From: Paramacrobiotus metropolitanus
Lineage: Eukaryota; Tardigrada; Eutardigrada; Parachela; Macrobiotidae
Assembly: GCF_019649055.1 (NCBI RefSeq)
Contig: NW_026570229.1
Coordinates: 1,240,001-1,304,000 of the forward strand
Length of the DNA: 64,000 bases
Reading direction: 5' to 3'
A program made the translations under genes and the position numbers. The notes below the pieces were generated by a model, which ran no database searches, was not told the DNA's origin, and saw only the letters and a program-made list of their open reading frames with translations. Shown here piece after piece: positions 1-64,000 of this stretch (within the stretch, counting starts at the first letter, position 1; each line of letters opens with the position of its first letter).

Positions 1-477
1 AATGCGTGCTGTACCCGCTAATTGCCCTTAGTCCCTACTTGTGGTGCTCATATCTGCCGACAATGCTGGTAGAGGTTTTCCTGCCGGTACCCCTCCAACT
101 GCCCGGCTTGTTGCTGCTGCTGACCGGCATCTTGTTGTTGGCATGCCGTTTACTTGTGCAGGCGATCCGGAAGCCGCACTCCTGCCGCCACTGTATGCGA
201 GCAGAAAGCCAATACCTTCAGATAGATGAAACAGATTGAAAGGACGACCATTGAGTTACGCTGGCAGTATCCGTTGCATCGTCAGCAACGGTCGCGGGAA
301 CAGTTGTTCCCTTCTAAAACAGACGCCTCATCTGTGTAAACAAGTCCCGTTTTCAATCGAAGTTTTTGTTGTTCTGCTTTTTAACTGAAATACCGCAGTG
401 CTGCGATTATTGTTTGTTGCCTCGTGTAAGCAATACAGAGTACAGCGGGTTTGAGCGACCGCTTTCTTTTGTTTATT
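1..477. other. Unassigned left flank
   Basis: No gene is recognised. One plus-strand frame is open from the window edge to about 239 and encodes a leucine-rich, possibly membrane-spanning stretch, but it has no ATG and a second frame over the same bases is equally open. It could be the end of an exon that starts outside the window. From about 240 to 474 I see nothing. Confidence 0.3.
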
Positions 478-545
478 AGATTGTAGTCGCACGCAAAAAA
501 GAGCCTACGATAGACGGTACGATATACGGTAGGCTCTTGCACGTC
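478..545 (+). repeat. Left terminal inverted repeat of Harbinger
   Basis: It begins AGATTGTAGTCGC, then after a short unmatched stretch carries CTACGATAGACGGTA and a CGATATACGGT block, which pair with the right end. Inside it, GAGCCTAC at about 509 and GTAGGCTC at about 531 make a local hairpin. Confidence 0.8.
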
Positions 546-838
546 ATAACGGCGTACCCTTATCGGACCGTTTGACGATAAGTAAGACGGTAAGTGGTGA
601 TCCTATCGTATCGTTTCTGTGGGCGTAACGTCTGAACCTGCGAAACTGCAGCCGCCTTCGGCGATATGTACGTGAATGTGCGTTCTGCTCGATCCAACGA
701 AATCAAGAATTCTAATTGGTTGTTTATAGATTCCCATACTTTGCTGTGTAATGTGAACAAAGCATTTTCTGAATTTTTGTGGAAGTTCTCTACTTCGTTG
801 AAGTTCCTGATAATAGTGTTTTATGTTTTTTTCGTTGT

Positions 839-2147
839 ATGTTCAAGAAATCTGCTGAACTAGCGGCCTTCGAAAATATATTTTCGGTAATTAATTGTGT
901 CTGTGGAGCCTTCGCGATGGATGCTGTTACGGGTGAATCAGCTGCAGAGATCCCCAATGTGCGACCTGTGAAATGTCGATTTAACGCAACATCCGATTTG
1001 GCACTTCTGGATTTGATTAAACACTACAATCCCTACGTTTCCGACAACAAAACTGCTGCATGGAAAGATGTTGTGCGTGCGCTTAATGAAACGAAGGTAA
1101 TTTTAGCCTTGATTGCCATGACGTGCAAGCGTTCATCTGTGTATCACTGCGTAAAGCTACGTTTACAACATTGCAGATTTTCGTGAAGCCTGTTACTGAC
1201 AGAGGCGTGAAGGAGCGCTTTGCGAACCTGGTAGCCTGGTTTAAGGCACAAGACTTACGCAACAAAAGCCGTAGCGGAACAGAAGAACAGTACGGAAAAA
1301 TGGAAGCTCTTCTCACAGAGTTGTGCGAGCTCATCAAAGGATGTGAAGAAGCAGAAGCGGAGAAAAAGCGCGCAGCCACGGAAGCTCAGAAAGAACGCCA
1401 GGAGATATCGAAGGTTATGAAAGCTGCAGGTGAACACGGTCGCAACATTCCCACGGACGAAGAAGATCACCTCCAACTAGCTACTGGTAAACTGCAATAA
1501 CTTCAGTATTTAAAAATATTAATCTTGCGTACATTAAAGATTTTAAGTGCGGATATTTTTTGCCATTTTATGATTTTTATCTTATTCATTTCCAAATAAA
1601 TTATTTTTTTTAATTATCGGCAGATTTATTCTCCATATCATTATAACCACTCGCAATTGTTTTGCTTGCTGTATTTTATTTACCTTGATCATCAGGTGCA
1701 GCGACTTCGTCGGCAACATTGAATAAAGACGACTGGATGAAAGAAACAGGTGGCGATGAGCGAGACTGGGAAGACGAGGTGAAATCCCGCGAAAATTCAC
1801 AAATTAGTTTTTCGAAAAAGCGGAAAATGTCGCCACGCAAGTTCCGGCTGGGTAAATCTCCCAAGAAAGCGGAGGATAAAAAGCTTCGAACCTCCCGCTC
1901 GAACGCTGCTCGTTCGCAACACGCCGAATCTGACGACAAATGGCTGGATTATTTTAAGAATTCTGACGCAGAACGACTAGAATTTGAAAAGAAAAGGGCT
2001 GCTGACGAACTCGCGATCAAAACAAAAACTGCGGAAGATGCCAAAGAGATTCGCCTTAAAGAACTGGAAGTGGAAAAACTGCGTCTTCAAGTAGAACTTA
2101 AAAAACTGGAGAACGATAAATTGTCGGACAAAAATTTTGGGCTATAA
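839..2147 (+). CDS. Harbinger-associated Myb/SANT-like DNA-binding protein, three exons
   Basis: Predicted exons are 839-1096, 1177-1486 and 1696-2147 (339 aa). Introns are GTAATT...GCAG (80 bp) and GTAAAC...TCAG (209 bp), and both junctions keep the frame. The N-terminal half has a trihelix/MADF-type motif with the signature LLDLIKHYNPYV...AWKDVVRALN running over the first intron into ERFANLVAWFKAQ. A long charged region follows, and the last 60 residues form a Lys/Glu/Leu-rich coiled coil. In Harbinger elements the second protein recruits the transposase to the nucleus and element ends, the likely role here. A downstream ATG at 917 is an alternative start giving 313 aa; both precede the domain. 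The family call rests on layout plus the tryptophan/leucine pattern, not on a search. Confidence 0.7.
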
Positions 2148-2195
2148 ATACTTTTTCAAATGCGAAACAATAACAAAATTAAAAATACTCTTACT

Positions 2196-3384
2196 TTATT
2201 CTCGCAAATATTCTTCTAAAATGGGTGGCTCTAAATCAAAGTACTGACTCGCTTGATTCGGATACAAACAATTTCGGCAGTTAACCAGCAATACGGCTAC
2301 TCGAAAAATCTTATTAACCGGCTTCTCAAAAATTTTCATTTGTTTCCTGTAATCAACAAAGGCAAATTCTTTTACAACTTCTTTAAATCCCCACTCCACC
2401 GACTCTCTCACTCTGGACATCGCTTCATTTAGTTCGTTTTTCAGTGGGTTATTAGATGCTTCCGTTTGAGAGAATGGCTTGATTAGTAAATCCTTACGCC
2501 CATAACCCGAATCGCCGTAGAGATAGTATTTCTGGTTAAAATTTGCCTGTTTCTCGCGAAAATGCTGCAAGAGATTACTTTCAGCAAACATTTTGCTGTC
2601 GTGCATCGAACCTTCCTTTCCTCCAAATAAATTTCCGATCATACCTATATTAAAGCGAACGAATGTTTAAAAGATCCGCGGTAGTGTTTGTGTGCTACTG
2701 ATATGCAAATGTAAAATGTATTTCAACAAAAATGTGAAGTATTTACTTACCGTTTGGAAAAAGAACAGACTGCCATTTCGTACAATGAAATCTCTTATGG
2801 CCGCTGTACATAATTCTCTGGTGTCTTTTCGGCCGGCATATCTCTCTTGCTGTTCCGTCAATGAATCCAATGACTCCTGGATAAACTCCGCCTTTACTTG
2901 TGATAGCACGAGAGAACTCATCGAAATCACCCTGAGTAAGCCAAGGCTGGTCAAGATCAGATAAGAGCCATGACCAGCACGAGTCAACTATTTTCAAAGT
3001 GTGATAAAAAATTCGGTTCAACGATCCACTAGATCGTCCAAAAATCCCCCGAAGATCACACCACCGATTAGGATACGACATCCTCCGTAACAGAACACAC
3101 AGCGCTTCGATTCCACTGCATTTATCTCGGTACGAAGTTCGAACGACATCGGGAATACGTAAAGCAATTCGCAGGCGGTCTATGTCGTCTTTTCTCGTTC
3201 GAAACATCCGCCAACAGTCCACGTCCGAAAATCGGTCGAGATCAAATGGCTCTTCGACCCAATTCTCTTGTTTCTCACGAAAATAGGCATCATCCTGTCT
3301 GTTTTTTAGGAGTCTTAACGCCGCAAACTGTTTTCTATCTATTCTTCCTGTCCTCAGTAAGTTAGCAATAATAAAAAATCGCAT
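2196..3384 (-). CDS. PIF/Harbinger DDE transposase, two exons
   Basis: Exon 1 is 3384-2751 and exon 2 is 2644-2196, joined across a 106-bp intron (donor GTAAGT, acceptor ATATAG) that splits a glycine codon; the product is 360 aa. The DDE residues are visible: first Asp in GFIDGT (exon 1), second Asp in YLYGDSGY and the Glu in SVEWGFKEV (exon 2). The segment SVLFPNG-MIGNLFGGKEG-SMHDS around the junction is the usual Harbinger block between the first two acids and supports the splice. The N-terminal third is helical, consistent with the family's helix-turn-helix region. The enzyme would cut and join the element's own ends. No stops or frameshifts, so it may be functional. Confidence 0.9.
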
Positions 3385-3547
3385 TTTAACCTGAGAAGAT
3401 TTGCATGCGTTTGAGCTGAAAAGCGTGTTGCAAAATCATTTAAAAACTGAGATGGAAAAAAATAAAAACATCTTGAAAGGTGATCGTATACCGTACGACC
3501 GCAGACGCCTGCGACAACACAAAGCACTTGCCGGTGCACTTCTGATG

Positions 3548-3607
3548 CGGTCGGCACTCACCGTACATCGTTTACCGTCTATCGTAGCCTTATGGCGACT
3601 ACAATCT
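3548..3607 (-). repeat. Right terminal inverted repeat of Harbinger
   Basis: The reverse complement of this end reads AGATTGTAGTCGC, a short spacer, then CTACGATAGACGGTA and CGATGTACGGT, matching the left end with a few mismatches and a length difference of about 4 bp in the spacer. Confidence 0.8.
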
Positions 3608-3819
3608 ATTTATTTTCGTTTTGATTGCGGCTCGATCGTCCGTATAAAGAATTCTATGGAGACCGAAAATAACTTAACCAGTTGAACTATCATTCTGGTT
3701 TAAATTAATCCTCTTTCCGAGATTAGTATTTCGGTTCTAGCACTGTGCCAAATTATACGCGACTGCCGTGTTTGTTTAAAACTGTGTTGCATTTCGAAAG
3801 TTGGATTGCAATATTATTC

Positions 3820-4206
3820 TGTCAGATCAGACACAGAAGCAGGAAGAAATGGGGCAAATACAGCCTTTATTGTGATAACAATAAAGCAACAACACAAAAA
3901 CCAACAGAAAACCCAATGCGGGAAAAGCTGGAAAAAGTGCCTGCAGTGCGCTGGTGAGGAATCGTGATTAATGATTCCGCGTGCTGCGGGTATGCAACAG
4001 CTGATGCTGCAAAGCATGGAATCGCCCGTAGGCGCAGGGCTCCACCCCCAAGAGTGCAGAGAAATGCGCTGATTGGTCAGCGTAGACAAAGTGTACGCTG
4101 AGTAAGCAGCGTAATAGCGCGGCACGAATGGAGTAGCCATGTGCGGGCGGGCGACAGAGCAAAGCCACAAGAGGTGTCTACCGCCTCGAGTGAGCGGTCT
4201 CTGACA
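3820..4206 (-). repeat. 3' LTR of the giant element (left copy)
   Basis: It starts TGTCAGA and ends TCTGACA on the plus strand. Positions ~3895-4206 are almost identical to the right LTR (one substitution noticed, near 4091), while the outer ~75 bases (3820-3895) differ at many places. On the minus strand an AATAAA polyadenylation signal lies at 3872-3867, close to the end of the LTR, so R-U5 is short. Confidence 0.92.
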
Positions 4207-6357
4207 TGCCTCTGGGCGGGAGTGGGAGCTCCTGCGAGCACCTTCCGACTCTGCCCCTGGCCGACCCGGTAGGGTGCCAGGATCCGATACCCGGTAGGGC
4301 CGGATGCCACTTTGTCTCTAAACCCGGTAGGGTCGCTTCCTCCAGACCCGCGGTGCAGTGCACCGAACGGCCGAAATCTGGAGTGCACTCTGGTTGCTGG
4401 GGGTTCCAGTGGGGTTTGAAGGCTTGGTTGGTCGAACAAGTAAAAAGAATAAAGTTTATAAGGCTCATATGTTAAACATCGAAATAAAAAAGATCACAAT
4501 TCCGGTGAGAATTAAAGAAAGTAAGATCATAGTTAGAGATCCCAAAGCCAATTCCTTTGGTTAAATGGCTAAATAAAAACATCATCTTTGGTTAATAAAG
4601 TCTAGAAAAACCAGGTTTGGTTAAAAACTAGACGAAACAAAAGGCTTATTCCGACTAGGTATACCACAGGGCCGCTTTTGTCCACAGGGGTCCTAGTCAA
4701 CGGTCCGCTTTATCCGGTAGGATATGTCTGGTCCTGTGAATCCGGGGCGACGGTTCCCAGAGATGTCCACAAGGGTCCAGTGAAGTAATTCCAGCGGAGT
4801 TGTATGAGGAAGGCACAGTTGCATGCGCAAGGACAAGTTGTCCCCTTCCTGATTGTGGTGGACCAAGCCCGGTTGGGCGGTCCATGGTGGGCCAGAGTGA
4901 TGTCTCTGGACAGGAGAGGTGCTCCTGTAGTGAAATGGACCAAACCCGTTAGGGTGGTCATAAAGGCTTTTAAATGATGCCTCTGAGCGGGAGGGGTGCT
5001 CCTGCTATCCAAAATGGTATGCTTGGACCAATTCCGTTTGGATGGCCCATATGGGTCTCTAACTTGGACCGGTTTTGGCCTTGCATGCCGGTTTGGTCAT
5101 GCACCTAGGTCCAAAAATCTTCTAAGTCCAGGAGGGCCATAATGGAAAAATTTCTAAGTCCGAGGACCAAGTGGTGTAATGGACCAAACCCGTTGGGGCG
5201 GTCCAAACTTGGTCTCTGACATGCTCTGGACCGGGATACAGGGTTCCGGAATGGTATGGCCTTGCTTCCAGCCTTTGGAGGGGTATGGGTCCTGTATAAC
5301 CGGTTTTGGCTCTCCGATGTGGACTTAGTCGTTTTTTGATGCGCCACGTCATTGGACGGGCCAAAAAACTTAGTCGATTTTCCAGTGGCCGCGTCGTTGG
5401 ACGGGCCAAAAGACTTAGAAAATTTTCGGTGGGCCACGTCATTGGACGGGCCAAAAGACTTAGTCGATTTTTCGACGGTCCAAGGTGTATGGCGGGCCAA
5501 AAGGACTTAGTCGTTTTTTCGACGGTCCAAGGTTGATGGCGGGCCAAAGTTGGTCCGTCTCACTGGCCGTGGGCCATGAGTTGGCTACCATGTCCGATGA
5601 GTCAGGTAGGTTTCGCTGAGACCGTGGCCATAACAAAATTAAGTGGCGTCTGACGAAAACATCAGGTTGGCCGGGCCAAACTCCAAAAAATTAAGTTGTG
5701 GACGCCGGTAGGCGTTTTCCACAAAGGAGTCGGTCTGCTGACTAGAAGCATCCTCGTTTGGCCTCGGGGCGGTGCATCTTTTAGATGGGCCTCTGGGCGG
5801 TCCGTGGTGAGGATGATGGACATGGCATGCAAAATGGGTATACCACAACTTCTATGTGGCTCCCGAACTCACTTGTCCCAGTCGCCTGGTGTGGCAACTA
5901 GACTCGTGAGCCAACTATGGTCGGTTAGACGCATAGTGGGCCTGGTCCAATTTCTATGGGCCAGGACTTGGCCTTGGCTTGTCGCAACTTGTATGCGGGC
6001 CAGGCTGATCCACGGCTTGTCGCAACTTATTTGCGGGCCGTCGCCACCTTCTGGGCGCTGGATCCTTTCCATGCCGGTGAACTTAGGCGTTGTGCCAAGT
6101 TCGGTCCGGTGGACTCCGTCGGATGGTCTGGGATGGCCGAGCCAAATTCATGGTCCCAGCCGCTAAGCCAGAGCCTATCCGGGGAATCCGGTTAAGATCC
6201 AGGGATTTAGGTCCGGTGAGGTAGACGGTACATGGCCGTAAGCCACGTTTGTTGGGCGAGGGTAACAACCGTTAGATTGCACCCATCATGGTGTTCAAGT
6301 CCGGTCCAGCTGATGTTGGTCCCTGTTTAGGGCCAACATGCAGGAATGGCCGTTGGC
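4207..6357 (-). other. 3' non-coding region of the giant element
   Basis: 2.15 kb between the last ORF and the 3' LTR. Short open frames exist but none has coding character. It is rich in degenerate repeats: TGCCTCTG..GGGAG..GCTCCTG-like units at 4205, 4895 and 4977; units with ACCAAACCCGTTAGGGTGG-like cores at 4859, 4938 and 5181; and a 45-47-bp tandem array at 5340-5545. A near copy of the LTR/primer junction (GCTACCATGTCCGAT) lies at 5584. The polypurine tract expected beside 4207 is not convincing (AGAGG only). Confidence 0.7.
5340..5545. repeat. Tandem array, unit 45-47 bp, about five copies
   Basis: The core CGGGCCAAA recurs at 5357, 5402, 5447, 5493 and 5540, each followed by ACTTAG-like sequence and a T-rich run. 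The copies are imperfect. It lies in the 3' non-coding region of the giant retroelement. Confidence 0.85.
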
Positions 6358-8307
6358 CTATCCCTGCCCTCCTTGTCCGGCTTGGTCGCCATCACCCAAT
6401 CCGGGATTGAGTGGGTCGATGACGCTTTCTTCCATGTCCGCCAACTCCTGTTCGGTCTGGTTTACTTGTTGTTGGCTGGAGGTGCTGGTCGGCTGAGCTT
6501 CTTGGCCAGGTTGTGTGGCCTGGGTTTGGACGTGTGCAGACGATCCTGTTGAGGATCGTTGGGTACGGAACTTCGTTGGAAGTTTCCTGGTCGCCGTTCG
6601 GTTAACGAACGCTTCCGCACCGTCATCGAAGTCCGATGGCTGTTTATAGCGGTAATCTTTAGAGCGGTTCCTGTAAATGTTCAGGGCGCTTTGAATTTTG
6701 ACTCCCGCTTCAATCTCGTGGATCTGGTTTCCCAGGAGAGCCACTTGGGTCAACAGCCGAGGGACGATTTTCCCTTGCCGGTAGGCAACTTCCAGTTCCC
6801 AATGGCAGTGTAGATGACCAAGTCTGGAGGCAAAGATGCGTATCATCGTGCCGTTATAGGAGTATTTTTGCGTTTCTGGGTCATCCTTGTGATCGGCTGG
6901 CTTGCATGGGATTTCTATGGCCGCTCTGCAAGCTGCAATGATAAAACTGGCGTTCGCGTCCGGTAGGACAAACTGGGCCAGATATTTGACGACGTCAAGT
7001 TGGTCGTCCTTAATGTGCAATTGGCACAAGTCATTCCAGTCCGGTCTGGTGATGGGCTGTCCAAGTAAATTCACGTCCGTGATGCTCGATAGAGCATTGT
7101 CACGGACCATTGGGTAGCCCTCGCGGTTTTGTATGTGCTCGGCCATGCTGAAATCACGAGGCCAATCTTTCCGCTGCATCTCCATTTCAAGTCCGGACCG
7201 GGTGACGAAGGTTTGCAGATTTTGGACCATGGCGTCAACTTGGGCCCATCTGTCCCTGGGGTATGGGATGGCCCTCATAATGTAATCCGTCACCTCCCGG
7301 TGGGGAAGTGGTCGGATATTGATGCCTTGGTCCTCCGCATGCTTATATGGATCGAAGCCCGTGGCACTGATGCTCGCGTCTTGTCGGGCCGGTGGGTCCG
7401 ACGACGGCGGTGCAGGCTCCGTTTCCATCGGTATCTGGATGCTGATATTGTGGGCCACCGAGCTGACACTTCGTTCTGGTCGCTTGGTGGACTGCGCGAC
7501 AACCAGGCTGGACTCCGTCTCGTTTCGCTTCCCGGGTGATGTGCGCGGTTGGCGCTCCTCGGGCTGGCTACGGCGGCCAGTTTGGTCCTGGTTGCGGCTG
7601 TGGATCTGATGACGTAAGTCATCTGGGTTCCGCGGTAGCGGTGCCAGTGGCGTGCGCTGTTCCGTACGCGCTGGCTGATACTGGCCTTTCAAGGCGTCCA
7701 ACAGTCCTCCTTCCATCAGCTGTTTGGCCACCTGGTCAACCATAGCTTTGTTGATGTTTTCCAGGATCTGGTTATATGTCGTCGGTGTGGCCATCTCATA
7801 TCCGTAGGATTGAGAGCCTGACGATGGCTGCTGCTGGTGTCCATATGTTTTCGGGGCGGCCGTTGGGCCGCGCCCTGAGGACTGGTCAGAACCCGTGTTA
7901 CGGGCTCGACGTTCCCGGTCTCGTTCCTCTTTCCGTTCTCGAGCCGATTGGCTGAGTGGAGGAATCTGAGTTCCGGTACTGCTCCAACCAGGTTGTCGGG
8001 CGCCACTGCGTTGCATGTAGAGATCGTAGATCTCTATCTGCTCATAGTCCCTCAGTAGGGGAAACAGGTGGCTTCCATCGCGGCTGGTCATATGGCAGTA
8101 TGCATCAAAATTGCCTCTCACCACCTCCAGGTAGAAGCAGTAGGCTCGTTCGCTCTCGTCGCGGAAGCCCGGCCGCAGGTGGTATGCGCAGGGGAACAAC
8201 TCCCGTGAGGAATTGTCCCGGCGGTGAGGATGTGTCATGCTATCGCCGCTGTTGCGTCTGCAGTCCGAGCATCGCGGTTCGTATTTCTGCTGCGGTGTAA
8301 GTCCCAT
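6358..8307 (-). CDS. Accessory ORF: 649-codon protein of unknown family
   Basis: A clean ORF with a true ATG, the longest uninterrupted accessory frame with one. Residues 1-110 form a compact Cys/Tyr-rich domain (CSDCRRNSGDS; RAYCFYLEVVRGNFDAYCHM; YEQIEIYDLYMQ). Next comes a Gln/Arg/Ser-rich linker with a short helix (YNQILENINKAMVDQVAKQL). A second folded region covers ~330-560 (VTDYIMRAIPYPRDRWAQVD; DQLDVVKYLAQFVLPDANAS; LLTQVALLGNQIHEIEAGV). The tail is Gln/Thr/Gly-rich. It has no signal peptide, membrane span, RT, integrase or envelope hallmark. As the 3'-most ORF, expressed after a spacer, it sits where env or other late genes sit in retroviruses, but nothing in it looks like env. Confidence 0.7.
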   Translation of the reverse strand: MGLTPQQKYEPRCSDCRRNSGDSMTHPHRRDNSSRELFPCAYHLRPGFRDESERAYCFYLEVVRGNFDAYCHMTSRDGSHLFPLLRDYEQIEIYDLYMQRSGARQPGWSSTGTQIPPLSQSARERKEERDRERRARNTGSDQSSGRGPTAAPKTYGHQQQPSSGSQSYGYEMATPTTYNQILENINKAMVDQVAKQLMEGGLLDALKGQYQPARTEQRTPLAPLPRNPDDLRHQIHSRNQDQTGRRSQPEERQPRTSPGKRNETESSLVVAQSTKRPERSVSSVAHNISIQIPMETEPAPPSSDPPARQDASISATGFDPYKHAEDQGINIRPLPHREVTDYIMRAIPYPRDRWAQVDAMVQNLQTFVTRSGLEMEMQRKDWPRDFSMAEHIQNREGYPMVRDNALSSITDVNLLGQPITRPDWNDLCQLHIKDDQLDVVKYLAQFVLPDANASFIIAACRAAIEIPCKPADHKDDPETQKYSYNGTMIRIFASRLGHLHCHWELEVAYRQGKIVPRLLTQVALLGNQIHEIEAGVKIQSALNIYRNRSKDYRYKQPSDFDDGAEAFVNRTATRKLPTKFRTQRSSTGSSAHVQTQATQPGQEAQPTSTSSQQQVNQTEQELADMEESVIDPLNPGLGDGDQAGQGGQG

Positions 8308-8410
8308 TCTCTGTGGTAACAGAAATGAAACTTGCAGAATGAGGTTAAGTCCGCTTTCTATGACGGGTCCCTATAATAATTACGCCCTATGGTTTACGTC
8401 CCTAGATTTG
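8308..8410 (-). other. Spacer before the last accessory ORF
   Basis: 103 bp without coding. On the minus strand, TTTCATTTCTGTTACCACAG lies just upstream of the ATG at 8307. A pyrimidine-rich run ending in CAG is a good 3' splice site, so the last ORF may be translated from a spliced subgenomic RNA. Confidence 0.5.
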
Positions 8411-8968
8411 TTAACTGATGGTGAGTACGCCGCTTCTTCTTGGACTTGGTTGAGGCCAAGAGTCGGATTCGGTGGGACGAGGGCCGTAACGATCCGGTGG
8501 GACGTTATGTTGTCTGTACCGCTGCTGGGCCTCAGGCTCGTCAACAGTTTGCTCGAGCCATCCTTCGTTTAACATCTTCCTTACGACGTATCTGACGTCC
8601 TCGCAGATAGGGTACAACCCGCTAGGGCGGCCCTGGTTCGGCACATATGCTATCCCATCGATGAGTTGTGGATGGTGCGAGATGACGTTCAGATCGTATC
8701 GGCCCAGGAGCTGGTTGGCTATTTCGCCTCGTGTGAGGCCTAATGGGTGCTGAGTGGTGGTCAGCACTGTGAGGACGGCGTTACGCCATTCCCAGTAGCC
8801 TTGAGGAGCCTTATCCACTTTTTCCGGTGGGAATGTGTAGAAAATCTGCGTGTTAGGCAGATGGGTCCGTAGTATAGCTCCTTCATTGTAGGCCATCTGT
8901 ATGTACTTCATCACTTTGGACTTGGACAGCGGTGGGCCATTCCATTTCTTGATGAGTTGGAAGGCCAA
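8411..8968 (-). CDS. Accessory region continuation: winged-helix-like domain
   Basis: 185 codons from a TTG. Unlike most of the accessory module it is ordered. Two similar helix-turn-helix-like blocks can be seen: KVMKYIQMAYNEGAILRTHL with a following beta-like FYTFPPEK, and LTRGEIANQLLGRYDLN...VRYVVRKMLNEGWLEQ. This recalls tandem winged helices, which usually bind DNA or protein, but the assignment is by eye only. The tail is Pro/Arg/Ser-rich. It ends the second cistron at 8411; a 103-bp spacer then separates it from the third true ATG at 8307. Confidence 0.5.
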   Translation of the reverse strand: MAFQLIKKWNGPPLSKSKVMKYIQMAYNEGAILRTHLPNTQIFYTFPPEKVDKAPQGYWEWRNAVLTVLTTTQHPLGLTRGEIANQLLGRYDLNVISHHPQLIDGIAYVPNQGRPSGLYPICEDVRYVVRKMLNEGWLEQTVDEPEAQQRYRQHNVPPDRYGPRPTESDSWPQPSPRRSGVLTIS

Positions 8969-10040
8969 GCCCCTGTAGCAAGGGTTGTACCCGTTTGGGA
9001 CAACGCCTTTAGGGCCGCCTTAATGTATGCCCATCGCTTGTCAGAATTGGAGATCCTTGGCTTTTTAGAAGGGTCTCCGCCAGGCCATTTCCTGGCCACC
9101 TTTGGTGTTGGTGGCGAGACGTAATCAATCCGCGGTATGGCCGGGCACGGGTCAGGTAAAGTCCATGGAATCTCGCCATCATCTGATTCTGGTGAGGTCG
9201 AGTCGCGCATCCTTTCCCGTTCGGGCGATGCAGCGTTTCCACTTGGCTCGGCGTTATCTACGCTGGCCGGACTTTCTTGGCTAGCGCCTTCCGCGCTGTC
9301 GTGTTCCTGGTTGGCACTTTCTGCGCCACCCTGGTCCTCCATGTCCTGATCACCGCTAGGTGGCTGGTTCTCATCACCGGGTGGTATTTCCATGTCATGG
9401 TCCGGTGGGAGGTCCATGGTAAGTTTACCAGGGCTTTGGTCATCATCGTCGTCAGAGTCGGACTTTTGGGACTCCATGGTTTGGTCCTGGTCCGGCTCTT
9501 CTTGTTCGTCATCCTCTGAGTCCTCCGGTTGTGAGTCCTCAGAGTCCGAGTCGCTTGGCTGCGGTGAGGATCTTTTTCCCTCTTTTCTTTGTGGCCGTGG
9601 CCTTTCGGCTCTTTGTGGATGTGACCGATAAGGCTGGCGAAGGAGGTCTGGACCGGCCAGCTGCGTTAGGCAGTGACACAGTGTCCCTGGGCACAGGCCG
9701 AATTCCGGCTGCGCGCATCTCGTCTTCCGCTTCTTGGCGTGCAGCCAGCTCTCGTCTTGTGACGGATGGTCGAGGAGGCTTTCTACCGGCAACTTCTTTG
9801 GACCAGGCAGTTTGGCCACTTGGGAGATCAAGTATGCCTCCTTGGCTCTGCCGGTCAACTTGTCTTCGGCGGTCCAGCCGCTTTCTTTCTGTCTGGATCC
9901 CATTTTGTGCCCACATCGTGTGACACATACAGAGACCGTTGGGTCTTCTGCGGGATGAACCCAGGAATAGTGAAGCGGATCGGCTCCGCCCGGTAGGCGT
10001 TAGTTGTTTCCAAAGTTCCATCCTTGACCAATGCTAACAA
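8911..10040 (-). CDS. Accessory region continuation, several overlapping frames
   Basis: Coding character moves through three frames: 10040-9855, 9903-8911 (330 codons, ATG at 9903) and, for ~9800-9560, the frame of a 160-codon ORF (10021-9539). The first part carries a compact segment (RFTIPGFIPQKTQRSLYVSH); the middle is Arg/Lys-rich; the longest part is a strikingly acidic run (SDSDSEDSQPEDSEDDEQEE) followed by Asp/Pro/Gln-rich sequence. Near 8960 coding passes to the next ORF. I cannot tell whether the frame changes are mutations, assembly indels or recoding. No family is recognised. Confidence 0.4.
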
Positions 10041-10044
10041 CTCG

Positions 10045-11004
10045 TCAAGTATGACCTTTTCCAGTTCTCTGGTCCGCCTCTCCTTTGTAGTAGAGAGCGT
10101 TAATGGTCCTGACTATGTCGACCAAGTTGGAGCCTCTTGGGTTGTGCAGGTAAGCGATGGTCCTGCATATCTGGTGAAAGGCGTAATCCCGGCTACGGGA
10201 AAGCCCTGCTGGCCGATGAGGCACATGAAGCTCCATCATGCTGGTCCAGTCACGGTGCGTGCGGACCAGAAGTCCCATGTCCAGGATGAGAGTTACTACA
10301 CGCCGCATGAAGGGTGCCGTTAGTACACGGTCCGCTGGCGGTAGCCCTCTGAATTCTTCTCCATGTGCCATTCTGGCTCGGAGAACTCGGACGAGACATT
10401 GGTACATGTCTCTTCCTGTTGTACGTCTCATGATCCTGGCCGCTGCCACCCATTGGCGCACATATGGACCCGTTGGGATCTCAATGTGCGTGGCCTCCGG
10501 TCCAGGGTCCGGGAGCTCAGCTTCGTCGTCCGCCGGCGCGGGGAGCATTGTTTCCTCCGAAGGCGGTTCACCTTCGGGAACTGGCTCGAATTCCTCTTCT
10601 TGCCATGGACGATATTGTGGTGGCTCTTGTGACTTGTCCATACTGTCCGATAGGACTTGGACATCTTCATCGCCTGACAGCCGTTTTTCGAGCTGGGCGA
10701 TCTTGGCCTCTTGACTTTTCTTGTCTTTGGCCGCTTGTTTCTTCTGGCGGTTCCGTTCGGCCTCCGGGTTTGATGTTGGCCGAGATGTGGCCGCCTGACT
10801 CCCGCTCGGTTGAGGGGAGTTTGGACGAGTGGCCGGTTTGGCCCTCGATTGTGGGGAAGTTGGACGAGAGTCCGGTTTGGCCCTCTCTGGATTTTTGGCT
10901 TTTCTCGGCTGCTTACTCCGTTGGGAGTTAGCTGAGTGAATCACACCCAGGCCGAGTGCAAATTCTCCATTGTCCCTGTTGCAGGAAAGTAACTGGACGG
11001 CCAA
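10045..11004 (-). CDS. Accessory region continuation: globular helical domain
   Basis: 319 codons from a TTG. After a Lys/Arg/Pro/Ser-rich N-terminus and a short coiled coil (KDKKSQEAKIAQLEKRL), residues ~175-310 look folded: YVRQWVAAARIMRRTTGRDMYQCLVRVLRARM, APFMRRVVTLILDMGLLV and YAFHQICRTIAYLHNP. This is one of the two most ordered regions of the accessory module and the best query for a structure-based search. The frame ends at 10045, and coding appears to continue in the +1 frame (10040-9855). Confidence 0.55.
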   Translation of the reverse strand: MAVQLLSCNRDNGEFALGLGVIHSANSQRSKQPRKAKNPERAKPDSRPTSPQSRAKPATRPNSPQPSGSQAATSRPTSNPEAERNRQKKQAAKDKKSQEAKIAQLEKRLSGDEDVQVLSDSMDKSQEPPQYRPWQEEEFEPVPEGEPPSEETMLPAPADDEAELPDPGPEATHIEIPTGPYVRQWVAAARIMRRTTGRDMYQCLVRVLRARMAHGEEFRGLPPADRVLTAPFMRRVVTLILDMGLLVRTHRDWTSMMELHVPHRPAGLSRSRDYAFHQICRTIAYLHNPRGSNLVDIVRTINALYYKGEADQRTGKGHT

Positions 11005-12046
11005 AAGGTATGTCGTCGATGCTGGCGGGCATGTTCGTCAAGTTTATCGGAGCAGCGGCCGTTGGCCCTGTTCCGGACTGACTTTGGCCTGCCGATTCTT
11101 GTGCCGACGAAATGGCCTTCGGTGGCTCCTCCGGTTGGGCTGGTTCTGGCTGTGGTGCTGTGGCCACAGGTCCAGACGGAGAAGTGTCCATTGGCTCTGA
11201 AGCCGCTGGTGGTTGTGCCTGCGTCTTTGGCGGTACCACGGTTGGTGGCGCATTTGACGACAGGGTTTCAGCCATTCTAAAGTCTTCCTCCGGTGGGGGA
11301 AAGGCTTTCTGGTTGCGACGGCGCCGGTAATCATCTATCATCCGTAGGACCAAGGATCGGAGCATTTCGGTTATCATGTCGTATTCTTCCATACGATTCT
11401 GCTCCTTGGCCTCCTGTCTCTTTGTGAGCAGGAACGGATATTGCCGGCGCTCATTATGGTCAGCATGGATCAGTAAGTGTCTCTGCTCGATAGGAGTGAG
11501 AGCACTCATGGGCATCAAGGCCGCGTCGGCTTCCATTTCTTGGGCCGAGACAGCCGGAGTTATCCGCACCGTCATTCTGGCCGATTGTGCGACCACTGGT
11601 GCAGGAGTCCTAACCGTGACCGTTACTGGTTCAAGTGTTGAATCTGCAGACACCGTAGGTGCTGCGACTCTTTCCACAGTGATGGTCATAGTTGGCTCTG
11701 GAGGAGGTATTGTATCCGTCCTCTCTTTGGTTGGAGACTTGCCTGGCCGGCTCGGTGTGAACCTGGCAGGCGCCGGTTCGATGGCCGGCATGCTGGGCAT
11801 TCGCGCCGGAGTTGATGTGGCGCGTCCAGGAGAAGTCCGTTTTGATGGAGATCGGCTTCGGCGTGGCGATTCCTTCGTTGAAGGTAGCCGGACCTGACTG
11901 GTCTCATATAACGCCCTTTGGACGTTTTCGTCCAAGTCTTCCTCGATCTCCGACTCCTCGCTGGAGGAGACGCCCCAGAAGGCCGCTGGCAGTTGAGGAC
12001 GTTCGTCCTCACTTTCTGCTTCTTCCGGTGGAAGTTCGTCTTCCAC
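10928..12046 (-). CDS. Accessory region continuation: acidic and Pro/Ser/Thr-rich segment
   Basis: 372 codons from a GTG. It begins with a dense acidic stretch (PPEEAESEDERP; SSSEESEIEEDLDE), then Ser/Arg/Pro repeats and a Thr/Val/Pro-rich part. A helical block (~200-250; HLLIHADHNERRQYPFLLTK) and another Pro/Ala/Thr-rich stretch follow. Coding shifts to the +1 frame near 10995. No family is recognised. Acidic-then-basic disordered segments like these are common in nucleic-acid or histone-binding proteins, but that is only a resemblance. Confidence 0.5.
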   Translation of the reverse strand: MEDELPPEEAESEDERPQLPAAFWGVSSSEESEIEEDLDENVQRALYETSQVRLPSTKESPRRSRSPSKRTSPGRATSTPARMPSMPAIEPAPARFTPSRPGKSPTKERTDTIPPPEPTMTITVERVAAPTVSADSTLEPVTVTVRTPAPVVAQSARMTVRITPAVSAQEMEADAALMPMSALTPIEQRHLLIHADHNERRQYPFLLTKRQEAKEQNRMEEYDMITEMLRSLVLRMIDDYRRRRNQKAFPPPEEDFRMAETLSSNAPPTVVPPKTQAQPPAASEPMDTSPSGPVATAPQPEPAQPEEPPKAISSAQESAGQSQSGTGPTAAAPINLTNMPASIDDIPFGRPVTFLQQGQWRICTRPGCDSLS

Positions 12047-12480
12047 TGGCTGGCCTGGTCGTGGGCGGGGTTCAACTGTCCATGCCCTTGGGTTAATGTG
12101 AGGCCACGGATGTAGATGGCATGCTCGATGATTTCGCTAGGCAGCTTGCGTTGGCGAAGGGCCTGGCTTTTACTTCGCATGGCCATCAGTTTTCTGATGA
12201 GGATTGTACGTCCTTGGACCATCTGTTGACAGCCGCGGTTGATGCGGTCAATCTCTCGGTCCGTTAGTGTAGGATCGCCGGCGCGTAGTCGCTGGCGCAT
12301 ATCTTCCTCAGTCAGATTTAAGCGTAGATCAAGTTCTATGATCTCGCTTACAAGCCGGTTGTGCGGGTCATCCCATGACTCCGTTTGAGTCAATCGGATA
12401 CGATGCCTCGTTGGAGGTTCGTCCCGCAATGGCTGTGTCGTTCCTGACGGAATCTTTGGTGCTTCCGGTGGGGAGAGCAC
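11686..12480 (-). CDS. Accessory region continuation: helical segment
   Basis: 264 codons from a GTG, -1 to the preceding ORF. Roughly residues 35-130 look genuinely coding and helical (NRLVSEIIELDLRLNLTEEDMRQRL; QQMVQGRTILIRKLMAMRSK). After about residue 145 (near 12055) the composition changes to Arg/Ser/Gln-rich and a better frame opens in the -1 phase, so the rest of this ORF is probably a shadow. No domain is recognised. It is best read as part of a longer accessory protein interrupted by frame changes. Confidence 0.45.
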   Translation of the reverse strand: MLSPPEAPKIPSGTTQPLRDEPPTRHRIRLTQTESWDDPHNRLVSEIIELDLRLNLTEEDMRQRLRAGDPTLTDREIDRINRGCQQMVQGRTILIRKLMAMRSKSQALRQRKLPSEIIEHAIYIRGLTLTQGHGQLNPAHDQASQWKTNFHRKKQKVRTNVLNCQRPSGASPPARSRRSRKTWTKTSKGRYMRPVRSGYLQRRNRHAEADLHQNGLLLDAPHQLRRECPACRPSNRRLPGSHRAGQASLQPKRGRIQYLLQSQL

Positions 12481-15125
12481 GTGTCCCTTGCCAGGAAAGT
12501 TCTTCGGCGGCGACTTCTCTTCTTGGTCGGTAGGCCACGAAGTACCAAAGTCGGTGGTTCCGCCTTCTTTGGCTTGAGTATGGACCGACCTGGCCTGGTA
12601 GGGCCAGAAGTGTCTGAGTCCCTTACTGGGTCACTCAACGCTGGTGGAGTGGACCTGGGTGGTCGGTTCAACTCCAAGTTCTCCCTTGGTCCTCGCCAAG
12701 GTGGGAGTGACCGCTGTGAAGGAGGCTCTTCCGCTTCCGGAGGAGTCCTCTTCTTCTTCTCGAATCTAGGCGACCGTGGGCCACTTGTTGTGGCAGGAGT
12801 GGCCGGTTCTGGCCGTCCTCCTGTCGATTTCCTAGGCGTTGGCCGGACAACGAGGGTGCCACTTGATGTGTCGCCTTCGATTGGCTTCGGTGTAGGCTGT
12901 GATGACGCCGTTGGCGCATCTACAACCATTGGACTTGTAGGTTCACCAGCCGGTTGGACTGGTGTTGGCTCCGTTTCGGCCGACTTCTCTGGCGAGAGTT
13001 CCAGAGTTTTGTCTTGCAGGGCTACGTCCATTTCGACGTCCTGCTGTTGGACTTCTGTACTGTTGCCCGCTATAGCGGTTCCAGCGGTGTCCATAAGTTG
13101 GTCGGATGTTGGACCAGGCACCGTTAGGGCCTGGGCCAATTCAGCTGGAGTTGGTTGTCCAACTGATGTTGAGGCGGCCGGTACATATGTCAGGGCCAGA
13201 GGTGTTGGCGCAGACACCGGTGATGGTCGCCATTCGTTTACTGGATCGAAGTTACTCGAGCGTGCCGCCGTTGGCGGACGTGGGACTTTCCAGTAATCTT
13301 CGATAAATTCTCGGATCCATTTTGTGGTGTGGTCCATAACCGTTAACGATGGACCGGTAGGTATCGTATGGTTAGAGGTAAGACCTTTAAGCAGAGCCAC
13401 CCGTTGGGCCAAGCTCTGTTGCTGTTCCGTCAGCCTGACCGCTTCTGGGTCGAACGGGCTGAGTTCTTGGATCCGGTTGGTTATGCGGCGTTCGACATCT
13501 CCAGCATCGCTGATAAGGTGCCGAATGCTCAGTGCTTGGACAACCGTCATTTGCATGGGCCCAGTGTCAGCTTCGCGTAACCGTTGGTTCGCTGCTGCCT
13601 GTTCATCATCCCATTGCTGACGTAAAGTCCGAGGGGCCGGTCGATTGTCGTCATCCGGCTGGTTTAGTAGCGGGAAGTCGTCCGCGTAGGCCGTTCTGCC
13701 TCGCGTAACGTTGCCCCGCATGATCGATTCCAGGCGTTCCGCTATGGCTGGTGGCGGCGCCAATGAAGTTGGCCTCGGGTGGACCTGTCGTTCTGGCGCG
13801 ACCAGGTGATCAGGCGGAGCTGTAAGTCCTGGTACAGGGATTGGGTCTGGCATGTCGAACCACTCAATGTCGCTGTCGGTTTCTGTGTCCGACGCGCTGG
13901 CTGGCCGACTAAGTGCTGGTCCGGCTGCAAATCGTTCAGCCGAGATCCGCATAATTCTCGAGACTCGCATCCTCAATTCTTCTGCCGGTTGGCGTGTTGA
14001 GGACCGTGTCGGTATGAGAAGTCCGGTTTGTCCGACGCGTGTTGGCTGCCCCGGTCGGGGTTTGGGTAACACGCGCCTAAGTGCTTCGTCGATCAGGCCA
14101 AGCTGATACTGCCGGTTACGGAAATCGCGCAATGATGGTGCGTCGTTGGCCGTATCCAACGGCTTATCCATAAACCGAAGCATGGCCCGTCTAATCCTGG
14201 TTATGTATTCCAGGACGCGTTGGAATTCCAGGTCCAACGCGACTTTTCTCCGTAAGGTGGCAATATCCACTCCCTTCAGGCTACTGATAACCTTACGGAT
14301 TTCCTCTTCGAGGCGTTCCGCGGCGTGGAGTTCACGCTCCAAGGGAGGTATGTCTGGGTAAGCCCTTAGGTCATACGGAGATGATGCTGGTTCTCGCGGT
14401 TCCAATCCAGTGGCCGTCAGCATTGCCTCGTCGGTAGACGTAGGCTGGGCCACTGGTGGCGCGGAAGATTCCGCTGTCGTAGCGGTAACTACGACTGTTG
14501 GGTTCAATGGTGGAGGTGGTGCTGATGGTGCTGGTGGCGGACGTGTTGGTGCTGCGGATCCTTCGGTCCTCAGCTGTCTTTCCGTCCGATACTGTTCCAG
14601 CTGGTCTCTCAGCCTGCGAGATGCCGCCAACAGTGCCTGACCAGTTTGGTCATGCAAAGGAAATATCTCGTTTTGAGCTTGGCGGGTCGCTATTTCCTCA
14701 CTAAGTTCATGAGCGAGGCGCCGGAACTCGTCTTGATCGAGAATGATGCGCTGAGCCATCTCACGGTAGTGAGGGCTGTGCCTGTCCAATTCTCGAATCA
14801 TGGCCTCCAATTCCTGGATGGCGTTCTCTACTTCCTTCAGATTGTCCTGAAGTTGGTAGAGTGGAGTCCGGCCGTCGGCCAGAGGTTCTGTGGGGGATTC
14901 AATCCGCAATGGTGGGGTAGTTGGGTCCCATTGGACGTCCCCTTCGTCTTCCGGCTCTGGCGAAGACACAGATTCTGTCGGTGGGACAGTCTGGTCACGC
15001 CTTATCACACACACTGGGTTCAGTGGTGGTTGTGCTGCCGGTGCCGGTTCAGTTAGGCCAAGTTGGGCCGCTAATTCCGGTGGAACCTCTTCTGGCCGGT
15101 TGTAAATGGTGAGCCGTCCATTCAC
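12390..15125 (-). CDS. Accessory ORF: 911-codon helical/disordered protein
   Basis: No recognised family. The frame opens at a GTG overlapping the previous stop. Residues ~85-200 are strongly helical and coiled-coil-like (NLKEVENAIQELEAMIREL; MAQRIILDQDEFRRLAHEL). Further helical segments occur near 265-400 and 560-650, separated by Pro/Ser/Thr-rich linkers (APSAPPPPLNP; TSPMVVDAPTASSQPTP). The C-terminal ~150 residues are basic and disordered (RPTPRKSTGGRPEP; KKRSRRRR). No zinc fingers, catalytic motifs, signal peptide or membrane spans were seen. The size and alternating coiled coils suggest a structural or scaffold protein. Coding character continues in the -1 frame after about 12450. Confidence 0.65.
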   Translation of the reverse strand: MNGRLTIYNRPEEVPPELAAQLGLTEPAPAAQPPLNPVCVIRRDQTVPPTESVSSPEPEDEGDVQWDPTTPPLRIESPTEPLADGRTPLYQLQDNLKEVENAIQELEAMIRELDRHSPHYREMAQRIILDQDEFRRLAHELSEEIATRQAQNEIFPLHDQTGQALLAASRRLRDQLEQYRTERQLRTEGSAAPTRPPPAPSAPPPPLNPTVVVTATTAESSAPPVAQPTSTDEAMLTATGLEPREPASSPYDLRAYPDIPPLERELHAAERLEEEIRKVISSLKGVDIATLRRKVALDLEFQRVLEYITRIRRAMLRFMDKPLDTANDAPSLRDFRNRQYQLGLIDEALRRVLPKPRPGQPTRVGQTGLLIPTRSSTRQPAEELRMRVSRIMRISAERFAAGPALSRPASASDTETDSDIEWFDMPDPIPVPGLTAPPDHLVAPERQVHPRPTSLAPPPAIAERLESIMRGNVTRGRTAYADDFPLLNQPDDDNRPAPRTLRQQWDDEQAAANQRLREADTGPMQMTVVQALSIRHLISDAGDVERRITNRIQELSPFDPEAVRLTEQQQSLAQRVALLKGLTSNHTIPTGPSLTVMDHTTKWIREFIEDYWKVPRPPTAARSSNFDPVNEWRPSPVSAPTPLALTYVPAASTSVGQPTPAELAQALTVPGPTSDQLMDTAGTAIAGNSTEVQQQDVEMDVALQDKTLELSPEKSAETEPTPVQPAGEPTSPMVVDAPTASSQPTPKPIEGDTSSGTLVVRPTPRKSTGGRPEPATPATTSGPRSPRFEKKKRTPPEAEEPPSQRSLPPWRGPRENLELNRPPRSTPPALSDPVRDSDTSGPTRPGRSILKPKKAEPPTLVLRGLPTKKRSRRRRTFLARDTCSPHRKHQRFRQERHSHCGTNLQRGIVSD

Positions 15126-15985
15126 AAATACCCGTAATGGGTAATCACTAGGCTCGTTGAGCTGTGATGTGCTTGGCTGGGTTTCGGCGGCGCTGGAGTT
15201 TGGTACGCGTCCCGGTCCCGCTCGTGGAGGCTCAATGGATGAATCAGACGGCGCCTGGCCCGTTGTGGGTCAGGTTGTGCCGCTGAAGGTGGGCTATACG
15301 GCGGTTGGCCGTATGCTCCATATCCGCCATAAGGCGGTGGATATCCATAAGGTGTAGGCGGATACATCCACGGTGGTGGGTATCGCCACTGATTCGGATC
15401 CGGCTGCGGCTGGTTTGAAGGTCCAGGCGCAGGGTATGGTGGATATCCATAGTAAGGGTTATGGTATGGAGGCGGAGTGTACTGTGGCCGCGGTCCAGTA
15501 TGGACCGGTGTAGTCGTGACCGTTGGCCCGACTGCCGCAGTGGTGAAAACTGGCTGACTCGCCGAAGTGGTCGGTAGGCCACCATACCGAATTGGCTGAT
15601 GTGAGCCGGTACGGCCGTGAGGATAGCGTCGGACCGTTTGGCCCGACGTAGAGCTTGGCTGGCTGCCGGCTACTGCTGCATTCACCAGGAGTCCAGTCAC
15701 GTCAGAGAATGTCCCTGGCGGCCAAAGTTGTGGCGGTATGGCTCGAGGTGGCAGAGGCTGTGACCGCGGTAGCGGTGTGTCGGCCCGTGAACTGGGGCCG
15801 ACTGACATAGTTGCCAGCTGCTCGGCGGTTAGGTTGGCCCTAATGTTAGGTACCTGTACACTCGGAGGCCGGTTAGACGACCGAGTGGAAGATCCGCCCG
15901 ACCGGGATTCCGGTCGTGAGTATGGATGTGTGCGGTTACTGCGGTCGGAGTCATCAGAGCGATCAGTGCGTCGGCGTCCGTCCAT
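15122..15985 (-). CDS. Accessory ORF: Pro/Tyr/Arg-rich protein of unknown function
   Basis: 287 codons from the ATG at 15985 (the frame is open to a GTG at 16018). The N-terminal third is Arg/Ser/Asp-rich (TDRSDDSDRSNR); the C-terminal half is a low-complexity Pro/Tyr/Gly region (YGYPPYPAP, PPYGGYGAYGQPPY). Such sequences often phase-separate or bind nucleic acid, but no domain is recognised. It has no signal peptide or membrane segment, so it does not look like an envelope. It is the first ORF after the spacer. The downstream 911-codon frame overlaps its stop in the -1 phase with only a GTG, so the two may be one product made by frameshift. Confidence 0.6.
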   Translation of the reverse strand: MDGRRRTDRSDDSDRSNRTHPYSRPESRSGGSSTRSSNRPPSVQVPNIRANLTAEQLATMSVGPSSRADTPLPRSQPLPPRAIPPQLWPPGTFSDVTGLLVNAAVAGSQPSSTSGQTVRRYPHGRTGSHQPIRYGGLPTTSASQPVFTTAAVGPTVTTTPVHTGPRPQYTPPPYHNPYYGYPPYPAPGPSNQPQPDPNQWRYPPPWMYPPTPYGYPPPYGGYGAYGQPPYSPPSAAQPDPQRARRRLIHPLSLHERDRDAYQTPAPPKPSQAHHSSTSLVITHYGYL

Positions 15986-16233
15986 CGTTGAATGGGGCGC
16001 TGTCACGAGACGAATCACGCGGTGTTAGACTCCTACCTACTATGTTAGTTCAAAGTACGGCTAGCTAATTCTTAAGCTACCATGTCAGATAGTTACGATA
16101 TTGGACCAAGTAGCTGCTTCTAGGCTACTGGTCGTTAAGGTTAGTTAATTTTAGGTTAGTTAATTTCGGTAGCAGCTCACGAAGATGATCGTGGGACTTT
16201 AGGTTAGTTAGACTAATTCTAAGTCTGAATTAA
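15986..16233 (-). other. Spacer between pol and the accessory region
   Basis: Non-coding stretch with stops in the coding-strand frames. It contains GCTACCATGTCAGATA (16076-16091, plus strand), identical to the LTR/primer-site junction at 28157-28172, and three copies of AGGTTAGTTA (16138, 16153, 16201), which on the minus strand read TAACTAACCT and resemble branch-point sequences. It precedes the second true ATG of the element at 15985, so it may drive or splice a subgenomic mRNA. Confidence 0.6.
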
Positions 16234-17145
16234 TTATGCGTCATTCTGTCCAGCCTTATCAACCGCCTTGTCCAGTACATCCGGTGGGACTGTACTGGAC
16301 TTGTCCGATACGTCCGGTAGGACCGTATTGGACTTCTGCTTTTTGCCCTTTGAGACTTTCTCTGATTTTTCCCGTCCTGTAGTTATGCGGGTGAGCAAGT
16401 CTTTTTCCGCCTCATCTTCAGCAACTACGTCCTCTTCCAGGACTTGCTGGGCCGTAAGGGTTGCCTTAGGCTTCTTGGGCGTCTTTGGTTTCTTGGGCTT
16501 TTCCTTGGGCGCCGGAGCCACCTTTGGCCCTTCGGTCGCCGCTGGCTTGTCCGTAGCGGATGTTCCTTTTTCTGGTTCCGCCGGGGCCAAAGTCGGGTCA
16601 ATAGCGGCCAATGGCTGGTTTTGAAGTTTTTGAAGCGCCGGTGTCTCGAAATCCGGTTTGGCCTTTCGAGGTCGGCCTGGGCCACGCTTTACTGGTGGCT
16701 CTGGGTCTGATGTCTTTGAGTCAGGTGGGCCATAGCCAGGGATTCGCAAAGTCTTTTGTTGCTCCGCCACAAGTTTCTTGGACGGGCCCTTTCCGGGCTT
16801 CTGCTTTTTGAGCAGCGTCTCAAGTTTGCTCTGGGCATGTGGGAGCTCTACATCTTGTCCCCGCTCTGCCTTATTGTTGCACCTTCCTGACTCTGTACCT
16901 TCCGGTTCGTCGCCGCCTTCTTCTTGGATGAGCGTGTTATTCTGCGACTCGGGCCGTCCGGGTTAAGGCTTAAGGCGATCGACACATACAGTGTGTTCTA
17001 CACCGGTGTCCCGCTCTCGGATCCAGTAAGTGTTCGGCTTAGGTATGCCGATGACGGTGTAGACGCCTTCGAACTTGTTTGGATTAGTCGGGTCGTCCAC
17101 CATGTTCTTTAGGGTGACCAAGTCCCGTTTCTTGAACTCGGCCTG
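16234..17145 (-). CDS. Integrase C-terminal domain, in-frame stop, then AT-hook tail
   Basis: One continuous frame interrupted by a single TAA (16965-16963). Before the stop it encodes the end of integrase (KNMVDDPTNPNKFEGVYTVI, then PNTYWIRERDTG), the small beta-barrel that binds DNA. After the stop the same frame stays open for 242 codons to 16234 with no ATG. It encodes a basic/acidic disordered tail with an AT-hook, RGPGRPRK (near 16690), flanked by Lys/Pro-rich stretches. An AT-hook binds the minor groove of AT-rich DNA and could tether integrase to chromatin, as chromodomains do in other Ty3 lineages. Because there is no ATG, stop readthrough is the simplest way to make the tail; a point mutation in this copy is the alternative. 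Confidence 0.65.
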
Positions 17146-19040
17146 CGACTTCTTTTGTTGTAGATGGCCGCATCCCTTAGGAACCCTTCTTCGATCCGCG
17201 TTTTGGCAATTTCATGCGCCCGGTTCAGGCGCTGCTGCATCCTCTTGACGTAACGTTCGTTAGTCGTAAAAGTTTCTGGGACGTTGGTCCCAGCGAGGAC
17301 GTCTTGCGGTATCGTCATTTCTCGTCCAAACAGCATGTGGTATGGCGAGAATCCAGTGGTTGCGTGGACGGCACGGTTCATGCCCGAGATCACGTACGGT
17401 AGGGCCCGGTGCCAACGATGTTCGTCGCCGGCGCCGCCAAAGTTTCGGATTCCGTCCCAGATGGTTTGCATCTGGCGTTCGACTTGGCCTTGGCCCTCCG
17501 GATGATAAGCGGATCCGAAGGTCTGCTCAATGCCGAAGATTTTCGCCACTTTGGCGAAAGATTTTGCCGTGAAATGCGTGCCCCGGTCGGAGTGCATTGT
17601 ATGTGGCATGCCGTACTTTAGTACGACTTCTTCGACAAAGAACTTCTCAAATTCCTTGGCCGAGTTTGTCTTGGTCGGCCGAGCTATGGTGAACTTCGTC
17701 ATTTGATCGACCACCACAGCAATGTACCGGTATTTCTTTGTTTGTGTTACCGGTAGAGGTCCTTTGAAGTCGGCGAAGACGCGGTACCATGGCGCAACAG
17801 CTTCAGTCGGCTGCAGCATACCGTAGGTAGCTCGCCGCGGTACTTTGCCGAAAATGCACGTCTGACATCGGTCGATGTAGTCGTGTATGTCGCAGCTCAT
17901 GCGGTCCCAGTAGTACCGGAGTTTGGCTGCTTCAATGGTCTTGCGGTATCCAAAATGGTTCCCTGTTTTTCCGTCATGGAGGGACTGGATAATGTTTTTC
18001 CGCATGAACAGAGGGACAACGAACCTCCTTTCGAGTTTCGCATTGATGTCGGTGAGTCGGTAGAGCACACCTTTGTCCATCTGGTAATGTTCAGGTAGCT
18101 TGGACCTCTTGTCCAGTTCGCTTTGATGTTCCAACTCATAGATTTTCTTGGCCAGAGTTGGATCACGGTGTTGCACCCGTCGCAGTTCTTGCGCGGTGCG
18201 GTCCGTGACTTTTTCTGGACACGGTGGGACTTCGGGCTCTGGCTCTCCCAGTGCGGGCGCCGGTACATTGATGACCCGTATGTCCGCCGTGCTGAATTGA
18301 TCCCAATCTGTAATTGCGTTGCAATCGGGAAGGAGAGGCTTATCCCATTCGGTTGCGGGGTCCTCGTCCGTGACTTGCAGCCTGCGCACCTTTATGATGC
18401 GTGCTGGGATCTCGTCCTTGTAATCCTCGAAGTTTGGGACTTGGTCCAACTCTTCATGTGGACCTTTGTCGTCGTCCCGTTCGAGTGGCCATCTGGACAA
18501 TGCGTCAGCGTTGTCACAGAATGTGCCTGGCTTGTACTCAATGGTGATGTCCCTTCCCTGTAAGGCGAGGGCCCATCGAGTAAGACGAGGATTGATGCCG
18601 GGCCGGTTAGACTCGCATCTGAGCAGATTGGTTAGGGCTCTGTGGTCCGTCCTTACGGTAAATGGTCCATGGTCGATGTAGTGTTTGAATTTTTGGACGG
18701 CCCACACTACGGCTAAGCATTCCCATTCGGTTACGCCGTAGTTCTTCTCAGCTCCATGTAGGACGCGGCTTGCGTAGGCAATTGGCCTCGAGTCCTGGCT
18801 GAGTATGGCTCCGATGCCAGCGCCACTTGCATCACATTCGATGGTGGTCTGTTTGGTCGCATCGAATTTGGCCAATATTGGGGCTTCCGTTAGGGCCTTT
18901 TTGATTTCGTTGAACTCAGCGGTGTGGGCGTCGGTCCAGTCGTTTTTCACTGAACTTTCCTTCCGCAGGAGTTCATACATCTTGGGAAGTCTTCTGGGCG
19001 TAGCCCAGAATGAACTTCCGGTAGTAGTTAGCGAGTCCAA
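17109..19040 (-). CDS. Pol: RNase H and integrase (zinc and DDE domains)
   Basis: 643 codons. RNase H covers residues ~65-185: the catalytic acids fit IECDASG (D), TEWECLAVVWA (E), VRTDHRAL (D) and FCDNADALSRWP (D). A charged linker is followed by the integrase zinc domain near 345-395 with His residues in HDGKTGNHFGY and CQTC as the Cys pair (HHCC). The DDE core runs ~405-560: VFADFKGPL (D), SDRGTHF (D) and GQGQVERQ (E). MLFGREMTIP closes the core. The frame ends at 17109 shortly after a frame change near 17150; the integrase C-terminal domain continues in another frame. The enzyme inserts the double-stranded DNA copy into host chromosomes. Confidence 0.92.
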   Translation of the reverse strand: MDSLTTTGSSFWATPRRLPKMYELLRKESSVKNDWTDAHTAEFNEIKKALTEAPILAKFDATKQTTIECDASGAGIGAILSQDSRPIAYASRVLHGAEKNYGVTEWECLAVVWAVQKFKHYIDHGPFTVRTDHRALTNLLRCESNRPGINPRLTRWALALQGRDITIEYKPGTFCDNADALSRWPLERDDDKGPHEELDQVPNFEDYKDEIPARIIKVRRLQVTDEDPATEWDKPLLPDCNAITDWDQFSTADIRVINVPAPALGEPEPEVPPCPEKVTDRTAQELRRVQHRDPTLAKKIYELEHQSELDKRSKLPEHYQMDKGVLYRLTDINAKLERRFVVPLFMRKNIIQSLHDGKTGNHFGYRKTIEAAKLRYYWDRMSCDIHDYIDRCQTCIFGKVPRRATYGMLQPTEAVAPWYRVFADFKGPLPVTQTKKYRYIAVVVDQMTKFTIARPTKTNSAKEFEKFFVEEVVLKYGMPHTMHSDRGTHFTAKSFAKVAKIFGIEQTFGSAYHPEGQGQVERQMQTIWDGIRNFGGAGDEHRWHRALPYVISGMNRAVHATTGFSPYHMLFGREMTIPQDVLAGTNVPETFTTNERYVKRMQQRLNRAHEIAKTRIEEGFLRDAAIYNKRSRRPSSRNGTWSP

Positions 19041-19398
19041 GGAACGAGCGAAGTTGACGCTCGGTCTTGGGCGGTAGTTTCTCGGCGATGGCCGCTACCT
19101 TCTCGGGATCGGTATGGACACCGTCCTTGCTGAGGATGTGTCCAAGGAATTGGAGTTTTTCCATTCCAAATTCGCATTTCGACGGTTTTATTGTGAATCC
19201 GGCGTCTCTGAGGCAGAGGAGCGTGTTTCTGAACGCCTTCCTGAATTCCTCGAATGTCTTGCCGAAGAATATCACGTCGTCGATGTATGCGAAGACGCCG
19301 CCTTGTTTGCGTGCTGGCGCCATAATCTTGTCCATTGTCATTTGGAATGTGGCTGGCCCGTTGCAGACGCCAAACGGCATTCGTTTGAACCGGAACAT
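18973..19398 (-). pseudogene. Reverse transcriptase palm/thumb fragment with YIDD
   Basis: A 141-codon open frame that continues RT after the frame change near 19400. It holds the RMPFGVCNGPATFQ motif, the catalytic box FAYIDDVIFF (two metal-binding aspartates), the LGHILSKDGV block and the thumb/connection phrase LGLANYYRKFI. All are in the right order and spacing for a Ty3/gypsy RT. A second frame change near 19020 moves the reading frame into the RNase H-integrase ORF. Both changes are of the +1 type, so each could be a single inserted base. The broken frames make it unlikely that this copy produces active RT. Confidence 0.9.
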
Positions 19399-21040
19399 CC
19401 CTTCTGGGAGTCACGAAGGTAGTGTAGTCCATCGACGCTGGATCCATGGGGATTTGCCAGAATCCGGACTGACAATCTACCTTGCCGTAATAGGCGTTGC
19501 CTGCACATTGATCCAGAAGTTCGTCTGGATTGGGCAATGGGTAGTTGTTCTTTTTGGTCACCGAGTTCAGCTTTATGTAATTTATGCAGAACCGGGTGCC
19601 CATGGTCCCGTCGCCGTTTTTCTTCGAGGCGAGGACCACTGGGAAACTCCACGCTGCCATGGACGGTTCAATCACGCCTTGGTCCAACATTTCTTGGACG
19701 TGCTTGTTGATGAACTCTCGTCCCTTCCAACTCGTTCGGGTTGGGTTCATTTTAATCGGTGCAGCGTCGCCAACTTCTATGACGTGGGTCACTCCTTTAA
19801 CGTCGCCGTAAGGCTTTTTGGACGTCGGGAATATGGCCCGGAGTTCCCATAAGTCCTGACGGAGTAGAGCGGTCTGCTCTTCGGTCAGGTGATCGCCGAA
19901 GTGTGCATTAGCGATGTGAGCGCGGATTTCGCGTTCCACTTCAGGATCTTCCTCTCCGGTTTGGAGGGAATTGATCTTGGCATAATCTTCATCCGAGATT
20001 TCCTCGTATGGCTCCACTTGGCCCATGTTAACTCCTTTCCGGAGTATATGGGGCTCTTTGGAGTAGTTTGACACCAATATGGTGAAACTGTTGCCATTAT
20101 GCTGGACTGGTCCGTCGAGCATGGCCAGACTCCGTTTGGTGTCTTGGCTTCCGAGGTACATAAGTTTCTGTCTCGGATCGACAGGATAATCAATGCTGAC
20201 TTGGACCGGGGTAATGGACTCCGGTGGGAGTTCCACTTTTACAGTTGCCCGGACCATAGCATGGTCGTTAATGGTGCGGTACCGATTTGGATTGTTCCCC
20301 GCCGCTTTTGGCCATGGTAAGGCGTCGGCGTTGGGAATTGACCAATCTACGCCGTCCTCCTTGATGTCTGGCTCATATATGTCGCTATAGTACATATGGC
20401 CAACTTTTGCACCTTTGCGGAGGATTTGGTCGCGTCGGGACTTGTTTTGGACCTGGATCCACGCATGTTCGCTGTTTCGAGTTTGGACCTCCGCTTCGAT
20501 CGGTATGACCAAGCGGTGTGGTCGTCTCAGCGATTTAAAGTGGATTGGCCGTCCCGGGTCCATAGTCCGATAGGACCGGACCTTAATCCAGCAGGTTGAG
20601 TAAGCTGGTAAGGTGTACCGCTGATGAACGAAAACGACTTCTTTCTCCTCCTTTAAAACGTCGGTTGGACGTTCGGTCCGCAGTTTGCGGATTACCGGTG
20701 CTTCGGCTCGGAGTTGAAGAATTTCTGTGTCCTCTTCGTCATCACTCGACTCCTCCGATGATTGGTTATCGGAGTCCGTGTCCGGTGAGTCGCTTGAGCT
20801 TTGGACGTCCGAATCGGTAGACTCGGGTTTGTCGTCCTGCACTTGTTTTGGCTCGCCTTTATCCTCGTTAGAGGCTGGCGGCCCGCCGGTCACCGTTGGT
20901 ACCGGTTCTGTTATGAGATCCTTTGGTTGGATCTCTGGCGTCCCGGTTGCGATTTCCTGTTTCTCAGGTTCGTCCAGTTCCGCCAAAGTGGTTGGACGGC
21001 TCCCGTTAGGGAGTGGCGAGGCTGGTCGGCCTTTGCCCAA
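19028..21040 (-). CDS. Pol: acidic linker and N-terminal half of reverse transcriptase
   Basis: 670 codons with a TTG listed start, so part of a larger Pol. The first ~120 residues are very acidic (SSEESSDDEEDTE). Next comes a beta-rich stretch of the type that precedes RT in gypsy-like Pol (YTLPAYSTCWIKVRS, later ILVSNYSKEPHILRKG). RT begins near residue 420 with the fingers motif GVIEPSMAAWSFPVVLASKK, then RFCINYIKLN and the palm block YYGKVDCQSGFWQIPM, whose Asp (VDC) is the first catalytic acid. Shortly after, near 19400, the frame is lost and the rest of RT (with YIDD) lies in another frame. Function: RNA- and DNA-dependent DNA synthesis. In this copy RT is broken. Confidence 0.9.
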   Translation of the reverse strand: MGKGRPASPLPNGSRPTTLAELDEPEKQEIATGTPEIQPKDLITEPVPTVTGGPPASNEDKGEPKQVQDDKPESTDSDVQSSSDSPDTDSDNQSSEESSDDEEDTEILQLRAEAPVIRKLRTERPTDVLKEEKEVVFVHQRYTLPAYSTCWIKVRSYRTMDPGRPIHFKSLRRPHRLVIPIEAEVQTRNSEHAWIQVQNKSRRDQILRKGAKVGHMYYSDIYEPDIKEDGVDWSIPNADALPWPKAAGNNPNRYRTINDHAMVRATVKVELPPESITPVQVSIDYPVDPRQKLMYLGSQDTKRSLAMLDGPVQHNGNSFTILVSNYSKEPHILRKGVNMGQVEPYEEISDEDYAKINSLQTGEEDPEVEREIRAHIANAHFGDHLTEEQTALLRQDLWELRAIFPTSKKPYGDVKGVTHVIEVGDAAPIKMNPTRTSWKGREFINKHVQEMLDQGVIEPSMAAWSFPVVLASKKNGDGTMGTRFCINYIKLNSVTKKNNYPLPNPDELLDQCAGNAYYGKVDCQSGFWQIPMDPASMDYTTFVTPRRDVPVQTNAVWRLQRASHIPNDNGQDYGASTQTRRRLRIHRRRDILRQDIRGIQEGVQKHAPLPQRRRIHNKTVEMRIWNGKTPIPWTHPQQGRCPYRSREGSGHRRETTAQDRASTSLVPWTR

Positions 21041-23046
21041 CGTTGAGTCGAACGGGTTTGTATGGCCCGTATTACTGCTTCAACGCCGTCTCCACATAGA
21101 GGACAAGTCAATTGGACTTCCTCTGATGAAGGGTCCTGCTCGTTCTGGCTGGTGTCCCTTCGATGGCCTCCCTGTTCTGGGTGTGGGCCATCATTGAAGC
21201 GCACCTTTGTCGCTATATGCGGTGCAGCTTCCGGCAATGGTTCCGGTATGGTCCTAACGTTAGTCAGGCTCAGGTCGTACTTTGGCCATATGCTGACGGT
21301 TAAGCCAGGGTGTTGGGCCACTTGTCTTCGAAGTTTTATGATGTCATCGAAGAGATCCGTGCACATCTTTTGAAGGGCTTTCGGCATTTCCATGTGGTAC
21401 TCCCTGTATTCCCACACTAGGGCTAGACGTTCGTCCTCCCATAATGCTCCTTCTTGAACCAAATCGTCCAATTCTTGGGCGAATGGTCCGTATTGTTCGG
21501 CAATTTGCGGCCACGTTAGTGGTTCGCCTTTTTCTTCAAGCCAGCTCTCTTCTAGAGCAAGGAGTTGGTTAACGCGGTATTCCAGGAAATTTCTTACTCC
21601 TGTGAACCAAGTTTTATAGCGCTGGACCAGGTTCTCCTTAATTTCCCTGTCAGGCACCGGCCGTTGGCCTGGTGCCTCTGGTATCGGGATAGTCTTTACT
21701 ATCCCGTGATTTGGCTTGAGTATGCCTGCACGGAATTGAGTCATATAACGCTCGATTGCGTTATGGACGCGCAGCTCCCATATGAGGCTTTCAATGGTAT
21801 CCAGGCATTCCCAGCAGGTAGAAGGAGAACCTTTCGGGTGATCAAGCCGATTAACTCTCACTTCATCATCGGGTCCCGGTGCCTCTGGTATCGGGATAGA
21901 CTTTACCGCGTCCCAAACGATTTCTTCGTTTGGCTTAAGAATGAAGGTGAACTTGGAGTGGAGATAGTCACATCCAAGTAGTACGTGCACGTCCGTTAAC
22001 GTCGGTTGGACGAAGAACGTGTGGTGGCTCTTGTATCCCTGCAGTGTCACCGGTACGGTGCAGCAGTGGGAGACCACGAAGGCGGTTTGTCCGCCAACAC
22101 CAAGGATTTTGGTGTTCCGTCCTAATGGCTCCGTTTTGATGCCATTGGCGGTGCAGAATTGCTGGCTGATGAGGGATGTCTCCGCTCCAGTGTCCAGCAT
22201 GGCGAGCGTGTGGACTGGTCCAATTTGGACTTTGTGTGTCCATGCTCTGACGGTCTTCGGTTTGCGATTTTCGTCAAGGCCAACTGTCACTTCCCGCATC
22301 ACCGGTACAATGGGGATTAGCGACACTGGTCCTGGATCGTCAGGAGCGTACTGTGGTGATGGAGGCTCCTTCTGGACAGACTCTTCCTGTGGTGGTGTTT
22401 CCGCAACCCGTAGGGTGGAAAACATGCTTTTGGTATTAAGGAAGGTCCGTGAGTTGTTTATGGTTCGCACCGTTGGTGTGGTGCCGAGGGGTTGTCCACC
22501 GATCTGGGGCCAGCAGGTACGGGGACTTAACGCCTCAAGAGGTTCGGTTGTCCAATCTTTTAGGGATCCGACCTCGCTGTCCGTATCTTGTACGGACCAT
22601 CCTTCCGTTGCGCTGTCGGAGGATGTGTCTGACGCCGATTGTGGATACGTCATGTTCGTGGTGCGACGTCTCGCTTTGCCACGTATTCGGTTGGCCTTTG
22701 GGTTGGTTGAGGCTCCGAGTTTTGGTGATCGGTTGGCCTTAGGGTTAGTTGAGGCTCCGAAAATCGACTTGGTCGCCAGCTGGACGACTGTCGGCCTGGC
22801 ATCACTTTTAGAGCCAGGTGGCTCAAGCGCTGGTTTGCCGCTGAGCCTGGATCCACTGGTGGGCTGTTGAGCCATAGGGGTTAATTTGGGATCCATGTAG
22901 GGATTAGTTAAGTACGGATTATGGGTTATGTCCGGCGGTTTCGGTTCCGGTCTTAGGTCGGGTGAGTTGCCGATACTCCCCGACCTTAGGCGTTTCCCGC
23001 GGTTGGGCTGGCTAGGGCCGCCGCCGCCATTGCCATTTGGCTTCAC
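20911..23046 (-). CDS. Aspartic protease region of Pol
   Basis: 711 codons, opening with GTG directly over the Gag stop and -1 relative to Gag; the first in-frame ATG is ~50 codons in, so entry by Gag-Pol recoding or frameshift is more likely than initiation. Residues ~265-390 carry the retropepsin core: the catalytic motif LDTGAETSLIS followed by a flap-like GVGGQTAFVV and the conserved block VLLGCDYL. This protease would cleave Gag and Pol in the particle. After it comes a charged helical region and a CPLCGDG motif near 660. The last ~45 residues appear out of frame, since the next ORF continues Pol from about 21050. The N-terminal 200 residues are Ser/Pro-rich with a duplicated phrase (GASTNPKANR). 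Confidence 0.85.
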   Translation of the reverse strand: MKPNGNGGGGPSQPNRGKRLRSGSIGNSPDLRPEPKPPDITHNPYLTNPYMDPKLTPMAQQPTSGSRLSGKPALEPPGSKSDARPTVVQLATKSIFGASTNPKANRSPKLGASTNPKANRIRGKARRRTTNMTYPQSASDTSSDSATEGWSVQDTDSEVGSLKDWTTEPLEALSPRTCWPQIGGQPLGTTPTVRTINNSRTFLNTKSMFSTLRVAETPPQEESVQKEPPSPQYAPDDPGPVSLIPIVPVMREVTVGLDENRKPKTVRAWTHKVQIGPVHTLAMLDTGAETSLISQQFCTANGIKTEPLGRNTKILGVGGQTAFVVSHCCTVPVTLQGYKSHHTFFVQPTLTDVHVLLGCDYLHSKFTFILKPNEEIVWDAVKSIPIPEAPGPDDEVRVNRLDHPKGSPSTCWECLDTIESLIWELRVHNAIERYMTQFRAGILKPNHGIVKTIPIPEAPGQRPVPDREIKENLVQRYKTWFTGVRNFLEYRVNQLLALEESWLEEKGEPLTWPQIAEQYGPFAQELDDLVQEGALWEDERLALVWEYREYHMEMPKALQKMCTDLFDDIIKLRRQVAQHPGLTVSIWPKYDLSLTNVRTIPEPLPEAAPHIATKVRFNDGPHPEQGGHRRDTSQNEQDPSSEEVQLTCPLCGDGVEAVIRAIQTRSTQRWAKADQPRHSLTGAVQPLWRNWTNLRNRKSQPGRQRSNQRIS

Positions 23047-25892
23047 CAGCTGGTCCGGTATGGGTGGTAGCGCTGCCCTTTCGTTGGCTGGCGTCTGGTA
23101 TCCCTGTTTTGGACCGTTCTGCCGGTTGCCACCACCTGACCCACTTCCTGAGCCGGTGGATTGCCTTCGGCTGCCGGTCCCCCACTACCACGTGGTGGTC
23201 TGGGTTGTTTGGGTGGCACTAAGCCGAGGCGGTTAGGATTGGCTGACCCAGTAGGGTAGCCTTTTTGATAGCGATTTCGCCAATCCAAATACCATTTCCG
23301 GTTTGGATTTTCGCCATATGGCCTGTTTGCGTAGCCACAGCCCTCGGTTGGGTGGTTTCCCCACAGGCAGTGGTTGCAGGTGATTATCCCGTCTTTGGCC
23401 CATCGTTCGAACATGCGCTCGACTCTGTCGATATACATGTCTTCTTGTCTGCGGGCCTCTTCGGGGCTCAGAGTCTGGCGTTGGCCGCTCTGGCCTCCTG
23501 GGCTTCGGTTTTGTCCCCCAGGGCTGTTGCCGCTTTGGTTTCCGTTAAAGCTGGCGTTATTGCCCTTGGAAAACTTGCCCTTTGGTCCCCCGCCGCTATT
23601 GCCCTGGCCGTAGCTATAGTTGCCCTGGTTCCGGGCCTGGCCATAGCCGCCACTACCGCCGTTGGGCGGTGTAGACCCACGTTGTGGGGAGGCTAGGTTC
23701 AAGGCCGCGATGGCGGCGTATGTTGCCTCTATTTGGGCTTGTGTAGCCTGCGGGGGATAAAGTGCCGGTTGTTGCGGTACGACTTGGGCTTGTGGCGTTT
23801 GTATGGCCGTTCGAATGGTTGGGTATCCGCGGCCCGCCTTCCCTTCGTACTCCGGCTTTCCCATTGTGTATTGCCGGACGTAGTCCCGGAATTCTGCCGG
23901 TGACTTCGGTATCCGGATGTCCAGAGCGCGGCGCAGTTCTGGCTCTTTGACGTTCTCCCTCAGGAAGTGGAGGGTCATTGTGTCGTCCAAGCCAGCGCGC
24001 GTCTGGAGAGTTAGCATGGCATCATAGTACTGCTCAGGGGTTTCGGTCAGGTGCTGGTAATACCGGTGGGTAATTTCTCCCATGGCAGTGGCCTGCTGAT
24101 TATCATCGCCATATCGAGTGGCAAATTTTTGGAGCCACTCTTCTACTGGCCAGCCGTCCTCGTCTTCGCGATTGGCTTGGCCAGTGTACCATTCTTTTAC
24201 AGGGTCCGATAGGGCCATGTAAATGCGGCTCATAAAGTCCGGATCTGGTTTGTTCAGATCAGACGACTGCTTACAGATCCGTCGGACCTGTGCAAGCCAT
24301 CCTTTCACCATTGTTTTGTTGCCATCGAATTTTGGCAACTCGGTGCGGACTTGAGCTCTCGCGTTGGCTTTTCCCATCTCTTGGGCCATTTCCTTTATTT
24401 GCTCTCTGGTTGAGAGAGCTGGACTGGCCGGTGGTGATGGGGCAGGTGTTGGCTGCTGTGGTATCAGCGGCACCTGTTGTGGTTGGGCCCACATTGGTTG
24501 GCCCGGTGCGACTTGGATAGTTCCGTTGGACGCCATCCATGCGTATGCTCCATTCGGGAGCTGGACCAGCATGGGCGCATTTTGGCCCTGGCCTGGTTGG
24601 GCAGCTGGTCCTGGTGGCATGGCCGCTGTTGGCGGTATGCCTGGTGGTTGGGGCACGTTTTGGCCCGTGGGCGTGGTTTGGCCCATCTGTGGCTGAGCTT
24701 GGCCCGTTAGGGCTGCCGCCGAGATAGGAGGGCCAAATAGGCTTGATTGGCCTACTAGTGGTGGTTGCACCATTGGTGTACCACTTTGGCCTCCCGTCTG
24801 TCCTTGTGTAGCCGATGGCCCGAACATAAGGCTCGGCTGGCTGGTCCTGGTTGGATCCATGCTGCTAATGTGAGCCTGGCTTGTGGCCGGTTGTGGACTG
24901 AAGTTGAAGTCCATGTTCGGGAATATTGACGGGTACAAGGACGGGTACGATGGCTTTGATCCGAAATAACTGTGGCTGGGTGTTGCCTGGCTCGGGTCAA
25001 AGCCTAGCCCGCTTGACGTAGACGGATGAGTCTGCGTTGCGGGCGTCACTATTGTCGTTGGACCAATAGTGGCAGTTGTGGTGACCGGGACTGGTGGTGG
25101 CGGCAGTGTTACTGTCGCCGTTGATGTTCCGCGGTCCACCGGGCTGGGAGGCGTAGGTATGGTTGGCCCCTTTGGCGGATCTCCAACCAATGGTGCTTCC
25201 ACAGCCATGTTGACTTGGTAATTTTGGTGATGATACACTGGCTCGCGGTAGAAGCGTTGGCCTTGCCGCAGAGCCTCGTCGACTTTTTCTTGTCGGCGTT
25301 GTGTATCCGAGTCCGGAAAGGTATGGTAGGACGGTGGTTCAGCGGACAACTCGGAGTTGATGTCTACGAGGTGTGATTTCTCCGCGTCTAAGCAGGCGTT
25401 TTCCGTGCTTAGCCTTTCCAGTTCCTCGTTCATTTCGGTTATGCGTTGTGTGGCCGCCTGGTAGTCTTTGACCAGGCCGGCGTTATTGGCCTCCAAGGTG
25501 ATGATCCGGTCATGTTGGCCCTGGATCACCTGTTTGGCTTGGTTGAAGGCCTGCTCCAATTGGACAAAGTTTTGATGTCCAATGGCGCTATTTTGCTCAA
25601 GTTGGACCCGAATAGTTGCTTCGGTGTTGAGCTGGCTCTGGAGGGCAACGATCTGTTGCTGGAGTTGCACGTTCTGTGCCTCCTTCTGCTGAACCGTTTG
25701 GCTCATCAGTCCTCCTTGTTGGATAGTCTTCATGAGATTCTGGTGGCTCTCATAAAGAAGATTGTAGCCGTTCCGCAGGCGGTTGATTTCGTCCTGCAGG
25801 TTGGCCATGTCTTCGGTGAGACGCTCGTTTTCTCTCTGTAGGCGGTCCGCCTCAGAGTCGGTGTCGTCAATGGTGGTCCGGGCCGCAGCCAA
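23043..25892 (-). CDS. Gag: coiled coil, capsid and zinc-knuckle nucleocapsid
   Basis: 949 codons; the listed start is TTG, so the frame is presumably entered by frameshift from the preceding ORF. Order: coiled coil (residues ~10-200, heptads such as LQRENERLTEDMANLQDEI); a long Pro/Gln/Gly/Thr-rich linker (~215-490); a helical retrotransposon capsid domain (~500-680) with landmarks FDGNKTMVKGWLAQV, DPVKEWYTG and ETPEQYYDAMLTLQ; a Gly/Asn-rich stretch; and a zinc knuckle CNHCLWGNHPTEGC (CX2CX4HX4C) near residue 860 that should bind the RNA genome. This is the particle-forming protein. It is nearly twice the size of common Ty3/gypsy Gag because of the coiled coil and linker. It ends in TGA at 23045-23043. 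Confidence 0.9.
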   Translation of the reverse strand: MAAARTTIDDTDSEADRLQRENERLTEDMANLQDEINRLRNGYNLLYESHQNLMKTIQQGGLMSQTVQQKEAQNVQLQQQIVALQSQLNTEATIRVQLEQNSAIGHQNFVQLEQAFNQAKQVIQGQHDRIITLEANNAGLVKDYQAATQRITEMNEELERLSTENACLDAEKSHLVDINSELSAEPPSYHTFPDSDTQRRQEKVDEALRQGQRFYREPVYHHQNYQVNMAVEAPLVGDPPKGPTIPTPPSPVDRGTSTATVTLPPPPVPVTTTATIGPTTIVTPATQTHPSTSSGLGFDPSQATPSHSYFGSKPSYPSLYPSIFPNMDFNFSPQPATSQAHISSMDPTRTSQPSLMFGPSATQGQTGGQSGTPMVQPPLVGQSSLFGPPISAAALTGQAQPQMGQTTPTGQNVPQPPGIPPTAAMPPGPAAQPGQGQNAPMLVQLPNGAYAWMASNGTIQVAPGQPMWAQPQQVPLIPQQPTPAPSPPASPALSTREQIKEMAQEMGKANARAQVRTELPKFDGNKTMVKGWLAQVRRICKQSSDLNKPDPDFMSRIYMALSDPVKEWYTGQANREDEDGWPVEEWLQKFATRYGDDNQQATAMGEITHRYYQHLTETPEQYYDAMLTLQTRAGLDDTMTLHFLRENVKEPELRRALDIRIPKSPAEFRDYVRQYTMGKPEYEGKAGRGYPTIRTAIQTPQAQVVPQQPALYPPQATQAQIEATYAAIAALNLASPQRGSTPPNGGSGGYGQARNQGNYSYGQGNSGGGPKGKFSKGNNASFNGNQSGNSPGGQNRSPGGQSGQRQTLSPEEARRQEDMYIDRVERMFERWAKDGIITCNHCLWGNHPTEGCGYANRPYGENPNRKWYLDWRNRYQKGYPTGSANPNRLGLVPPKQPRPPRGSGGPAAEGNPPAQEVGQVVATGRTVQNRDTRRQPTKGQRYHPYRTSW

Positions 25893-27148
25893 GTCATTTT
25901 GGCTTTGGCCAGCTCAGTCCTCGTAGAGGTGAGCAGGGCTTCAAGGCCCGCCACAGCCGTTTCTAGGCTGTGGATTGTCCTGTTGAGCTGGTCTCGCTCA
26001 GCATTGGGACATGGTGACAACTTGAGTTGGGTTAGCTCAAGTTGGGTCTGAGCCAGTATGGCCGAGACGCGTTTGGCCTCTGCGTCCGATTGGACCGCAA
26101 AGTTTTTGTGCCTGCAGATCTCGTCCTGCATCCAACGTTCGGATAGCAGGGAAGCTTCTGCAATGTCCGCCAGCTGTTTGGTCAGGTCCCTTACTGTGGT
26201 CCGAAGTTGGTCGACTTCGTCGATTTCGTCGGGCCGGGTTGCCTGGATCAGCTTCGGCGGGCTGACGTTGGCGCGGCTTGTGTCCCAGGAGGGCTGGTTA
26301 AGGTCCATCCTGGCTGTGGCCCTGTTAAGTTGGGCCAGGTCCACGATTGGCTCTCCGTCCGGTTTGGACGGGCCAGACGCGCCGATGACGTCATTGGTTG
26401 GCGATGGCGTTGCAGGGGTTGAGCCATCAACTTCAAACATGATGGGCGACTGACTCACGGGCTGTTGGCCCTGGTCATGTGCCTTTGGACCAGCCTTTAT
26501 GGCTTGGCCCTTTGCCTTGCGTCCACCTTTGGCCACCGTTGGTGCCGCGGGTTGGATCTGGTCCGCTCCCGGTAGGGTTGGACTTGTTATCAGATCCTGG
26601 AAATCAAGGTTGGACCGGGCCAAGTTGTTTGGCTCTGGTCCGTCGGTGCGTGTCTTGTCCTCACCTGTGGCTGCCGTTGGCGCCGCAGGTTGGACTTGGC
26701 CCGGACCAGGTATGGCCGGTTGGTGCGCCAAGTCCCGAGGGACACTGTTGGCCTGGGCCGTCCTATCGGCGCCAGGTTGGCTGTCCAGAGGCTGGTTGGC
26801 CCCGGACAGTTCGTCGGATGCCTCCTGGAATGTGTCGTCCCGGGTGGCGTCCAGACTTTCGTCACTGGTTTCCAGGTCAGCCGGCAGGATTTGTTTGTCC
26901 CGCCTGGCTTTGGCCTCGACCGAACTCGTTGAGCCGGCCGAGTTTGGCTCGTCTGGTTCAGAACCGCTCTGTTTGGCCCTGCGGAAACCGTATGTTCCCG
27001 GTGGGTCGCGTGTGGCGTAGTTCTTCCCCAGTTTCTTTTTGTATTCATTTGGCTGGCGCCCGTCCATTGGACTGAGCAATCTCCGTTGGAGTTGCTCATG
27101 GCTGGTGTATGGCATCACCTTGGCCAAGGCGCTTTCAATTTGGCCCAT
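25730..27148 (-). CDS. Gag N-terminal ORF with myristoylation-type start
   Basis: 472 codons from a genuine ATG, the first reading frame after the leader. The protein begins MGQIESA; a Gly at position 2 followed by a small residue at 6 is the N-myristoylation pattern used by many retroviral matrix proteins to reach the plasma membrane. Residues ~20-300 are polar, Pro/Ser/Asp-rich and probably disordered. From ~300 it turns into a coiled coil (DEVDQLRTTVRDLTKQLADI and onward). Coiled-coil character stops where the frame overlaps the next ORF (25892-25730), whose frame continues the heptads, so the last ~55 residues of this frame are probably not natural. A -1 shift or a one-base deletion would join it to the capsid ORF. 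No canonical X-XXY-YYZ heptamer is seen in the overlap. Confidence 0.75.
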   Translation of the reverse strand: MGQIESALAKVMPYTSHEQLQRRLLSPMDGRQPNEYKKKLGKNYATRDPPGTYGFRRAKQSGSEPDEPNSAGSTSSVEAKARRDKQILPADLETSDESLDATRDDTFQEASDELSGANQPLDSQPGADRTAQANSVPRDLAHQPAIPGPGQVQPAAPTAATGEDKTRTDGPEPNNLARSNLDFQDLITSPTLPGADQIQPAAPTVAKGGRKAKGQAIKAGPKAHDQGQQPVSQSPIMFEVDGSTPATPSPTNDVIGASGPSKPDGEPIVDLAQLNRATARMDLNQPSWDTSRANVSPPKLIQATRPDEIDEVDQLRTTVRDLTKQLADIAEASLLSERWMQDEICRHKNFAVQSDAEAKRVSAILAQTQLELTQLKLSPCPNAERDQLNRTIHSLETAVAGLEALLTSTRTELAKAKMTWLRPGPPLTTPTLRRTAYREKTSVSPKTWPTCRTKSTACGTATIFFMRATRIS

Positions 27149-28153
27149 GGTATTGGGACTTAAAAAGTTTCTTTGGTCTTGGTCCGGACCGGAACGGTGG
27201 GTTGGCTGTCGCTGGTTGGTGCTGGTCAGGTGTGCTAGAGCTTAGGATCAGCGTTAGCTCCCTATGGCCCTATGTTACGCTACTGACCAGTGTGACGTCA
27301 GTTACAAAGTGGTCTTGCAAAAAGCTCTACGTCACGAGTAGCGTGCCGTGAGCAAAAAATGCAAAAAAGTATGATTCACTACGGCTGTTATAACACGGGG
27401 AAGTTTCCCACGCGTTCTGATTGGCCGAAATTTTATGGAAAATCACCACGCTGACGTCACGCGACTTTTCGCAAAATTTTCCGGCTGGACAAAATGGCGG
27501 TTGTTTTTCGCCGATAATTCGTCAAAAATTAGGAAAAAATTTCTCGAGAGTAACACTACACGATTCTAGTGCAGAATTTCACGAGGAATCCGAAAATGCT
27601 AGTTTTACGCAAATCGGATGAAAGGATCAAAAGTTATGGATTTTTAAAGTATAGTTCTACGCGGGAACCCCGAAATTTTCGAAAGTTCTACGAAAAACCT
27701 AAGCGTCACAGTCTGGTCTTACCGAGGTTTTCTCGTCCAAACTGCTGCTCCGTCGTTCCACTTCACCCTCTTCTACCGTGAGGGCCGCAGCGCACCCGAT
27801 AGGGCGTAATGGAGTAACAGGACCGTACCGAGCGCAGTTTTTGCGCCGGGAGCCAAAGCTGCGGGAGACCTACTTTTAGGCGCTGACCCGTATCAACGCA
27901 ACCCGGTAGGGCGCTTAGTTGGACAACTGGGACGTACCGAACGCAGTTTTTGCGCCGGGAGCCAAAGCTGCGGGGGACCTACTTTTAGGCGCCGACCCGT
28001 ATGTAATCCGTCGCGCAGCAGGTTTCCAATGAAACCTGTATGATGCAGGAGATGTGGTCGCGGGATGGCTGGCCTACTTATAGGCGATCAGCGTAGTTCG
28101 ACCGATGCCTTCACTGGGGATCAGAGGCCTCGTCGGAAAGAAAACCGAACGAG
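27149..28153 (-). other. 5' leader of the giant element
   Basis: About 1 kb between the primer site and the first ATG. It has no long minus-strand coding frame. It holds a tandem duplication (27790-28008) next to the LTR and two copies of the motif CCCGNTAGGG. The gag-proximal part (27260-27700) is relatively AT-rich and shows nothing I can name. Confidence 0.7.
27790..28008 (-). repeat. 109-bp tandem duplication in the leader
   Basis: Two copies, aligned by CGTACCG at 27824 and 27933. The shared core holds CGCAGTTTTTGCGCCGGGAG and GACCTACTTTTAGGCG with few differences. Each copy starts near a CCCGNTAGGG motif (27795 and 27902). Duplications here could be packaging or dimerisation structures, or enhancer repeats. 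Confidence 0.85.
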
Positions 28154-28163
28154 TCTGCTACCA
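28154..28163 (-). promoter_or_regulatory. Primer binding site, initiator-Met tRNA-like
   Basis: Immediately inside the 5' LTR the minus strand reads TGGTAGCAGACTCG. The first ten bases, TGGTAGCAGA, are complementary to the 3' end of eukaryotic initiator methionine tRNA (...UCUGCUACCA), the usual primer for Ty3-type elements; the match stops at base 11. The position (zero spacing) and the TGG start are what a PBS should have. Confidence 0.75.
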
Positions 28164-28554
28164 TGTCAGATATGACACAGAGGCAGATGGAAAATGGGGC
28201 AAATATCGCCTTTATTGGTACAATAAAGCAACAACAACAACACAAAAACCAACAGAAAACCCAATGCGGGAAAAGCTGGAAAAAGTGCCTGCAGTGCGCT
28301 GGTGAGGAATCGTGATTAATGATTCCGCGTGCTGCGGGTATGCAACAGCTGATGCTGCAAAGCATGGAATCGCCCGTAGGCGCAGGGCTCCACCCCCAAG
28401 AGTGCAGAGAAATGCGCTGATTGGTCAGCGTAGACAAAGTATACGCTGAGTAAGCAGCGTAATAGCGCGGCACGAATGGAGTAGCCATGTGCGGGCGGGC
28501 GACAGAGCAAAGCCACAAGAGGTGTCTACCGCCTCGAGTGAGCGGTCTCTGACA
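28164..28554 (-). repeat. 5' LTR of the giant element (right copy)
   Basis: Same boundaries TGTCAGA...TCTGACA. It should hold the promoter; I see no clear TATA box. The AATAAA signal is on the minus strand near 28215-28210. On its right edge it directly abuts the 21-bp repeat array of the foldback element, with no shared target repeat. Confidence 0.92.
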
Positions 28555-28559
28555 CTCTA

Positions 28560-28810
28560 AAGGTCATCAACCTTTCTGCCAGAGCTCATCAACCTTTCTC
28601 TAAAGGTTATCAACCTTTCTGCCGAAGTGACCCACCAGTGGTAATCCACATTTCTGCCGAGGATTATTCACGTTTTTGGAAAGGCTGTTTACTTTCTGCC
28701 AGAGGCCATCTGCCTTACTAGAGAGAACATCCAGTTTTCTGCCAGAGGGCATCCATCTTACTGGAATGGGCATCCATCTTTCTGCCAGAGGTTATCCATG
28801 AATCTCCCGA
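28560..28810 (-). repeat. Left array of the 21-bp repeat
   Basis: Copies of TCATCAACCTTTCTGCCAGA, clean next to the LTR and more degenerate inward (CCATCTTTCTGCCAGAGG). It pairs with the array at 30330-30535. Confidence 0.9.
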
Positions 28811-30329
28811 CGGTATCCAATACTCCTAACAACGACGCCAATGCACCCATTGTAGCTCCTTTTGCTCATCGTTCCTCTAGCTCGTTGAAAAGCAAATTAA
28901 TTAATGGTTTTTTTAAACGCTTGGCCTGGATGTTGAATAAGCAAGCGAAGCGATTCACTGAAGCCGCCCTGAACTGACGACAACAGTGACTTACAATGAG
29001 CAAAACTGGCACGAAAAAAATAATATGACAAGTGCATAATTATCGACGCATCCACCTTTCTGCCGAACCGGTGTCGGCGCTCATTCATCACATCAAACTT
29101 TTGCGCAATGTAAGCATTGTCTGTCACAGTTTTCACTATCCGAATTCCCTTATTAGTTAAACCACTTGCCTATGATCAAACATGCAGACGCAAAGTACAA
29201 ACTACGAACACAGTCGACATAATATTACCTCTTAACCGAAAAGTGAAATAATTGTGTTGCACAATAAGATCAATAGACACCGCCGGCAGAAAGGTTGATG
29301 ACCTTCACAGAAAGGTTGATGACCTTTCAGAAAGGTTGATGACCCTCCTTGAACGTCCGCAACCGGCAGCACGGCAGATTGGAGAATGGTGGGCTTACAA
29401 TGAAATCCCATCCACTAACCTGCCCGAACGCGTACATCTTTCTGCCGAATCAACTCTGCCTTTGACTGACCTAACAACGAGGCCACTGTGTGCATTCATG
29501 CCCATTGTGATTGCGGCGCATGCCGCCACTTCTCAGGCAGAAAGATGGCGCAGATATGTCTTTTCGAGCTGCCTGTACAGTGTATATGCCATTTTAGTCG
29601 TCTTTCCATATCCCAGTTGAGTTTTTTATTTCCGTAATTCAAAGTGACCTTAATCATTGAGATGTGCGAGAAGCCAATTAGTTAGCTGAATAGCTGATTG
29701 GAAAGCCTAAATAATTCGCTTCTCGCACATCTAAGTGGTTAACGTCAATTTTAAATTCCGGAAATAAAAAATTCAATTATGATATGGATGACGACTAAGA
29801 TGGCATATAAACTGTATTTACACAGGTAGAGCGATAGGCAGACGAAAGACATACGAGACACAGACTCGTACCTGCGGCCACCTTTCTGCCGAGCAGTGGC
29901 GGCATGTATTGATCTCTCAATGGATCTCAATGCTCATAATGGCGTCTTTGTTGTATCAGTGGAGCCGACAATGATTTGGCAGAAATGTGGGCGCGTTGCG
30001 GCAGATTCGTGGATGAGCCGTCTCGTACACCGTTCTGCCAGCCTGTGATTTCATTGTACATCCACCATCCTCCAACCTGCCTTCCTGCAAGTTGCAAATA
30101 TCAAACCACAACCCGTCCATATCCTGGTGCGCCATGTACGCAGTGAAAAAGCCTGCATGATAGTCCTTACATGCATTTTGCATTTAGGCAAACAAAGTAT
30201 CAATTTACCGAAACGAAAAACCGAAATAATTTTTTTATAACGAAATACAATAACAATTAGGCCAGAACAAGCTAAGTGTTCAGCGAAACACGTGCACGAC
30301 TTCCTTTACAGTTTACGGGACGTAGGACC

Positions 30330-30535
30330 TTCAGCAGAAAGGTTGATGATCTTTGGCAGAAAGGTTGATGACCTTTAGAGAAAGGTTGATGAGCTCTGGC
30401 AGAAAGGTTGATGACCTTTAAAGAAAGGTTGATGCGCTCTGGCAGAAAGGTTGATGACCTTTAGGGAAAGGTTGATGCGCTATGGCAGAAAGGTTGGTGA
30501 CCTTCATTGAACGTCAACCGTCAACCTGTCAACCT
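30330..30535 (+). repeat. Right array of the 21-bp repeat
   Basis: About nine alternating copies of GGCAGAAAGGTTGATGACCTTTA- and GAGAAAGGTTGATGAGCTCT-like units, inverted with respect to the array at 28560-28810. Confidence 0.9.
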
Positions 30536-30558
30536 TCCTGCCGGCTACATGTGCTCTT

Positions 30559-30855
30559 ATGTCGGCTCAGTCCTGGACATCGGTGATCGCTGGTCAGGCA
30601 GGCGGCGCTGCGGCTGCTGCGGGACAGGTCAGCACGTACATTTCCGCTGACGGGTCCGTTGTCAATACTGCGCACGGAGGACGAGGCGAGAACGTCTACA
30701 TCGACAGCAACGGATGGGTCCATACCTTCACCTCCGGGACGGTCGCCAGCGGCACTGAGCGCCGGCGCGTTGGCAGCCGCAGTCTTTTTAACGATCACTG
30801 TTGTAGTGGTTCGTGCCTTGATCCTGTTTCCGGCTATCCCGGTTTCTGTCAGTGA
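30559..30855 (+). pseudogene. Cystine-knot peptide gene copy, 5'-truncated
   Basis: A 98-codon frame homologous to the peptide gene at 49816 (shared QSWTSV, AGQAGGAAAAAGQ and GTVASGTE) and to the one at 54975 (GYPGFC ending). The signal-peptide part is missing: directly upstream lies foldback-element sequence instead of the hydrophobic leader seen in the relatives. In the cysteine domain the first two of six cysteines are replaced (ERRRVGSRS instead of ECRRVGSRC), leaving four. A product would be neither secreted nor correctly cross-linked, so this is a broken copy. Homology to the 3' part of the gene at 52515 continues past the stop for ~80 bp. Confidence 0.7.
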
Positions 30856-31274
30856 GCACACTCGTAGCGCCAACCCTGTTGGATCTTGTCGGCGTTGTTT
30901 TGATATTTTGCTCTACGGAAATCGCGCTTGCCAGTGGCTCAAAATAATGGACATGTTGCGATTTGAATAACCGCTTTCTTTCCAAATGAAGTGCAGTTTT
31001 TGTGCTTATAAACTGTCATGTCGGGTTGGTCTCTCATAATTCACTTGCAGTAAAAAGTAGCAACAAAGATTTTTAATTGAGATTTTTTAGAGAAAAAGAG
31101 TCAACCATAATTGCAGTGTACGAAAGCAAATAAATGCAACGACGCATGGCCGGTTCTTAAGTTCCAAAAAACATCTCCGAAAAGCAATTTGGTATCACTA
31201 GAGTAGTTCTTTTAACAGTCGGGTTTGAAGTTTTAAAGTTTCCAGTCTTTGCGAGTGTCATGGCAGGTTATTGC

Positions 31275-33386
31275 CTAACGGTACGCGATGCTCACGCAAA
31301 GATCAATGACTGCATTTGCAGCAGTTTCCATGCTTGTCAAGATTTTATGAAGAGTTTGCTGCGTAACAACATAGGAACACGGCGCAGCCAGAAGTGATCC
31401 TAATAATGGCGTGATCGACACCACCTGTCGAAACGTTGCAAGAACCCCTTGAGGTCTTTGATTGGCCGGGTCTTGCACGGGCGAAAACTTATACTCGTTG
31501 CCTGATAAAGACAAGTCTGGAATATGCGCCGCGACTTCTTTCTCCAACAGCTTAACCCCAATTCCAAGAGTAGCAGCTGTTGCTGCCAGTGTTGCGGCAT
31601 CCAGTTCCAGTTGGTGCATATAGAAAGTGCATTGTTTGGAAATCCTTAATTGCTCAGCTTTGGCAGAAAGGTCTGCAACATCTTATAATGTAAGCATTGA
31701 CTGTATAAAGTTTAAAGTAAGTGTGCTATATGGTGGCCCTACTCTAGTGCTTCGACGTGATCTGCAGTGGCCGTAGTGCCACTAGCACAAACTAAAGATT
31801 TTTCTGACCATATCATACAGTCCTTTTGCAGCTAAAAATATACAGTAATTAACTAACACTCACCAGGTAAATGAATCAGACCAGATACACCCGAAGACAG
31901 GGAGACCTTCCACAACTGGCTCCTCAGGTAGTCCACATTTTCATGGATGATCTTTTTCCGGAGCATAACCAGGGGGGCTAGGGAATGCAGGAACATTTCC
32001 CGTTTTAAATCAGACAGAGCGTTCAGAAGCCTTTGTTGCAGTTTGGAAAAATCATACTTGAGCGGTTCGTAATTGTATTAGGAAAATATTCTCCTGTTCA
32101 ATTTGCTCTGACCCAAGCTGTGTAATAATGTCGCTTCTGACTTGCTCCAGAATTTCGTCATCGGACTTGCTCTCTGATCTTTTAGGATAGCACCGGCGCT
32201 GGTTCCACACAGCAGTGTGAATTTTTGTACGAACGAAAAAGAATTTCTTGCCCTGCTTCCTAGCTTGCTCGGCTAACCAAAGGTCGCTCTCTGAAAAGCG
32301 GGTGCTGGATAGTATCAAATAGAAATTATAGCGGGTGAAATTGATCTTTTCAAGATAAGTGTCTCGTGGGAAGCTTGGTGTGCCAACGCCCGGTAGATCC
32401 CAGTACAGCAACAGTTTGTTGTCGGGATGAGGGTACGATTGTATGGTGGCTGTGGTCTCTGTGATCCCTACGGCCGCGCCTCCTTCTTCCTCGGCGGTTA
32501 CGTTACGGCTACAGTTAATGAAGCTAGATTTACCAGCACCGCTCTGACCGATAACGGCGATATTGAGAGGAACACTTTTCCAGTAGTCATTTTTCTCAGT
32601 CAAAAGTCGAGCAAAACCCACGGAACCGAGAGAGGTCAGAAATACTTCTTTTTTAAAGTCCGGCAGAGCACTGAGAAGCTGTCCTTGCAGTTTCCAGAAA
32701 TCGTATTTGTCCTGTTCATAACTGTCAATCAGAAAGATATTGTCTCTCTGCGCTGGCTCTAGATTGCAGTTGTCAATCATATCGCTTCTGATGCCCTGAA
32801 GAATCTCGTTGCCCATCTTGCCCTTGCATTCTTGAGGGTGCAATCTCCGCCAGTCGCGCAAAAGAGAGTCGCTTTTTGTTTGAACAAAGAAAAGCTTTTT
32901 GCCACGTCTTTCGATTTCCTTGTTTAACCACAGATTTTCAGTTCAGTTTTGATACTCCTATGCGGACGTATTTCAGTTGAAATACGTCCGCATAGGAGTA
33001 TCAAAAAGAAATCGTAGTGGCTGAAATTGATCTTATCCAGATAGGTTTCTCGTGGAAAGTTTGGTGTATTGACGCCCGGTACTTCCCAGTAGATGAGCGA
33101 ACAAATTTTAGGGTGGGGGTAGCTTGTTATAGTTGGTGTGATTTCCGTAATTCCAACGGGTGCACCGCTTTCGTCCTCAGCGGTAATATTACGACAATTG
33201 TTAATATAGGCAGATTTTCCAGCTCCACTCTGACCGAGGACTGCGATATTTAAAGGAACACTTTTCCCACGATCACTGGGCTCATTCAAAGGGCGACTGA
33301 GCGGCATGCTTCCTCGATTTCTTTTTGATCCTGTTCGCTAAGAGAATCGACGGGCGCTTGGAGGTTACGATCTGCGGTGCGCTCCA
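31275..33386 (-). pseudogene. IRG-family GTPase pseudogene with two tandem GTPase domains
   Basis: Remains of an immunity-related GTPase gene. Two GTPase domains follow each other: the first (33307-32600) has a P-loop GQSGAGKSA, an EVPGVNTP switch and TKSD; its end fuses to the second (32680-32052), with GQSGAGKSS and DLPGVGTP. After a frame change near 32060 comes the usual helical tail and a splice donor GTGAGT at 31863, then the C-terminal helical exon 31672-31275. The intron position matches the two intact paralogues. Lesions: a frame change near 33300 just after the N-terminal helix (ATG 33386), a 60-bp palindromic insertion at 32947-33006, and the change near 32060. Tandem IRGs are known in vertebrates; this one is dead. 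Confidence 0.75.
32947..33006. repeat. Perfect 60-bp palindrome inside the IRG pseudogene
   Basis: 29-bp arms beginning TTTTGATACTCC, with a 2-base loop (GT). One arm is the normal coding sequence of the GTPase domain; the other is its inverted duplicate, after which the gene resumes out of frame. Confidence 0.95.
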
Positions 33387-35313
33387 TTCCCAAAAGAATA
33401 TTCTAACTTTGGATGAAATCAAAAACTTTGCCGAAAATAGTGGCCACAGGTAATGCCGTTTATTTGACTACTAATCGGCAGTTACATGCCGCCTGTGTGC
33501 ACTTTAATTTAGTAGTGATTACCTGCATATCGGGGAAATAAAAAGACCTAACTTATTACGGCTTTACTGTGCTCCGTAATTCTTAACTGGACCGAACATG
33601 TTTCCCGCGTTTTGTCTTGAACCCATTCTGTTCTCTTTTTCCCGCAATCTCCAGTTTTATTGCCTTGTGATAAAACTGCGGTCTCTTTAACTTCCAAGCA
33701 GCAACGATAAAACTAATCCTGTTATTACTCGTTTCAATAGATCAAAGCAACAATCGCGTCTCGAACGCGGCTTCTTTGAGTTTGATTTATCAAAACGTAA
33801 TTATAACACCATGTAAGTACGTGCACCTGTATGATTGAATAGTATCCATCAGAAAACGATTTTGCCCTGCATGTTATCAAGTCACGATATTGCACCTTTT
33901 CAAGAAAAATGTTTGCCGACCTTTTAGGTTTGAGGAAACCGATTCAAAAATATTATAAAACAAAACAAACAGCCTTTGTAAGTTCCTTAACAGCACACTA
34001 AGATCTTAATGGGCGACAGTCGTAACAAGCCTAATGAGGTCTTAATAACTGAAAATCTGAACTGGCACTGCAGTAAAACTGTCATCCATTCAAACGCGAT
34101 AATCGCCAAAAAAAGTCGTTAAAATGTGCAGGTACGAATCGACCATATAAGAAAAAGAAGATTTGTTTGAGTAAATATAGAGATATAGTATAATAAGTAC
34201 TGGAGTCCAGCTGAGCGTTATACTGAAACCGTTGTCTGCCTAGTTCGTCAGTTCCAAAGTCACCGGAATGGTGTCATGATGAGGCCGGCGGGTCGGAAAG
34301 CTAACACTGCTCTGGAATGTGGTATGCTCCGACATGTTGTTAGACAAGCAGTTTGAGGGGCATGCAGTCACGCACCAGACTCCGAGGTTGACATCGCTTC
34401 ATGATGGGATAATTTTTCCGATAAAACCCGTAAACCGGACACTCTTCTGTGCGCAGCCGGGCAGACCAGAGTGTCCCAAGCTTTTAGGACATGGCGAATC
34501 GGTGCTGGAGGCGGCTCGGCCACATCGCTAAGCGATGTGGCCCGGGCGATGTAGGTGACACCGGTTGTGCATAGGTGATCAGGAGACGGAACGAGAAAGC
34601 CGAAGCCATTAAATTTCTACTTAAATATTTCCACGACACCATCTTGCTGCTCTGCAGTTGAATTTTCGTGCCGCTATCAGCGGAACGAAATTAAGTCGGC
34701 ACGGCTACGGCATTATGCACTTTACTCCGCCGTTATTTTATTTTATGATCCATTCAAGCCAAAGCATGAAGCGCCGTAACTTCCACCGTACTGTGAGACG
34801 AGGCCTCACTAGCGTTCACGCCCGTGGCGCTAGGCGCTACGCCTTTGGATTTCGTGTCTGTGTTGTGTCTCGCTTCTGATTGGCTTGTGTTTTGTTAGTG
34901 GGCGCGGCATAGCACGTGCCGCACACTGTTGAATTGGCTCTACGCTTTACGATCGAGCTGCGCCGATCAGTATTGATTTTCGGTTGTCGGAATTTTCAAT
35001 ATTATTAAAGTCAGCAATTAGCGGTGCGACGTCTAGTGTTTTCGCTTAGTTCGCAATCCAGATCGCATTGCTCACTCCACAGGATCTATCCCGTTTAGGT
35101 CTCTGTCCTTAGATCACAGCTGGATCTAGCATTAGAGTACTTTAAAAAATAGATTGGTTTAAACTTACAGCAAACGTGTAGATACACCTGTTTTTCAAAC
35201 AAAGAACAGTTGCCACTAAAATGGCAATCACATTACTGCAGCTTCAAATTAACATCCAAAAGTAACACCAAAACAGTCAATGCTACCCTTAGAGCCATAA
35301 AACATCGTGAGCC
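33387..35313. other. Intergenic region
   Basis: No gene recognised. The AT-rich parts hold no long frames. A 25-bp near-perfect palindrome, GGCCACATCGCT-A-AGCGATGTGGCC, sits at 34518-34542. Confidence 0.6.
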
Positions 35314-35321
35314 GCGACGTA

Positions 35322-35484
35322 GGGGTAATACTAATGAATGTTACTGGTACTGGTAGTGTTACTGGTAGTGGTACATTATAATGGTACTGGTACTGGTACT
35401 GGTAGTAAAAATGGTACTGTTACTGGTAGTGGTCCTGGTTGTGTTAGTGGCATCACGTAATGGTACTGGTACTGTTATGGTAAT
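35322..35484 (+). repeat. Left inverted repeat of the 4.6-kb transposon
   Basis: GGGGTAATACTAATGAATG followed by imperfect GGTACTGGTAGT repeats. It matches the complement of 39750-39921 closely, including the non-repetitive phrase GTGTTAGTGGCATCACGTAA. Confidence 0.9.
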
Positions 35485-35912
35485 GTGAAAAATAAAATTT
35501 TTTAGGATATGTTGTTAAATTTTGGAGAAAAACTTCATATACCATCGCTGCCGCATGACACGCGTTGACCTTTTACAAAATTACAATTTTAAGCAGTTTT
35601 TAATGTTTTGGTGCAGTTCTTATGTTTTAATGTGCCACTATTGTTACCTGACATGAACAGAATCAATAATGAACTGTAGGTCAGCTTCAGCGAAATGTAA
35701 TTATCACGCAAAGGGGCAAATACAGTGTATCCGCAAAAGCATCCGGAAAATAAAAAATTGTTTGCCCGATGACAATATGACATTACAAATTATAAGCACT
35801 AGGAATTCATCGCAGTTCAGTTAAACCTAAATTGTTGGGATTTTTGGAGCTGCTCATTCACAGCCACCACAGCTGATTAGTTCGCCATTACATCGTATAA
35901 CTATTTCAAGAC

Positions 35913-36855
35913 ATGGACGGGGACAGACTACCTGATGTTTTGTCTGAGGATGAAGACTGTTTCCAGGACTCCGAAGAGAATGGCTTGCTGGAAGATCTGG
36001 ACGATACCGTTACAGATTCCGCGCATAATATTACAGTGACAACACAAAATTCATCCAATGCCGACAACAAGTACGTAAATAATGTAGCTGAAGTTTTTGT
36101 TTGTAATGATGGGTAATACTCTGTCGGCACTGTGTTAAACCGAACTAAATAAAATTAGTATCGCTGCCTAAGTACAAAAGCAGACGTGGCACCGAAATAA
36201 AGCATAATAAGCCGTTTGTGTCGTTTTTAAAGATCAGGAGGATCAGGAGGTGGTCATCCAGGAAGATGAAGTGACAGAAATCGATGGCTATTCGGTTGTG
36301 AAGGCAGGATTTGCTGAAGCCATCAGTACTGCGGAGGTCGCTTATTTTATTTTCAAAGCTAGCCAAAACGAGATTCCCGGGAGTGCACTCAGCCGAATTC
36401 CGTTTAAAATTCAGAAGAATGGGATTTTTTTGAATAATACGAATGCGTTGGAATATTCAAGCGATTTACTTTCCGACAACAACGGAAAGTGGTACAGGGT
36501 TGCGGTTCGAAAACCTAATCCAGGAGAATACGAACTGTGGCTACTTCAGGACTGTAATAAAAATACCGCGAAATGTTGTGGCTGCACACGAAAGTTCAAA
36601 AAGGCTGATGATATACCATTACCGCCAAATGATCTAGTGTTTGTAACAGTCGGTCGTCACCCATATCCATTGTCTGGAAGTGAGAAGGGAAAACCTGGAA
36701 ATGTGTATGTTCACGCTGTTTCCAGCTGTCTCGAACAAGTGTCAAGACGCGTGGAAGTAGCGGAATTTTCTTCGGCGAAAAAATGCACTTCTGCGGCTAC
36801 TAAGAACAAGCTGCAGCCGGCACACGAAGAGGCGCTGTGGAAGCAATGGAAATAG
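35913..36855 (+). CDS. Transposon-borne protein with a putative Cys/His zinc site, two exons
   Basis: Exon 1 starts at ATG 35913 and ends near 36074 (donor GTAAAT); exon 2 starts near 36238 or 36241 (the acceptor is ambiguous) and ends at 36855, giving ~260 aa. The N-terminus is very acidic (MDGDRLPDVLSEDEDCF). Residues ~65-160 have beta-rich character (IPFKIQKNGIFLN; KWYRVAVRKPNPGEYELWLL). Then comes CCGCTRKF, followed ~50 residues later by VYVHAVSSCLE, a Cys-X2-Cys...His-X5-Cys arrangement that could bind zinc. No DDE triad is evident. As the only gene of its own between the inverted repeats it may help transposition or be a captured passenger. I do not recognise the family. Confidence 0.55.
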
Positions 36856-37296
36856 GAATGGGTCGTCGTATCCAATGTACGGAATTTTTGTTGTTATTAT
36901 TGCATTTAATGCTACTGCATTTAAATAACTGTTATCAGGCCTGTAACCCCTGTTGTCTCTTGAACGCAAAAGCACTGCAGTCGCTTTCTAACTGACCTAT
37001 GAGGTGCCGCTGCGAATAGAGTGGTTATTAATTTTTTTAACGCACCTCGCATTTGCTTAGGAAATTGTTATGGTCTTATAATACTTATCTATGGTCTGGC
37101 ATTTTGATGAGATGACCACTTAAGAATTATTCAGCATTTTGATTAGATGACCACTGGGCGCACTTTTAGTGCAATTTTTCACATCAGGTTGAATATAATA
37201 ACTCATGTGTGTTAGCTTTGTACTGATTACGTACATTCAATACACAGACAAAGTAGACTATCACTCATTAAACATCAATCGACAGCGGCGGCCTAA

Positions 37297-39230
37297 TCAC
37301 AGAGAAAATTTGGTCTGAATTCGCTCCCATCGGCGCCGCCCCATGATCGATGCCGCATTTCCTCGCTGTATTTCGATACTGATCCGTTGGCGAAGATATT
37401 CCGTGGCTCGTTTTTCGCCGGTTTCCTGACGTATTTTCTGTCCGAATTCCGTTATTGTTCGGACAGCTTCCGGTCCGGGCGGTACGAGCGTCTCAAAGCC
37501 CAGAGCACGGAATAGGTAGTCCTGGCCGATATCGCGATATTTCTCGATCTTGCTCTGCTCGGCCTGTGCTGCTGCTGCTCCCGCTCGTGCGGATGTCGCG
37601 ACGATGCGCGATATGGCCGTTGTATTGACGCACGTTGCGTCCCATGCCAACATCCGTCCTCTCTTCCATGGTGTCAAGGTAACGCCGTCTGGGCGCTTGC
37701 TGTCTGTAGGGAAGATACCTTGTGGCTTAGCTCGCTTTCAAAGCCGGTAGATGCGAGGCTGCGCTTCACAATGGCGTTCAGGCGTTTATGCGTAGGGATT
37801 CGTCCGCGGTTTTTTTTGCAGCTTAAGCCGTGGTAGCCGCGGGCATCCGCCCACTCACCGCATACACAGCGGTATGGGATAATGATCGGTGCTCCAAGCC
37901 GTAAACCAACGGCGATTCGTACAGCTGAGTCTGTAAGGAGGTTGCCAAGGGAGGCAGCCGGAAGTGCACCCGACCATGCCCCGTTTTCTTTCGTGCTAAC
38001 ACCGTTCAATCTTGCCTGTTCGGAGATGTCGTTCCCAGCTGCCGTTCGTAATCGTTCAACGGTGTTTTGGACAATAGGATTGTCCCATAACTTCTGGACC
38101 GGTCGCGCGTCATGGTGTGGGAGGTCTTGTTGGGTTACTTCTTGCCATTCTGCAGCAGCATCACGATAGTAGATCTGTGGTTGGAACTCGATAATTTACG
38201 ATGTTAATGGAACCACCGAATAAGCAGAGGCCAGAAAGGCCGGAAGGGCAAGCTTTTCGACGCTTCGAATTCCGAGACCGCCTTCTTTTATCGGAATAGA
38301 TGCCTGCATCCATATGTCTTCAGTAATGCTGACATTGGTAATGCTAGTCAAGCTTTGGCAAATGATATCGTCAAATGGTTTTAACAGGGCTTTCTGTTGG
38401 TAGCATCGGCTGGCGCGCAGTTTATAGATCAGCTTTACTGTGCCCATGCTGCATCTTAACAAGTACAGAGCCTGGTGGGCCGGTATTAGATTTAGCCGCT
38501 CGGTCATTCGGGCGATTACCTCTGTAGCACCGATAAGTGCTCCTGCAACCGCATCATCATGGATTGGCGCACCGAGGTAATGGAGACCCTTCAGCTGGGG
38601 ACAAAGCAGGTCTGGGTACGCATGAAGAAACGCGTCGTACACAGTTTGGCGTTCTTCCTCGGAGCCTCCGATAACCATGAGCTCGCATTTTGCTATATTA
38701 AGCGTTAGCCCGCGCACTCGTAGCGCCACCTGCAGTGAGCAGAGATCGTCAGAGACATCTTCAGGGTCTCCGCCGAGCGCATCATCGTCAAGAAAACACT
38801 CTTTCAGCTTCGACTTCAGGCGTTTGTGAGGTCCAATAGTTGCAAGGCAGTACAGTAGCGGGCCTAGAGGGTCTCCTTGCTGGATGCCCGCCTGTGAAGA
38901 TACACTGTACTTGCCGTGTAACAGTATTGATGGTTCACCGTAGCACTGCCACACAAACGTGTAGTACTCCGGCATGAACTCTTCGGCAGATTTAAGTATG
39001 TAGTTTCGGTCAAGGGAATTGAAGGCGTTCATGACATCTAGTTTAAGGAAAACTTGTGGCTTGTCCAGAATTGCAGCATTTTCGATAAAACTGCGTGCGG
39101 CATGGACAGCGGCCTCCACACCCCCTTTCGTTGCGAAACCCAGCTGGATTGGGGGCAAAAACGAACCCAGTTGGAAAAATCCGACACAAAATCATGATCA
39201 AAAATTCGTTCGTCGAACCCTCGTCAAACC
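37297..39230 (-). pseudogene. Non-LTR retrotransposon, 5'-truncated, nested
   Basis: From 39158 it reads as reverse transcriptase: FLKLDVMNAFNSLDR (first catalytic Asp), GIQQGDPLGPLLY, ECFLDDDALGG (catalytic box) and LTLNIAKCELM, then thumb helices (LVLIPAHQALYLL-like). An in-frame TAA at 38198-38196 interrupts it; the same frame resumes to 37674 with a Cys/His motif (CVCGEWADARGYHGLSC). After a frameshift near 37675 comes an endonuclease-like end, DGVTLTPWKRGRMLAWDATC. The order RT, Cys/His finger, then a PD/WD motif resembles R2/R4-group elements with a restriction-like endonuclease. The 5' part of RT is missing beyond ~39230. Dead copy inside the 4.6-kb transposon. Confidence 0.75.
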
Positions 39231-39749
39231 TTGGAATACTCATGCAGAGGCCATATCATAAAGTACTGAGAATATAATTAATGACTGAAATCAAGCGAAA
39301 CTGTTAAAACCAATGCGAAGTCATGTCCTGAAGGCAGATGCCAGATGGATATTACGATTATTAGCGACTTCCACATGTATGTTTACTTCTACTGTAGTTG
39401 TGCCGTACTTCAATATTATTATTTCGATATACAACAGTACTCAAATGACCACTTATGCGTTTATACTTGTTAAATCACGACGTTACGTCGGATAAATGCC
39501 GGATAAAATTTGTAATTTTTATGACAGTGTGCAGCATCAGAGCGGAAGCAATCGAAGCACTCGTGTGATTGACGCCACTGCACTTTTTCTGCTGTTATAC
39601 TTCTAGGTAAACCGGATATTGCCTTGAAGTAATATTTCGCTCGTTATTAATAACTCGTTTTTAAAGTTATTGTGTACCAGCCTTGCGGTTCAGCATCCGT
39701 TAAGGTGTCGTGTTGTGCCGACTGCCGGTAACACAATCGGCAATAACTA

Positions 39750-39921
39750 CCATTACCAGTACCAGTACCATTACGTGATACCACTAACACAACCAGTACC
39801 ATTACCAGTAACAGTACCATTTTTACTACCAGTACCAGTACCAGTACCACTATATTGTACCACTACCAGTAACACTACCACTACCACTACCATTACCAGT
39901 AACATTCATTAGTATTACCCC
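39750..39921 (-). repeat. Right inverted repeat of the 4.6-kb transposon
   Basis: Complement of the left repeat with a few substitutions and one small length difference in the GGTACTGGTAGT units; it ends in CATTAGTATTACCCC just before the target repeat. Confidence 0.9.
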
Positions 39922-39956
39922 GCGACGTAGTACCCAAAATTTGCAGATGCTTTATG

Positions 39957-40107
39957 TGATTTATATATATGATATATATATGATTTATTGATCGAATACA
40001 AAGATATATATATGATGATTTATTGATTTATTTATTGATCGAATACATTATATATATGATTTATTTATTTATGAATTATATATATGATTTATTGATCGAA
40101 TACAAAG
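39957..40107. repeat. AT-rich tandem repeat
   Basis: Imperfect copies of GATTTATTGATCGAATACAA separated by TATATATATGA runs, just outside the right inverted repeat of the 4.6-kb transposon. Confidence 0.85.
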
Positions 40108-40194
40108 ACAAGCTTACATTTCACAAAAGAAACAAATCATCGTAATATTTGTATTAACACACAGCAGAAACATGCGGCCGGATAATTACAGAGG

Positions 40195-40262
40195 TAATTT
40201 GGTCCAAATGCGGCTAATTTGGTCCAAATTAGCCGATGTCGGTGCCGTTCCCAAGATGGATG
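40195..40262 (-). pseudogene. 3' tail of another non-LTR copy
   Basis: On the minus strand the segment matches the last ~25 codons and stop of the element at 37297 (the ...SILGTAPTSANLDQ-like frame ending in TAA after CCTCTG). Only the extreme 3' end is present, as expected for a severely 5'-truncated insertion. It has an internal near-duplicate TAATTTGGTCCAAAT. Confidence 0.5.
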
Positions 40263-40464
40263 CACATTGTCATGTTCAAAAGGCCATAAAAATAAAAATC
40301 ATGTTCAAAGCAAAGTATTCATAATGTTATGAAAATAGATTAAATAACTAAAAAAATTGATTAGTTACTGCCATAACGTCATGCTGATTGAAAAAAATCC
40401 AGTAAATTATTATTTCATGTACTGATGTAAACTTAAGCCTCATATCACCTGTAAAGACCAAGTA

Positions 40465-42926
40465 TTAATTTTTGAGTTTTTCACACTCTTTAGCCGTCTC
40501 GTCCAGCGCTTTACGCTGCACTGTGTTGACGCAAAAGTTAATGACGGCATTGGCAGCATTTTCCATTCGAGTCAAAATTTTAAGAAGCGCTTCCCGCGTA
40601 CAGACATACGAACTCGGTAAACCCGCCAGTGAGCCGATGAGGGGCACCAACTTTATCGCCTCTCTAGCAATCGCAAAAGGTCTTTCTTTTTCTTGATATA
40701 CCAAGTCCTTCATCAAGGAACCGGAAAGGTTGTCTTTGTCTAGTGCTGACCAGTCAGGCAGTTCAAGATGCACCACTACTTCTTTTTGCAATAACTGAAC
40801 GTCAATTTCATGGACATCAGCTGTCTTTGTCAGCGACTCCAGATCCAGTCCCATCTGGTGCAGGTAGAATATGAACTGCGTGCGAATTAGTTGTAGGTCC
40901 ATCAGGGAAGACAGTCCTGCAACATTTTGCTAGTATCGTGGTAAAAGTAACATGGACTGCCTAGTACCGATATTCAGGAAAGTGGGAAATCAATAAATTT
41001 AAGCAGACTCACTACAAAGCGGACGATTATTCACATCTATCATCTGCATTTTCGAATTTTACACATAATTTACATAGTTGAATGTAATCATTTTGTGATT
41101 ACGACCTGACTTCACAATGGATTTTGCGACGTGGCAGTAATGCCGGCTTGTAAAGAAACTGAATTTTTATTGATGTTTACAATCGCGCCATAACAGTTAA
41201 GAGGTACAGTAGTTTCCCGTCAGATCAGCGTAAAGGTCGACAAATGTTTTAGTACGTAGTCAAAAATCTTAGTAGTCAAAAAAGGGGAGAAATTTGAACA
41301 AAACGTTTGATGATGGCAATGGGAGCTTTTGCTGAGCACAGAGGAGGTGTGCATTTGCAATGGTGAGGCCGGATGATGACATCAGTTCGTGTACAGTGAA
41401 ACCTCATCGTACGTACACCCCGAAGAAACGTACACCCCTCTATTGCGTACGAGAAATGCTGTACCGAATTACGCCGTAGACTAAAGTACAGGGGGGAACC
41501 TCTACGTAACGTACACCTCAGCGTTGCGTACACGTACACTTATTCTCTGTACCGCATGAGCACTGAACTGTACGCAGTCACCTCGTGGATGCGTACACCG
41601 CTTTTTCGGAACTGGAGATTTTAAACTTTTGAATGGTAAAGTTGTGAAAATCCAAAGAAGCGAAAACTTTACTCAAAATTGCTAGATTTTTGTATCCTAA
41701 GTAATGTTTTAATAATCTTTTCTGTTAAAAGTGTGTGAGAGAATTGTTCTCGTCTGTTTACATACGCACAGACTGATGTAAATTCGTATGTAAACTAATG
41801 AAATCCGTGTATTTTTATGGTTCCATGCATTGCGCAGTGCGCAGAGTATTTCGTAGTGGGGCAGTGCCCCTAGGTCTGCAGTAACCCCCCAGGGGGGCTG
41901 GGGGTAGCTAATTTGAATTCCGTACACCCCTGAATTGCGTACGAAATTTTCCGTACGGAGGTGTACGTATTTCAGAGGTTTCACTGTAATGCAACTGATT
42001 CTTTTCATTACATTAAATTTGTCTGAGTGAGATAATGACGCACATTCACTTGCACATTTGCACTCACCGGGCAGAGGGTGCAATCCAAAAATACCCGAAG
42101 CCAAAGAAACCATCCACACTCGGCTTTTCAGGTATTCCGCCTTTTCTTGGATGACCTTCTTGCTTAACATACCCATGGGGTTCAAGGAGTATAGGAATGT
42201 CTCTCGTTTTAGCTCGGGCAGTGCACCCACGAGCCTTTGCTGCAGTTTGGCCATATCATACTTGCCGGGTACATGACTGTCAATAAGAAAGACATTCCCC
42301 GTTTCCCTTTCCTGCAATCCGAGCTTTGCAATTATGTCGCTTCTGACATGCTCCAGAATTTCGTCATCCGACTTCTCCTTTGATATTCGAGGATAAGAAT
42401 TGCGCTGGTTTTGTACATCAATGCCGCTTTTTGTGCGAACAAAAAAGAACTTCTTGCCTCGTTTCTTAGCTTGCTCGCTTAACCAGAGGTCACTCTCTGA
42501 AAAGCGAGAGCAGGATAGTATGAAGTAGAAATCATAGCGGATGAAATTAATTTTTTCAAGATATGAGTCTCGTGGGAAGCTTGGTGTGCCCACTCCCGGC
42601 AAATCCCAGTACAACAACAGTTTGTTGTCGGGATGAGGGTATGATCGTATAGTGGCTGTGGTCTCCGTGATCCCAACAGCTGCGCTTCCTTCATCCTCTG
42701 CGGTTACATTACGGCTACAATTAATGTAGCTTGATTTTCCAGCGCCGCTCTGACCGATGATGGCAATATTTAGAGGAACAGTTTTCCATCGCTCATTGCG
42801 TTCATGCAGAAGTTTAGCGAAACCGGCTGTTCCTCCTTTTCGAAATATTTCCTCGACTTCTTTTTGTTCCTCATCGCCAAGGAATCCGATTGGCACTTGA
42901 TGGTTATCATCCGTGATTCCCGCCAT
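40465..42926 (-). CDS. IRG-family (immunity-related) GTPase, two exons
   Basis: Exon 1 is 42926-42068 and exon 2 is 40916-40465; the intron (GTGAGT...GCAG, 1151 bp) splits a glycine codon. The protein is 436 aa, close to typical single IRGs. Order: N-terminal helix with GFAKLLHERNERW; G1 GQSGAGKSS (~60); switch region VGITETTATI; G3 DLPGVG; the IRG signature FPRDSYLEKINF; helices SESDLWLSEQAKKRGKKFFF; G4-like RTKSGID; then a helical domain continued in exon 2. G4 lacks the Asp of TKxD at its usual place. IRGs are dynamin-like immune GTPases that attack pathogen vacuoles in vertebrates; the role here is inferred. The intron houses a MITE. The neighbouring paralogues share the intron position. 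Confidence 0.85.
41394..41986. mobile_element. Tigger/pogo-like MITE in the IRG intron
   Basis: 593 bp flanked by TA on both sides (41392-41393 and 41987-41988). It starts CAGTGAAACCTC and ends with the complement GAGGTTTCACTG, a terminus typical of the pogo/Tigger branch of Tc1/mariner. Inside are further inverted GTACACC/GGTGTAC phrases. No transposase frame. Confidence 0.85.
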
Positions 42927-44376
42927 TGCCAAGGAATTAATCGATTATGGTTCGAAATTAAAGTTCTGCAGAACACTGGGTCACCCGTCTTGCGTGTGTT
43001 TGAACCTTGAAACAGCAGTTACGCTCCAGTAGACAGCATTCCAAATATTTGTAAGTGGTTGCTTAATGTTAATCAAGCAAACAAAAAAGTTTTATTTCTT
43101 CACTGTTTTAGTCGGCTTACTGCGCAACATAATTCATCGGTAGACTGAAGATGTTTGAGCTTTGTCTTCGAGCGCCTTTTGTCATGGCACTTTCACCAAT
43201 CAGCAATTTTATTGCTTCGTTGTGAAGAAAATATCGGTCTCTTTCAGCTTTAAAGCGGCCAAGATAAAAATAATAATTAATCTAACCATTGTTTCCAGTA
43301 GATTAGAGGTAAAACAGCGAAGCCGACATTGCGTGACCTGTAAGCGGCTTCTTGGATCCGTGAAGACAGTTTTACAGTACTTTCATCTACCTAAGCGCTA
43401 GTGGCAACGACCTACAGAAATTACTATTATGGTCGGTATCTTATCAGGCTATGGATTTGATTTCTTAGGATTCGGAACTTCTGATCGACCATGTGTCCAT
43501 TATTGCATACCCTGTTCTGGTCTGTTATGGCTCAAACTTTAAAGCAACCTAAAGCACCTGCACGACCTATTTAGTTCCACAATCATATTTTATAATAAAA
43601 ATTAGAGAAACATAAAATTGAAAGCGTAAACGTCGCATAACAATAAAGATAAACAGGGTAATTCCTTGATTTTTGAATTCTCTTAGTTCTTCTTTTTGAT
43701 TGTACTGATCGTTAAAGAAGACCATTATATTGTGCTTTCCATTGATTTGGTTCTTGAGTAAATAATGTAAACGTACAGCTATATAGTGACTCTAACAATA
43801 ACGTCATGTTCTAGGGCCCTGCATTTTGAATTATGACCGAAGGCGAATAATCATTAATATTGTGGCCCAAACTCCATAGTTTTTAGGTATAATATGTTGC
43901 CTAAAATTTCTGTGACCGATGGGAGTCACCGTACTGTGTGAAGATAAACAAAATTTGGCTGCAGCAAGAATGGGCTATCTGGAAGCACCGTCTCATCGTT
44001 AAGAACAGTGCTGAGGTCCGAGAGTTAAAAATTATGAATTTTATGTCACCAGTCCGTTGCACAGGCATGACCTTTTAGGATGTTTTATTTTTATGATAGT
44101 TATGCAATCATTACACATTTTATTATAATAACTGCAACACTGTTAATAGGTGAATGAAGTATGAACTTTAGATACTGATAATAAGCTTAGGTTATTTTGG
44201 TTTCGCTACAAGCCGTTAACATGCAGCTTTATTTGACAACGACAAGAATAGTCGTACTAGTATATTTATGTTGCTTTTTTATACTGGAGTCATATACGAT
44301 GTGATTGATGGACCGCAGTTTTATTTTAGCGATCATAGCTAAGAATGTGTTATGGCATTACGCTCTCTTAATTTCG
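42927..44376. other. Intergenic region between IRG genes
   Basis: AT-rich; no coding frame, RNA gene or repeat that I can support. Confidence 0.5.
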
Positions 44377-46240
44377 TTATTTCTCTCCCGAAGCCGGCTT
44401 CTTATTTCTAAGTTCTTCACAATCTTTGCGCGTCTCCTCGAGCGCCTTCCGGTGGACCGTGCTAACACAAATGTCAATAACTTGGTTAGCGGCATTGTCC
44501 ATTTTATCCAGAATGGTATACAAGGCTTGGCGCGTCAACAGATACGAAATCGGTGCAGCAATCAGTGATCCGATAATCGGGATAAATTTCAGTGCCTCTT
44601 CCACAATTTGCCCAGATGTTTGGTACGCCAGTTCTTTACAAAGAGAAAATATGAGATCTTTTGTTACCAGGCTCGGCAGGCAGGAAGCCACTGCTTTCTC
44701 CAACAGGTGGACATCTACTCCATGAGACGCGGCTGTTGCGGCCAGTGATGCTGGGTCCAGTCCCAGCTGGTGTTTGTAGAATGAACACTCGGTAAAAACC
44801 AGGGTTAAGTCAATTGCAGCTGATGCTCCTGTAACAATTATAAAAATACGAGTATGTTTCCTATGTCAAGTGTCTGATGATCAGGAGTACATGCGCAGTC
44901 TGAGCTCTGAAGTTCCTTTCAATTTCCCTGTGACACATATTACACGTCAATCATGCCTTTAATCTTGTAAGATGAACTGTTTAAGTAGGCGGTTCTACAT
45001 AATATTATTACATTGCCGATAGACCCCATTGATAAGCTAGTAGTATGTAAACTTTCTTCACGATTTTAAAGTCCGCTGCCGTTAGGATGACTGCAACAGA
45101 GTTTGTAAGGTCTACATACTGTATAGTCCAATTAGTATAATAATTATTATGATTATACTAACTAGATTATGACCAGGGACGGTTAGCCCTCTTGGTTTGA
45201 GAATTACAGATTATAAAGGTCAACAGTTTTGTGGCTACCTGGGTGTGACCTATAATTAGTACCAAAAGCAGCACGTAATTCTGTCATTTAGTTATTTTAG
45301 TTATTTACGCCACCATAAACCCTCAACAACGTTACGCTTTGCAGTTAAACAGTATAAAAGGTGTTGCAGCAAACTCACCCGGTATAGGGATTAAACCAGT
45401 TATACCAGAAGTTAGAGCGATCATCCATATGCGATTTTTAAGGCTTTCCACCTTTTCTTGAAGGATTTTCTTGCTCAGCATACCCATGGGACTCAAAGAG
45501 TATAAGAACGCTTCTCGTTTTAATTCCGGCAGAGCACTCAGAAGTCTATCCTGCAGTTTCCAGAACTCGAATTTCTCCTTCTTGTAGCTGTCAATTAAAA
45601 AGACATAATCCCTCTGTGCTGGCTCCAAATTTAACTTGGCAATAATGTCGTTTCGGACTTGCTGAAGAATATCATCGTCCGACCTGTCCTTGGATCCTTT
45701 AGGATGCGATTTGCGCTGGTTTTTTACATCGATGCCGCTCTTGGTCCGCACGAAGAAAAATTTCTTGCCATGTTTCTTGATTTCTTCGCCTAACCACAGG
45801 TCATTATCTGAGAAGCGGGTGCTGGACAGTAGTAAATAGAAATCGTAGCGGGTGAAATTGATCTTTTCCAGATAGGTCCCTCGTGGAAAATTAGGGGTGC
45901 CCACGCCCGGCAGCTCCCAGTACAACAGCAGGTGATTGTCTGGATGTGCGTAGGATTTGATAGCCGATGTTGTCTCCGTGATCCCGACGGCTGCGCCTCC
46001 TTCGTCCTCCGCTGTAATGTTACGGCTGCAGTTAATGTAGCTAGACTTCCCCGCGCCACTTTGGCCGATAACGGCAATATTCAGTGGAACAGTCTTCCAG
46101 CGATCATTGCGGTCCTGTAATAACTTAGCGAAGCCGGCTGCTCCACCTGACCGGTACACTTCCTCGATTTCTTTTGCATCTTCCTCGGGAAGATGACCGA
46201 ATGTCGCTTTTAAATTAGGATCCGTGGTACTGACCGCCAT
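44377..46240 (-). CDS. IRG-family (immunity-related) GTPase, two exons
   Basis: Exon 1 is 46240-45379 and exon 2 is 44828-44377, joined across a 550-bp intron (GTGAGT...ACAG) at the same glycine codon as in the paralogues; 437 aa. Motifs: GFAKLLQDRNDRWKTVPLN, G1 GQSGAGKSS, switch VGITETTSAI, G3 ELPGVG (Glu where its sister has Asp), FPRGTYLEKINF, the DNDLWLGEEIKKHGKKFFF helix, G4-like RTKSGID, then FLIDSYKKEKFEFWKLQDRL and the C-terminal helical bundle. The true ATG at 46240 follows a GTG in frame. About 70 percent of residues look identical to the 42926 gene over exon 1, so they are recent tandem duplicates. The Asp-to-Glu change in G3 and the altered G4 could change nucleotide handling. Confidence 0.85.
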
Positions 46241-46249
46241 GATTAACAC

Positions 46250-47229
46250 CCAATCGAGTTGTTAATGAAAGTTATAATCAGCCGGCAAATGAAGCAGCGA
46301 AGCGCAGCGTACTCTGTGATTTGTAAAAATACCAGCTGAACGCTTCACCGGAAATACTAATCACACGTTCCTATTGTGAACTAAAATTTATTGTATGCTT
46401 ATCAGGCATTTAATTTATTACAAACATCGAAGAATGCTGCCGCAATTGACTTAAAATCTGCGTGGCCGACTAAAGCGAGCCGCACAAACGTGTGCTGTGA
46501 TGTGCAGTCAGAGCAGATAAAGTAGCCGTACGAACACTGTGTACATTTTGTTAAACTTTCTTGTTTGCAGCTCGCAGTCGTTTATCTCGCCGCTTCCTGA
46601 CTCAAGGTGACCTTTCCAACATGTCTGTCGTAAAACAATTTAATGATAAGTAAATACAGAGTATAAAAGTGCGCCTTTGTTCTCCTAAAGCAGTGATAGC
46701 AGATGCAAATACTGCAGCGCCAAAGTTGGAAGAAACAATGGCAAGGCCTGGATCGACTTCCGTGATGACGGCTTCTTTGATGCAGCGAATGTGCTTACTA
46801 ATGATCAGATCCGTGTTAAGTTGTTAACGACGGTACCACATACAATCCAGTGTCGTATAACATCTCGACGAGACCGGGGATTATAATTAATTTCAAGCAG
46901 AGGCAGAGCGCAAGGAGCGCTCAGAAAGGTGGCCACTACACCGCAATTTATTGGCGGTAGTCACCCAAATAACAGCGACTGAAAAAGCTGATACACTGCT
47001 TGAAATTAAAATTTGGACAGTAAAATCTTTGCTCCCTCACGGGTTGATAGGTAACATACATTATTAAACGTAATGGTACTCGTATATTTTGAGAAGCATT
47101 CACAACATAAGATCTGAAGTAAAAGCGACTTCAAAGTAAAGCGTGAATTATTGTGCTGAAAAGACCAAGCTGCTAGTTCCGTAAAATATCCAAAAGATCC
47201 AGAAAAATAATTGCATATATAAATATAAA
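46250..47229. other. Intergenic region
   Basis: Nothing recognised; no long frames, no clear repeats. Confidence 0.5.
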
Positions 47230-47322
47230 TCACAAAGCTGGCCCTCTCTTTAGTAGCTGCTGTAACCGTTCGCTTGCCGGAGAACGGAACGTGGTGAACG
47301 CTCCCGGATATACCGGAAGCGT
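47230..47322 (-). pseudogene. C-terminal fragment of the charged-protein gene at 61372
   Basis: On the minus strand, YPGAFTTFRSPASERLQQLL and a short tail up to TGA match the C-terminus of the 61372-62370 protein (YPEAFTTFRSPARDRLRQRL). The similarity extends past the stop into TGATTTATATT. Upstream of the matching 30 codons the sequence is unrelated, so only the 3' end was duplicated or kept. Confidence 0.8.
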
Positions 47323-47571
47323 TCTGCTTTTTCTCTTAAAATGCGTAAAAACGCCGGTATAGAGTTTTGTGCTGCAAAACGACCGGCGTACTGGCCCGAA
47401 CGAAAACGACACACGAAGGCATTCGCTTGATTTGAAGAATCAAATCATCGAAAAGCTACTTGTTCCATTGACCGGAGCGGTACACCGGCCGCTTCGTACG
47501 GTAACGTGGGAGCGAAAACCTGGCCCGCGCAATGCCCGAAAAATATTCTCCTGCACTCTACTTCACCTACT

Positions 47572-48173
47572 CGTAGAGACCGTCAAGTGGCCACCTATGT
47601 TATGTGAATGGGTGACATACGTTCAAGTGGCCAGGCCCTGATTAGTTTGCTCCAGAGCCAATTTTCTTTCGGTTGTTTAGTATAGCATGTTAAACACAGC
47701 TTTCTCTTATCAGAGTACATGAAAATTTTGGAATCGAATGAACCGTTTTTTGTTGTTAATGTTGTAAAAACCAGTGACGAAACTACGAAGCCACGCCACA
47801 CGAGCCAATACACTACAGAAAATTTACTGCAGTGATGACCGCATATGTTCAATGGATTCACAAATTCACAAATCTGTTTTTGTCGCACGCATTTTTGCAC
47901 ACTTGAGGGAGTTTCAGCTGTACTGTAATTAAAACTGTATGAGGAACAAGCAAAGGCCTGTGAATAATGTTTTCGTTGCAACCGCACATGTGCGGTTGTC
48001 ACTGCAGTATTTTCGGTTCTACCGATTTCAAAATTTTCAAGTACTTTAAAAATAGAAAGCTGTACCAAAAAAAGCAAAAGAAAATCGGTTCTGCAGCAAA
48101 ATAATCAAGCCTGGCCACTTGAAGGTATGTCGTCCATTCACTTAACATAGGTGGCCACTTGAAGGTCTCTACG
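47572..48173. mobile_element. MITE with long inverted repeats (~600 bp)
   Basis: The left arm from 47572 (CGTAGAGACC, then CAAGTGGCCACCTATGTTA) is repeated inverted at ~48060-48173 over more than 100 bp, including CAAGTGGCCAGGC and CCGATTTTCTTT-like phrases. The interior has no supportable gene. Target duplication not resolved. Confidence 0.8.
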
Positions 48174-48179
48174 GGTAAC

Positions 48180-49420
48180 CTATCTGCTCGCAAAAAAACA
48201 TCGGCTCTTTCACGACCTTTATTTCCCGGAATATTGAAGGTCCTTGGTTTGGGGTGGCCAGACTTCGTGTTCCTCAAGCCGCGCAGTGCCGTGACAAAGT
48301 TGTGGCAAAGAACAAGTTGTGGTTGTTTTATGGAACATATACGTTAAAAAATATCCATTGTAGTGGTTAAAGTTGTATTTCCGCCGATTTTGCCCAACTA
48401 GCAAGCTGATCTGTTAAAGATGATGATCACAACTAGTCAACTACCATACGTGGGTCCACAAAACATTTCTGGTACAATCGGCGCAGCTCTCGCCAATGTG
48501 CCCAGCGATTACACCATTTTGACGAACCAACTGAGTTATTCTTTTCTGGAATGCTGCATGAATCAGAAGGTTCTATCAAGAAAACAACAACTGCGTGAGC
48601 TTTTCCACCCCGAACGGAAGCAGCGTAAGAGGATGACGCTACCGTCACTTCCGTCTCCGGATTGCCGTGCATATGTGCAAGATCAAGACTAAGACGATAC
48701 AATCCGTTTCCTTACTAGTTGGTACACATCAGTGTTATGGGTCATTTGACTATGGCAAATTGAGAGATCTTGCACAGATAGCAATGATCTCCAAGTATCT
48801 AGTTCTAGATCTTTATTACCACGAACAGAAAAAATTGCATACACCAATGCCAGAATCCCAGACCGAATTAACAAAAACCACTGCTATCATCGGAAAGCCC
48901 ATGTTCTAAAACGCGGCCAGAGGGTGTTCGTTTTTTTCGAAAATGCATTCAAGCGACCAAACAAATCACCTCCAAAAGCCGGGTCTGCCATGTAAAGTTA
49001 AAGTTCATCCATACTTAAGAATACTGTGTTTATACTTACGAAATTACTGTTGCTACGTTAAAAATATTAGGTTTGAAAATAAGTGACCTCAAAGAAGACA
49101 AATATTCGGTTAATCCCATAAGGGATTAATTGGGTCTTATGGGATTGAATATTGATTACCCCTTTCTAATTGTCGAACGTAAGAAAATGCGTAAAACGTA
49201 AAACATTTCCACCTTACTGTTAACCATTTCGGGGAAACGTCGAAAATATTACGCTGATCAGAAGTCTTTCAATCAGAAAATCGCTGACAAAAATCTGCAT
49301 CATGTACCCAGACAGGCATTCAAATCGTGAAATGCAATTGTGCAAAATATAGTACGAATCACTACGAGGTAATTAGTACTCATTTCACTGACCAAACACA
49401 CAAGATACTCGTAATTACAC
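48180..49420. other. Intergenic region
   Basis: Open frames of 80-90 codons occur at 48420-48909 but have no recognisable domain, leader or coding bias. I do not call a gene. Confidence 0.5.
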
Positions 49421-49560
49421 TGAATGAGTGACCAAACTACCACCGCTACCTAGTGCACGCTTCCCGTTGGGTGAATGAGTGACCAAACTACCACTGCTAC
49501 CTAGTGCACACTTCCCGTTAGGTGAATGAGTGACCAAACTACCACTACTATCTGCTATCT
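49421..49560. repeat. Tandem repeat, ~51-bp unit
   Basis: Three copies beginning TGAATGAGTGACCAAACTAC; the last decays into TACCACTGCTATCTGC repeats. It lies ~150 bp upstream of a TATA box. Confidence 0.85.
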
Positions 49561-49712
49561 ACCACTGCTATCTGCTGTTATCTGCTACCACGTATACGGT
49601 ATACCTATACAGATCCACTGAGGACCACAAGAAATGCGGAGGCGAAGCCGACGTCATTTCTTGTATATCAATATGACCGGATACCAGTGTTGAGTCTGTT
49701 GACCCAGCACGG

Positions 49713-49720
49713 TATATAAG
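49713..49720 (+). promoter_or_regulatory. TATA box of the split peptide gene
   Basis: TATATAAG, 103 bp upstream of the first ATG (49816). The intact relatives have TATA-like boxes at comparable distances. Confidence 0.6.
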
Positions 49721-49815
49721 CACCGCTATATTCTATCGGGAATGTTATTAATCTATTTTATTTGTCTGTAGAATTTCGAGTATTGGATAATCCGTTATTT
49801 GCTGAATATTAACTT

Positions 49816-52580
49816 ATGCCTGGTCGATTCAAGTTAACCGCCATGTACAACGTACAAAAGCATACTCTTGCTCTTGGGTGCTTATGCGTTCTTATGTATT
49901 CTCAATCTTGGACGTCGGTGGCCGCTGGACGGACAGGTGGCGCTGCGGCGGCCGCTGGTCAAGCCGGAACGTTCGTTTCCGCTGACGGGAGCGGGCTGAA
50001 CATTTTGCAGGGCAGCTGTGGGTACGGAGCACCGGGTCCGAGCGTCTGCGTCGAGAGCAACGGACTGGTCAATGCGCTTTCGCCCGGCACGGTCGCCAGC
50101 GGCACTGAGTGCCGGCGCGTTGGGAGCCGCTGTCTTTTCGAAAAGACGAAATGCACGGCCTCAGTGTAGCCGCCAGAGGCCGTCTCGTTAACAGGCCGCT
50201 GGCATGCCAACGGGAGGTACTGCCAGCGGCCTCTTGATGGCATCCCAAGGATGGCCGCTGTCTGCCAGCTAGCTGGACGATGCCGGTTAATGCACAGACC
50301 GACAAAGAGGATTTACAGTCCAGCTGGCTGGACGCTGAATAACCTCCACCATGACAATGACAGGCCTCAGATATCGCGGGACGCGCGTCTAATGTTCGCG
50401 CTGTATAATTAATCGATTGCAATGAATTCTTATTAAGCGGTTTGGCCTCGACAACGACAAAGTTAGGTGCCATTTATCGCGCATCCGAAAAGCATCTACA
50501 TTTATCAGTTTACAAATTTTTAAGTAATCCATAAATACATACAGCTGTTAAAAATTTAATTGACTTCATGGATATGACTGACTATTAATGGAGGCAATGG
50601 CATCACTTATGTAATTTATATAGTTATTTATAATTCAGAACCCAGGACGAAACTACAAACTACAAGCAGTTATTTTTAGGTCTTAACGGCTACATGTTAC
50701 GGTAAATTGCTAATTATGCGTTACATTATGCGGCGTATTACAGTTAAGCTAGCTAGTGCGTACTTGCTTATATTAATATTGACCAGCCTAAAAGGCATTA
50801 ATTACGCCAGACTGATTATTAATATGAGAAACAATTTATGCCACAAATCATCAATTTACTGTCTATAATTAATTTTAAGTGTTAAACTCATTAACGTTGT
50901 ACGAGACTAATAAGTGCCTAACTGGCAACTGCTAACACAAACTGTGGATTTGGAGACTGCCAGCCGCGGAGGTAACAGTGCTTCCCGCGTTTGGAGGCGG
51001 AGTCTGCCGTTGCTCGCTGCTGTACTGCGTGGACGCACTACGCAGCACATGCAGTGCACTTGTGTTCCGCTCTTGCATCGTAATAAGTACAGAGTACGTA
51101 ATATGCCATAGCAGTTGCAGTGGGATCTTTTCAGTTTTCGTTTTTGATGTCTAAATTGAAATTTTCGGTTTCTCATATTTTATTCCAGTTTTTATCCACT
51201 TGAAATTGTTGAAACTAAAAATACGTCTGTGGCGCTCTCTGATTCGCTAGCAGAATTTAGAAGTAATGTAGTTCAAAACAATGTTCTACTTTCATGATTT
51301 CGATTTTCGCGCCATGTCTGTTGGCTCACTTGGCTGTAATCGTCGAACGTTGCAAGTTGCAAGTATATTATGAGCAACGATTTCGTCCCAACCGTTGCCT
51401 CGCTCCTTTGGACACCTTCTATGCATTAATGACAATGATGGAAATCTAAGCACATCCAGGACTTCGCCTAGACGCGCTGGATGGGGTACTCAATGATCGC
51501 GTGCAGGGATAAGGTATGTACAATAAATAATTACGCCACGTAATTTCTCTCACATTACTTATTTTACGAACGTTGAAAATTTTCATGCGCTCTGTTGTGT
51601 CACTAGTGTGTGTCACTAATGTTTATACCGTAGCCACTGAATGATTAAATTTAAGAATTAAGTGGTATAAAATCTATCGATAATCATGACTTAAAAAGTA
51701 CTCGCAGAATAAATTTCGCGTTATAAAAGTTTTACAGTTTATTACAAGTACTGGATCGAGTAACGCTGTAATAGTACTCGTACTCTGTACTACCAGTGCC
51801 TTGCCGGTCATTTTTTCTAATTTAATGCATTATTTTGTTACATAATTCACTCCGAGTACCAAATTTAATAACATTATTGCTAATTCCGATTTTGTATACA
51901 CAGGCATCGCCGCTCCACCACCGCAACAGTGCAGAATGAAACGTCGACGACCGTGCAAAAATTCTCCACTATCAGAAAGATTTATTTTTCGCTGTTGTTA
52001 CTCTCGCGGAGATGTGTCTGGGAATATTTGCTGTTGTCTTGCATGATGTTCTCTATTACAGTTCTGTTTCGGATGTACGTTAATTGTTTGAAACCTGGAA
52101 TTGTGTGGATTTGCAGTGTCAAGCCAGTCATAATTGTGAGGTTATTAGTCAAACCATTACCGGTGGAAATAAAAATTCGGAATTGATGAAATTACATAAT
52201 TTAAATACAGATATTGTATTACCCATATTTAAGCGACGTTACAAGCTTTAATCGGGATGTGATAAATTGGCACAATAAAACCGAAACTATAAGAAAAACA
52301 GTTTTCGTGATGCCCTGAAACAGGCCGCTGGCAGCCAAGAAACTGCCAGTTAAAGGCTATGTTTTTTGGCCACCAGAAGGCTGCTGACGGCCTCCGTCTG
52401 AGATGCCACCGGCGGCCCGCTCTGGCTGTAGCAAATGGTCATCTGATGGTCTGCCAGCGGCTTTGATCAGAGGCCTCAACTAAGCCGCTGGCGGTGTTCA
52501 AATCGCAGTTGATCAACTGTCACTGCTGCAGTGGTTCGAGTTTGGCTCCGATTTCCGGGTATCCCGGATTCTGTCGATGA
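49816..52580 (+). pseudogene. Cystine-knot peptide gene split by a 2.4-kb insertion
   Basis: The 5' part (49816 to ~50137) encodes a signal peptide (from ATG 49843: hydrophobic LALGCLCVLM), an Ala/Gly-rich propeptide and the start of the cysteine domain, TECRRVGSRCLF. After ~50137 homology to relatives stops; the running frame ends in TAG at 50167. The missing 3' part reappears at 52515-52580: CHCCSGSSLAPISGYPGFC and a stop, followed by ~100 bp of 3' flank similar to that of the 30559 copy. The gene was therefore intact before ~2.37 kb was inserted. In the 3' part one framework cysteine is also replaced by Ser. Confidence 0.7.
50140..52510. mobile_element. Insertion with GCCGCTGGC-rich ends
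   Basis: About 2.37 kb between the two halves of the peptide gene. Both ends (50150-50330 and 52310-52500) carry clusters of GCCGCTGGC and its complement GCCAGCGGC with GGCCTC, suggesting subterminal repeats of a DNA transposon. The interior is AT-rich with no transposase. Exact ends and target duplication are not resolved. Confidence 0.5.
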
Positions 52581-53617
52581 GGACCCCGGAAGCGCCGAAC
52601 CTGTTGGATAATATTGGCACTCTTTGGACTTATGGATCTACGCAAATCGCGCTTCCCACTGGCACGGAATGATGGCTGTGGTATAAGTAACGCTTTTATT
52701 TTCCGATGGCTGCAGCGTCCGTAAAAACAAGTATCGTGCCGGTTAGTCTTTCCCGGTGCACTTGCAGCCAAGAGTTGTAGCAGAGGCATTTACCTGTATT
52801 TCTGTCGAATAACGCGTTCCCGTTGTTGTTGTGCAATACTTTCACTTTTAGTACGACTGTACGAGTACGCCTGAAAATTACTGTAGTTTGCGCTGTTAAA
52901 TAAAATATCTTTTCTCAGATGTTTATAATACTGTTTTTAGGCATGAATTTCTGCCGCTTTTGCTGTCTTATGTGTATAAGGTTTCGTTTCACGGTAATAC
53001 TGTAATATGTACTTCAGTACAGTTTTGTTGGTTCGACAGATCTATTGACGTTCCCATAGACAAAGCGTAGGCTCGGGTCGGCAGACCTACTGTATACTGA
53101 TACCGTTTGTCACATCGTCTCTACTTGCCGGGAAAACAGACGCTATTCGATTAATTTTGTGCGTCTGGGAAGCACTTTGAAGACGCACTTAACAACCGCT
53201 CACGACAGGCTTTTAAGCCTTTTACACGTCCCAAAGTCCGAGCCTATTCATCCTGGCGGATTTCGATATCATCACTACAACCAGACATAAAGTCATCACT
53301 GAGGTCATTGTACTAACGCCGGAAATGAGACAACTTGTTGGACGTCACCGAGATTTCAAAGAAATGCGTCCGTCTCACGCATAAATGCCAACCACCTCAT
53401 CTTTGCAAAGGTCAAAGGTAACCATAGGCAATCGCTATAAGACACGTACAACATTATTAAATGCGTTATACTTCCTCCCGCGATCAGCTGCACATGTACG
53501 CACTGGCGTAGCCCGGTGTAACAGGAAGCCGCTTAAGCGTTACACTGATTGCATCTTATCAAAAACGATCTCTTGCGTATTCGAGTGACTGAATACACAG
53601 GAACAGGAACCCAGAAG

Positions 53618-53626
53618 GTATAAAAA
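53618..53626 (+). promoter_or_regulatory. TATA box of the 53760 gene
   Basis: TATAAAAAA, 142 bp upstream of the ATG. Confidence 0.65.
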
Positions 53627-53759
53627 ACATCTGAGCAAGCCTACCGATGCACAGTAACATTCCCACCGTTATTCATTTGCTCAACTTACTGGTCCTCTGG
53701 CAGCGTTTAGTGCCGCGGTACTGAATTTTCCACTTAACACGAGTCTTTCTCCGGGAAGC

Positions 53760-54161
53760 ATGGATTCCCCGCGGTTTGTTTCTCTTGCTACTGTAGTAGT
53801 GTGTTTGAGCGTTTGCTTACAAATGAGCAGTGCCTTCGATTTTTCCAAAATGGTGGGCATCGGTTCCGGATTGACGACGATTGGAAACGGTTTTAAGGGT
53901 AACGGAGGTGGAGGCGGAGCGGGATCCAACACCAACACGGCACACGGTGGTGTCGGCTACGGAGGACAAGGAGGCAGCGTCACCATTGACATGAGCAACC
54001 GTCCTGCCGCGGGCGGCAGCAGCGGCTTCGAGCGGCGCAGTCACGGACGGCGGAAGCGCGCGGAATGCCGGCACATCAACAACTACTGCTACGCCGACGA
54101 GCACTGCTGCAACGGCATCTGCTACGTGGCGGTTGTCGGTCAACATGGCGTCTGTATTTAA
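53760..54161 (+). CDS. Secreted cystine-knot peptide precursor (QHGVC type)
   Basis: 133 aa, single exon, ATG start, polyadenylation signal AATAAA at 54209. Signal peptide ~1-25 (hydrophobic SLATVVVCLSVCL, cleavage after SSA). A Gly/Ser/Asn-rich propeptide follows (NGGGGGAGSNTNTAHGGVGYGGQGG), then a furin-type site RRKR. The mature 33-residue end has cysteine spacing C-X6-C-X5-CC-X3-C-X10-C, the inhibitor cystine knot pattern found in arthropod and mollusc toxins, antimicrobial peptides and some hormones. The function (defence, signalling or venom-like) cannot be chosen from sequence. Relatives at 57451 (intact), 55976 and 56597 (broken) make this a local gene family. Confidence 0.85.
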   Translation: MDSPRFVSLATVVVCLSVCLQMSSAFDFSKMVGIGSGLTTIGNGFKGNGGGGGAGSNTNTAHGGVGYGGQGGSVTIDMSNRPAAGGSSGFERRSHGRRKRAECRHINNYCYADEHCCNGICYVAVVGQHGVCI

Positions 54162-54974
54162 GCGCATTTACAATATTTCGTATTATTTGATATAATATCA
54201 TCTTTATCAATAAACTTTTCTATGAAGATTTTACAACGAGCGAACCATGATCGGATGTGCTGGTGACTTGCTGCATGCGCTGTGTAAATGTACACGGATA
54301 TGGCCATCGGTCACCGTTATCGAGTGTGATTTACTTCTGCCCTCTGCCTCGTCATAACAAAGCGGAATAAAAATACTTTTTTATGAGTGGACAGAATCTT
54401 ACTCAATAAAAAATATCAACAAAATGATTTACTTCATTGTAATTGATTGCCAAAGTTGTTTGTATATGATGAATAAGCAAACGAGATCGATTCACGCACT
54501 CAAGCAAGACCCAGCAACTGCTCTTTAAATCCTTGGCAGAAGCGCAAACTAGGGGCATCGGCATCGCTACTATGCCGTAAAGCATAAAGATTCAAAAATT
54601 GGTTAGCAATTTTTATATAGATGCTACTTCAGGTTTTGCCACTAAAGTGTCAGGCCGATTAGTTACTCAAGTGTATTTGGAGACAAGGTAAATTATCGTT
54701 CTTTTTCTCCGGTAACGCGCCACAATTACATCATTTACATGGATGTTTGGATGGATACTTTCGTATCAATATGAGCATGCCCGAAAGCTTGTGATACTGT
54801 ATATCAAGCATCTTTTATTGCATAATTGCACATTGATCGACACTGACAGCATGGTTCATTAGAAACCAATAAACAGTCAAATTAAAATCTTTTTCCGTTC
54901 GTGCTACAAGGTTCCGTTTCTACACTGTCCGCTGTGGCATTGAGTCGGTCTAGCATATCTGACATGCAGCATGC
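54162..54974. other. Intergenic region between peptide genes
   Basis: 3' ends of two genes: AATAAA at 54209 (plus) and a minus-strand AATAAA at 54819-54814. Otherwise nothing recognised. Confidence 0.6.
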
Positions 54975-55325
54975 TCATCGACAGAAACCGGGATAACCGA
55001 AAACCGCTACAAAGCATTCTCCACTACAGCAATGCTCGTCGAGGAGACAGCGGTTCCCCAGGCGCCGGCACTCGGTGAACGGTTCCACCGACGCGGCTGT
55101 CCACGTCTGGACCTGTCCGCTCCCATCCATGTACACGCTCTGGCCGGGTCCTCCATATCCGATGCCACCCTGTGCAAAGTTGTACACGGATCCATCAGGG
55201 GAAGTGAAAGTCCCGGCAATGCCCGCAGTGCCACCTGCGTGACTAGCGGCCGCTGTCGACCCGGCTGGGTCAGCGTACACCAGTGTACTGCACAAGTACG
55301 TTAAAAAGATGTGTACGGTGAGCAT
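54975..55325 (-). CDS. Secreted cystine-knot peptide precursor (GYPGFC type)
   Basis: 116 aa, single exon, ATG start. Signal peptide ~1-18 (MLTVHIFLTYLCSTLVYA). An Ala/Gly/Ser-rich propeptide (AAASHAGGTAGIAGTF, then GGIGYGGPGQSVYMDGSG) leads to the cysteine domain ECRRLGNRCLLDEHCC..., with the same C-X6-C-X5-CC-X3-C-X10-C framework as the QHGVC genes but ending GYPGFCR. There is no dibasic site directly before the first cysteine, unlike the QHGVC type, so processing may differ. It is the only intact member of this subfamily in the window; 30559 and 49816 are broken relatives. It lies opposite in strand to its neighbours. Confidence 0.85.
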   Translation of the reverse strand: MLTVHIFLTYLCSTLVYADPAGSTAAASHAGGTAGIAGTFTSPDGSVYNFAQGGIGYGGPGQSVYMDGSGQVQTWTAASVEPFTECRRLGNRCLLDEHCCSGECFVAVFGYPGFCR

Positions 55326-55475
55326 AGTGACCGGGCTGCAGTTCAGCTCGAGTCCAGTTAAGAAGCGATCAACCAGCTTTTACGGTAGCCACAGAAAGAA
55401 CTTTACTTCAGCAAGAATCGCTCCCAACCGTCGCGAATAGTAAATCTGAATGGAGAAATACCGTACTGTGTCAAA

Positions 55476-55483
55476 CTATATAC
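55476..55483 (-). promoter_or_regulatory. TATA-like box of the 54975-55325 gene
   Basis: Minus strand GTATATAG, ~150 bp upstream of the ATG, a spacing like that of the sister genes. Confidence 0.5.
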
Positions 55484-55975
55484 TACGATCATATTCACAA
55501 CTCGGGCATCCGGCATTTTGCTGCATCCACGTGCATTTTGCTGCATCTTGTGCCCGAGTGTTCAGCTGGTACTTTATCACTAACGCCATAAGGTTTGACG
55601 TGGACCCACCACGCGTACTCAGCGCGATTATCGACAGATCAGCATGTTACTGCACTTGTACGGATGGCTAATGTGATCTCGGACTCTCTGTCAATGCTCT
55701 GCGTACAGTTTCTGAGTAGCGTATTACTCATATGCTTTAAACTATCAAGGAAACCGATCAGTTTTCATCATTTCCTGCGCTTTGGCATCCGGTCCACTGT
55801 CCAATCGAACTTCCTGAAGGAAATTGTTTTGAATAAAAAAGCTGCTTCGGGAGTGGTTGTTAATCCACAACCCAAACTACATAACAGTTAACGAGTTACT
55901 TAAATACGATCGGTATTAGGCCTCTTCTGTGTCAACCAGGGCGGTGGCCTCTAGAACCCAGGAGTGTCCAACAGG

Positions 55976-56200
55976 AACACGGCAGAAGGCGGTACAGGAT
56001 TCGGAGGACACGGAGGCAGCCTCTACATCGACATGAGCCGACATCCTGGGGTGGACGGCTTCGAGCAGCGCAGCAACGGCGCGAGACGCTGGAAGCGTGC
56101 GGAATGCCGGCACATCAGCAACTAATGCTACGCCGACGAGCACTGCTGCAACGGCATCTGTCGCGTCCAGGTCGTCGGCTAACACGGTGTCTGTCTTTAG
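55976..56200 (+). pseudogene. Cystine-knot peptide pseudogene (QHGVC type)
   Basis: 75 codons aligned to the propeptide and cysteine domain of the 53760 gene (GGTGFGGHGGSLYIDMS; KRAECRHISN; DEHCCNGIC). Two in-frame TAA stops fall in the cysteine domain, one replacing the residue before the second cysteine and one near the C-terminus. No matching signal peptide upstream. Clearly non-functional, but the spacing of cysteine codons is still visible. Confidence 0.85.
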
Positions 56201-56596
56201 AAACAGTTCTTAAAAACTGTTGCTTCATAATTTAAAACTACTGCTCATTTGTGATTGTAGCTCGTTTGATTACGTATTTGCAAATATTAGATAAAGTGTA
56301 GTTTCACATGAAGGCTGTTGTTTTTATCTGGATGATATAAAGCAAGCAACACTACATAAAGTTTTTCTGATTCGTTGGCATTTTTCGGTCGCTGTGCACT
56401 TCCGCCAGCATATAAACTTTGGCACTTCGCTTGATATCCGAAAGAAGAACCAACCCCGAAGCTATTCTGAACACAAATGCGTCCGGTGAAACAGTCATGC
56501 AGCGGTCTTGGCATACAATTTAATGTGAGTCAGAACACTGAGAACAGAGAATGTTACCTACCCTAGTAGATAGTACATAATATGGAACGCTACGCT

Positions 56597-56651
56597 TTAA
56601 AGGCAAGACGCCATTTTGGCCAACCACCGTGACGTAGCAGATGCCGTTGCA
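56597..56651 (-). pseudogene. Remnant of a cystine-knot peptide gene
   Basis: On the minus strand, CNGICYVTVVGQNGV matches the C-terminal end of the QHGVC-type peptides; the final cysteine is lost and the rest of the gene is not recognisable. Confidence 0.65.
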
Positions 56652-57322
56652 CAAAACTGCCCGCAGACTAGCATACACACAACGGACATGGCGCCCGCCA
56701 TCCACATCGTGGTGATTCGCGGACTGCATTGCGGAAGTGGAGAATATTATACGGAGATGCAAAACACTGCAACCCGTGGTGGTAGCCGTTAATACTGGCT
56801 TAAATGTTGCGAAATAGTTTTGCCCTGCCCAGAAAGACTTGGGCGTTAATACAATGTTTTATCTGGAGCAAACCCATGCTTGCTCCATTTCGGGGAGTGT
56901 TTGAGGAAAGGCGCACAATGGTCAAGTTTTTGGAGGATGCAGCATAGCGGAAATTGCGTCACATTCATAATGAGTTCAGAATATTGTGAGCTGTGAATCT
57001 GTCACAATTGTAGGCATGGTGTAATGGCAATCGTTCACAGAGCAAACTTCGCGCTAAATACTTACATGCTATCGCCTATCGGTATAGACTTTACGCTAGA
57101 AATTGTCGTTATCGGCTAACGCAATGACGTAGGAGTTGCGTGCATTTACAGCGCATATCCCAGAAGCACCGATCAGCAACCGTTATATATTTGCGTCAGC
57201 AATGCCAGAGGTAATCTTGATCACCAGTGCACCGACCCTGATTACTGCGCGTTATACGGGAACTGACGAAAGAGCCGATACACATCACCGGCGTACGATC
57301 GCGATTATCACCGTTGCAGTGG

Positions 57323-57330
57323 TATTTAAA
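57323..57330 (+). promoter_or_regulatory. TATA-like box of the 57451 gene
   Basis: TATTTAAA, 121 bp upstream of the ATG at 57451. Confidence 0.45.
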
Positions 57331-57450
57331 ACGTGCAACCAATGCTGCAGTTCGTTATATCATCACCTACATAGTTTTGTGAGCTTTTAAAAACAAGACA
57401 CAGTGTTTCGATTAGGTTCTACGAGACAGCGGCTATATCCTTATAGTACG

Positions 57451-57816
57451 ATGGCCGTCTCCTTTTCCCTTGTTGTGGCCTTGTCGGCGTTATGTCTTAT
57501 TGCCTTGTTTCCGACTAACAGCAGTGCCAGAAGGGATTCTGCTAGACGGGTCAACATCGGTTCCGGACAGACGAACATCAAGAACAATATGACGCCTTCT
57601 AGAGGATCATCAGGCGGTGGATCCAATCGAAACGTTGCGCATGGCGGTACCGCTTACGGAGGAAAGGGCGGCAGCGTCAACATCAACGGCGCTGGTCGCG
57701 GACGGGGAAAGCGCGCGGAGTGCCGGCACATCAACAACTACTGCTACGCCGACGAGCACTGCTGCAACCGCATCTGCTACGTTCCCGTCGTCGGCCAGCA
57801 CGGTGTCTGTCTCTAA
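57451..57816 (+). CDS. Secreted cystine-knot peptide precursor (QHGVC type)
   Basis: 121 aa from the ATG at 57451 (an upstream GTG is in frame but the leader starts here). Signal peptide ~1-26 (SFSLVVALSALCLIALF). The propeptide is Gly/Ser/Asn/Arg-rich (GSSGGGSNRNVAHGGTAYGG), followed by a basic RGKR cleavage site and a 33-residue cysteine domain with C-X6-C-X5-CC-X3-C-X10-C spacing. The mature part differs from that of the 53760 gene at only a few positions (CCNRICYVPVV instead of CCNGICYVAVV), while the propeptide has diverged more. That suggests the mature peptide is under constraint. Same strand as 53760; likely a tandem duplicate. Confidence 0.85.
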   Translation: MAVSFSLVVALSALCLIALFPTNSSARRDSARRVNIGSGQTNIKNNMTPSRGSSGGGSNRNVAHGGTAYGGKGGSVNINGAGRGRGKRAECRHINNYCYADEHCCNRICYVPVVGQHGVCL

Positions 57817-58689
57817 AAACGGTTCACGTCGTTGCTAGTTGATTTTCTAAAGGATGCACATTAAATAGTTTATGGTCGATACTAAATTGTAAAACGATAT
57901 ATCGCTTGCTGCAATAGTGGAAACAAAACGCCTCGACATGGTTTCGCCGTGGTGTCCTTCAGTAAATATTCGCACAGATAGTCAGTAATCATGATAACGC
58001 TGGGCTGTAAAGGTACATGTTTATACTGGCGTCCAATCGGTGATTTCACTAGGTCGCCAACAGATTCTTTTACGACGGCAAACTATGGTCAACGAGCGCT
58101 CAAGCACGCCAGGGTGTGAGATATGAAGGTATTTGTACTGTAGCGTATGCTATGGACTCGTATCGTAGCACTTTAATGTGTATCGCAACTGAGCAGAGAA
58201 CTGACTGACTGTCATGAGAAGAACCGTAACCAGAGAACAGAAGAAGCACAGAAAGTTGCTAGGACGAAGGACAGAGAATAGAAATATAGAAAGTACAAGA
58301 AGGTCAAGAAACACGCGAATCTAGATACATCACACAAGGTGACAGTATACAATTCATACAACTTGAGAACAATAAATAGAATGCCACTAAACAAGGTCAC
58401 AAATACCTGGCATCGTGCGCCAACGGACATAAAAATAAAAGTCCTCTACTGTATAGAAATAGCGGGCAGGAACGTCTATCACTGTAGAACAAACAAGCCG
58501 TGCATATAAAGAAACGCTACATGAGTCAGTGCTGCGCCTTTCTCAACCGCCTTCGTTTGCGGAATAACATCGTCCAGGGTTTGCATACGGCATTGCGTCA
58601 TTTCCGTCGGGCGCAGCTGAATAGTGGTACAGTACGGTGTGGAATTGGTGGAAGAAAAGGACCTTCGATCACCGGGTGCAATGGCCGCT

Positions 58690-59994
58690 GCTTTCTTGTA
58701 CCACTTGCATGTTGCGGGAATCACAAGCGAATCGGTCGGCCCATTGTTGGATGAAAAGATCGGCATGGTGAACAGAATGATTTCTCGTCTGTCACCTTTG
58801 CCGTCCCATCAAGCACTTTTCTTGCTGAAAAATTGTCTCTCCGTCCCAAAACTGATGTACCTTTTAAGAACGAGCGAAGCGTTCCATTTTCCGGAGATCC
58901 TCAATAAATTCGAGTCTTCTGTAAGCAGTAGTCTTGAGGAAATCACCAACGTGACCATTACTGATGAAATCTGGGAACAGGTAACCTTACCTGTACGGGT
59001 GGGTGGTTTAGGCATCAGACGCACCGAACGACTAGCACCTTCGGCATTCCTTGCCTCGGTCAACTCGGTACGCTCGCTGGTGCCACACATGACCGACCTG
59101 TACAGTGAAGCATATGTGACACGCGCGGAACAAGCATGGAAGTCAATGGGGCCTGCGGAACTCCCTGCAGAGAATCTGCGCGCTTCACAGCGCGCATGGG
59201 ACATACCCGTCGTTCTCATTCAGAAAGAAACTGTGTTACGCCAGACCAAGTCCGTTAATCAAAAAGCCCGGCTGCTAGCTGTGTCCCAGCCCGAATCCGG
59301 ACTGTGGCTTAATGCTGTACCAGTGGCAAGCCTCGGCACTTTGCTGTCAAATACCGAAGTACGAATATCCGTTGCGCAACGCATCGGCTCCCCAGTATGT
59401 ATCGAACATCGGTGCAAATGCGGCAGCACCGTTGACGTGTGGGGATATCACGGGTTGGGATGCAAACGTCTTAAAGCGAAGATTTCCCGGCACAACGAAG
59501 TTAGAGATGTTATCCATCGTGCGTGTGGTACGGCCAGCATCCCTTCAGTTCTGGAACCTCCGGGCCTCTACCGCGACACTTTGAAACGACCGGACGGCAT
59601 GACTTCAGTCCCTTTCAGTCATGGGAAATCCTGGGTTTGGGATGTCACCTGCCCGGACACCATGGCCACCTCCTACATCGCCAAGACGTCCCAGGAGGCC
59701 GGCGCGGCCGCCACCATGGCAGAGACAAAGAAAAACCAGAAGCACGAATATTTACGGGATAATTTTAATTTCTCTGCTTTGGTTTTTGAAACAATGGGTG
59801 TGTGGGGTAAAGAATCGAAATGTAAAATGTCTACACTCGGTAAAAGGCTTTCTGAGCGGACTCAGGAGAAGCGGTCCACTCAGTTTCTGAAGCAGAGAAT
59901 CAGTATTGCTTTAATGCGAGGTAATGCTGCATGCGTTCAGGAAACCTTCTGCATCGGGAGGAGGCTGGATGAAGTATATTATGTGTTGAAATAG
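58690..59994 (+). pseudogene. Non-LTR retrotransposon 3' fragment with endonuclease-like domain
   Basis: About 435 open codons homologous to the element at 37297: thumb helices (SPLPSHQALFLLKNCLSV; GGLGIRRTERLAPSAFLA), a Cys/His finger (CKCGSTVDVWGYHGLGC...H) and the conserved C-terminus RPDGMTSVPF...WVWDVTCPDT, a candidate PD-(D/E)XK nuclease core. It ends with ISIALMRGNAA and a stop at 59994; AATAAA lies at 60050. The RT palm is absent, so it is a 5'-truncated insertion, but what remains has no stops. The sequence upstream (58200-58680) is not recognised. It has decayed less than the copy at 37297. Confidence 0.75.
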
Positions 59995-61371
59995 TTGCAA
60001 TAATGTACTGCCTGATTTAGCGTTTAACCAATGTTCATTTGTGTAACCCAATAAAAAGAACCCTTGCATGTATCGTGCGCTATGTAATAAAGTAGCCACT
60101 AAACCGTCGATCGCACCGGCTGAACACGGCACCAACATCTGGGCTAAAACGCTGCTTAAGAAAGCAGTAGTAAAACGCGATTCTGCAGTTTAATCGCTAG
60201 CTTAACGGCAAGTTTACCAATTCACCTGAAACCGGGCAAAAAACTTCCAGCATTTCAATCACCAAAGCCAAAAGGTATCCCTGCAGCATTAACATTTGCC
60301 ATTTGGTAACGGGGTGTTTATCGGATGGAGCAGTTTGATCAGCTTGTGTACGTGTACTGCTTTACCGTATTTTAATTCGTTTTTGTCTACGGCGTGGATG
60401 GTGTTGTCAGCGTTTGGTGATCACAATATGCGCGTGCAGATCAAGAGTTTGTCCGGCGTCCGACGAAACACCGTTATCAGATTAAACAATTCAAGATGCA
60501 CACCGAGAAAGCGGTCACCATACAGTACCTACCGTTCTTCCGGTAGCGATCAGCCACACCCTGATTAACACATTGATTAAGGTGGATTGTTGACTGCACC
60601 GAGATAGAGCAACTGCATCAGCTGATGCCATCTGCTCGCCAGACGAAAATGACGCATAATACGACGAAACAGAAGAAACAGCAGTACATTTAAGCTCGTC
60701 CCAAACCACACGCAATACCCCCATGCAGGATGCGCCTTCTTTGGTCACCTACCGTCTTCTTCATTTTAGTCAGAGTTTGTGATTAAAACACTGTCTTAAT
60801 CGGCAATGCATTTTCGATTGGTAAATTGCACCGAGTCTTCGTAAAGCATAAAACTTTTGTCGGTTGCCTCGAAGAGCGTCACGTAACGGTTCCGCGTCTG
60901 CTATTCCAAAATTTCCCTTTGGAGTGGTGCTGGATATCGCTCGATTTAAATACTCTGGTTAATAGGCTTTTTGCTTTTCTTCCTGATTTGCTGTCTTAGC
61001 TGAAAAGGAAGCGACGTCTCTCAGTAACGGACAATAAAGTAGTAATTATTATTAGAAAAACGAAAACTCAAATCAGGCTTAGAAACAGAATAGGCAGCTT
61101 TCGATAGATGTGTGCCGTCATCCTACGCTTGCGGTAAATCGGCCAGAACCGATAGCCACAACACTGTGAACCGCTTAGACAAGATTCATCCGCTGTCGCA
61201 CTCACCGACTAGCGTACAGTAATGTGTAACCGCAAAAGCACCAAAAAGCGACGATGATATGACCGACAGAAATCACACTTCCTGCCATACAGTAAAAATT
61301 TTCGTAGAACGCGCAGCAATAAGAAACATGATTACAACGACATAGCATACACTAGCGTAAAATAATATAAA
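59995..61371. other. Intergenic region
   Basis: 3' end of the non-LTR fragment (AATAAA at 60050), then no supportable gene or repeat. Confidence 0.5.
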
Positions 61372-62370
61372 TCACGGAGCCGGCGCACCCTTCAGTCTCT
61401 GGCGTAGCCGGTCTCGGGCCGGCGAACGGAACGTGGTGAACGCTTCCGGGTACAACGTGTTGATGCGCTTCACCACTTCCGGGTCCACATCTTTCCCATC
61501 TTCCCCATCCTTCTCCACCGCCTCGTAACTGACAGTACTCTTATGATTTTTTCCATTCACACTCGTAATAATCTTTTCCTTAATCTTTACATCTCGGTTT
61601 TCTTCCCGGGACCTCGCGCCACAGTCGGGACGCGGCGCTCCCGAATCCAAGGAAACTTTCCCCATCAAATCCGCCAATTTCCCCATCTCCGCTTCCTTCT
61701 TCCGTCTGGCCTCCCGTTCCGCCCGGCGCTTCATCCGCCGCTCGTGCCGCTCCCGGATCTTCCGCTCCCACTCCTCCATATCCGCCTTCTCCGCGTCCAC
61801 CGCTTCCTGGAGCTCCTTGTGCCTCCGCTCTTCCCGGCGCGCCCGCACATCTAAATGCAGCCGGTGCGCCAGCGTCGGGTGCTCCTCCACATCACTATGG
61901 CTAGAAACATCCGAGGAGACATCCGATTCCCGGCGCACCATCTCCGAATCGATGGGCGGTTCGTCGGGTTTCACCGGGGCGAAGAACATGCGCAGCGCCG
62001 ACACCGTGAAGATGTCGGAGAGATTCTGCGCGTCGTGTCCGGAGCGTCGGTTCATCTCGGCGTTGAGTGCGTCCGTTGGCATGTCCTGGTTGGCGTCCAG
62101 CCATTTTAAAAAATCCGCGTCGTTAGCGGCTCCTGTGGATTTGTCCAGGTCCGCCAAATCAGCCATGGTCTCCGGCGGGATAACGTGTTCCGGATGGTGA
62201 TGGGATTTGGCGCGGGCGGTTAAACCAGCGTCGGTGGGAGCCACTTCCATGCCTTGCCGGGTAATATCCAGCGCCGCAGTTTTCTCCGCGCGGCCGTCGG
62301 CGTGTGCGTATTTCCCGGCCGTGGCGATTCCCGACTGGGCGACCGGATCATTGTTTTTCTCCTTCGACAT
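61372..62370 (-). CDS. Hydrophilic, highly charged 332-aa protein, unknown family
   Basis: Single exon, ATG at 62370. No cysteine cluster, signal peptide or membrane span. The N-terminal ~90 residues are polar (DPVAQSGIATAGKYAHADGR; HHHPEHVIPPETMADLADL). Residues ~90-140 may fold (DADFLKWLDANQDMPTDALN). From ~175 to 240 there is a long uninterrupted Arg/Glu/Lys helix (RREERRHKELQEAVDAEKAD, then ERHERRMKRRAEREARRKKE), probably a single alpha helix or coiled coil. The C-terminus ends with AFTTFRSPARDRLRQRL. The composition recalls heat-soluble or LEA-type stress proteins, but no diagnostic motif was seen and I do not assign it. A duplicate of the last 30 codons lies at 47230. Confidence 0.75.
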   Translation of the reverse strand: MSKEKNNDPVAQSGIATAGKYAHADGRAEKTAALDITRQGMEVAPTDAGLTARAKSHHHPEHVIPPETMADLADLDKSTGAANDADFLKWLDANQDMPTDALNAEMNRRSGHDAQNLSDIFTVSALRMFFAPVKPDEPPIDSEMVRRESDVSSDVSSHSDVEEHPTLAHRLHLDVRARREERRHKELQEAVDAEKADMEEWERKIRERHERRMKRRAEREARRKKEAEMGKLADLMGKVSLDSGAPRPDCGARSREENRDVKIKEKIITSVNGKNHKSTVSYEAVEKDGEDGKDVDPEVVKRINTLYPEAFTTFRSPARDRLRQRLKGAPAP

Positions 62371-63630
62371 TATTAAAAAAAAAGAAGTAAAAAAAAGCTA
62401 CACAAATTCGTCTTTTCTTCTCTTGAGTAAATTATCAACCGGAACTGTAAACGAAAAGCGTAAAATGCGTAAAGTTACCAAACACGGAATTTTCTTATTT
62501 GAGTCATGGACGTAATTGCGCGAACTGTTTGTCTACGGAATGACTGCATCACAGTGTTTTTTTGGTTAGGTGCTCGTTAATATTTGTCGGCTCTTTGCCG
62601 TGCTGTCGATTCCGGCGTGCCGGTGTCCGCGGGGCATTTCATGTTTTCTTGCTAAAAATGTGTGAAAATGCCGGTATTCTGTACATACATCGTAATATGC
62701 TACAATATACGTATGATCTCATTTGTAGACTAAAGCGTATTTTTATTATGGAGATGTTATGCTTCGCAGTTTGTGGTACTTCCGGTTGAACGGTTTTATT
62801 TGACTGTAAGTTAATTTTGTACACAAGAGTGACCGCTGTAATTCAGAGTACATAATGAGTAATAAATTTAACCGGGTCTGCCGAGGAGAAGCGAAAACCA
62901 ACGTCCATTTGTAGACTGGATGATCATCGACGTTATAAACATGTATAGGAACGAATAGCGGTTGAAATTTGTTAAGTGACATTATTAGCAGGAAGCAACC
63001 CAGTTCGCGAGTATTGTAAAATTGTTAACATCCACAGTTATCTCCACGACACCATCCAGTTGCCGGTGTGGGACTTGCGTGGTTGCCTTGTTCATCGTTG
63101 TGGATAATTGTGTATCTGTTGCGAGAAAAACATACGAGTGTAAATAAACCACCGTTATGCGCAGTTAATGAGATAACCCGGAAAAAACTAAAAAAATGTT
63201 TAAGCGCTTAAAGCATTTTATGGTAAGCATGCGTGCTGATATCATCGAGATCACCTTTGATATTGGTATGCCGTTGCACTACGATTCTTGTCGATTCTGT
63301 GGTCGCGTTTCACAACGCGCTGTGAGAGTATTCATAATTGTAATACACAACAAATTATTTTTTCCTTCTTTTTAATTATAATTTTTATATGTTTTATAAC
63401 ATGCTTTGCCCTAATAATTTTAATATAAAGCAAACTATTTTTTTTCTTGATCCTTTGTTTTAATTTTAATTTTGTTTTACCGGACAACAAACGAACCAGT
63501 GCAAACTTTTAAAAGCACACTTCCAGTAGTTATTTTATAATGCTACGTTTTTTCTTGTTAACCGTAGTGGTTAACTGCGCTGATGCACGCTGATTAAATG
63601 AACTATGCAAAACCCCGAGCTTCTATTAAT
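62371..63630. other. Intergenic region
   Basis: AT-rich, with poly-A/poly-T tracts near 62375 and 63355-63470. No gene recognised. Confidence 0.5.
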
Positions 63631-63758
63631 GTTTATTCATACGAGTACAGATGCTACGTTTTTGGTTTCATAAAATTTTTTACACTATTTACCAGTACGT
63701 ACCACAGGTGTGCGTATATATGCACGGCCAGCGCTGGACCCCGTCCTCCTGGTGACCT

Positions 63759-64000
63759 TTACAGGTGTTGCTCGTTGATGGCGTGGCGCAGGGCCACCAA
63801 GTGGTTGAAGCATTCCACGCGCCAGAACGGGAAGTTCATCTACAACGCAGGCATGTGTTAAACGAACCTACGATATCGGCTTTTGGGAAACATTTATTTT
63901 AAGAATTTAATAACGTACTTGTTTGGCCGCGGTCTCCTCCTCATGTCCGCTGCCCACCACGACGTAGGTGCACTTGCGGCCGAAACGGTTGAGGATGCGC
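63759..64000 (-). CDS. eya: Eyes absent (EYA) phosphatase, C-terminal exons (partial)
   Basis: Two terminal exons: the last is 63839-63759 (stop TAA) and the previous one is 63919 to beyond the window edge, with a 79-bp intron (GTACGT...GTAG) in phase 0. The encoded end, RILNRFGRKCTYVVVGSGHE...MNFPFWRVECFNHLVALRHA, matches the conserved tail of the EYA domain (HAD-type tyrosine phosphatase and Six-family transcription cofactor). Family members normally have GDG in this motif, and that Asp binds the catalytic Mg; here the codon is AGC (Ser). Minus-strand AATAAA near 63637 would end the mRNA. The rest of the gene lies to the right. Assignment by recognition of the conserved tail; strong but short. 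Confidence 0.8.

Follow-up and report, generated by a model that had tools for sequence, protein, structure and literature searches.

The upper limit of retrotransposon length has traditionally been set at about 10 kb, as summarized in PMC6431247. The closest known kind of element to the one described here are the Burro elements, giant planarian Ty3/gypsy elements, in which, according to that source, the internal region reaches up to 25 kb and includes a large amount of additional coding sequence. Their MATH, BIR, BCL2-like, ankyrin and env-like extras are described there as lying mostly within one gag-pol polyprotein, with some accessory ORFs. The plant Ogre elements are, in the same account, giant Ty3 elements of 16–25 kb with one or two extra ORFs, and much of their length is supplied by LTRs of 1.9–6.5 kb. 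In C. elegans, the Ty3-type element Cer1 codes for a single accessory protein of 517 aa, the non-env protein CERV, which according to PMC10309623 is made from a spliced mRNA, is encoded partly downstream of pol and is required for export of the genomic RNA; Cer1 is presented there without a stop between gag and pol. Gypsy elements have been reported from two other tardigrades, and the part of PMC11071193 that presents them mentions neither giant size nor accessory genes. Titles and abstract openings on tardigrade gypsy/LTR retrotransposons, among them few subscription papers, named no element like the present one, and none was found in literature joining LTR retrotransposon, winged helix and accessory open reading frame, subscription papers lying largely outside that search.

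Here, we analysed a stretch of 64,000 nucleotides (the window) from Paramacrobiotus metropolitanus, contig NW_026570229.1 (GCF_019649055.1). Positions 3820–28554 are spanned by a minus-strand Ty3-type element of 24.7 kb with an internal region of 24.0 kb, which has the following main parts:

28164–28554, minus strand: 5′ LTR (391 bp), TGTCAGA...TCTGACA, 95% identical to the 3′ LTR
28156–28163, minus strand: primer binding site TGGTAGCA (8 nt), directly after the 5′ LTR
22986–27148, minus strand: gag, ATG at 27148, frame broken in the window copy
16237–22998, minus strand: pol, frame broken in the window copy
16076–16090, minus strand: ATCTGACATGGTAGC, identical with the end of the 5′ LTR followed by the primer site, within the pol-ORF2 spacer
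8415–15985, minus strand: ORF2 (about 2,530 codons), ATG at 15985, frame broken in the window copy
6358–8307, minus strand: ORF3 (649 aa), ATG at 8307, open in the window
5584–5598, minus strand: second 15-mer resembling the LTR end and primer site, one mismatch, in the 3′ UTR
5322–5471, minus strand: 45-bp tandem repeat inside the 3′ UTR of about 2.1 kb
3820–4206, minus strand: 3′ LTR (387 bp), its U5 end variant differing from that of the 5′ LTR in the LTR-pair alignment

The element resembles Burro in being Ty3-type with a huge internal region, but its extras form two cistrons downstream of pol, and no Pfam match to MATH, BIR, BCL2-like or ankyrin domains was obtained in any piece scanned. 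Unlike Ogre, it has LTRs of only 0.39 kb, and its length is mostly coding. Like Cer1, it would make non-env protein from spliced mRNA, with two accessory genes in place of one. A second animal lineage with gigantism comparable to that of Burro would mean that retrotransposons have overcome the length limit on more than one occasion. The accessory genes here differ from those of Burro, are encoded separately and evolve under purifying selection, and their proteins may help to exceed the limit. We put the probability of the element architecture together with selection on the accessory genes at roughly 0.9.

LTRs, primer site and the order PR-RT-RNase H-IN place the element in the Ty3/gypsy (Metaviridae-type) class. 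The primer binding site, which we take to fit initiator tRNA-Met, is kept in seven of the eight copies with LTR pairs, and the remaining copy has TGGTAGTA. The 300-bp LTR probe found at least 40 matches in the genome (40 of 226 candidates were scored), and an Rfam scan of the window gave none. Two copies have LTR pairs with one mismatch, which points to recent insertion; on this evidence, the window element belongs to a giant Ty3-type family that was active recently. Its own LTRs are identical in 372 of 391 aligned columns, and the differences concentrate at the U5 end, where the first 75 columns hold 20 of the 21 differing columns. A target-site duplication of 4 bp was seen in three of eight LTR-pair copies and also, by eye, at four of four solo LTRs; none flanks the LTRs of the window copy. 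Since these LTRs are unlike at U5 and lack a flanking duplication, the left end of the window copy may stem from recombination or from a chimeric assembly.

A preliminary description of the window had claimed matching LTRs, a primer site and the order gag-PR-RT-RH-IN in a single element that exceeds the usual length two- to fivefold, with ATGs at 27148, 15985 and 8307. The LTR alignment, the primer site and the ordered Pfam domains bear this out, start codons stand at the three positions, and the claim of one oversized element held in tests on the DNA. The domains and signals of gag and pol are:

22956–22998, minus strand: −1 frameshift signal from the copy alignment, with GGGAAAC (22998–22992), gag stop TAA (22988–22986) and hairpin (22985–22956)
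22233–21958, minus strand: PR (Pfam RVP)
19615–19391, minus strand: RT (Pfam RVT_1, E 1.5e-5, under Pfam's own cut-off)
18938–18558, minus strand: RNase H (Pfam RT_RNaseH)
18014–17499, minus strand: IN (Pfam Integrase_H2C2 and rve)
16663–16689, minus strand: KRGPGRPRK in the protein sequence of the pol C-terminal extension, presumably an AT-hook-like motif

The low RT score results from the broken RT frame in the window; two rows of other copies have pol as a single open frame free of stops, 2,199 codons long in one and 2,262 in the other. Searched against solved structures, RNase H-IN matched Ty3 Gag-Pol best (3.5e-46) and foamy virus integrase at 2e-32, and by this measure pol is nearer to Ty3 than to the retroviruses. 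Yeast Ty3 shares the short primer site; it is about a quarter as long, uses +1 frameshifting and is not known to have accessory genes. The gag start reads MGQ(I/T)ES in an ACCATGG context, and the protein contains coiled coils, a Cys motif (CNHC...C) and, by eye, a capsid-like stretch, for which Pfam gave no match and a PDB search no significant match. The copy alignment shows pol in the −1 frame after gag, behind the GGGAAAC slippery site and the hairpin. The slippery site is present in five of five copies aligning at this position, C7 being a sixth copy that gave no match, and the hairpin has a compensatory pair in one copy. A −1 frameshift at GGGAAAC would join gag to pol, a further difference from Cer1.

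Of 15 further copies examined, 14 carry the approximately 10 kb past integrase, eight of these 14 by 1-kb probes only. Among the LTR-pair copies, six of seven have the region along its length, with small gaps in C231; at eight further loci, 14 of 14 1-kb probes matched it, and five additional probe positions lay past contig ends. Copies without the accessory region had been named beforehand as the finding that would count against the element, and C27 is the only such copy among those examined, through an internal 7.5-kb deletion and not as an element of standard length. Pairwise comparison (28 pairs each, omitting stretches at the window's frame breaks such as 10060–9650) gave a dN/dS of 0.191 with one stop codon for ORF2 and 0.140 with none for ORF3, and the pseudo-frame control in the 3′ UTR gave 0.744 with 155 stop codons. 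All coding blocks tested were at or below 0.28. Of the four segments that the preliminary description had taken as folded, three gave lower values than the average of their ORF, namely 8968–8500 (0.12; ORF2 0.19), 8307–7980 (0.08; ORF3 0.14) and the ORF3 domain at 7350–6650 (0.07; ORF3 0.14), and 10600–10060, measured as block 10930–10060, was above the ORF2 value of 0.19 with 0.24. Diversity between copies falls mostly at third codon positions across ORF2 and ORF3; this signal ends at approximately 6350 and is missing in the spacers and wherever the frame breaks of the window fall, which affects a few blocks of 300 bases. Comparison of the copies thus shows ORF2 and ORF3 as conserved proteins of the element under purifying selection, and their preservation across copies suggests that they are working parts rather than debris.

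The breaks that split the window's ORFs sit elsewhere in other copies, and many look like long-read indel errors. Among coding indels between window and copies, 59 of 323 are multiples of three, compared with 21 of 166 in the 3′ UTR, which is little preference, and single-base indels make up 200 of the 323; this pattern points to noisy assembly or decay and weighs against the reading of the element favoured here. Pfam found no ordinary host gene and no other transposon over the accessory region, a PHROGs search gave nothing significant, and viral contigs scanned with ORF3 and RNase H-IN contained no relative. Of what had been proposed for this region, coding sequence downstream of integrase is supported beyond chance by third-position diversity and low dN/dS, and its unrecognisable character by these Pfam results and by PDB searches without significant match. 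The proposed set of ORFs stands as coding; the overlapping ORF pieces do not stand as natural boundaries, since ORF2 and pol are single open frames in other copies.

ORF2 runs open over 2,540–2,559 codons from stop to stop in five rows of other copies. Its N-terminus is Pro-rich, coiled coils and acidic stretches follow along with winged-helix-like modules, cysteines are few, and KSKKKRR was found near its C-terminus in copies.

8471–10480, minus strand: winged-helix-like C-terminal region of ORF2, with WH1-2 at about 10480–10060 and WH3-4 at about 9060–8471 (limits by eye)

This region has 151 genome matches, with identity as low as 33% among the matches listed. Its Pfam matches are weak and below cut-offs (RPA_C, E 0.0021 and 0.0057, with 4.9 for a longer piece; Linker_histone, E 0.13), and RPA_C was matched by one of seven homologues. 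A profile of the seven homologues gave no match to solved structures, and PDB searches with WH1-2, WH3-4 and profiles gave none that was significant. AlphaFold single-sequence models of WH4 and of the ORF3 domain had mean pLDDT values of 45 and 36, too low to support a fold for either. ORF2 may, on this weak evidence, end in winged-helix modules and a basic tail. A tandem duplication of WH1-2 and WH3-4 is not supported, as the pairs show no mutual resemblance by hhalign. The ORF3 frame is open also in four of seven other copies; it has a Cys/His-rich N-terminus (8307–8000), a disordered-looking middle and a conserved domain (7350–6640), and a PDB search gave no significant match. Kinship between ORF3 and ORF2 was not supported by sequence comparison.

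A second family of the element is 68–71% identical in RNase H-IN. In family 1, at least 31 of 45 RNase H-IN matches have an ORF2 WH3-4 match 6.8–10.6 kb downstream, and in family 2 at least 8 of 22 have one at the matching position, 10.0–10.7 kb downstream; the other 14 of 22 are without an ORF2 match in range among the matches listed. Pairs were accepted at 5–16 kb downstream; six short second fragments among the 73 RNase H-IN rows were dropped, leaving 67, as were second fragments of ORF2 loci; flipped-strand and upstream controls each gave 1 of 67 among the matches listed. The presence of a relative in the second family indicates that ORF2 is an old gene. One more family 2 pair (C7, about 16.7 kb, by eye) lies just past the upper limit.

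Candidate RNA signals for expression of the cistrons are:

28019–28038, minus strand: leader RNA hairpin of 8 bp, from covariation among copies
27715–27723, minus strand: GGTAAGACC, putative major splice donor in the leader
15986–16041, minus strand: conserved block before ORF2 in the copy alignment, containing TCTAAC as well as an acceptor-like CAG, whose AG lies at 16001–16000
8311–8330, minus strand: acceptor-like TTTCATTTCTGTTACCACAG directly before the ORF3 ATG, invariant in seven of seven copies aligned

Compensatory changes occur at four of the eight pairs of the leader hairpin in 13 copies, and its covariation score was met by none of 500 shuffles. The donor is invariant in 10 of 10 copies with sequence there, the window included, and neighbouring bases vary; an eleventh copy, C145, has no aligned sequence at the site. 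This separate ten-copy comparison is the test of invariance, as the leaders in alignment A3 were cut by the donor 9-mer and are invariant there by construction. The block before ORF2 is identical up to the ATG in eight of eight copies, and indels fill the remaining spacer. With one invariant donor in the leader and an invariant acceptor-like site ahead of each of the two accessory ORFs, two spliced mRNAs are implied, in which donor 27723 would be joined to acceptor 16000 for ORF2 and to acceptor 8311 for ORF3. Judged from these DNA signals, ORF2 and ORF3 are probably made from spliced RNAs, and the architecture and the expression scheme, taken together, are likely to be correct. The proposal of three cistrons agrees, as far as DNA shows, with the donor and acceptor-like sites, the ATGs and the conserved ORFs. 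According to PMC11191345 the animal is relatively easy to keep in culture, and with many copies, two families and clear RNA signals at hand, splicing, frameshifting and protein location are testable.

Could the accessory region consist of unrelated host genes or of another transposon, inserted into a Ty3 element of standard type in the window copy only? It shows no recognisable kinship to other retroelement genes, and the LTR-end/primer-like 15-mers near both module ends (16076 and 5584) could mark an old fusion. Its occurrence at the same place in all but one of the other copies examined, and of ORF2 also in the second family, make such an insert extremely improbable; the copies refute a recent foreign insertion, and the module may still have arisen by fusion in the distant past. 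The element could also be an endogenous retrovirus with ORF2 or ORF3 as a very diverged envelope, as a spliced gene downstream of pol is in the usual place of env and the gag start is myristoylation-like. This is very unlikely: 19-residue hydropathy maxima are 1.17 for ORF2 and 1.39 for ORF3, the latter the top value among all gag, ORF2 and ORF3 pieces tested, ORF2 has few cysteines, and no signal peptide was seen by eye. The earlier view that there is no envelope agrees with these values, as no stretch reached the 1.6 over 19 residues needed for a membrane span in the ORF2 and ORF3 pieces tested, which cover all but about 125 ORF2 residues between two pieces.

For the function of the two proteins, we tentatively propose a nuclear role in handling the RNA or DNA of the element. 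ORF2, with its winged-helix-like modules, acidic stretches and basic tail, would be a nuclear nucleic-acid-binding protein, and ORF3 would work with it on RNA or DNA of the element itself. One such task could be to bring the genomic RNA, 24 kb long and intron-bearing, out of the nucleus, a role that CERV has in Cer1. It is equally conceivable, if doubtful, that both are extra structural proteins that enlarge the particle shell. So long a genome has to be packaged, and coiled coils, Pro-rich and disordered-looking stretches and the strongly conserved ORF3 domain would suit such a role; KSKKKRR and the acidic stretches of ORF2 rather fit a nuclear protein, and separate spliced cistrons fit regulators, though structural env genes are likewise spliced. 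Slightly less likely is an action against the host or on chromatin, blocking silencing or targeting integration: the AT-hook-like motif of pol and the ORF2 modules could bind chromatin, but the low dN/dS in each coding block tested shows no fast host-driven evolution. Under the nuclear proposal, an animal Ty3 lineage might long have kept a dedicated nuclear multi-domain DNA/RNA-binding protein, 2.5–3 thousand residues in size, together with a zinc/helical partner; both would come from spliced RNAs and serve in the expression, export or packaging of the 24-kb genome. We hold this broader reading just as tentatively. On a template of this length, the LTR-end/primer-like sites inside the element, at 16076 and 5584 on the borders of the module, might serve as further points of priming or recombination; the one at 16076 occurs as variants in other copies.

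The single Ty3/gypsy element that the preliminary description placed on the minus strand is borne out: LTRs, a primer site and PR, RT, RNase H and IN domains (Pfam) are all present, and yeast Ty3 is the nearest solved structure to its RNase H-IN part. The observation is real and well described, and the element belongs to a lineage of giant Ty3 elements that has conserved accessory cistrons of its own, ORF2 and ORF3, between pol and the 3′ LTR.

3820-28554, minus strand: giant Ty3-type element with an LTR at each end
Element's 5′ end, minus strand: primer site TGGTAGCA

The genome assembly comprises 169.8 Mb in 533 contigs; the Paramacrobiotus metropolitanus genome is described in PMC11191345 as a 170 Mbp Canu assembly of nanopore and Illumina data with an N50 of 1.0 M and scaffolds of up to 4.48 M.

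The accessory region was compared with seven other copies having two LTRs. Six of them carry it along its length; their aligned blocks, some of which extend into pol, are 83-98% identical. In C231, named like all copies here after its contig, gaps of a few hundred bases interrupt it. Eight more loci were tested at one or two 1-kb places each, and all 14 probes matched; five additional probes fell past contig ends. Altogether, 14 of the 15 other copies examined keep the region, eight of these being only partly covered, and the sole exception is C27, from which some 7.5 kb (8314 to 15854) has been lost. Judged from these sequences, the extra region belongs to the element family, as had been proposed. 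Four solo LTRs were also seen, and their 4-bp duplications were identified by eye. On C115 of the same genome (G000), two element 3′ ends, each with accessory sequence, point towards one another across about 21 kb (266680, plus; 287518, minus), reflecting either two inverted copies or a join made in assembly.

The minus-strand reading frame of the window is split into many pieces. Since the frames of other copies are broken at other positions, and single open frames of 2,540-2,559 codons (ORF2) and of 2,199 and 2,262 codons (pol) occur among them, the breaks in the window are not natural gene boundaries. Compared with the copies, the window has 200 one-base coding indels at 122 places, of which 94 touch a run of at least three equal bases (18% expected) and 42 a run of at least four (4% expected), an excess that fits nanopore error in repeats. 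True decay of the copies is a possible alternative to sequencing error, because indels with a length that is a multiple of three are little more frequent in coding sequence (59 of 323) than in the 3′ UTR (21 of 166).

Variation among up to eight copies falls mostly at third codon positions in pol, ORF2 and ORF3, the parts covered by the codon-phase and selection evidence. This phase vanishes near 6350, the end of ORF3, and is mixed in the spacers and in the blocks holding the window's frame breaks. The dN/dS values are 0.036 for RNase H-IN, 0.275 for the pol C-terminal extension, 0.191 for ORF2 (0.239 and 0.124 for its winged-helix-like parts WH1-2 and WH3-4) and 0.140 for ORF3 (0.071 for its conserved domain), compared with 0.744 for the 3′ UTR treated as codons and about 1.5 to 2.0 for ORF2 and ORF3 in shifted frames. 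The downstream sequence thus behaves as the coding sequence it had been taken for, and given these low values against the controls we read the selected regions as encoding functional proteins.

At the gag-pol overlap, the four other copies that align there (C7 does not) carry GGGAAAC followed by the gag stop and a 12-bp hairpin, and their pol lies in the -1 frame; in one copy both partners of one hairpin pair are altered. An 8-bp hairpin in the leader shows covariation at four of eight pairs (16 cells). None of 500 shuffles reached this level, a count to which no probability is attached since the copies are related. The putative splice donor GGTAAGACC, 3′ of this hairpin, is invariant in all ten copies with sequence there. 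The spacers before ORF2 and ORF3 are rich in indels; the sequence directly before each ATG is unchanged among copies and includes an acceptor-like CAG. The simplest reading would be one donor shared by two acceptors, and donor and CAGs together favor the three cistrons inferred earlier. The 5′ leader also contains a 78-base repeat (27816-28002; two copies, 109 bases apart), each copy with a GGCGCAAAAACTGCG stretch that pairs into a short stem when the consensus is folded by prediction.

Gag starts with MGQIES or MGQTES, which we take to be myristoylation-like, and pol ends in a basic extension carrying an AT-hook-like motif. ORF2 starts with a Pro-rich segment and contains coiled coils and acidic stretches; its C-terminal third shows winged-helix-like patterns and KSKKKRR. 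The case for winged helices is thin: Pfam matches are weak (RPA_C, E 0.0021 in the window, 0.0057 in C7 and 4.9 for a longer piece; Linker_histone, E 0.13), the predicted structure model is poor with no usable fold, and a profile search of this region gave no PDB match. ORF3 combines a Cys/His-rich start with a conserved domain, and its model, which is unreliable, has helices. The tested pieces of gag, ORF2 (all but about 125 residues) and ORF3 contain no stretch that would span a membrane.

ORF2 and ORF3 might be nuclear or RNA-handling helpers for the long genome, a role suggested by the parallel with Cer1. Cer1 is likewise Ty3-type, and the account in PMC10309623 has its CERV made from a spliced mRNA extending downstream of pol, with CERV required for genomic RNA export. 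A role in the particle or one against host silencing would be about as likely as such helpers.

RNase H-IN queries of the genome gave two main groups, 84-100% (family 1, that of the window) and 68-71% identical (family 2). With 67 of 1,828 candidates scored, so that group counts are lower bounds, a same-strand ORF2 match lies 6.8-10.6 kb downstream of at least 31 of 45 family 1 pol matches, and at a tight 10.0-10.7 kb from at least 8 of 22 in family 2 (1 of 67 in each of two controls). The ORF2 C-terminus alone gave at least 151 matches (150 of 276 candidates scored), with identity down to 33% among the matches listed. Among the 31 family 1 pairs are 12 whose pol shares 94-97% identity with the window but whose ORF2 end shares only 74-81% with its query, which suggests that pieces were exchanged between subfamilies.

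The difference between the window LTRs (3820-4206 and 28164-28554) is crowded into the U5 end, and a target-site duplication was not seen; C231 and C63 show this pattern less strictly. The three copies with a target-site duplication have no U5 difference, C41 has neither, and C7 lacks a duplication while differing in three columns. The U5 differences and missing duplications suggest that elements have exchanged sequence or that the assembly has joined them. An exact second occurrence of the LTR-primer junction 15-mer ATCTGACATGGTAGC lies at 16076, and one with a single mismatch at 5584, near the two ends of the accessory module; these may be a scar of module acquisition. The recurrence was spotted post hoc, and the window's four matches with up to three mismatches are a number that 3 of 100 shuffles also reached.

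Elsewhere in the window, pieces resembling non-LTR reverse transcriptases by eye lie at 38196-39191 (minus) and 58621-59994 (plus; nothing in Pfam at E 0.01). A charged, disordered-looking 341-aa ORF (61372-62397, minus) likewise matched nothing in Pfam at E 0.01, and a small protein that looks secreted and has a tail rich in Cys (53658-54161, plus) matches a Pfam family of spider peptides weakly, at E 0.0032, which is below the cut-off. A minus-strand cluster of ORFs (32052-32942, 41709-42944 and 45332-46261) encodes GTPases of the interferon-inducible type (IIGP/IRG), the last matching Pfam IIGP at 7.8e-61 and the other two being similar by eye.
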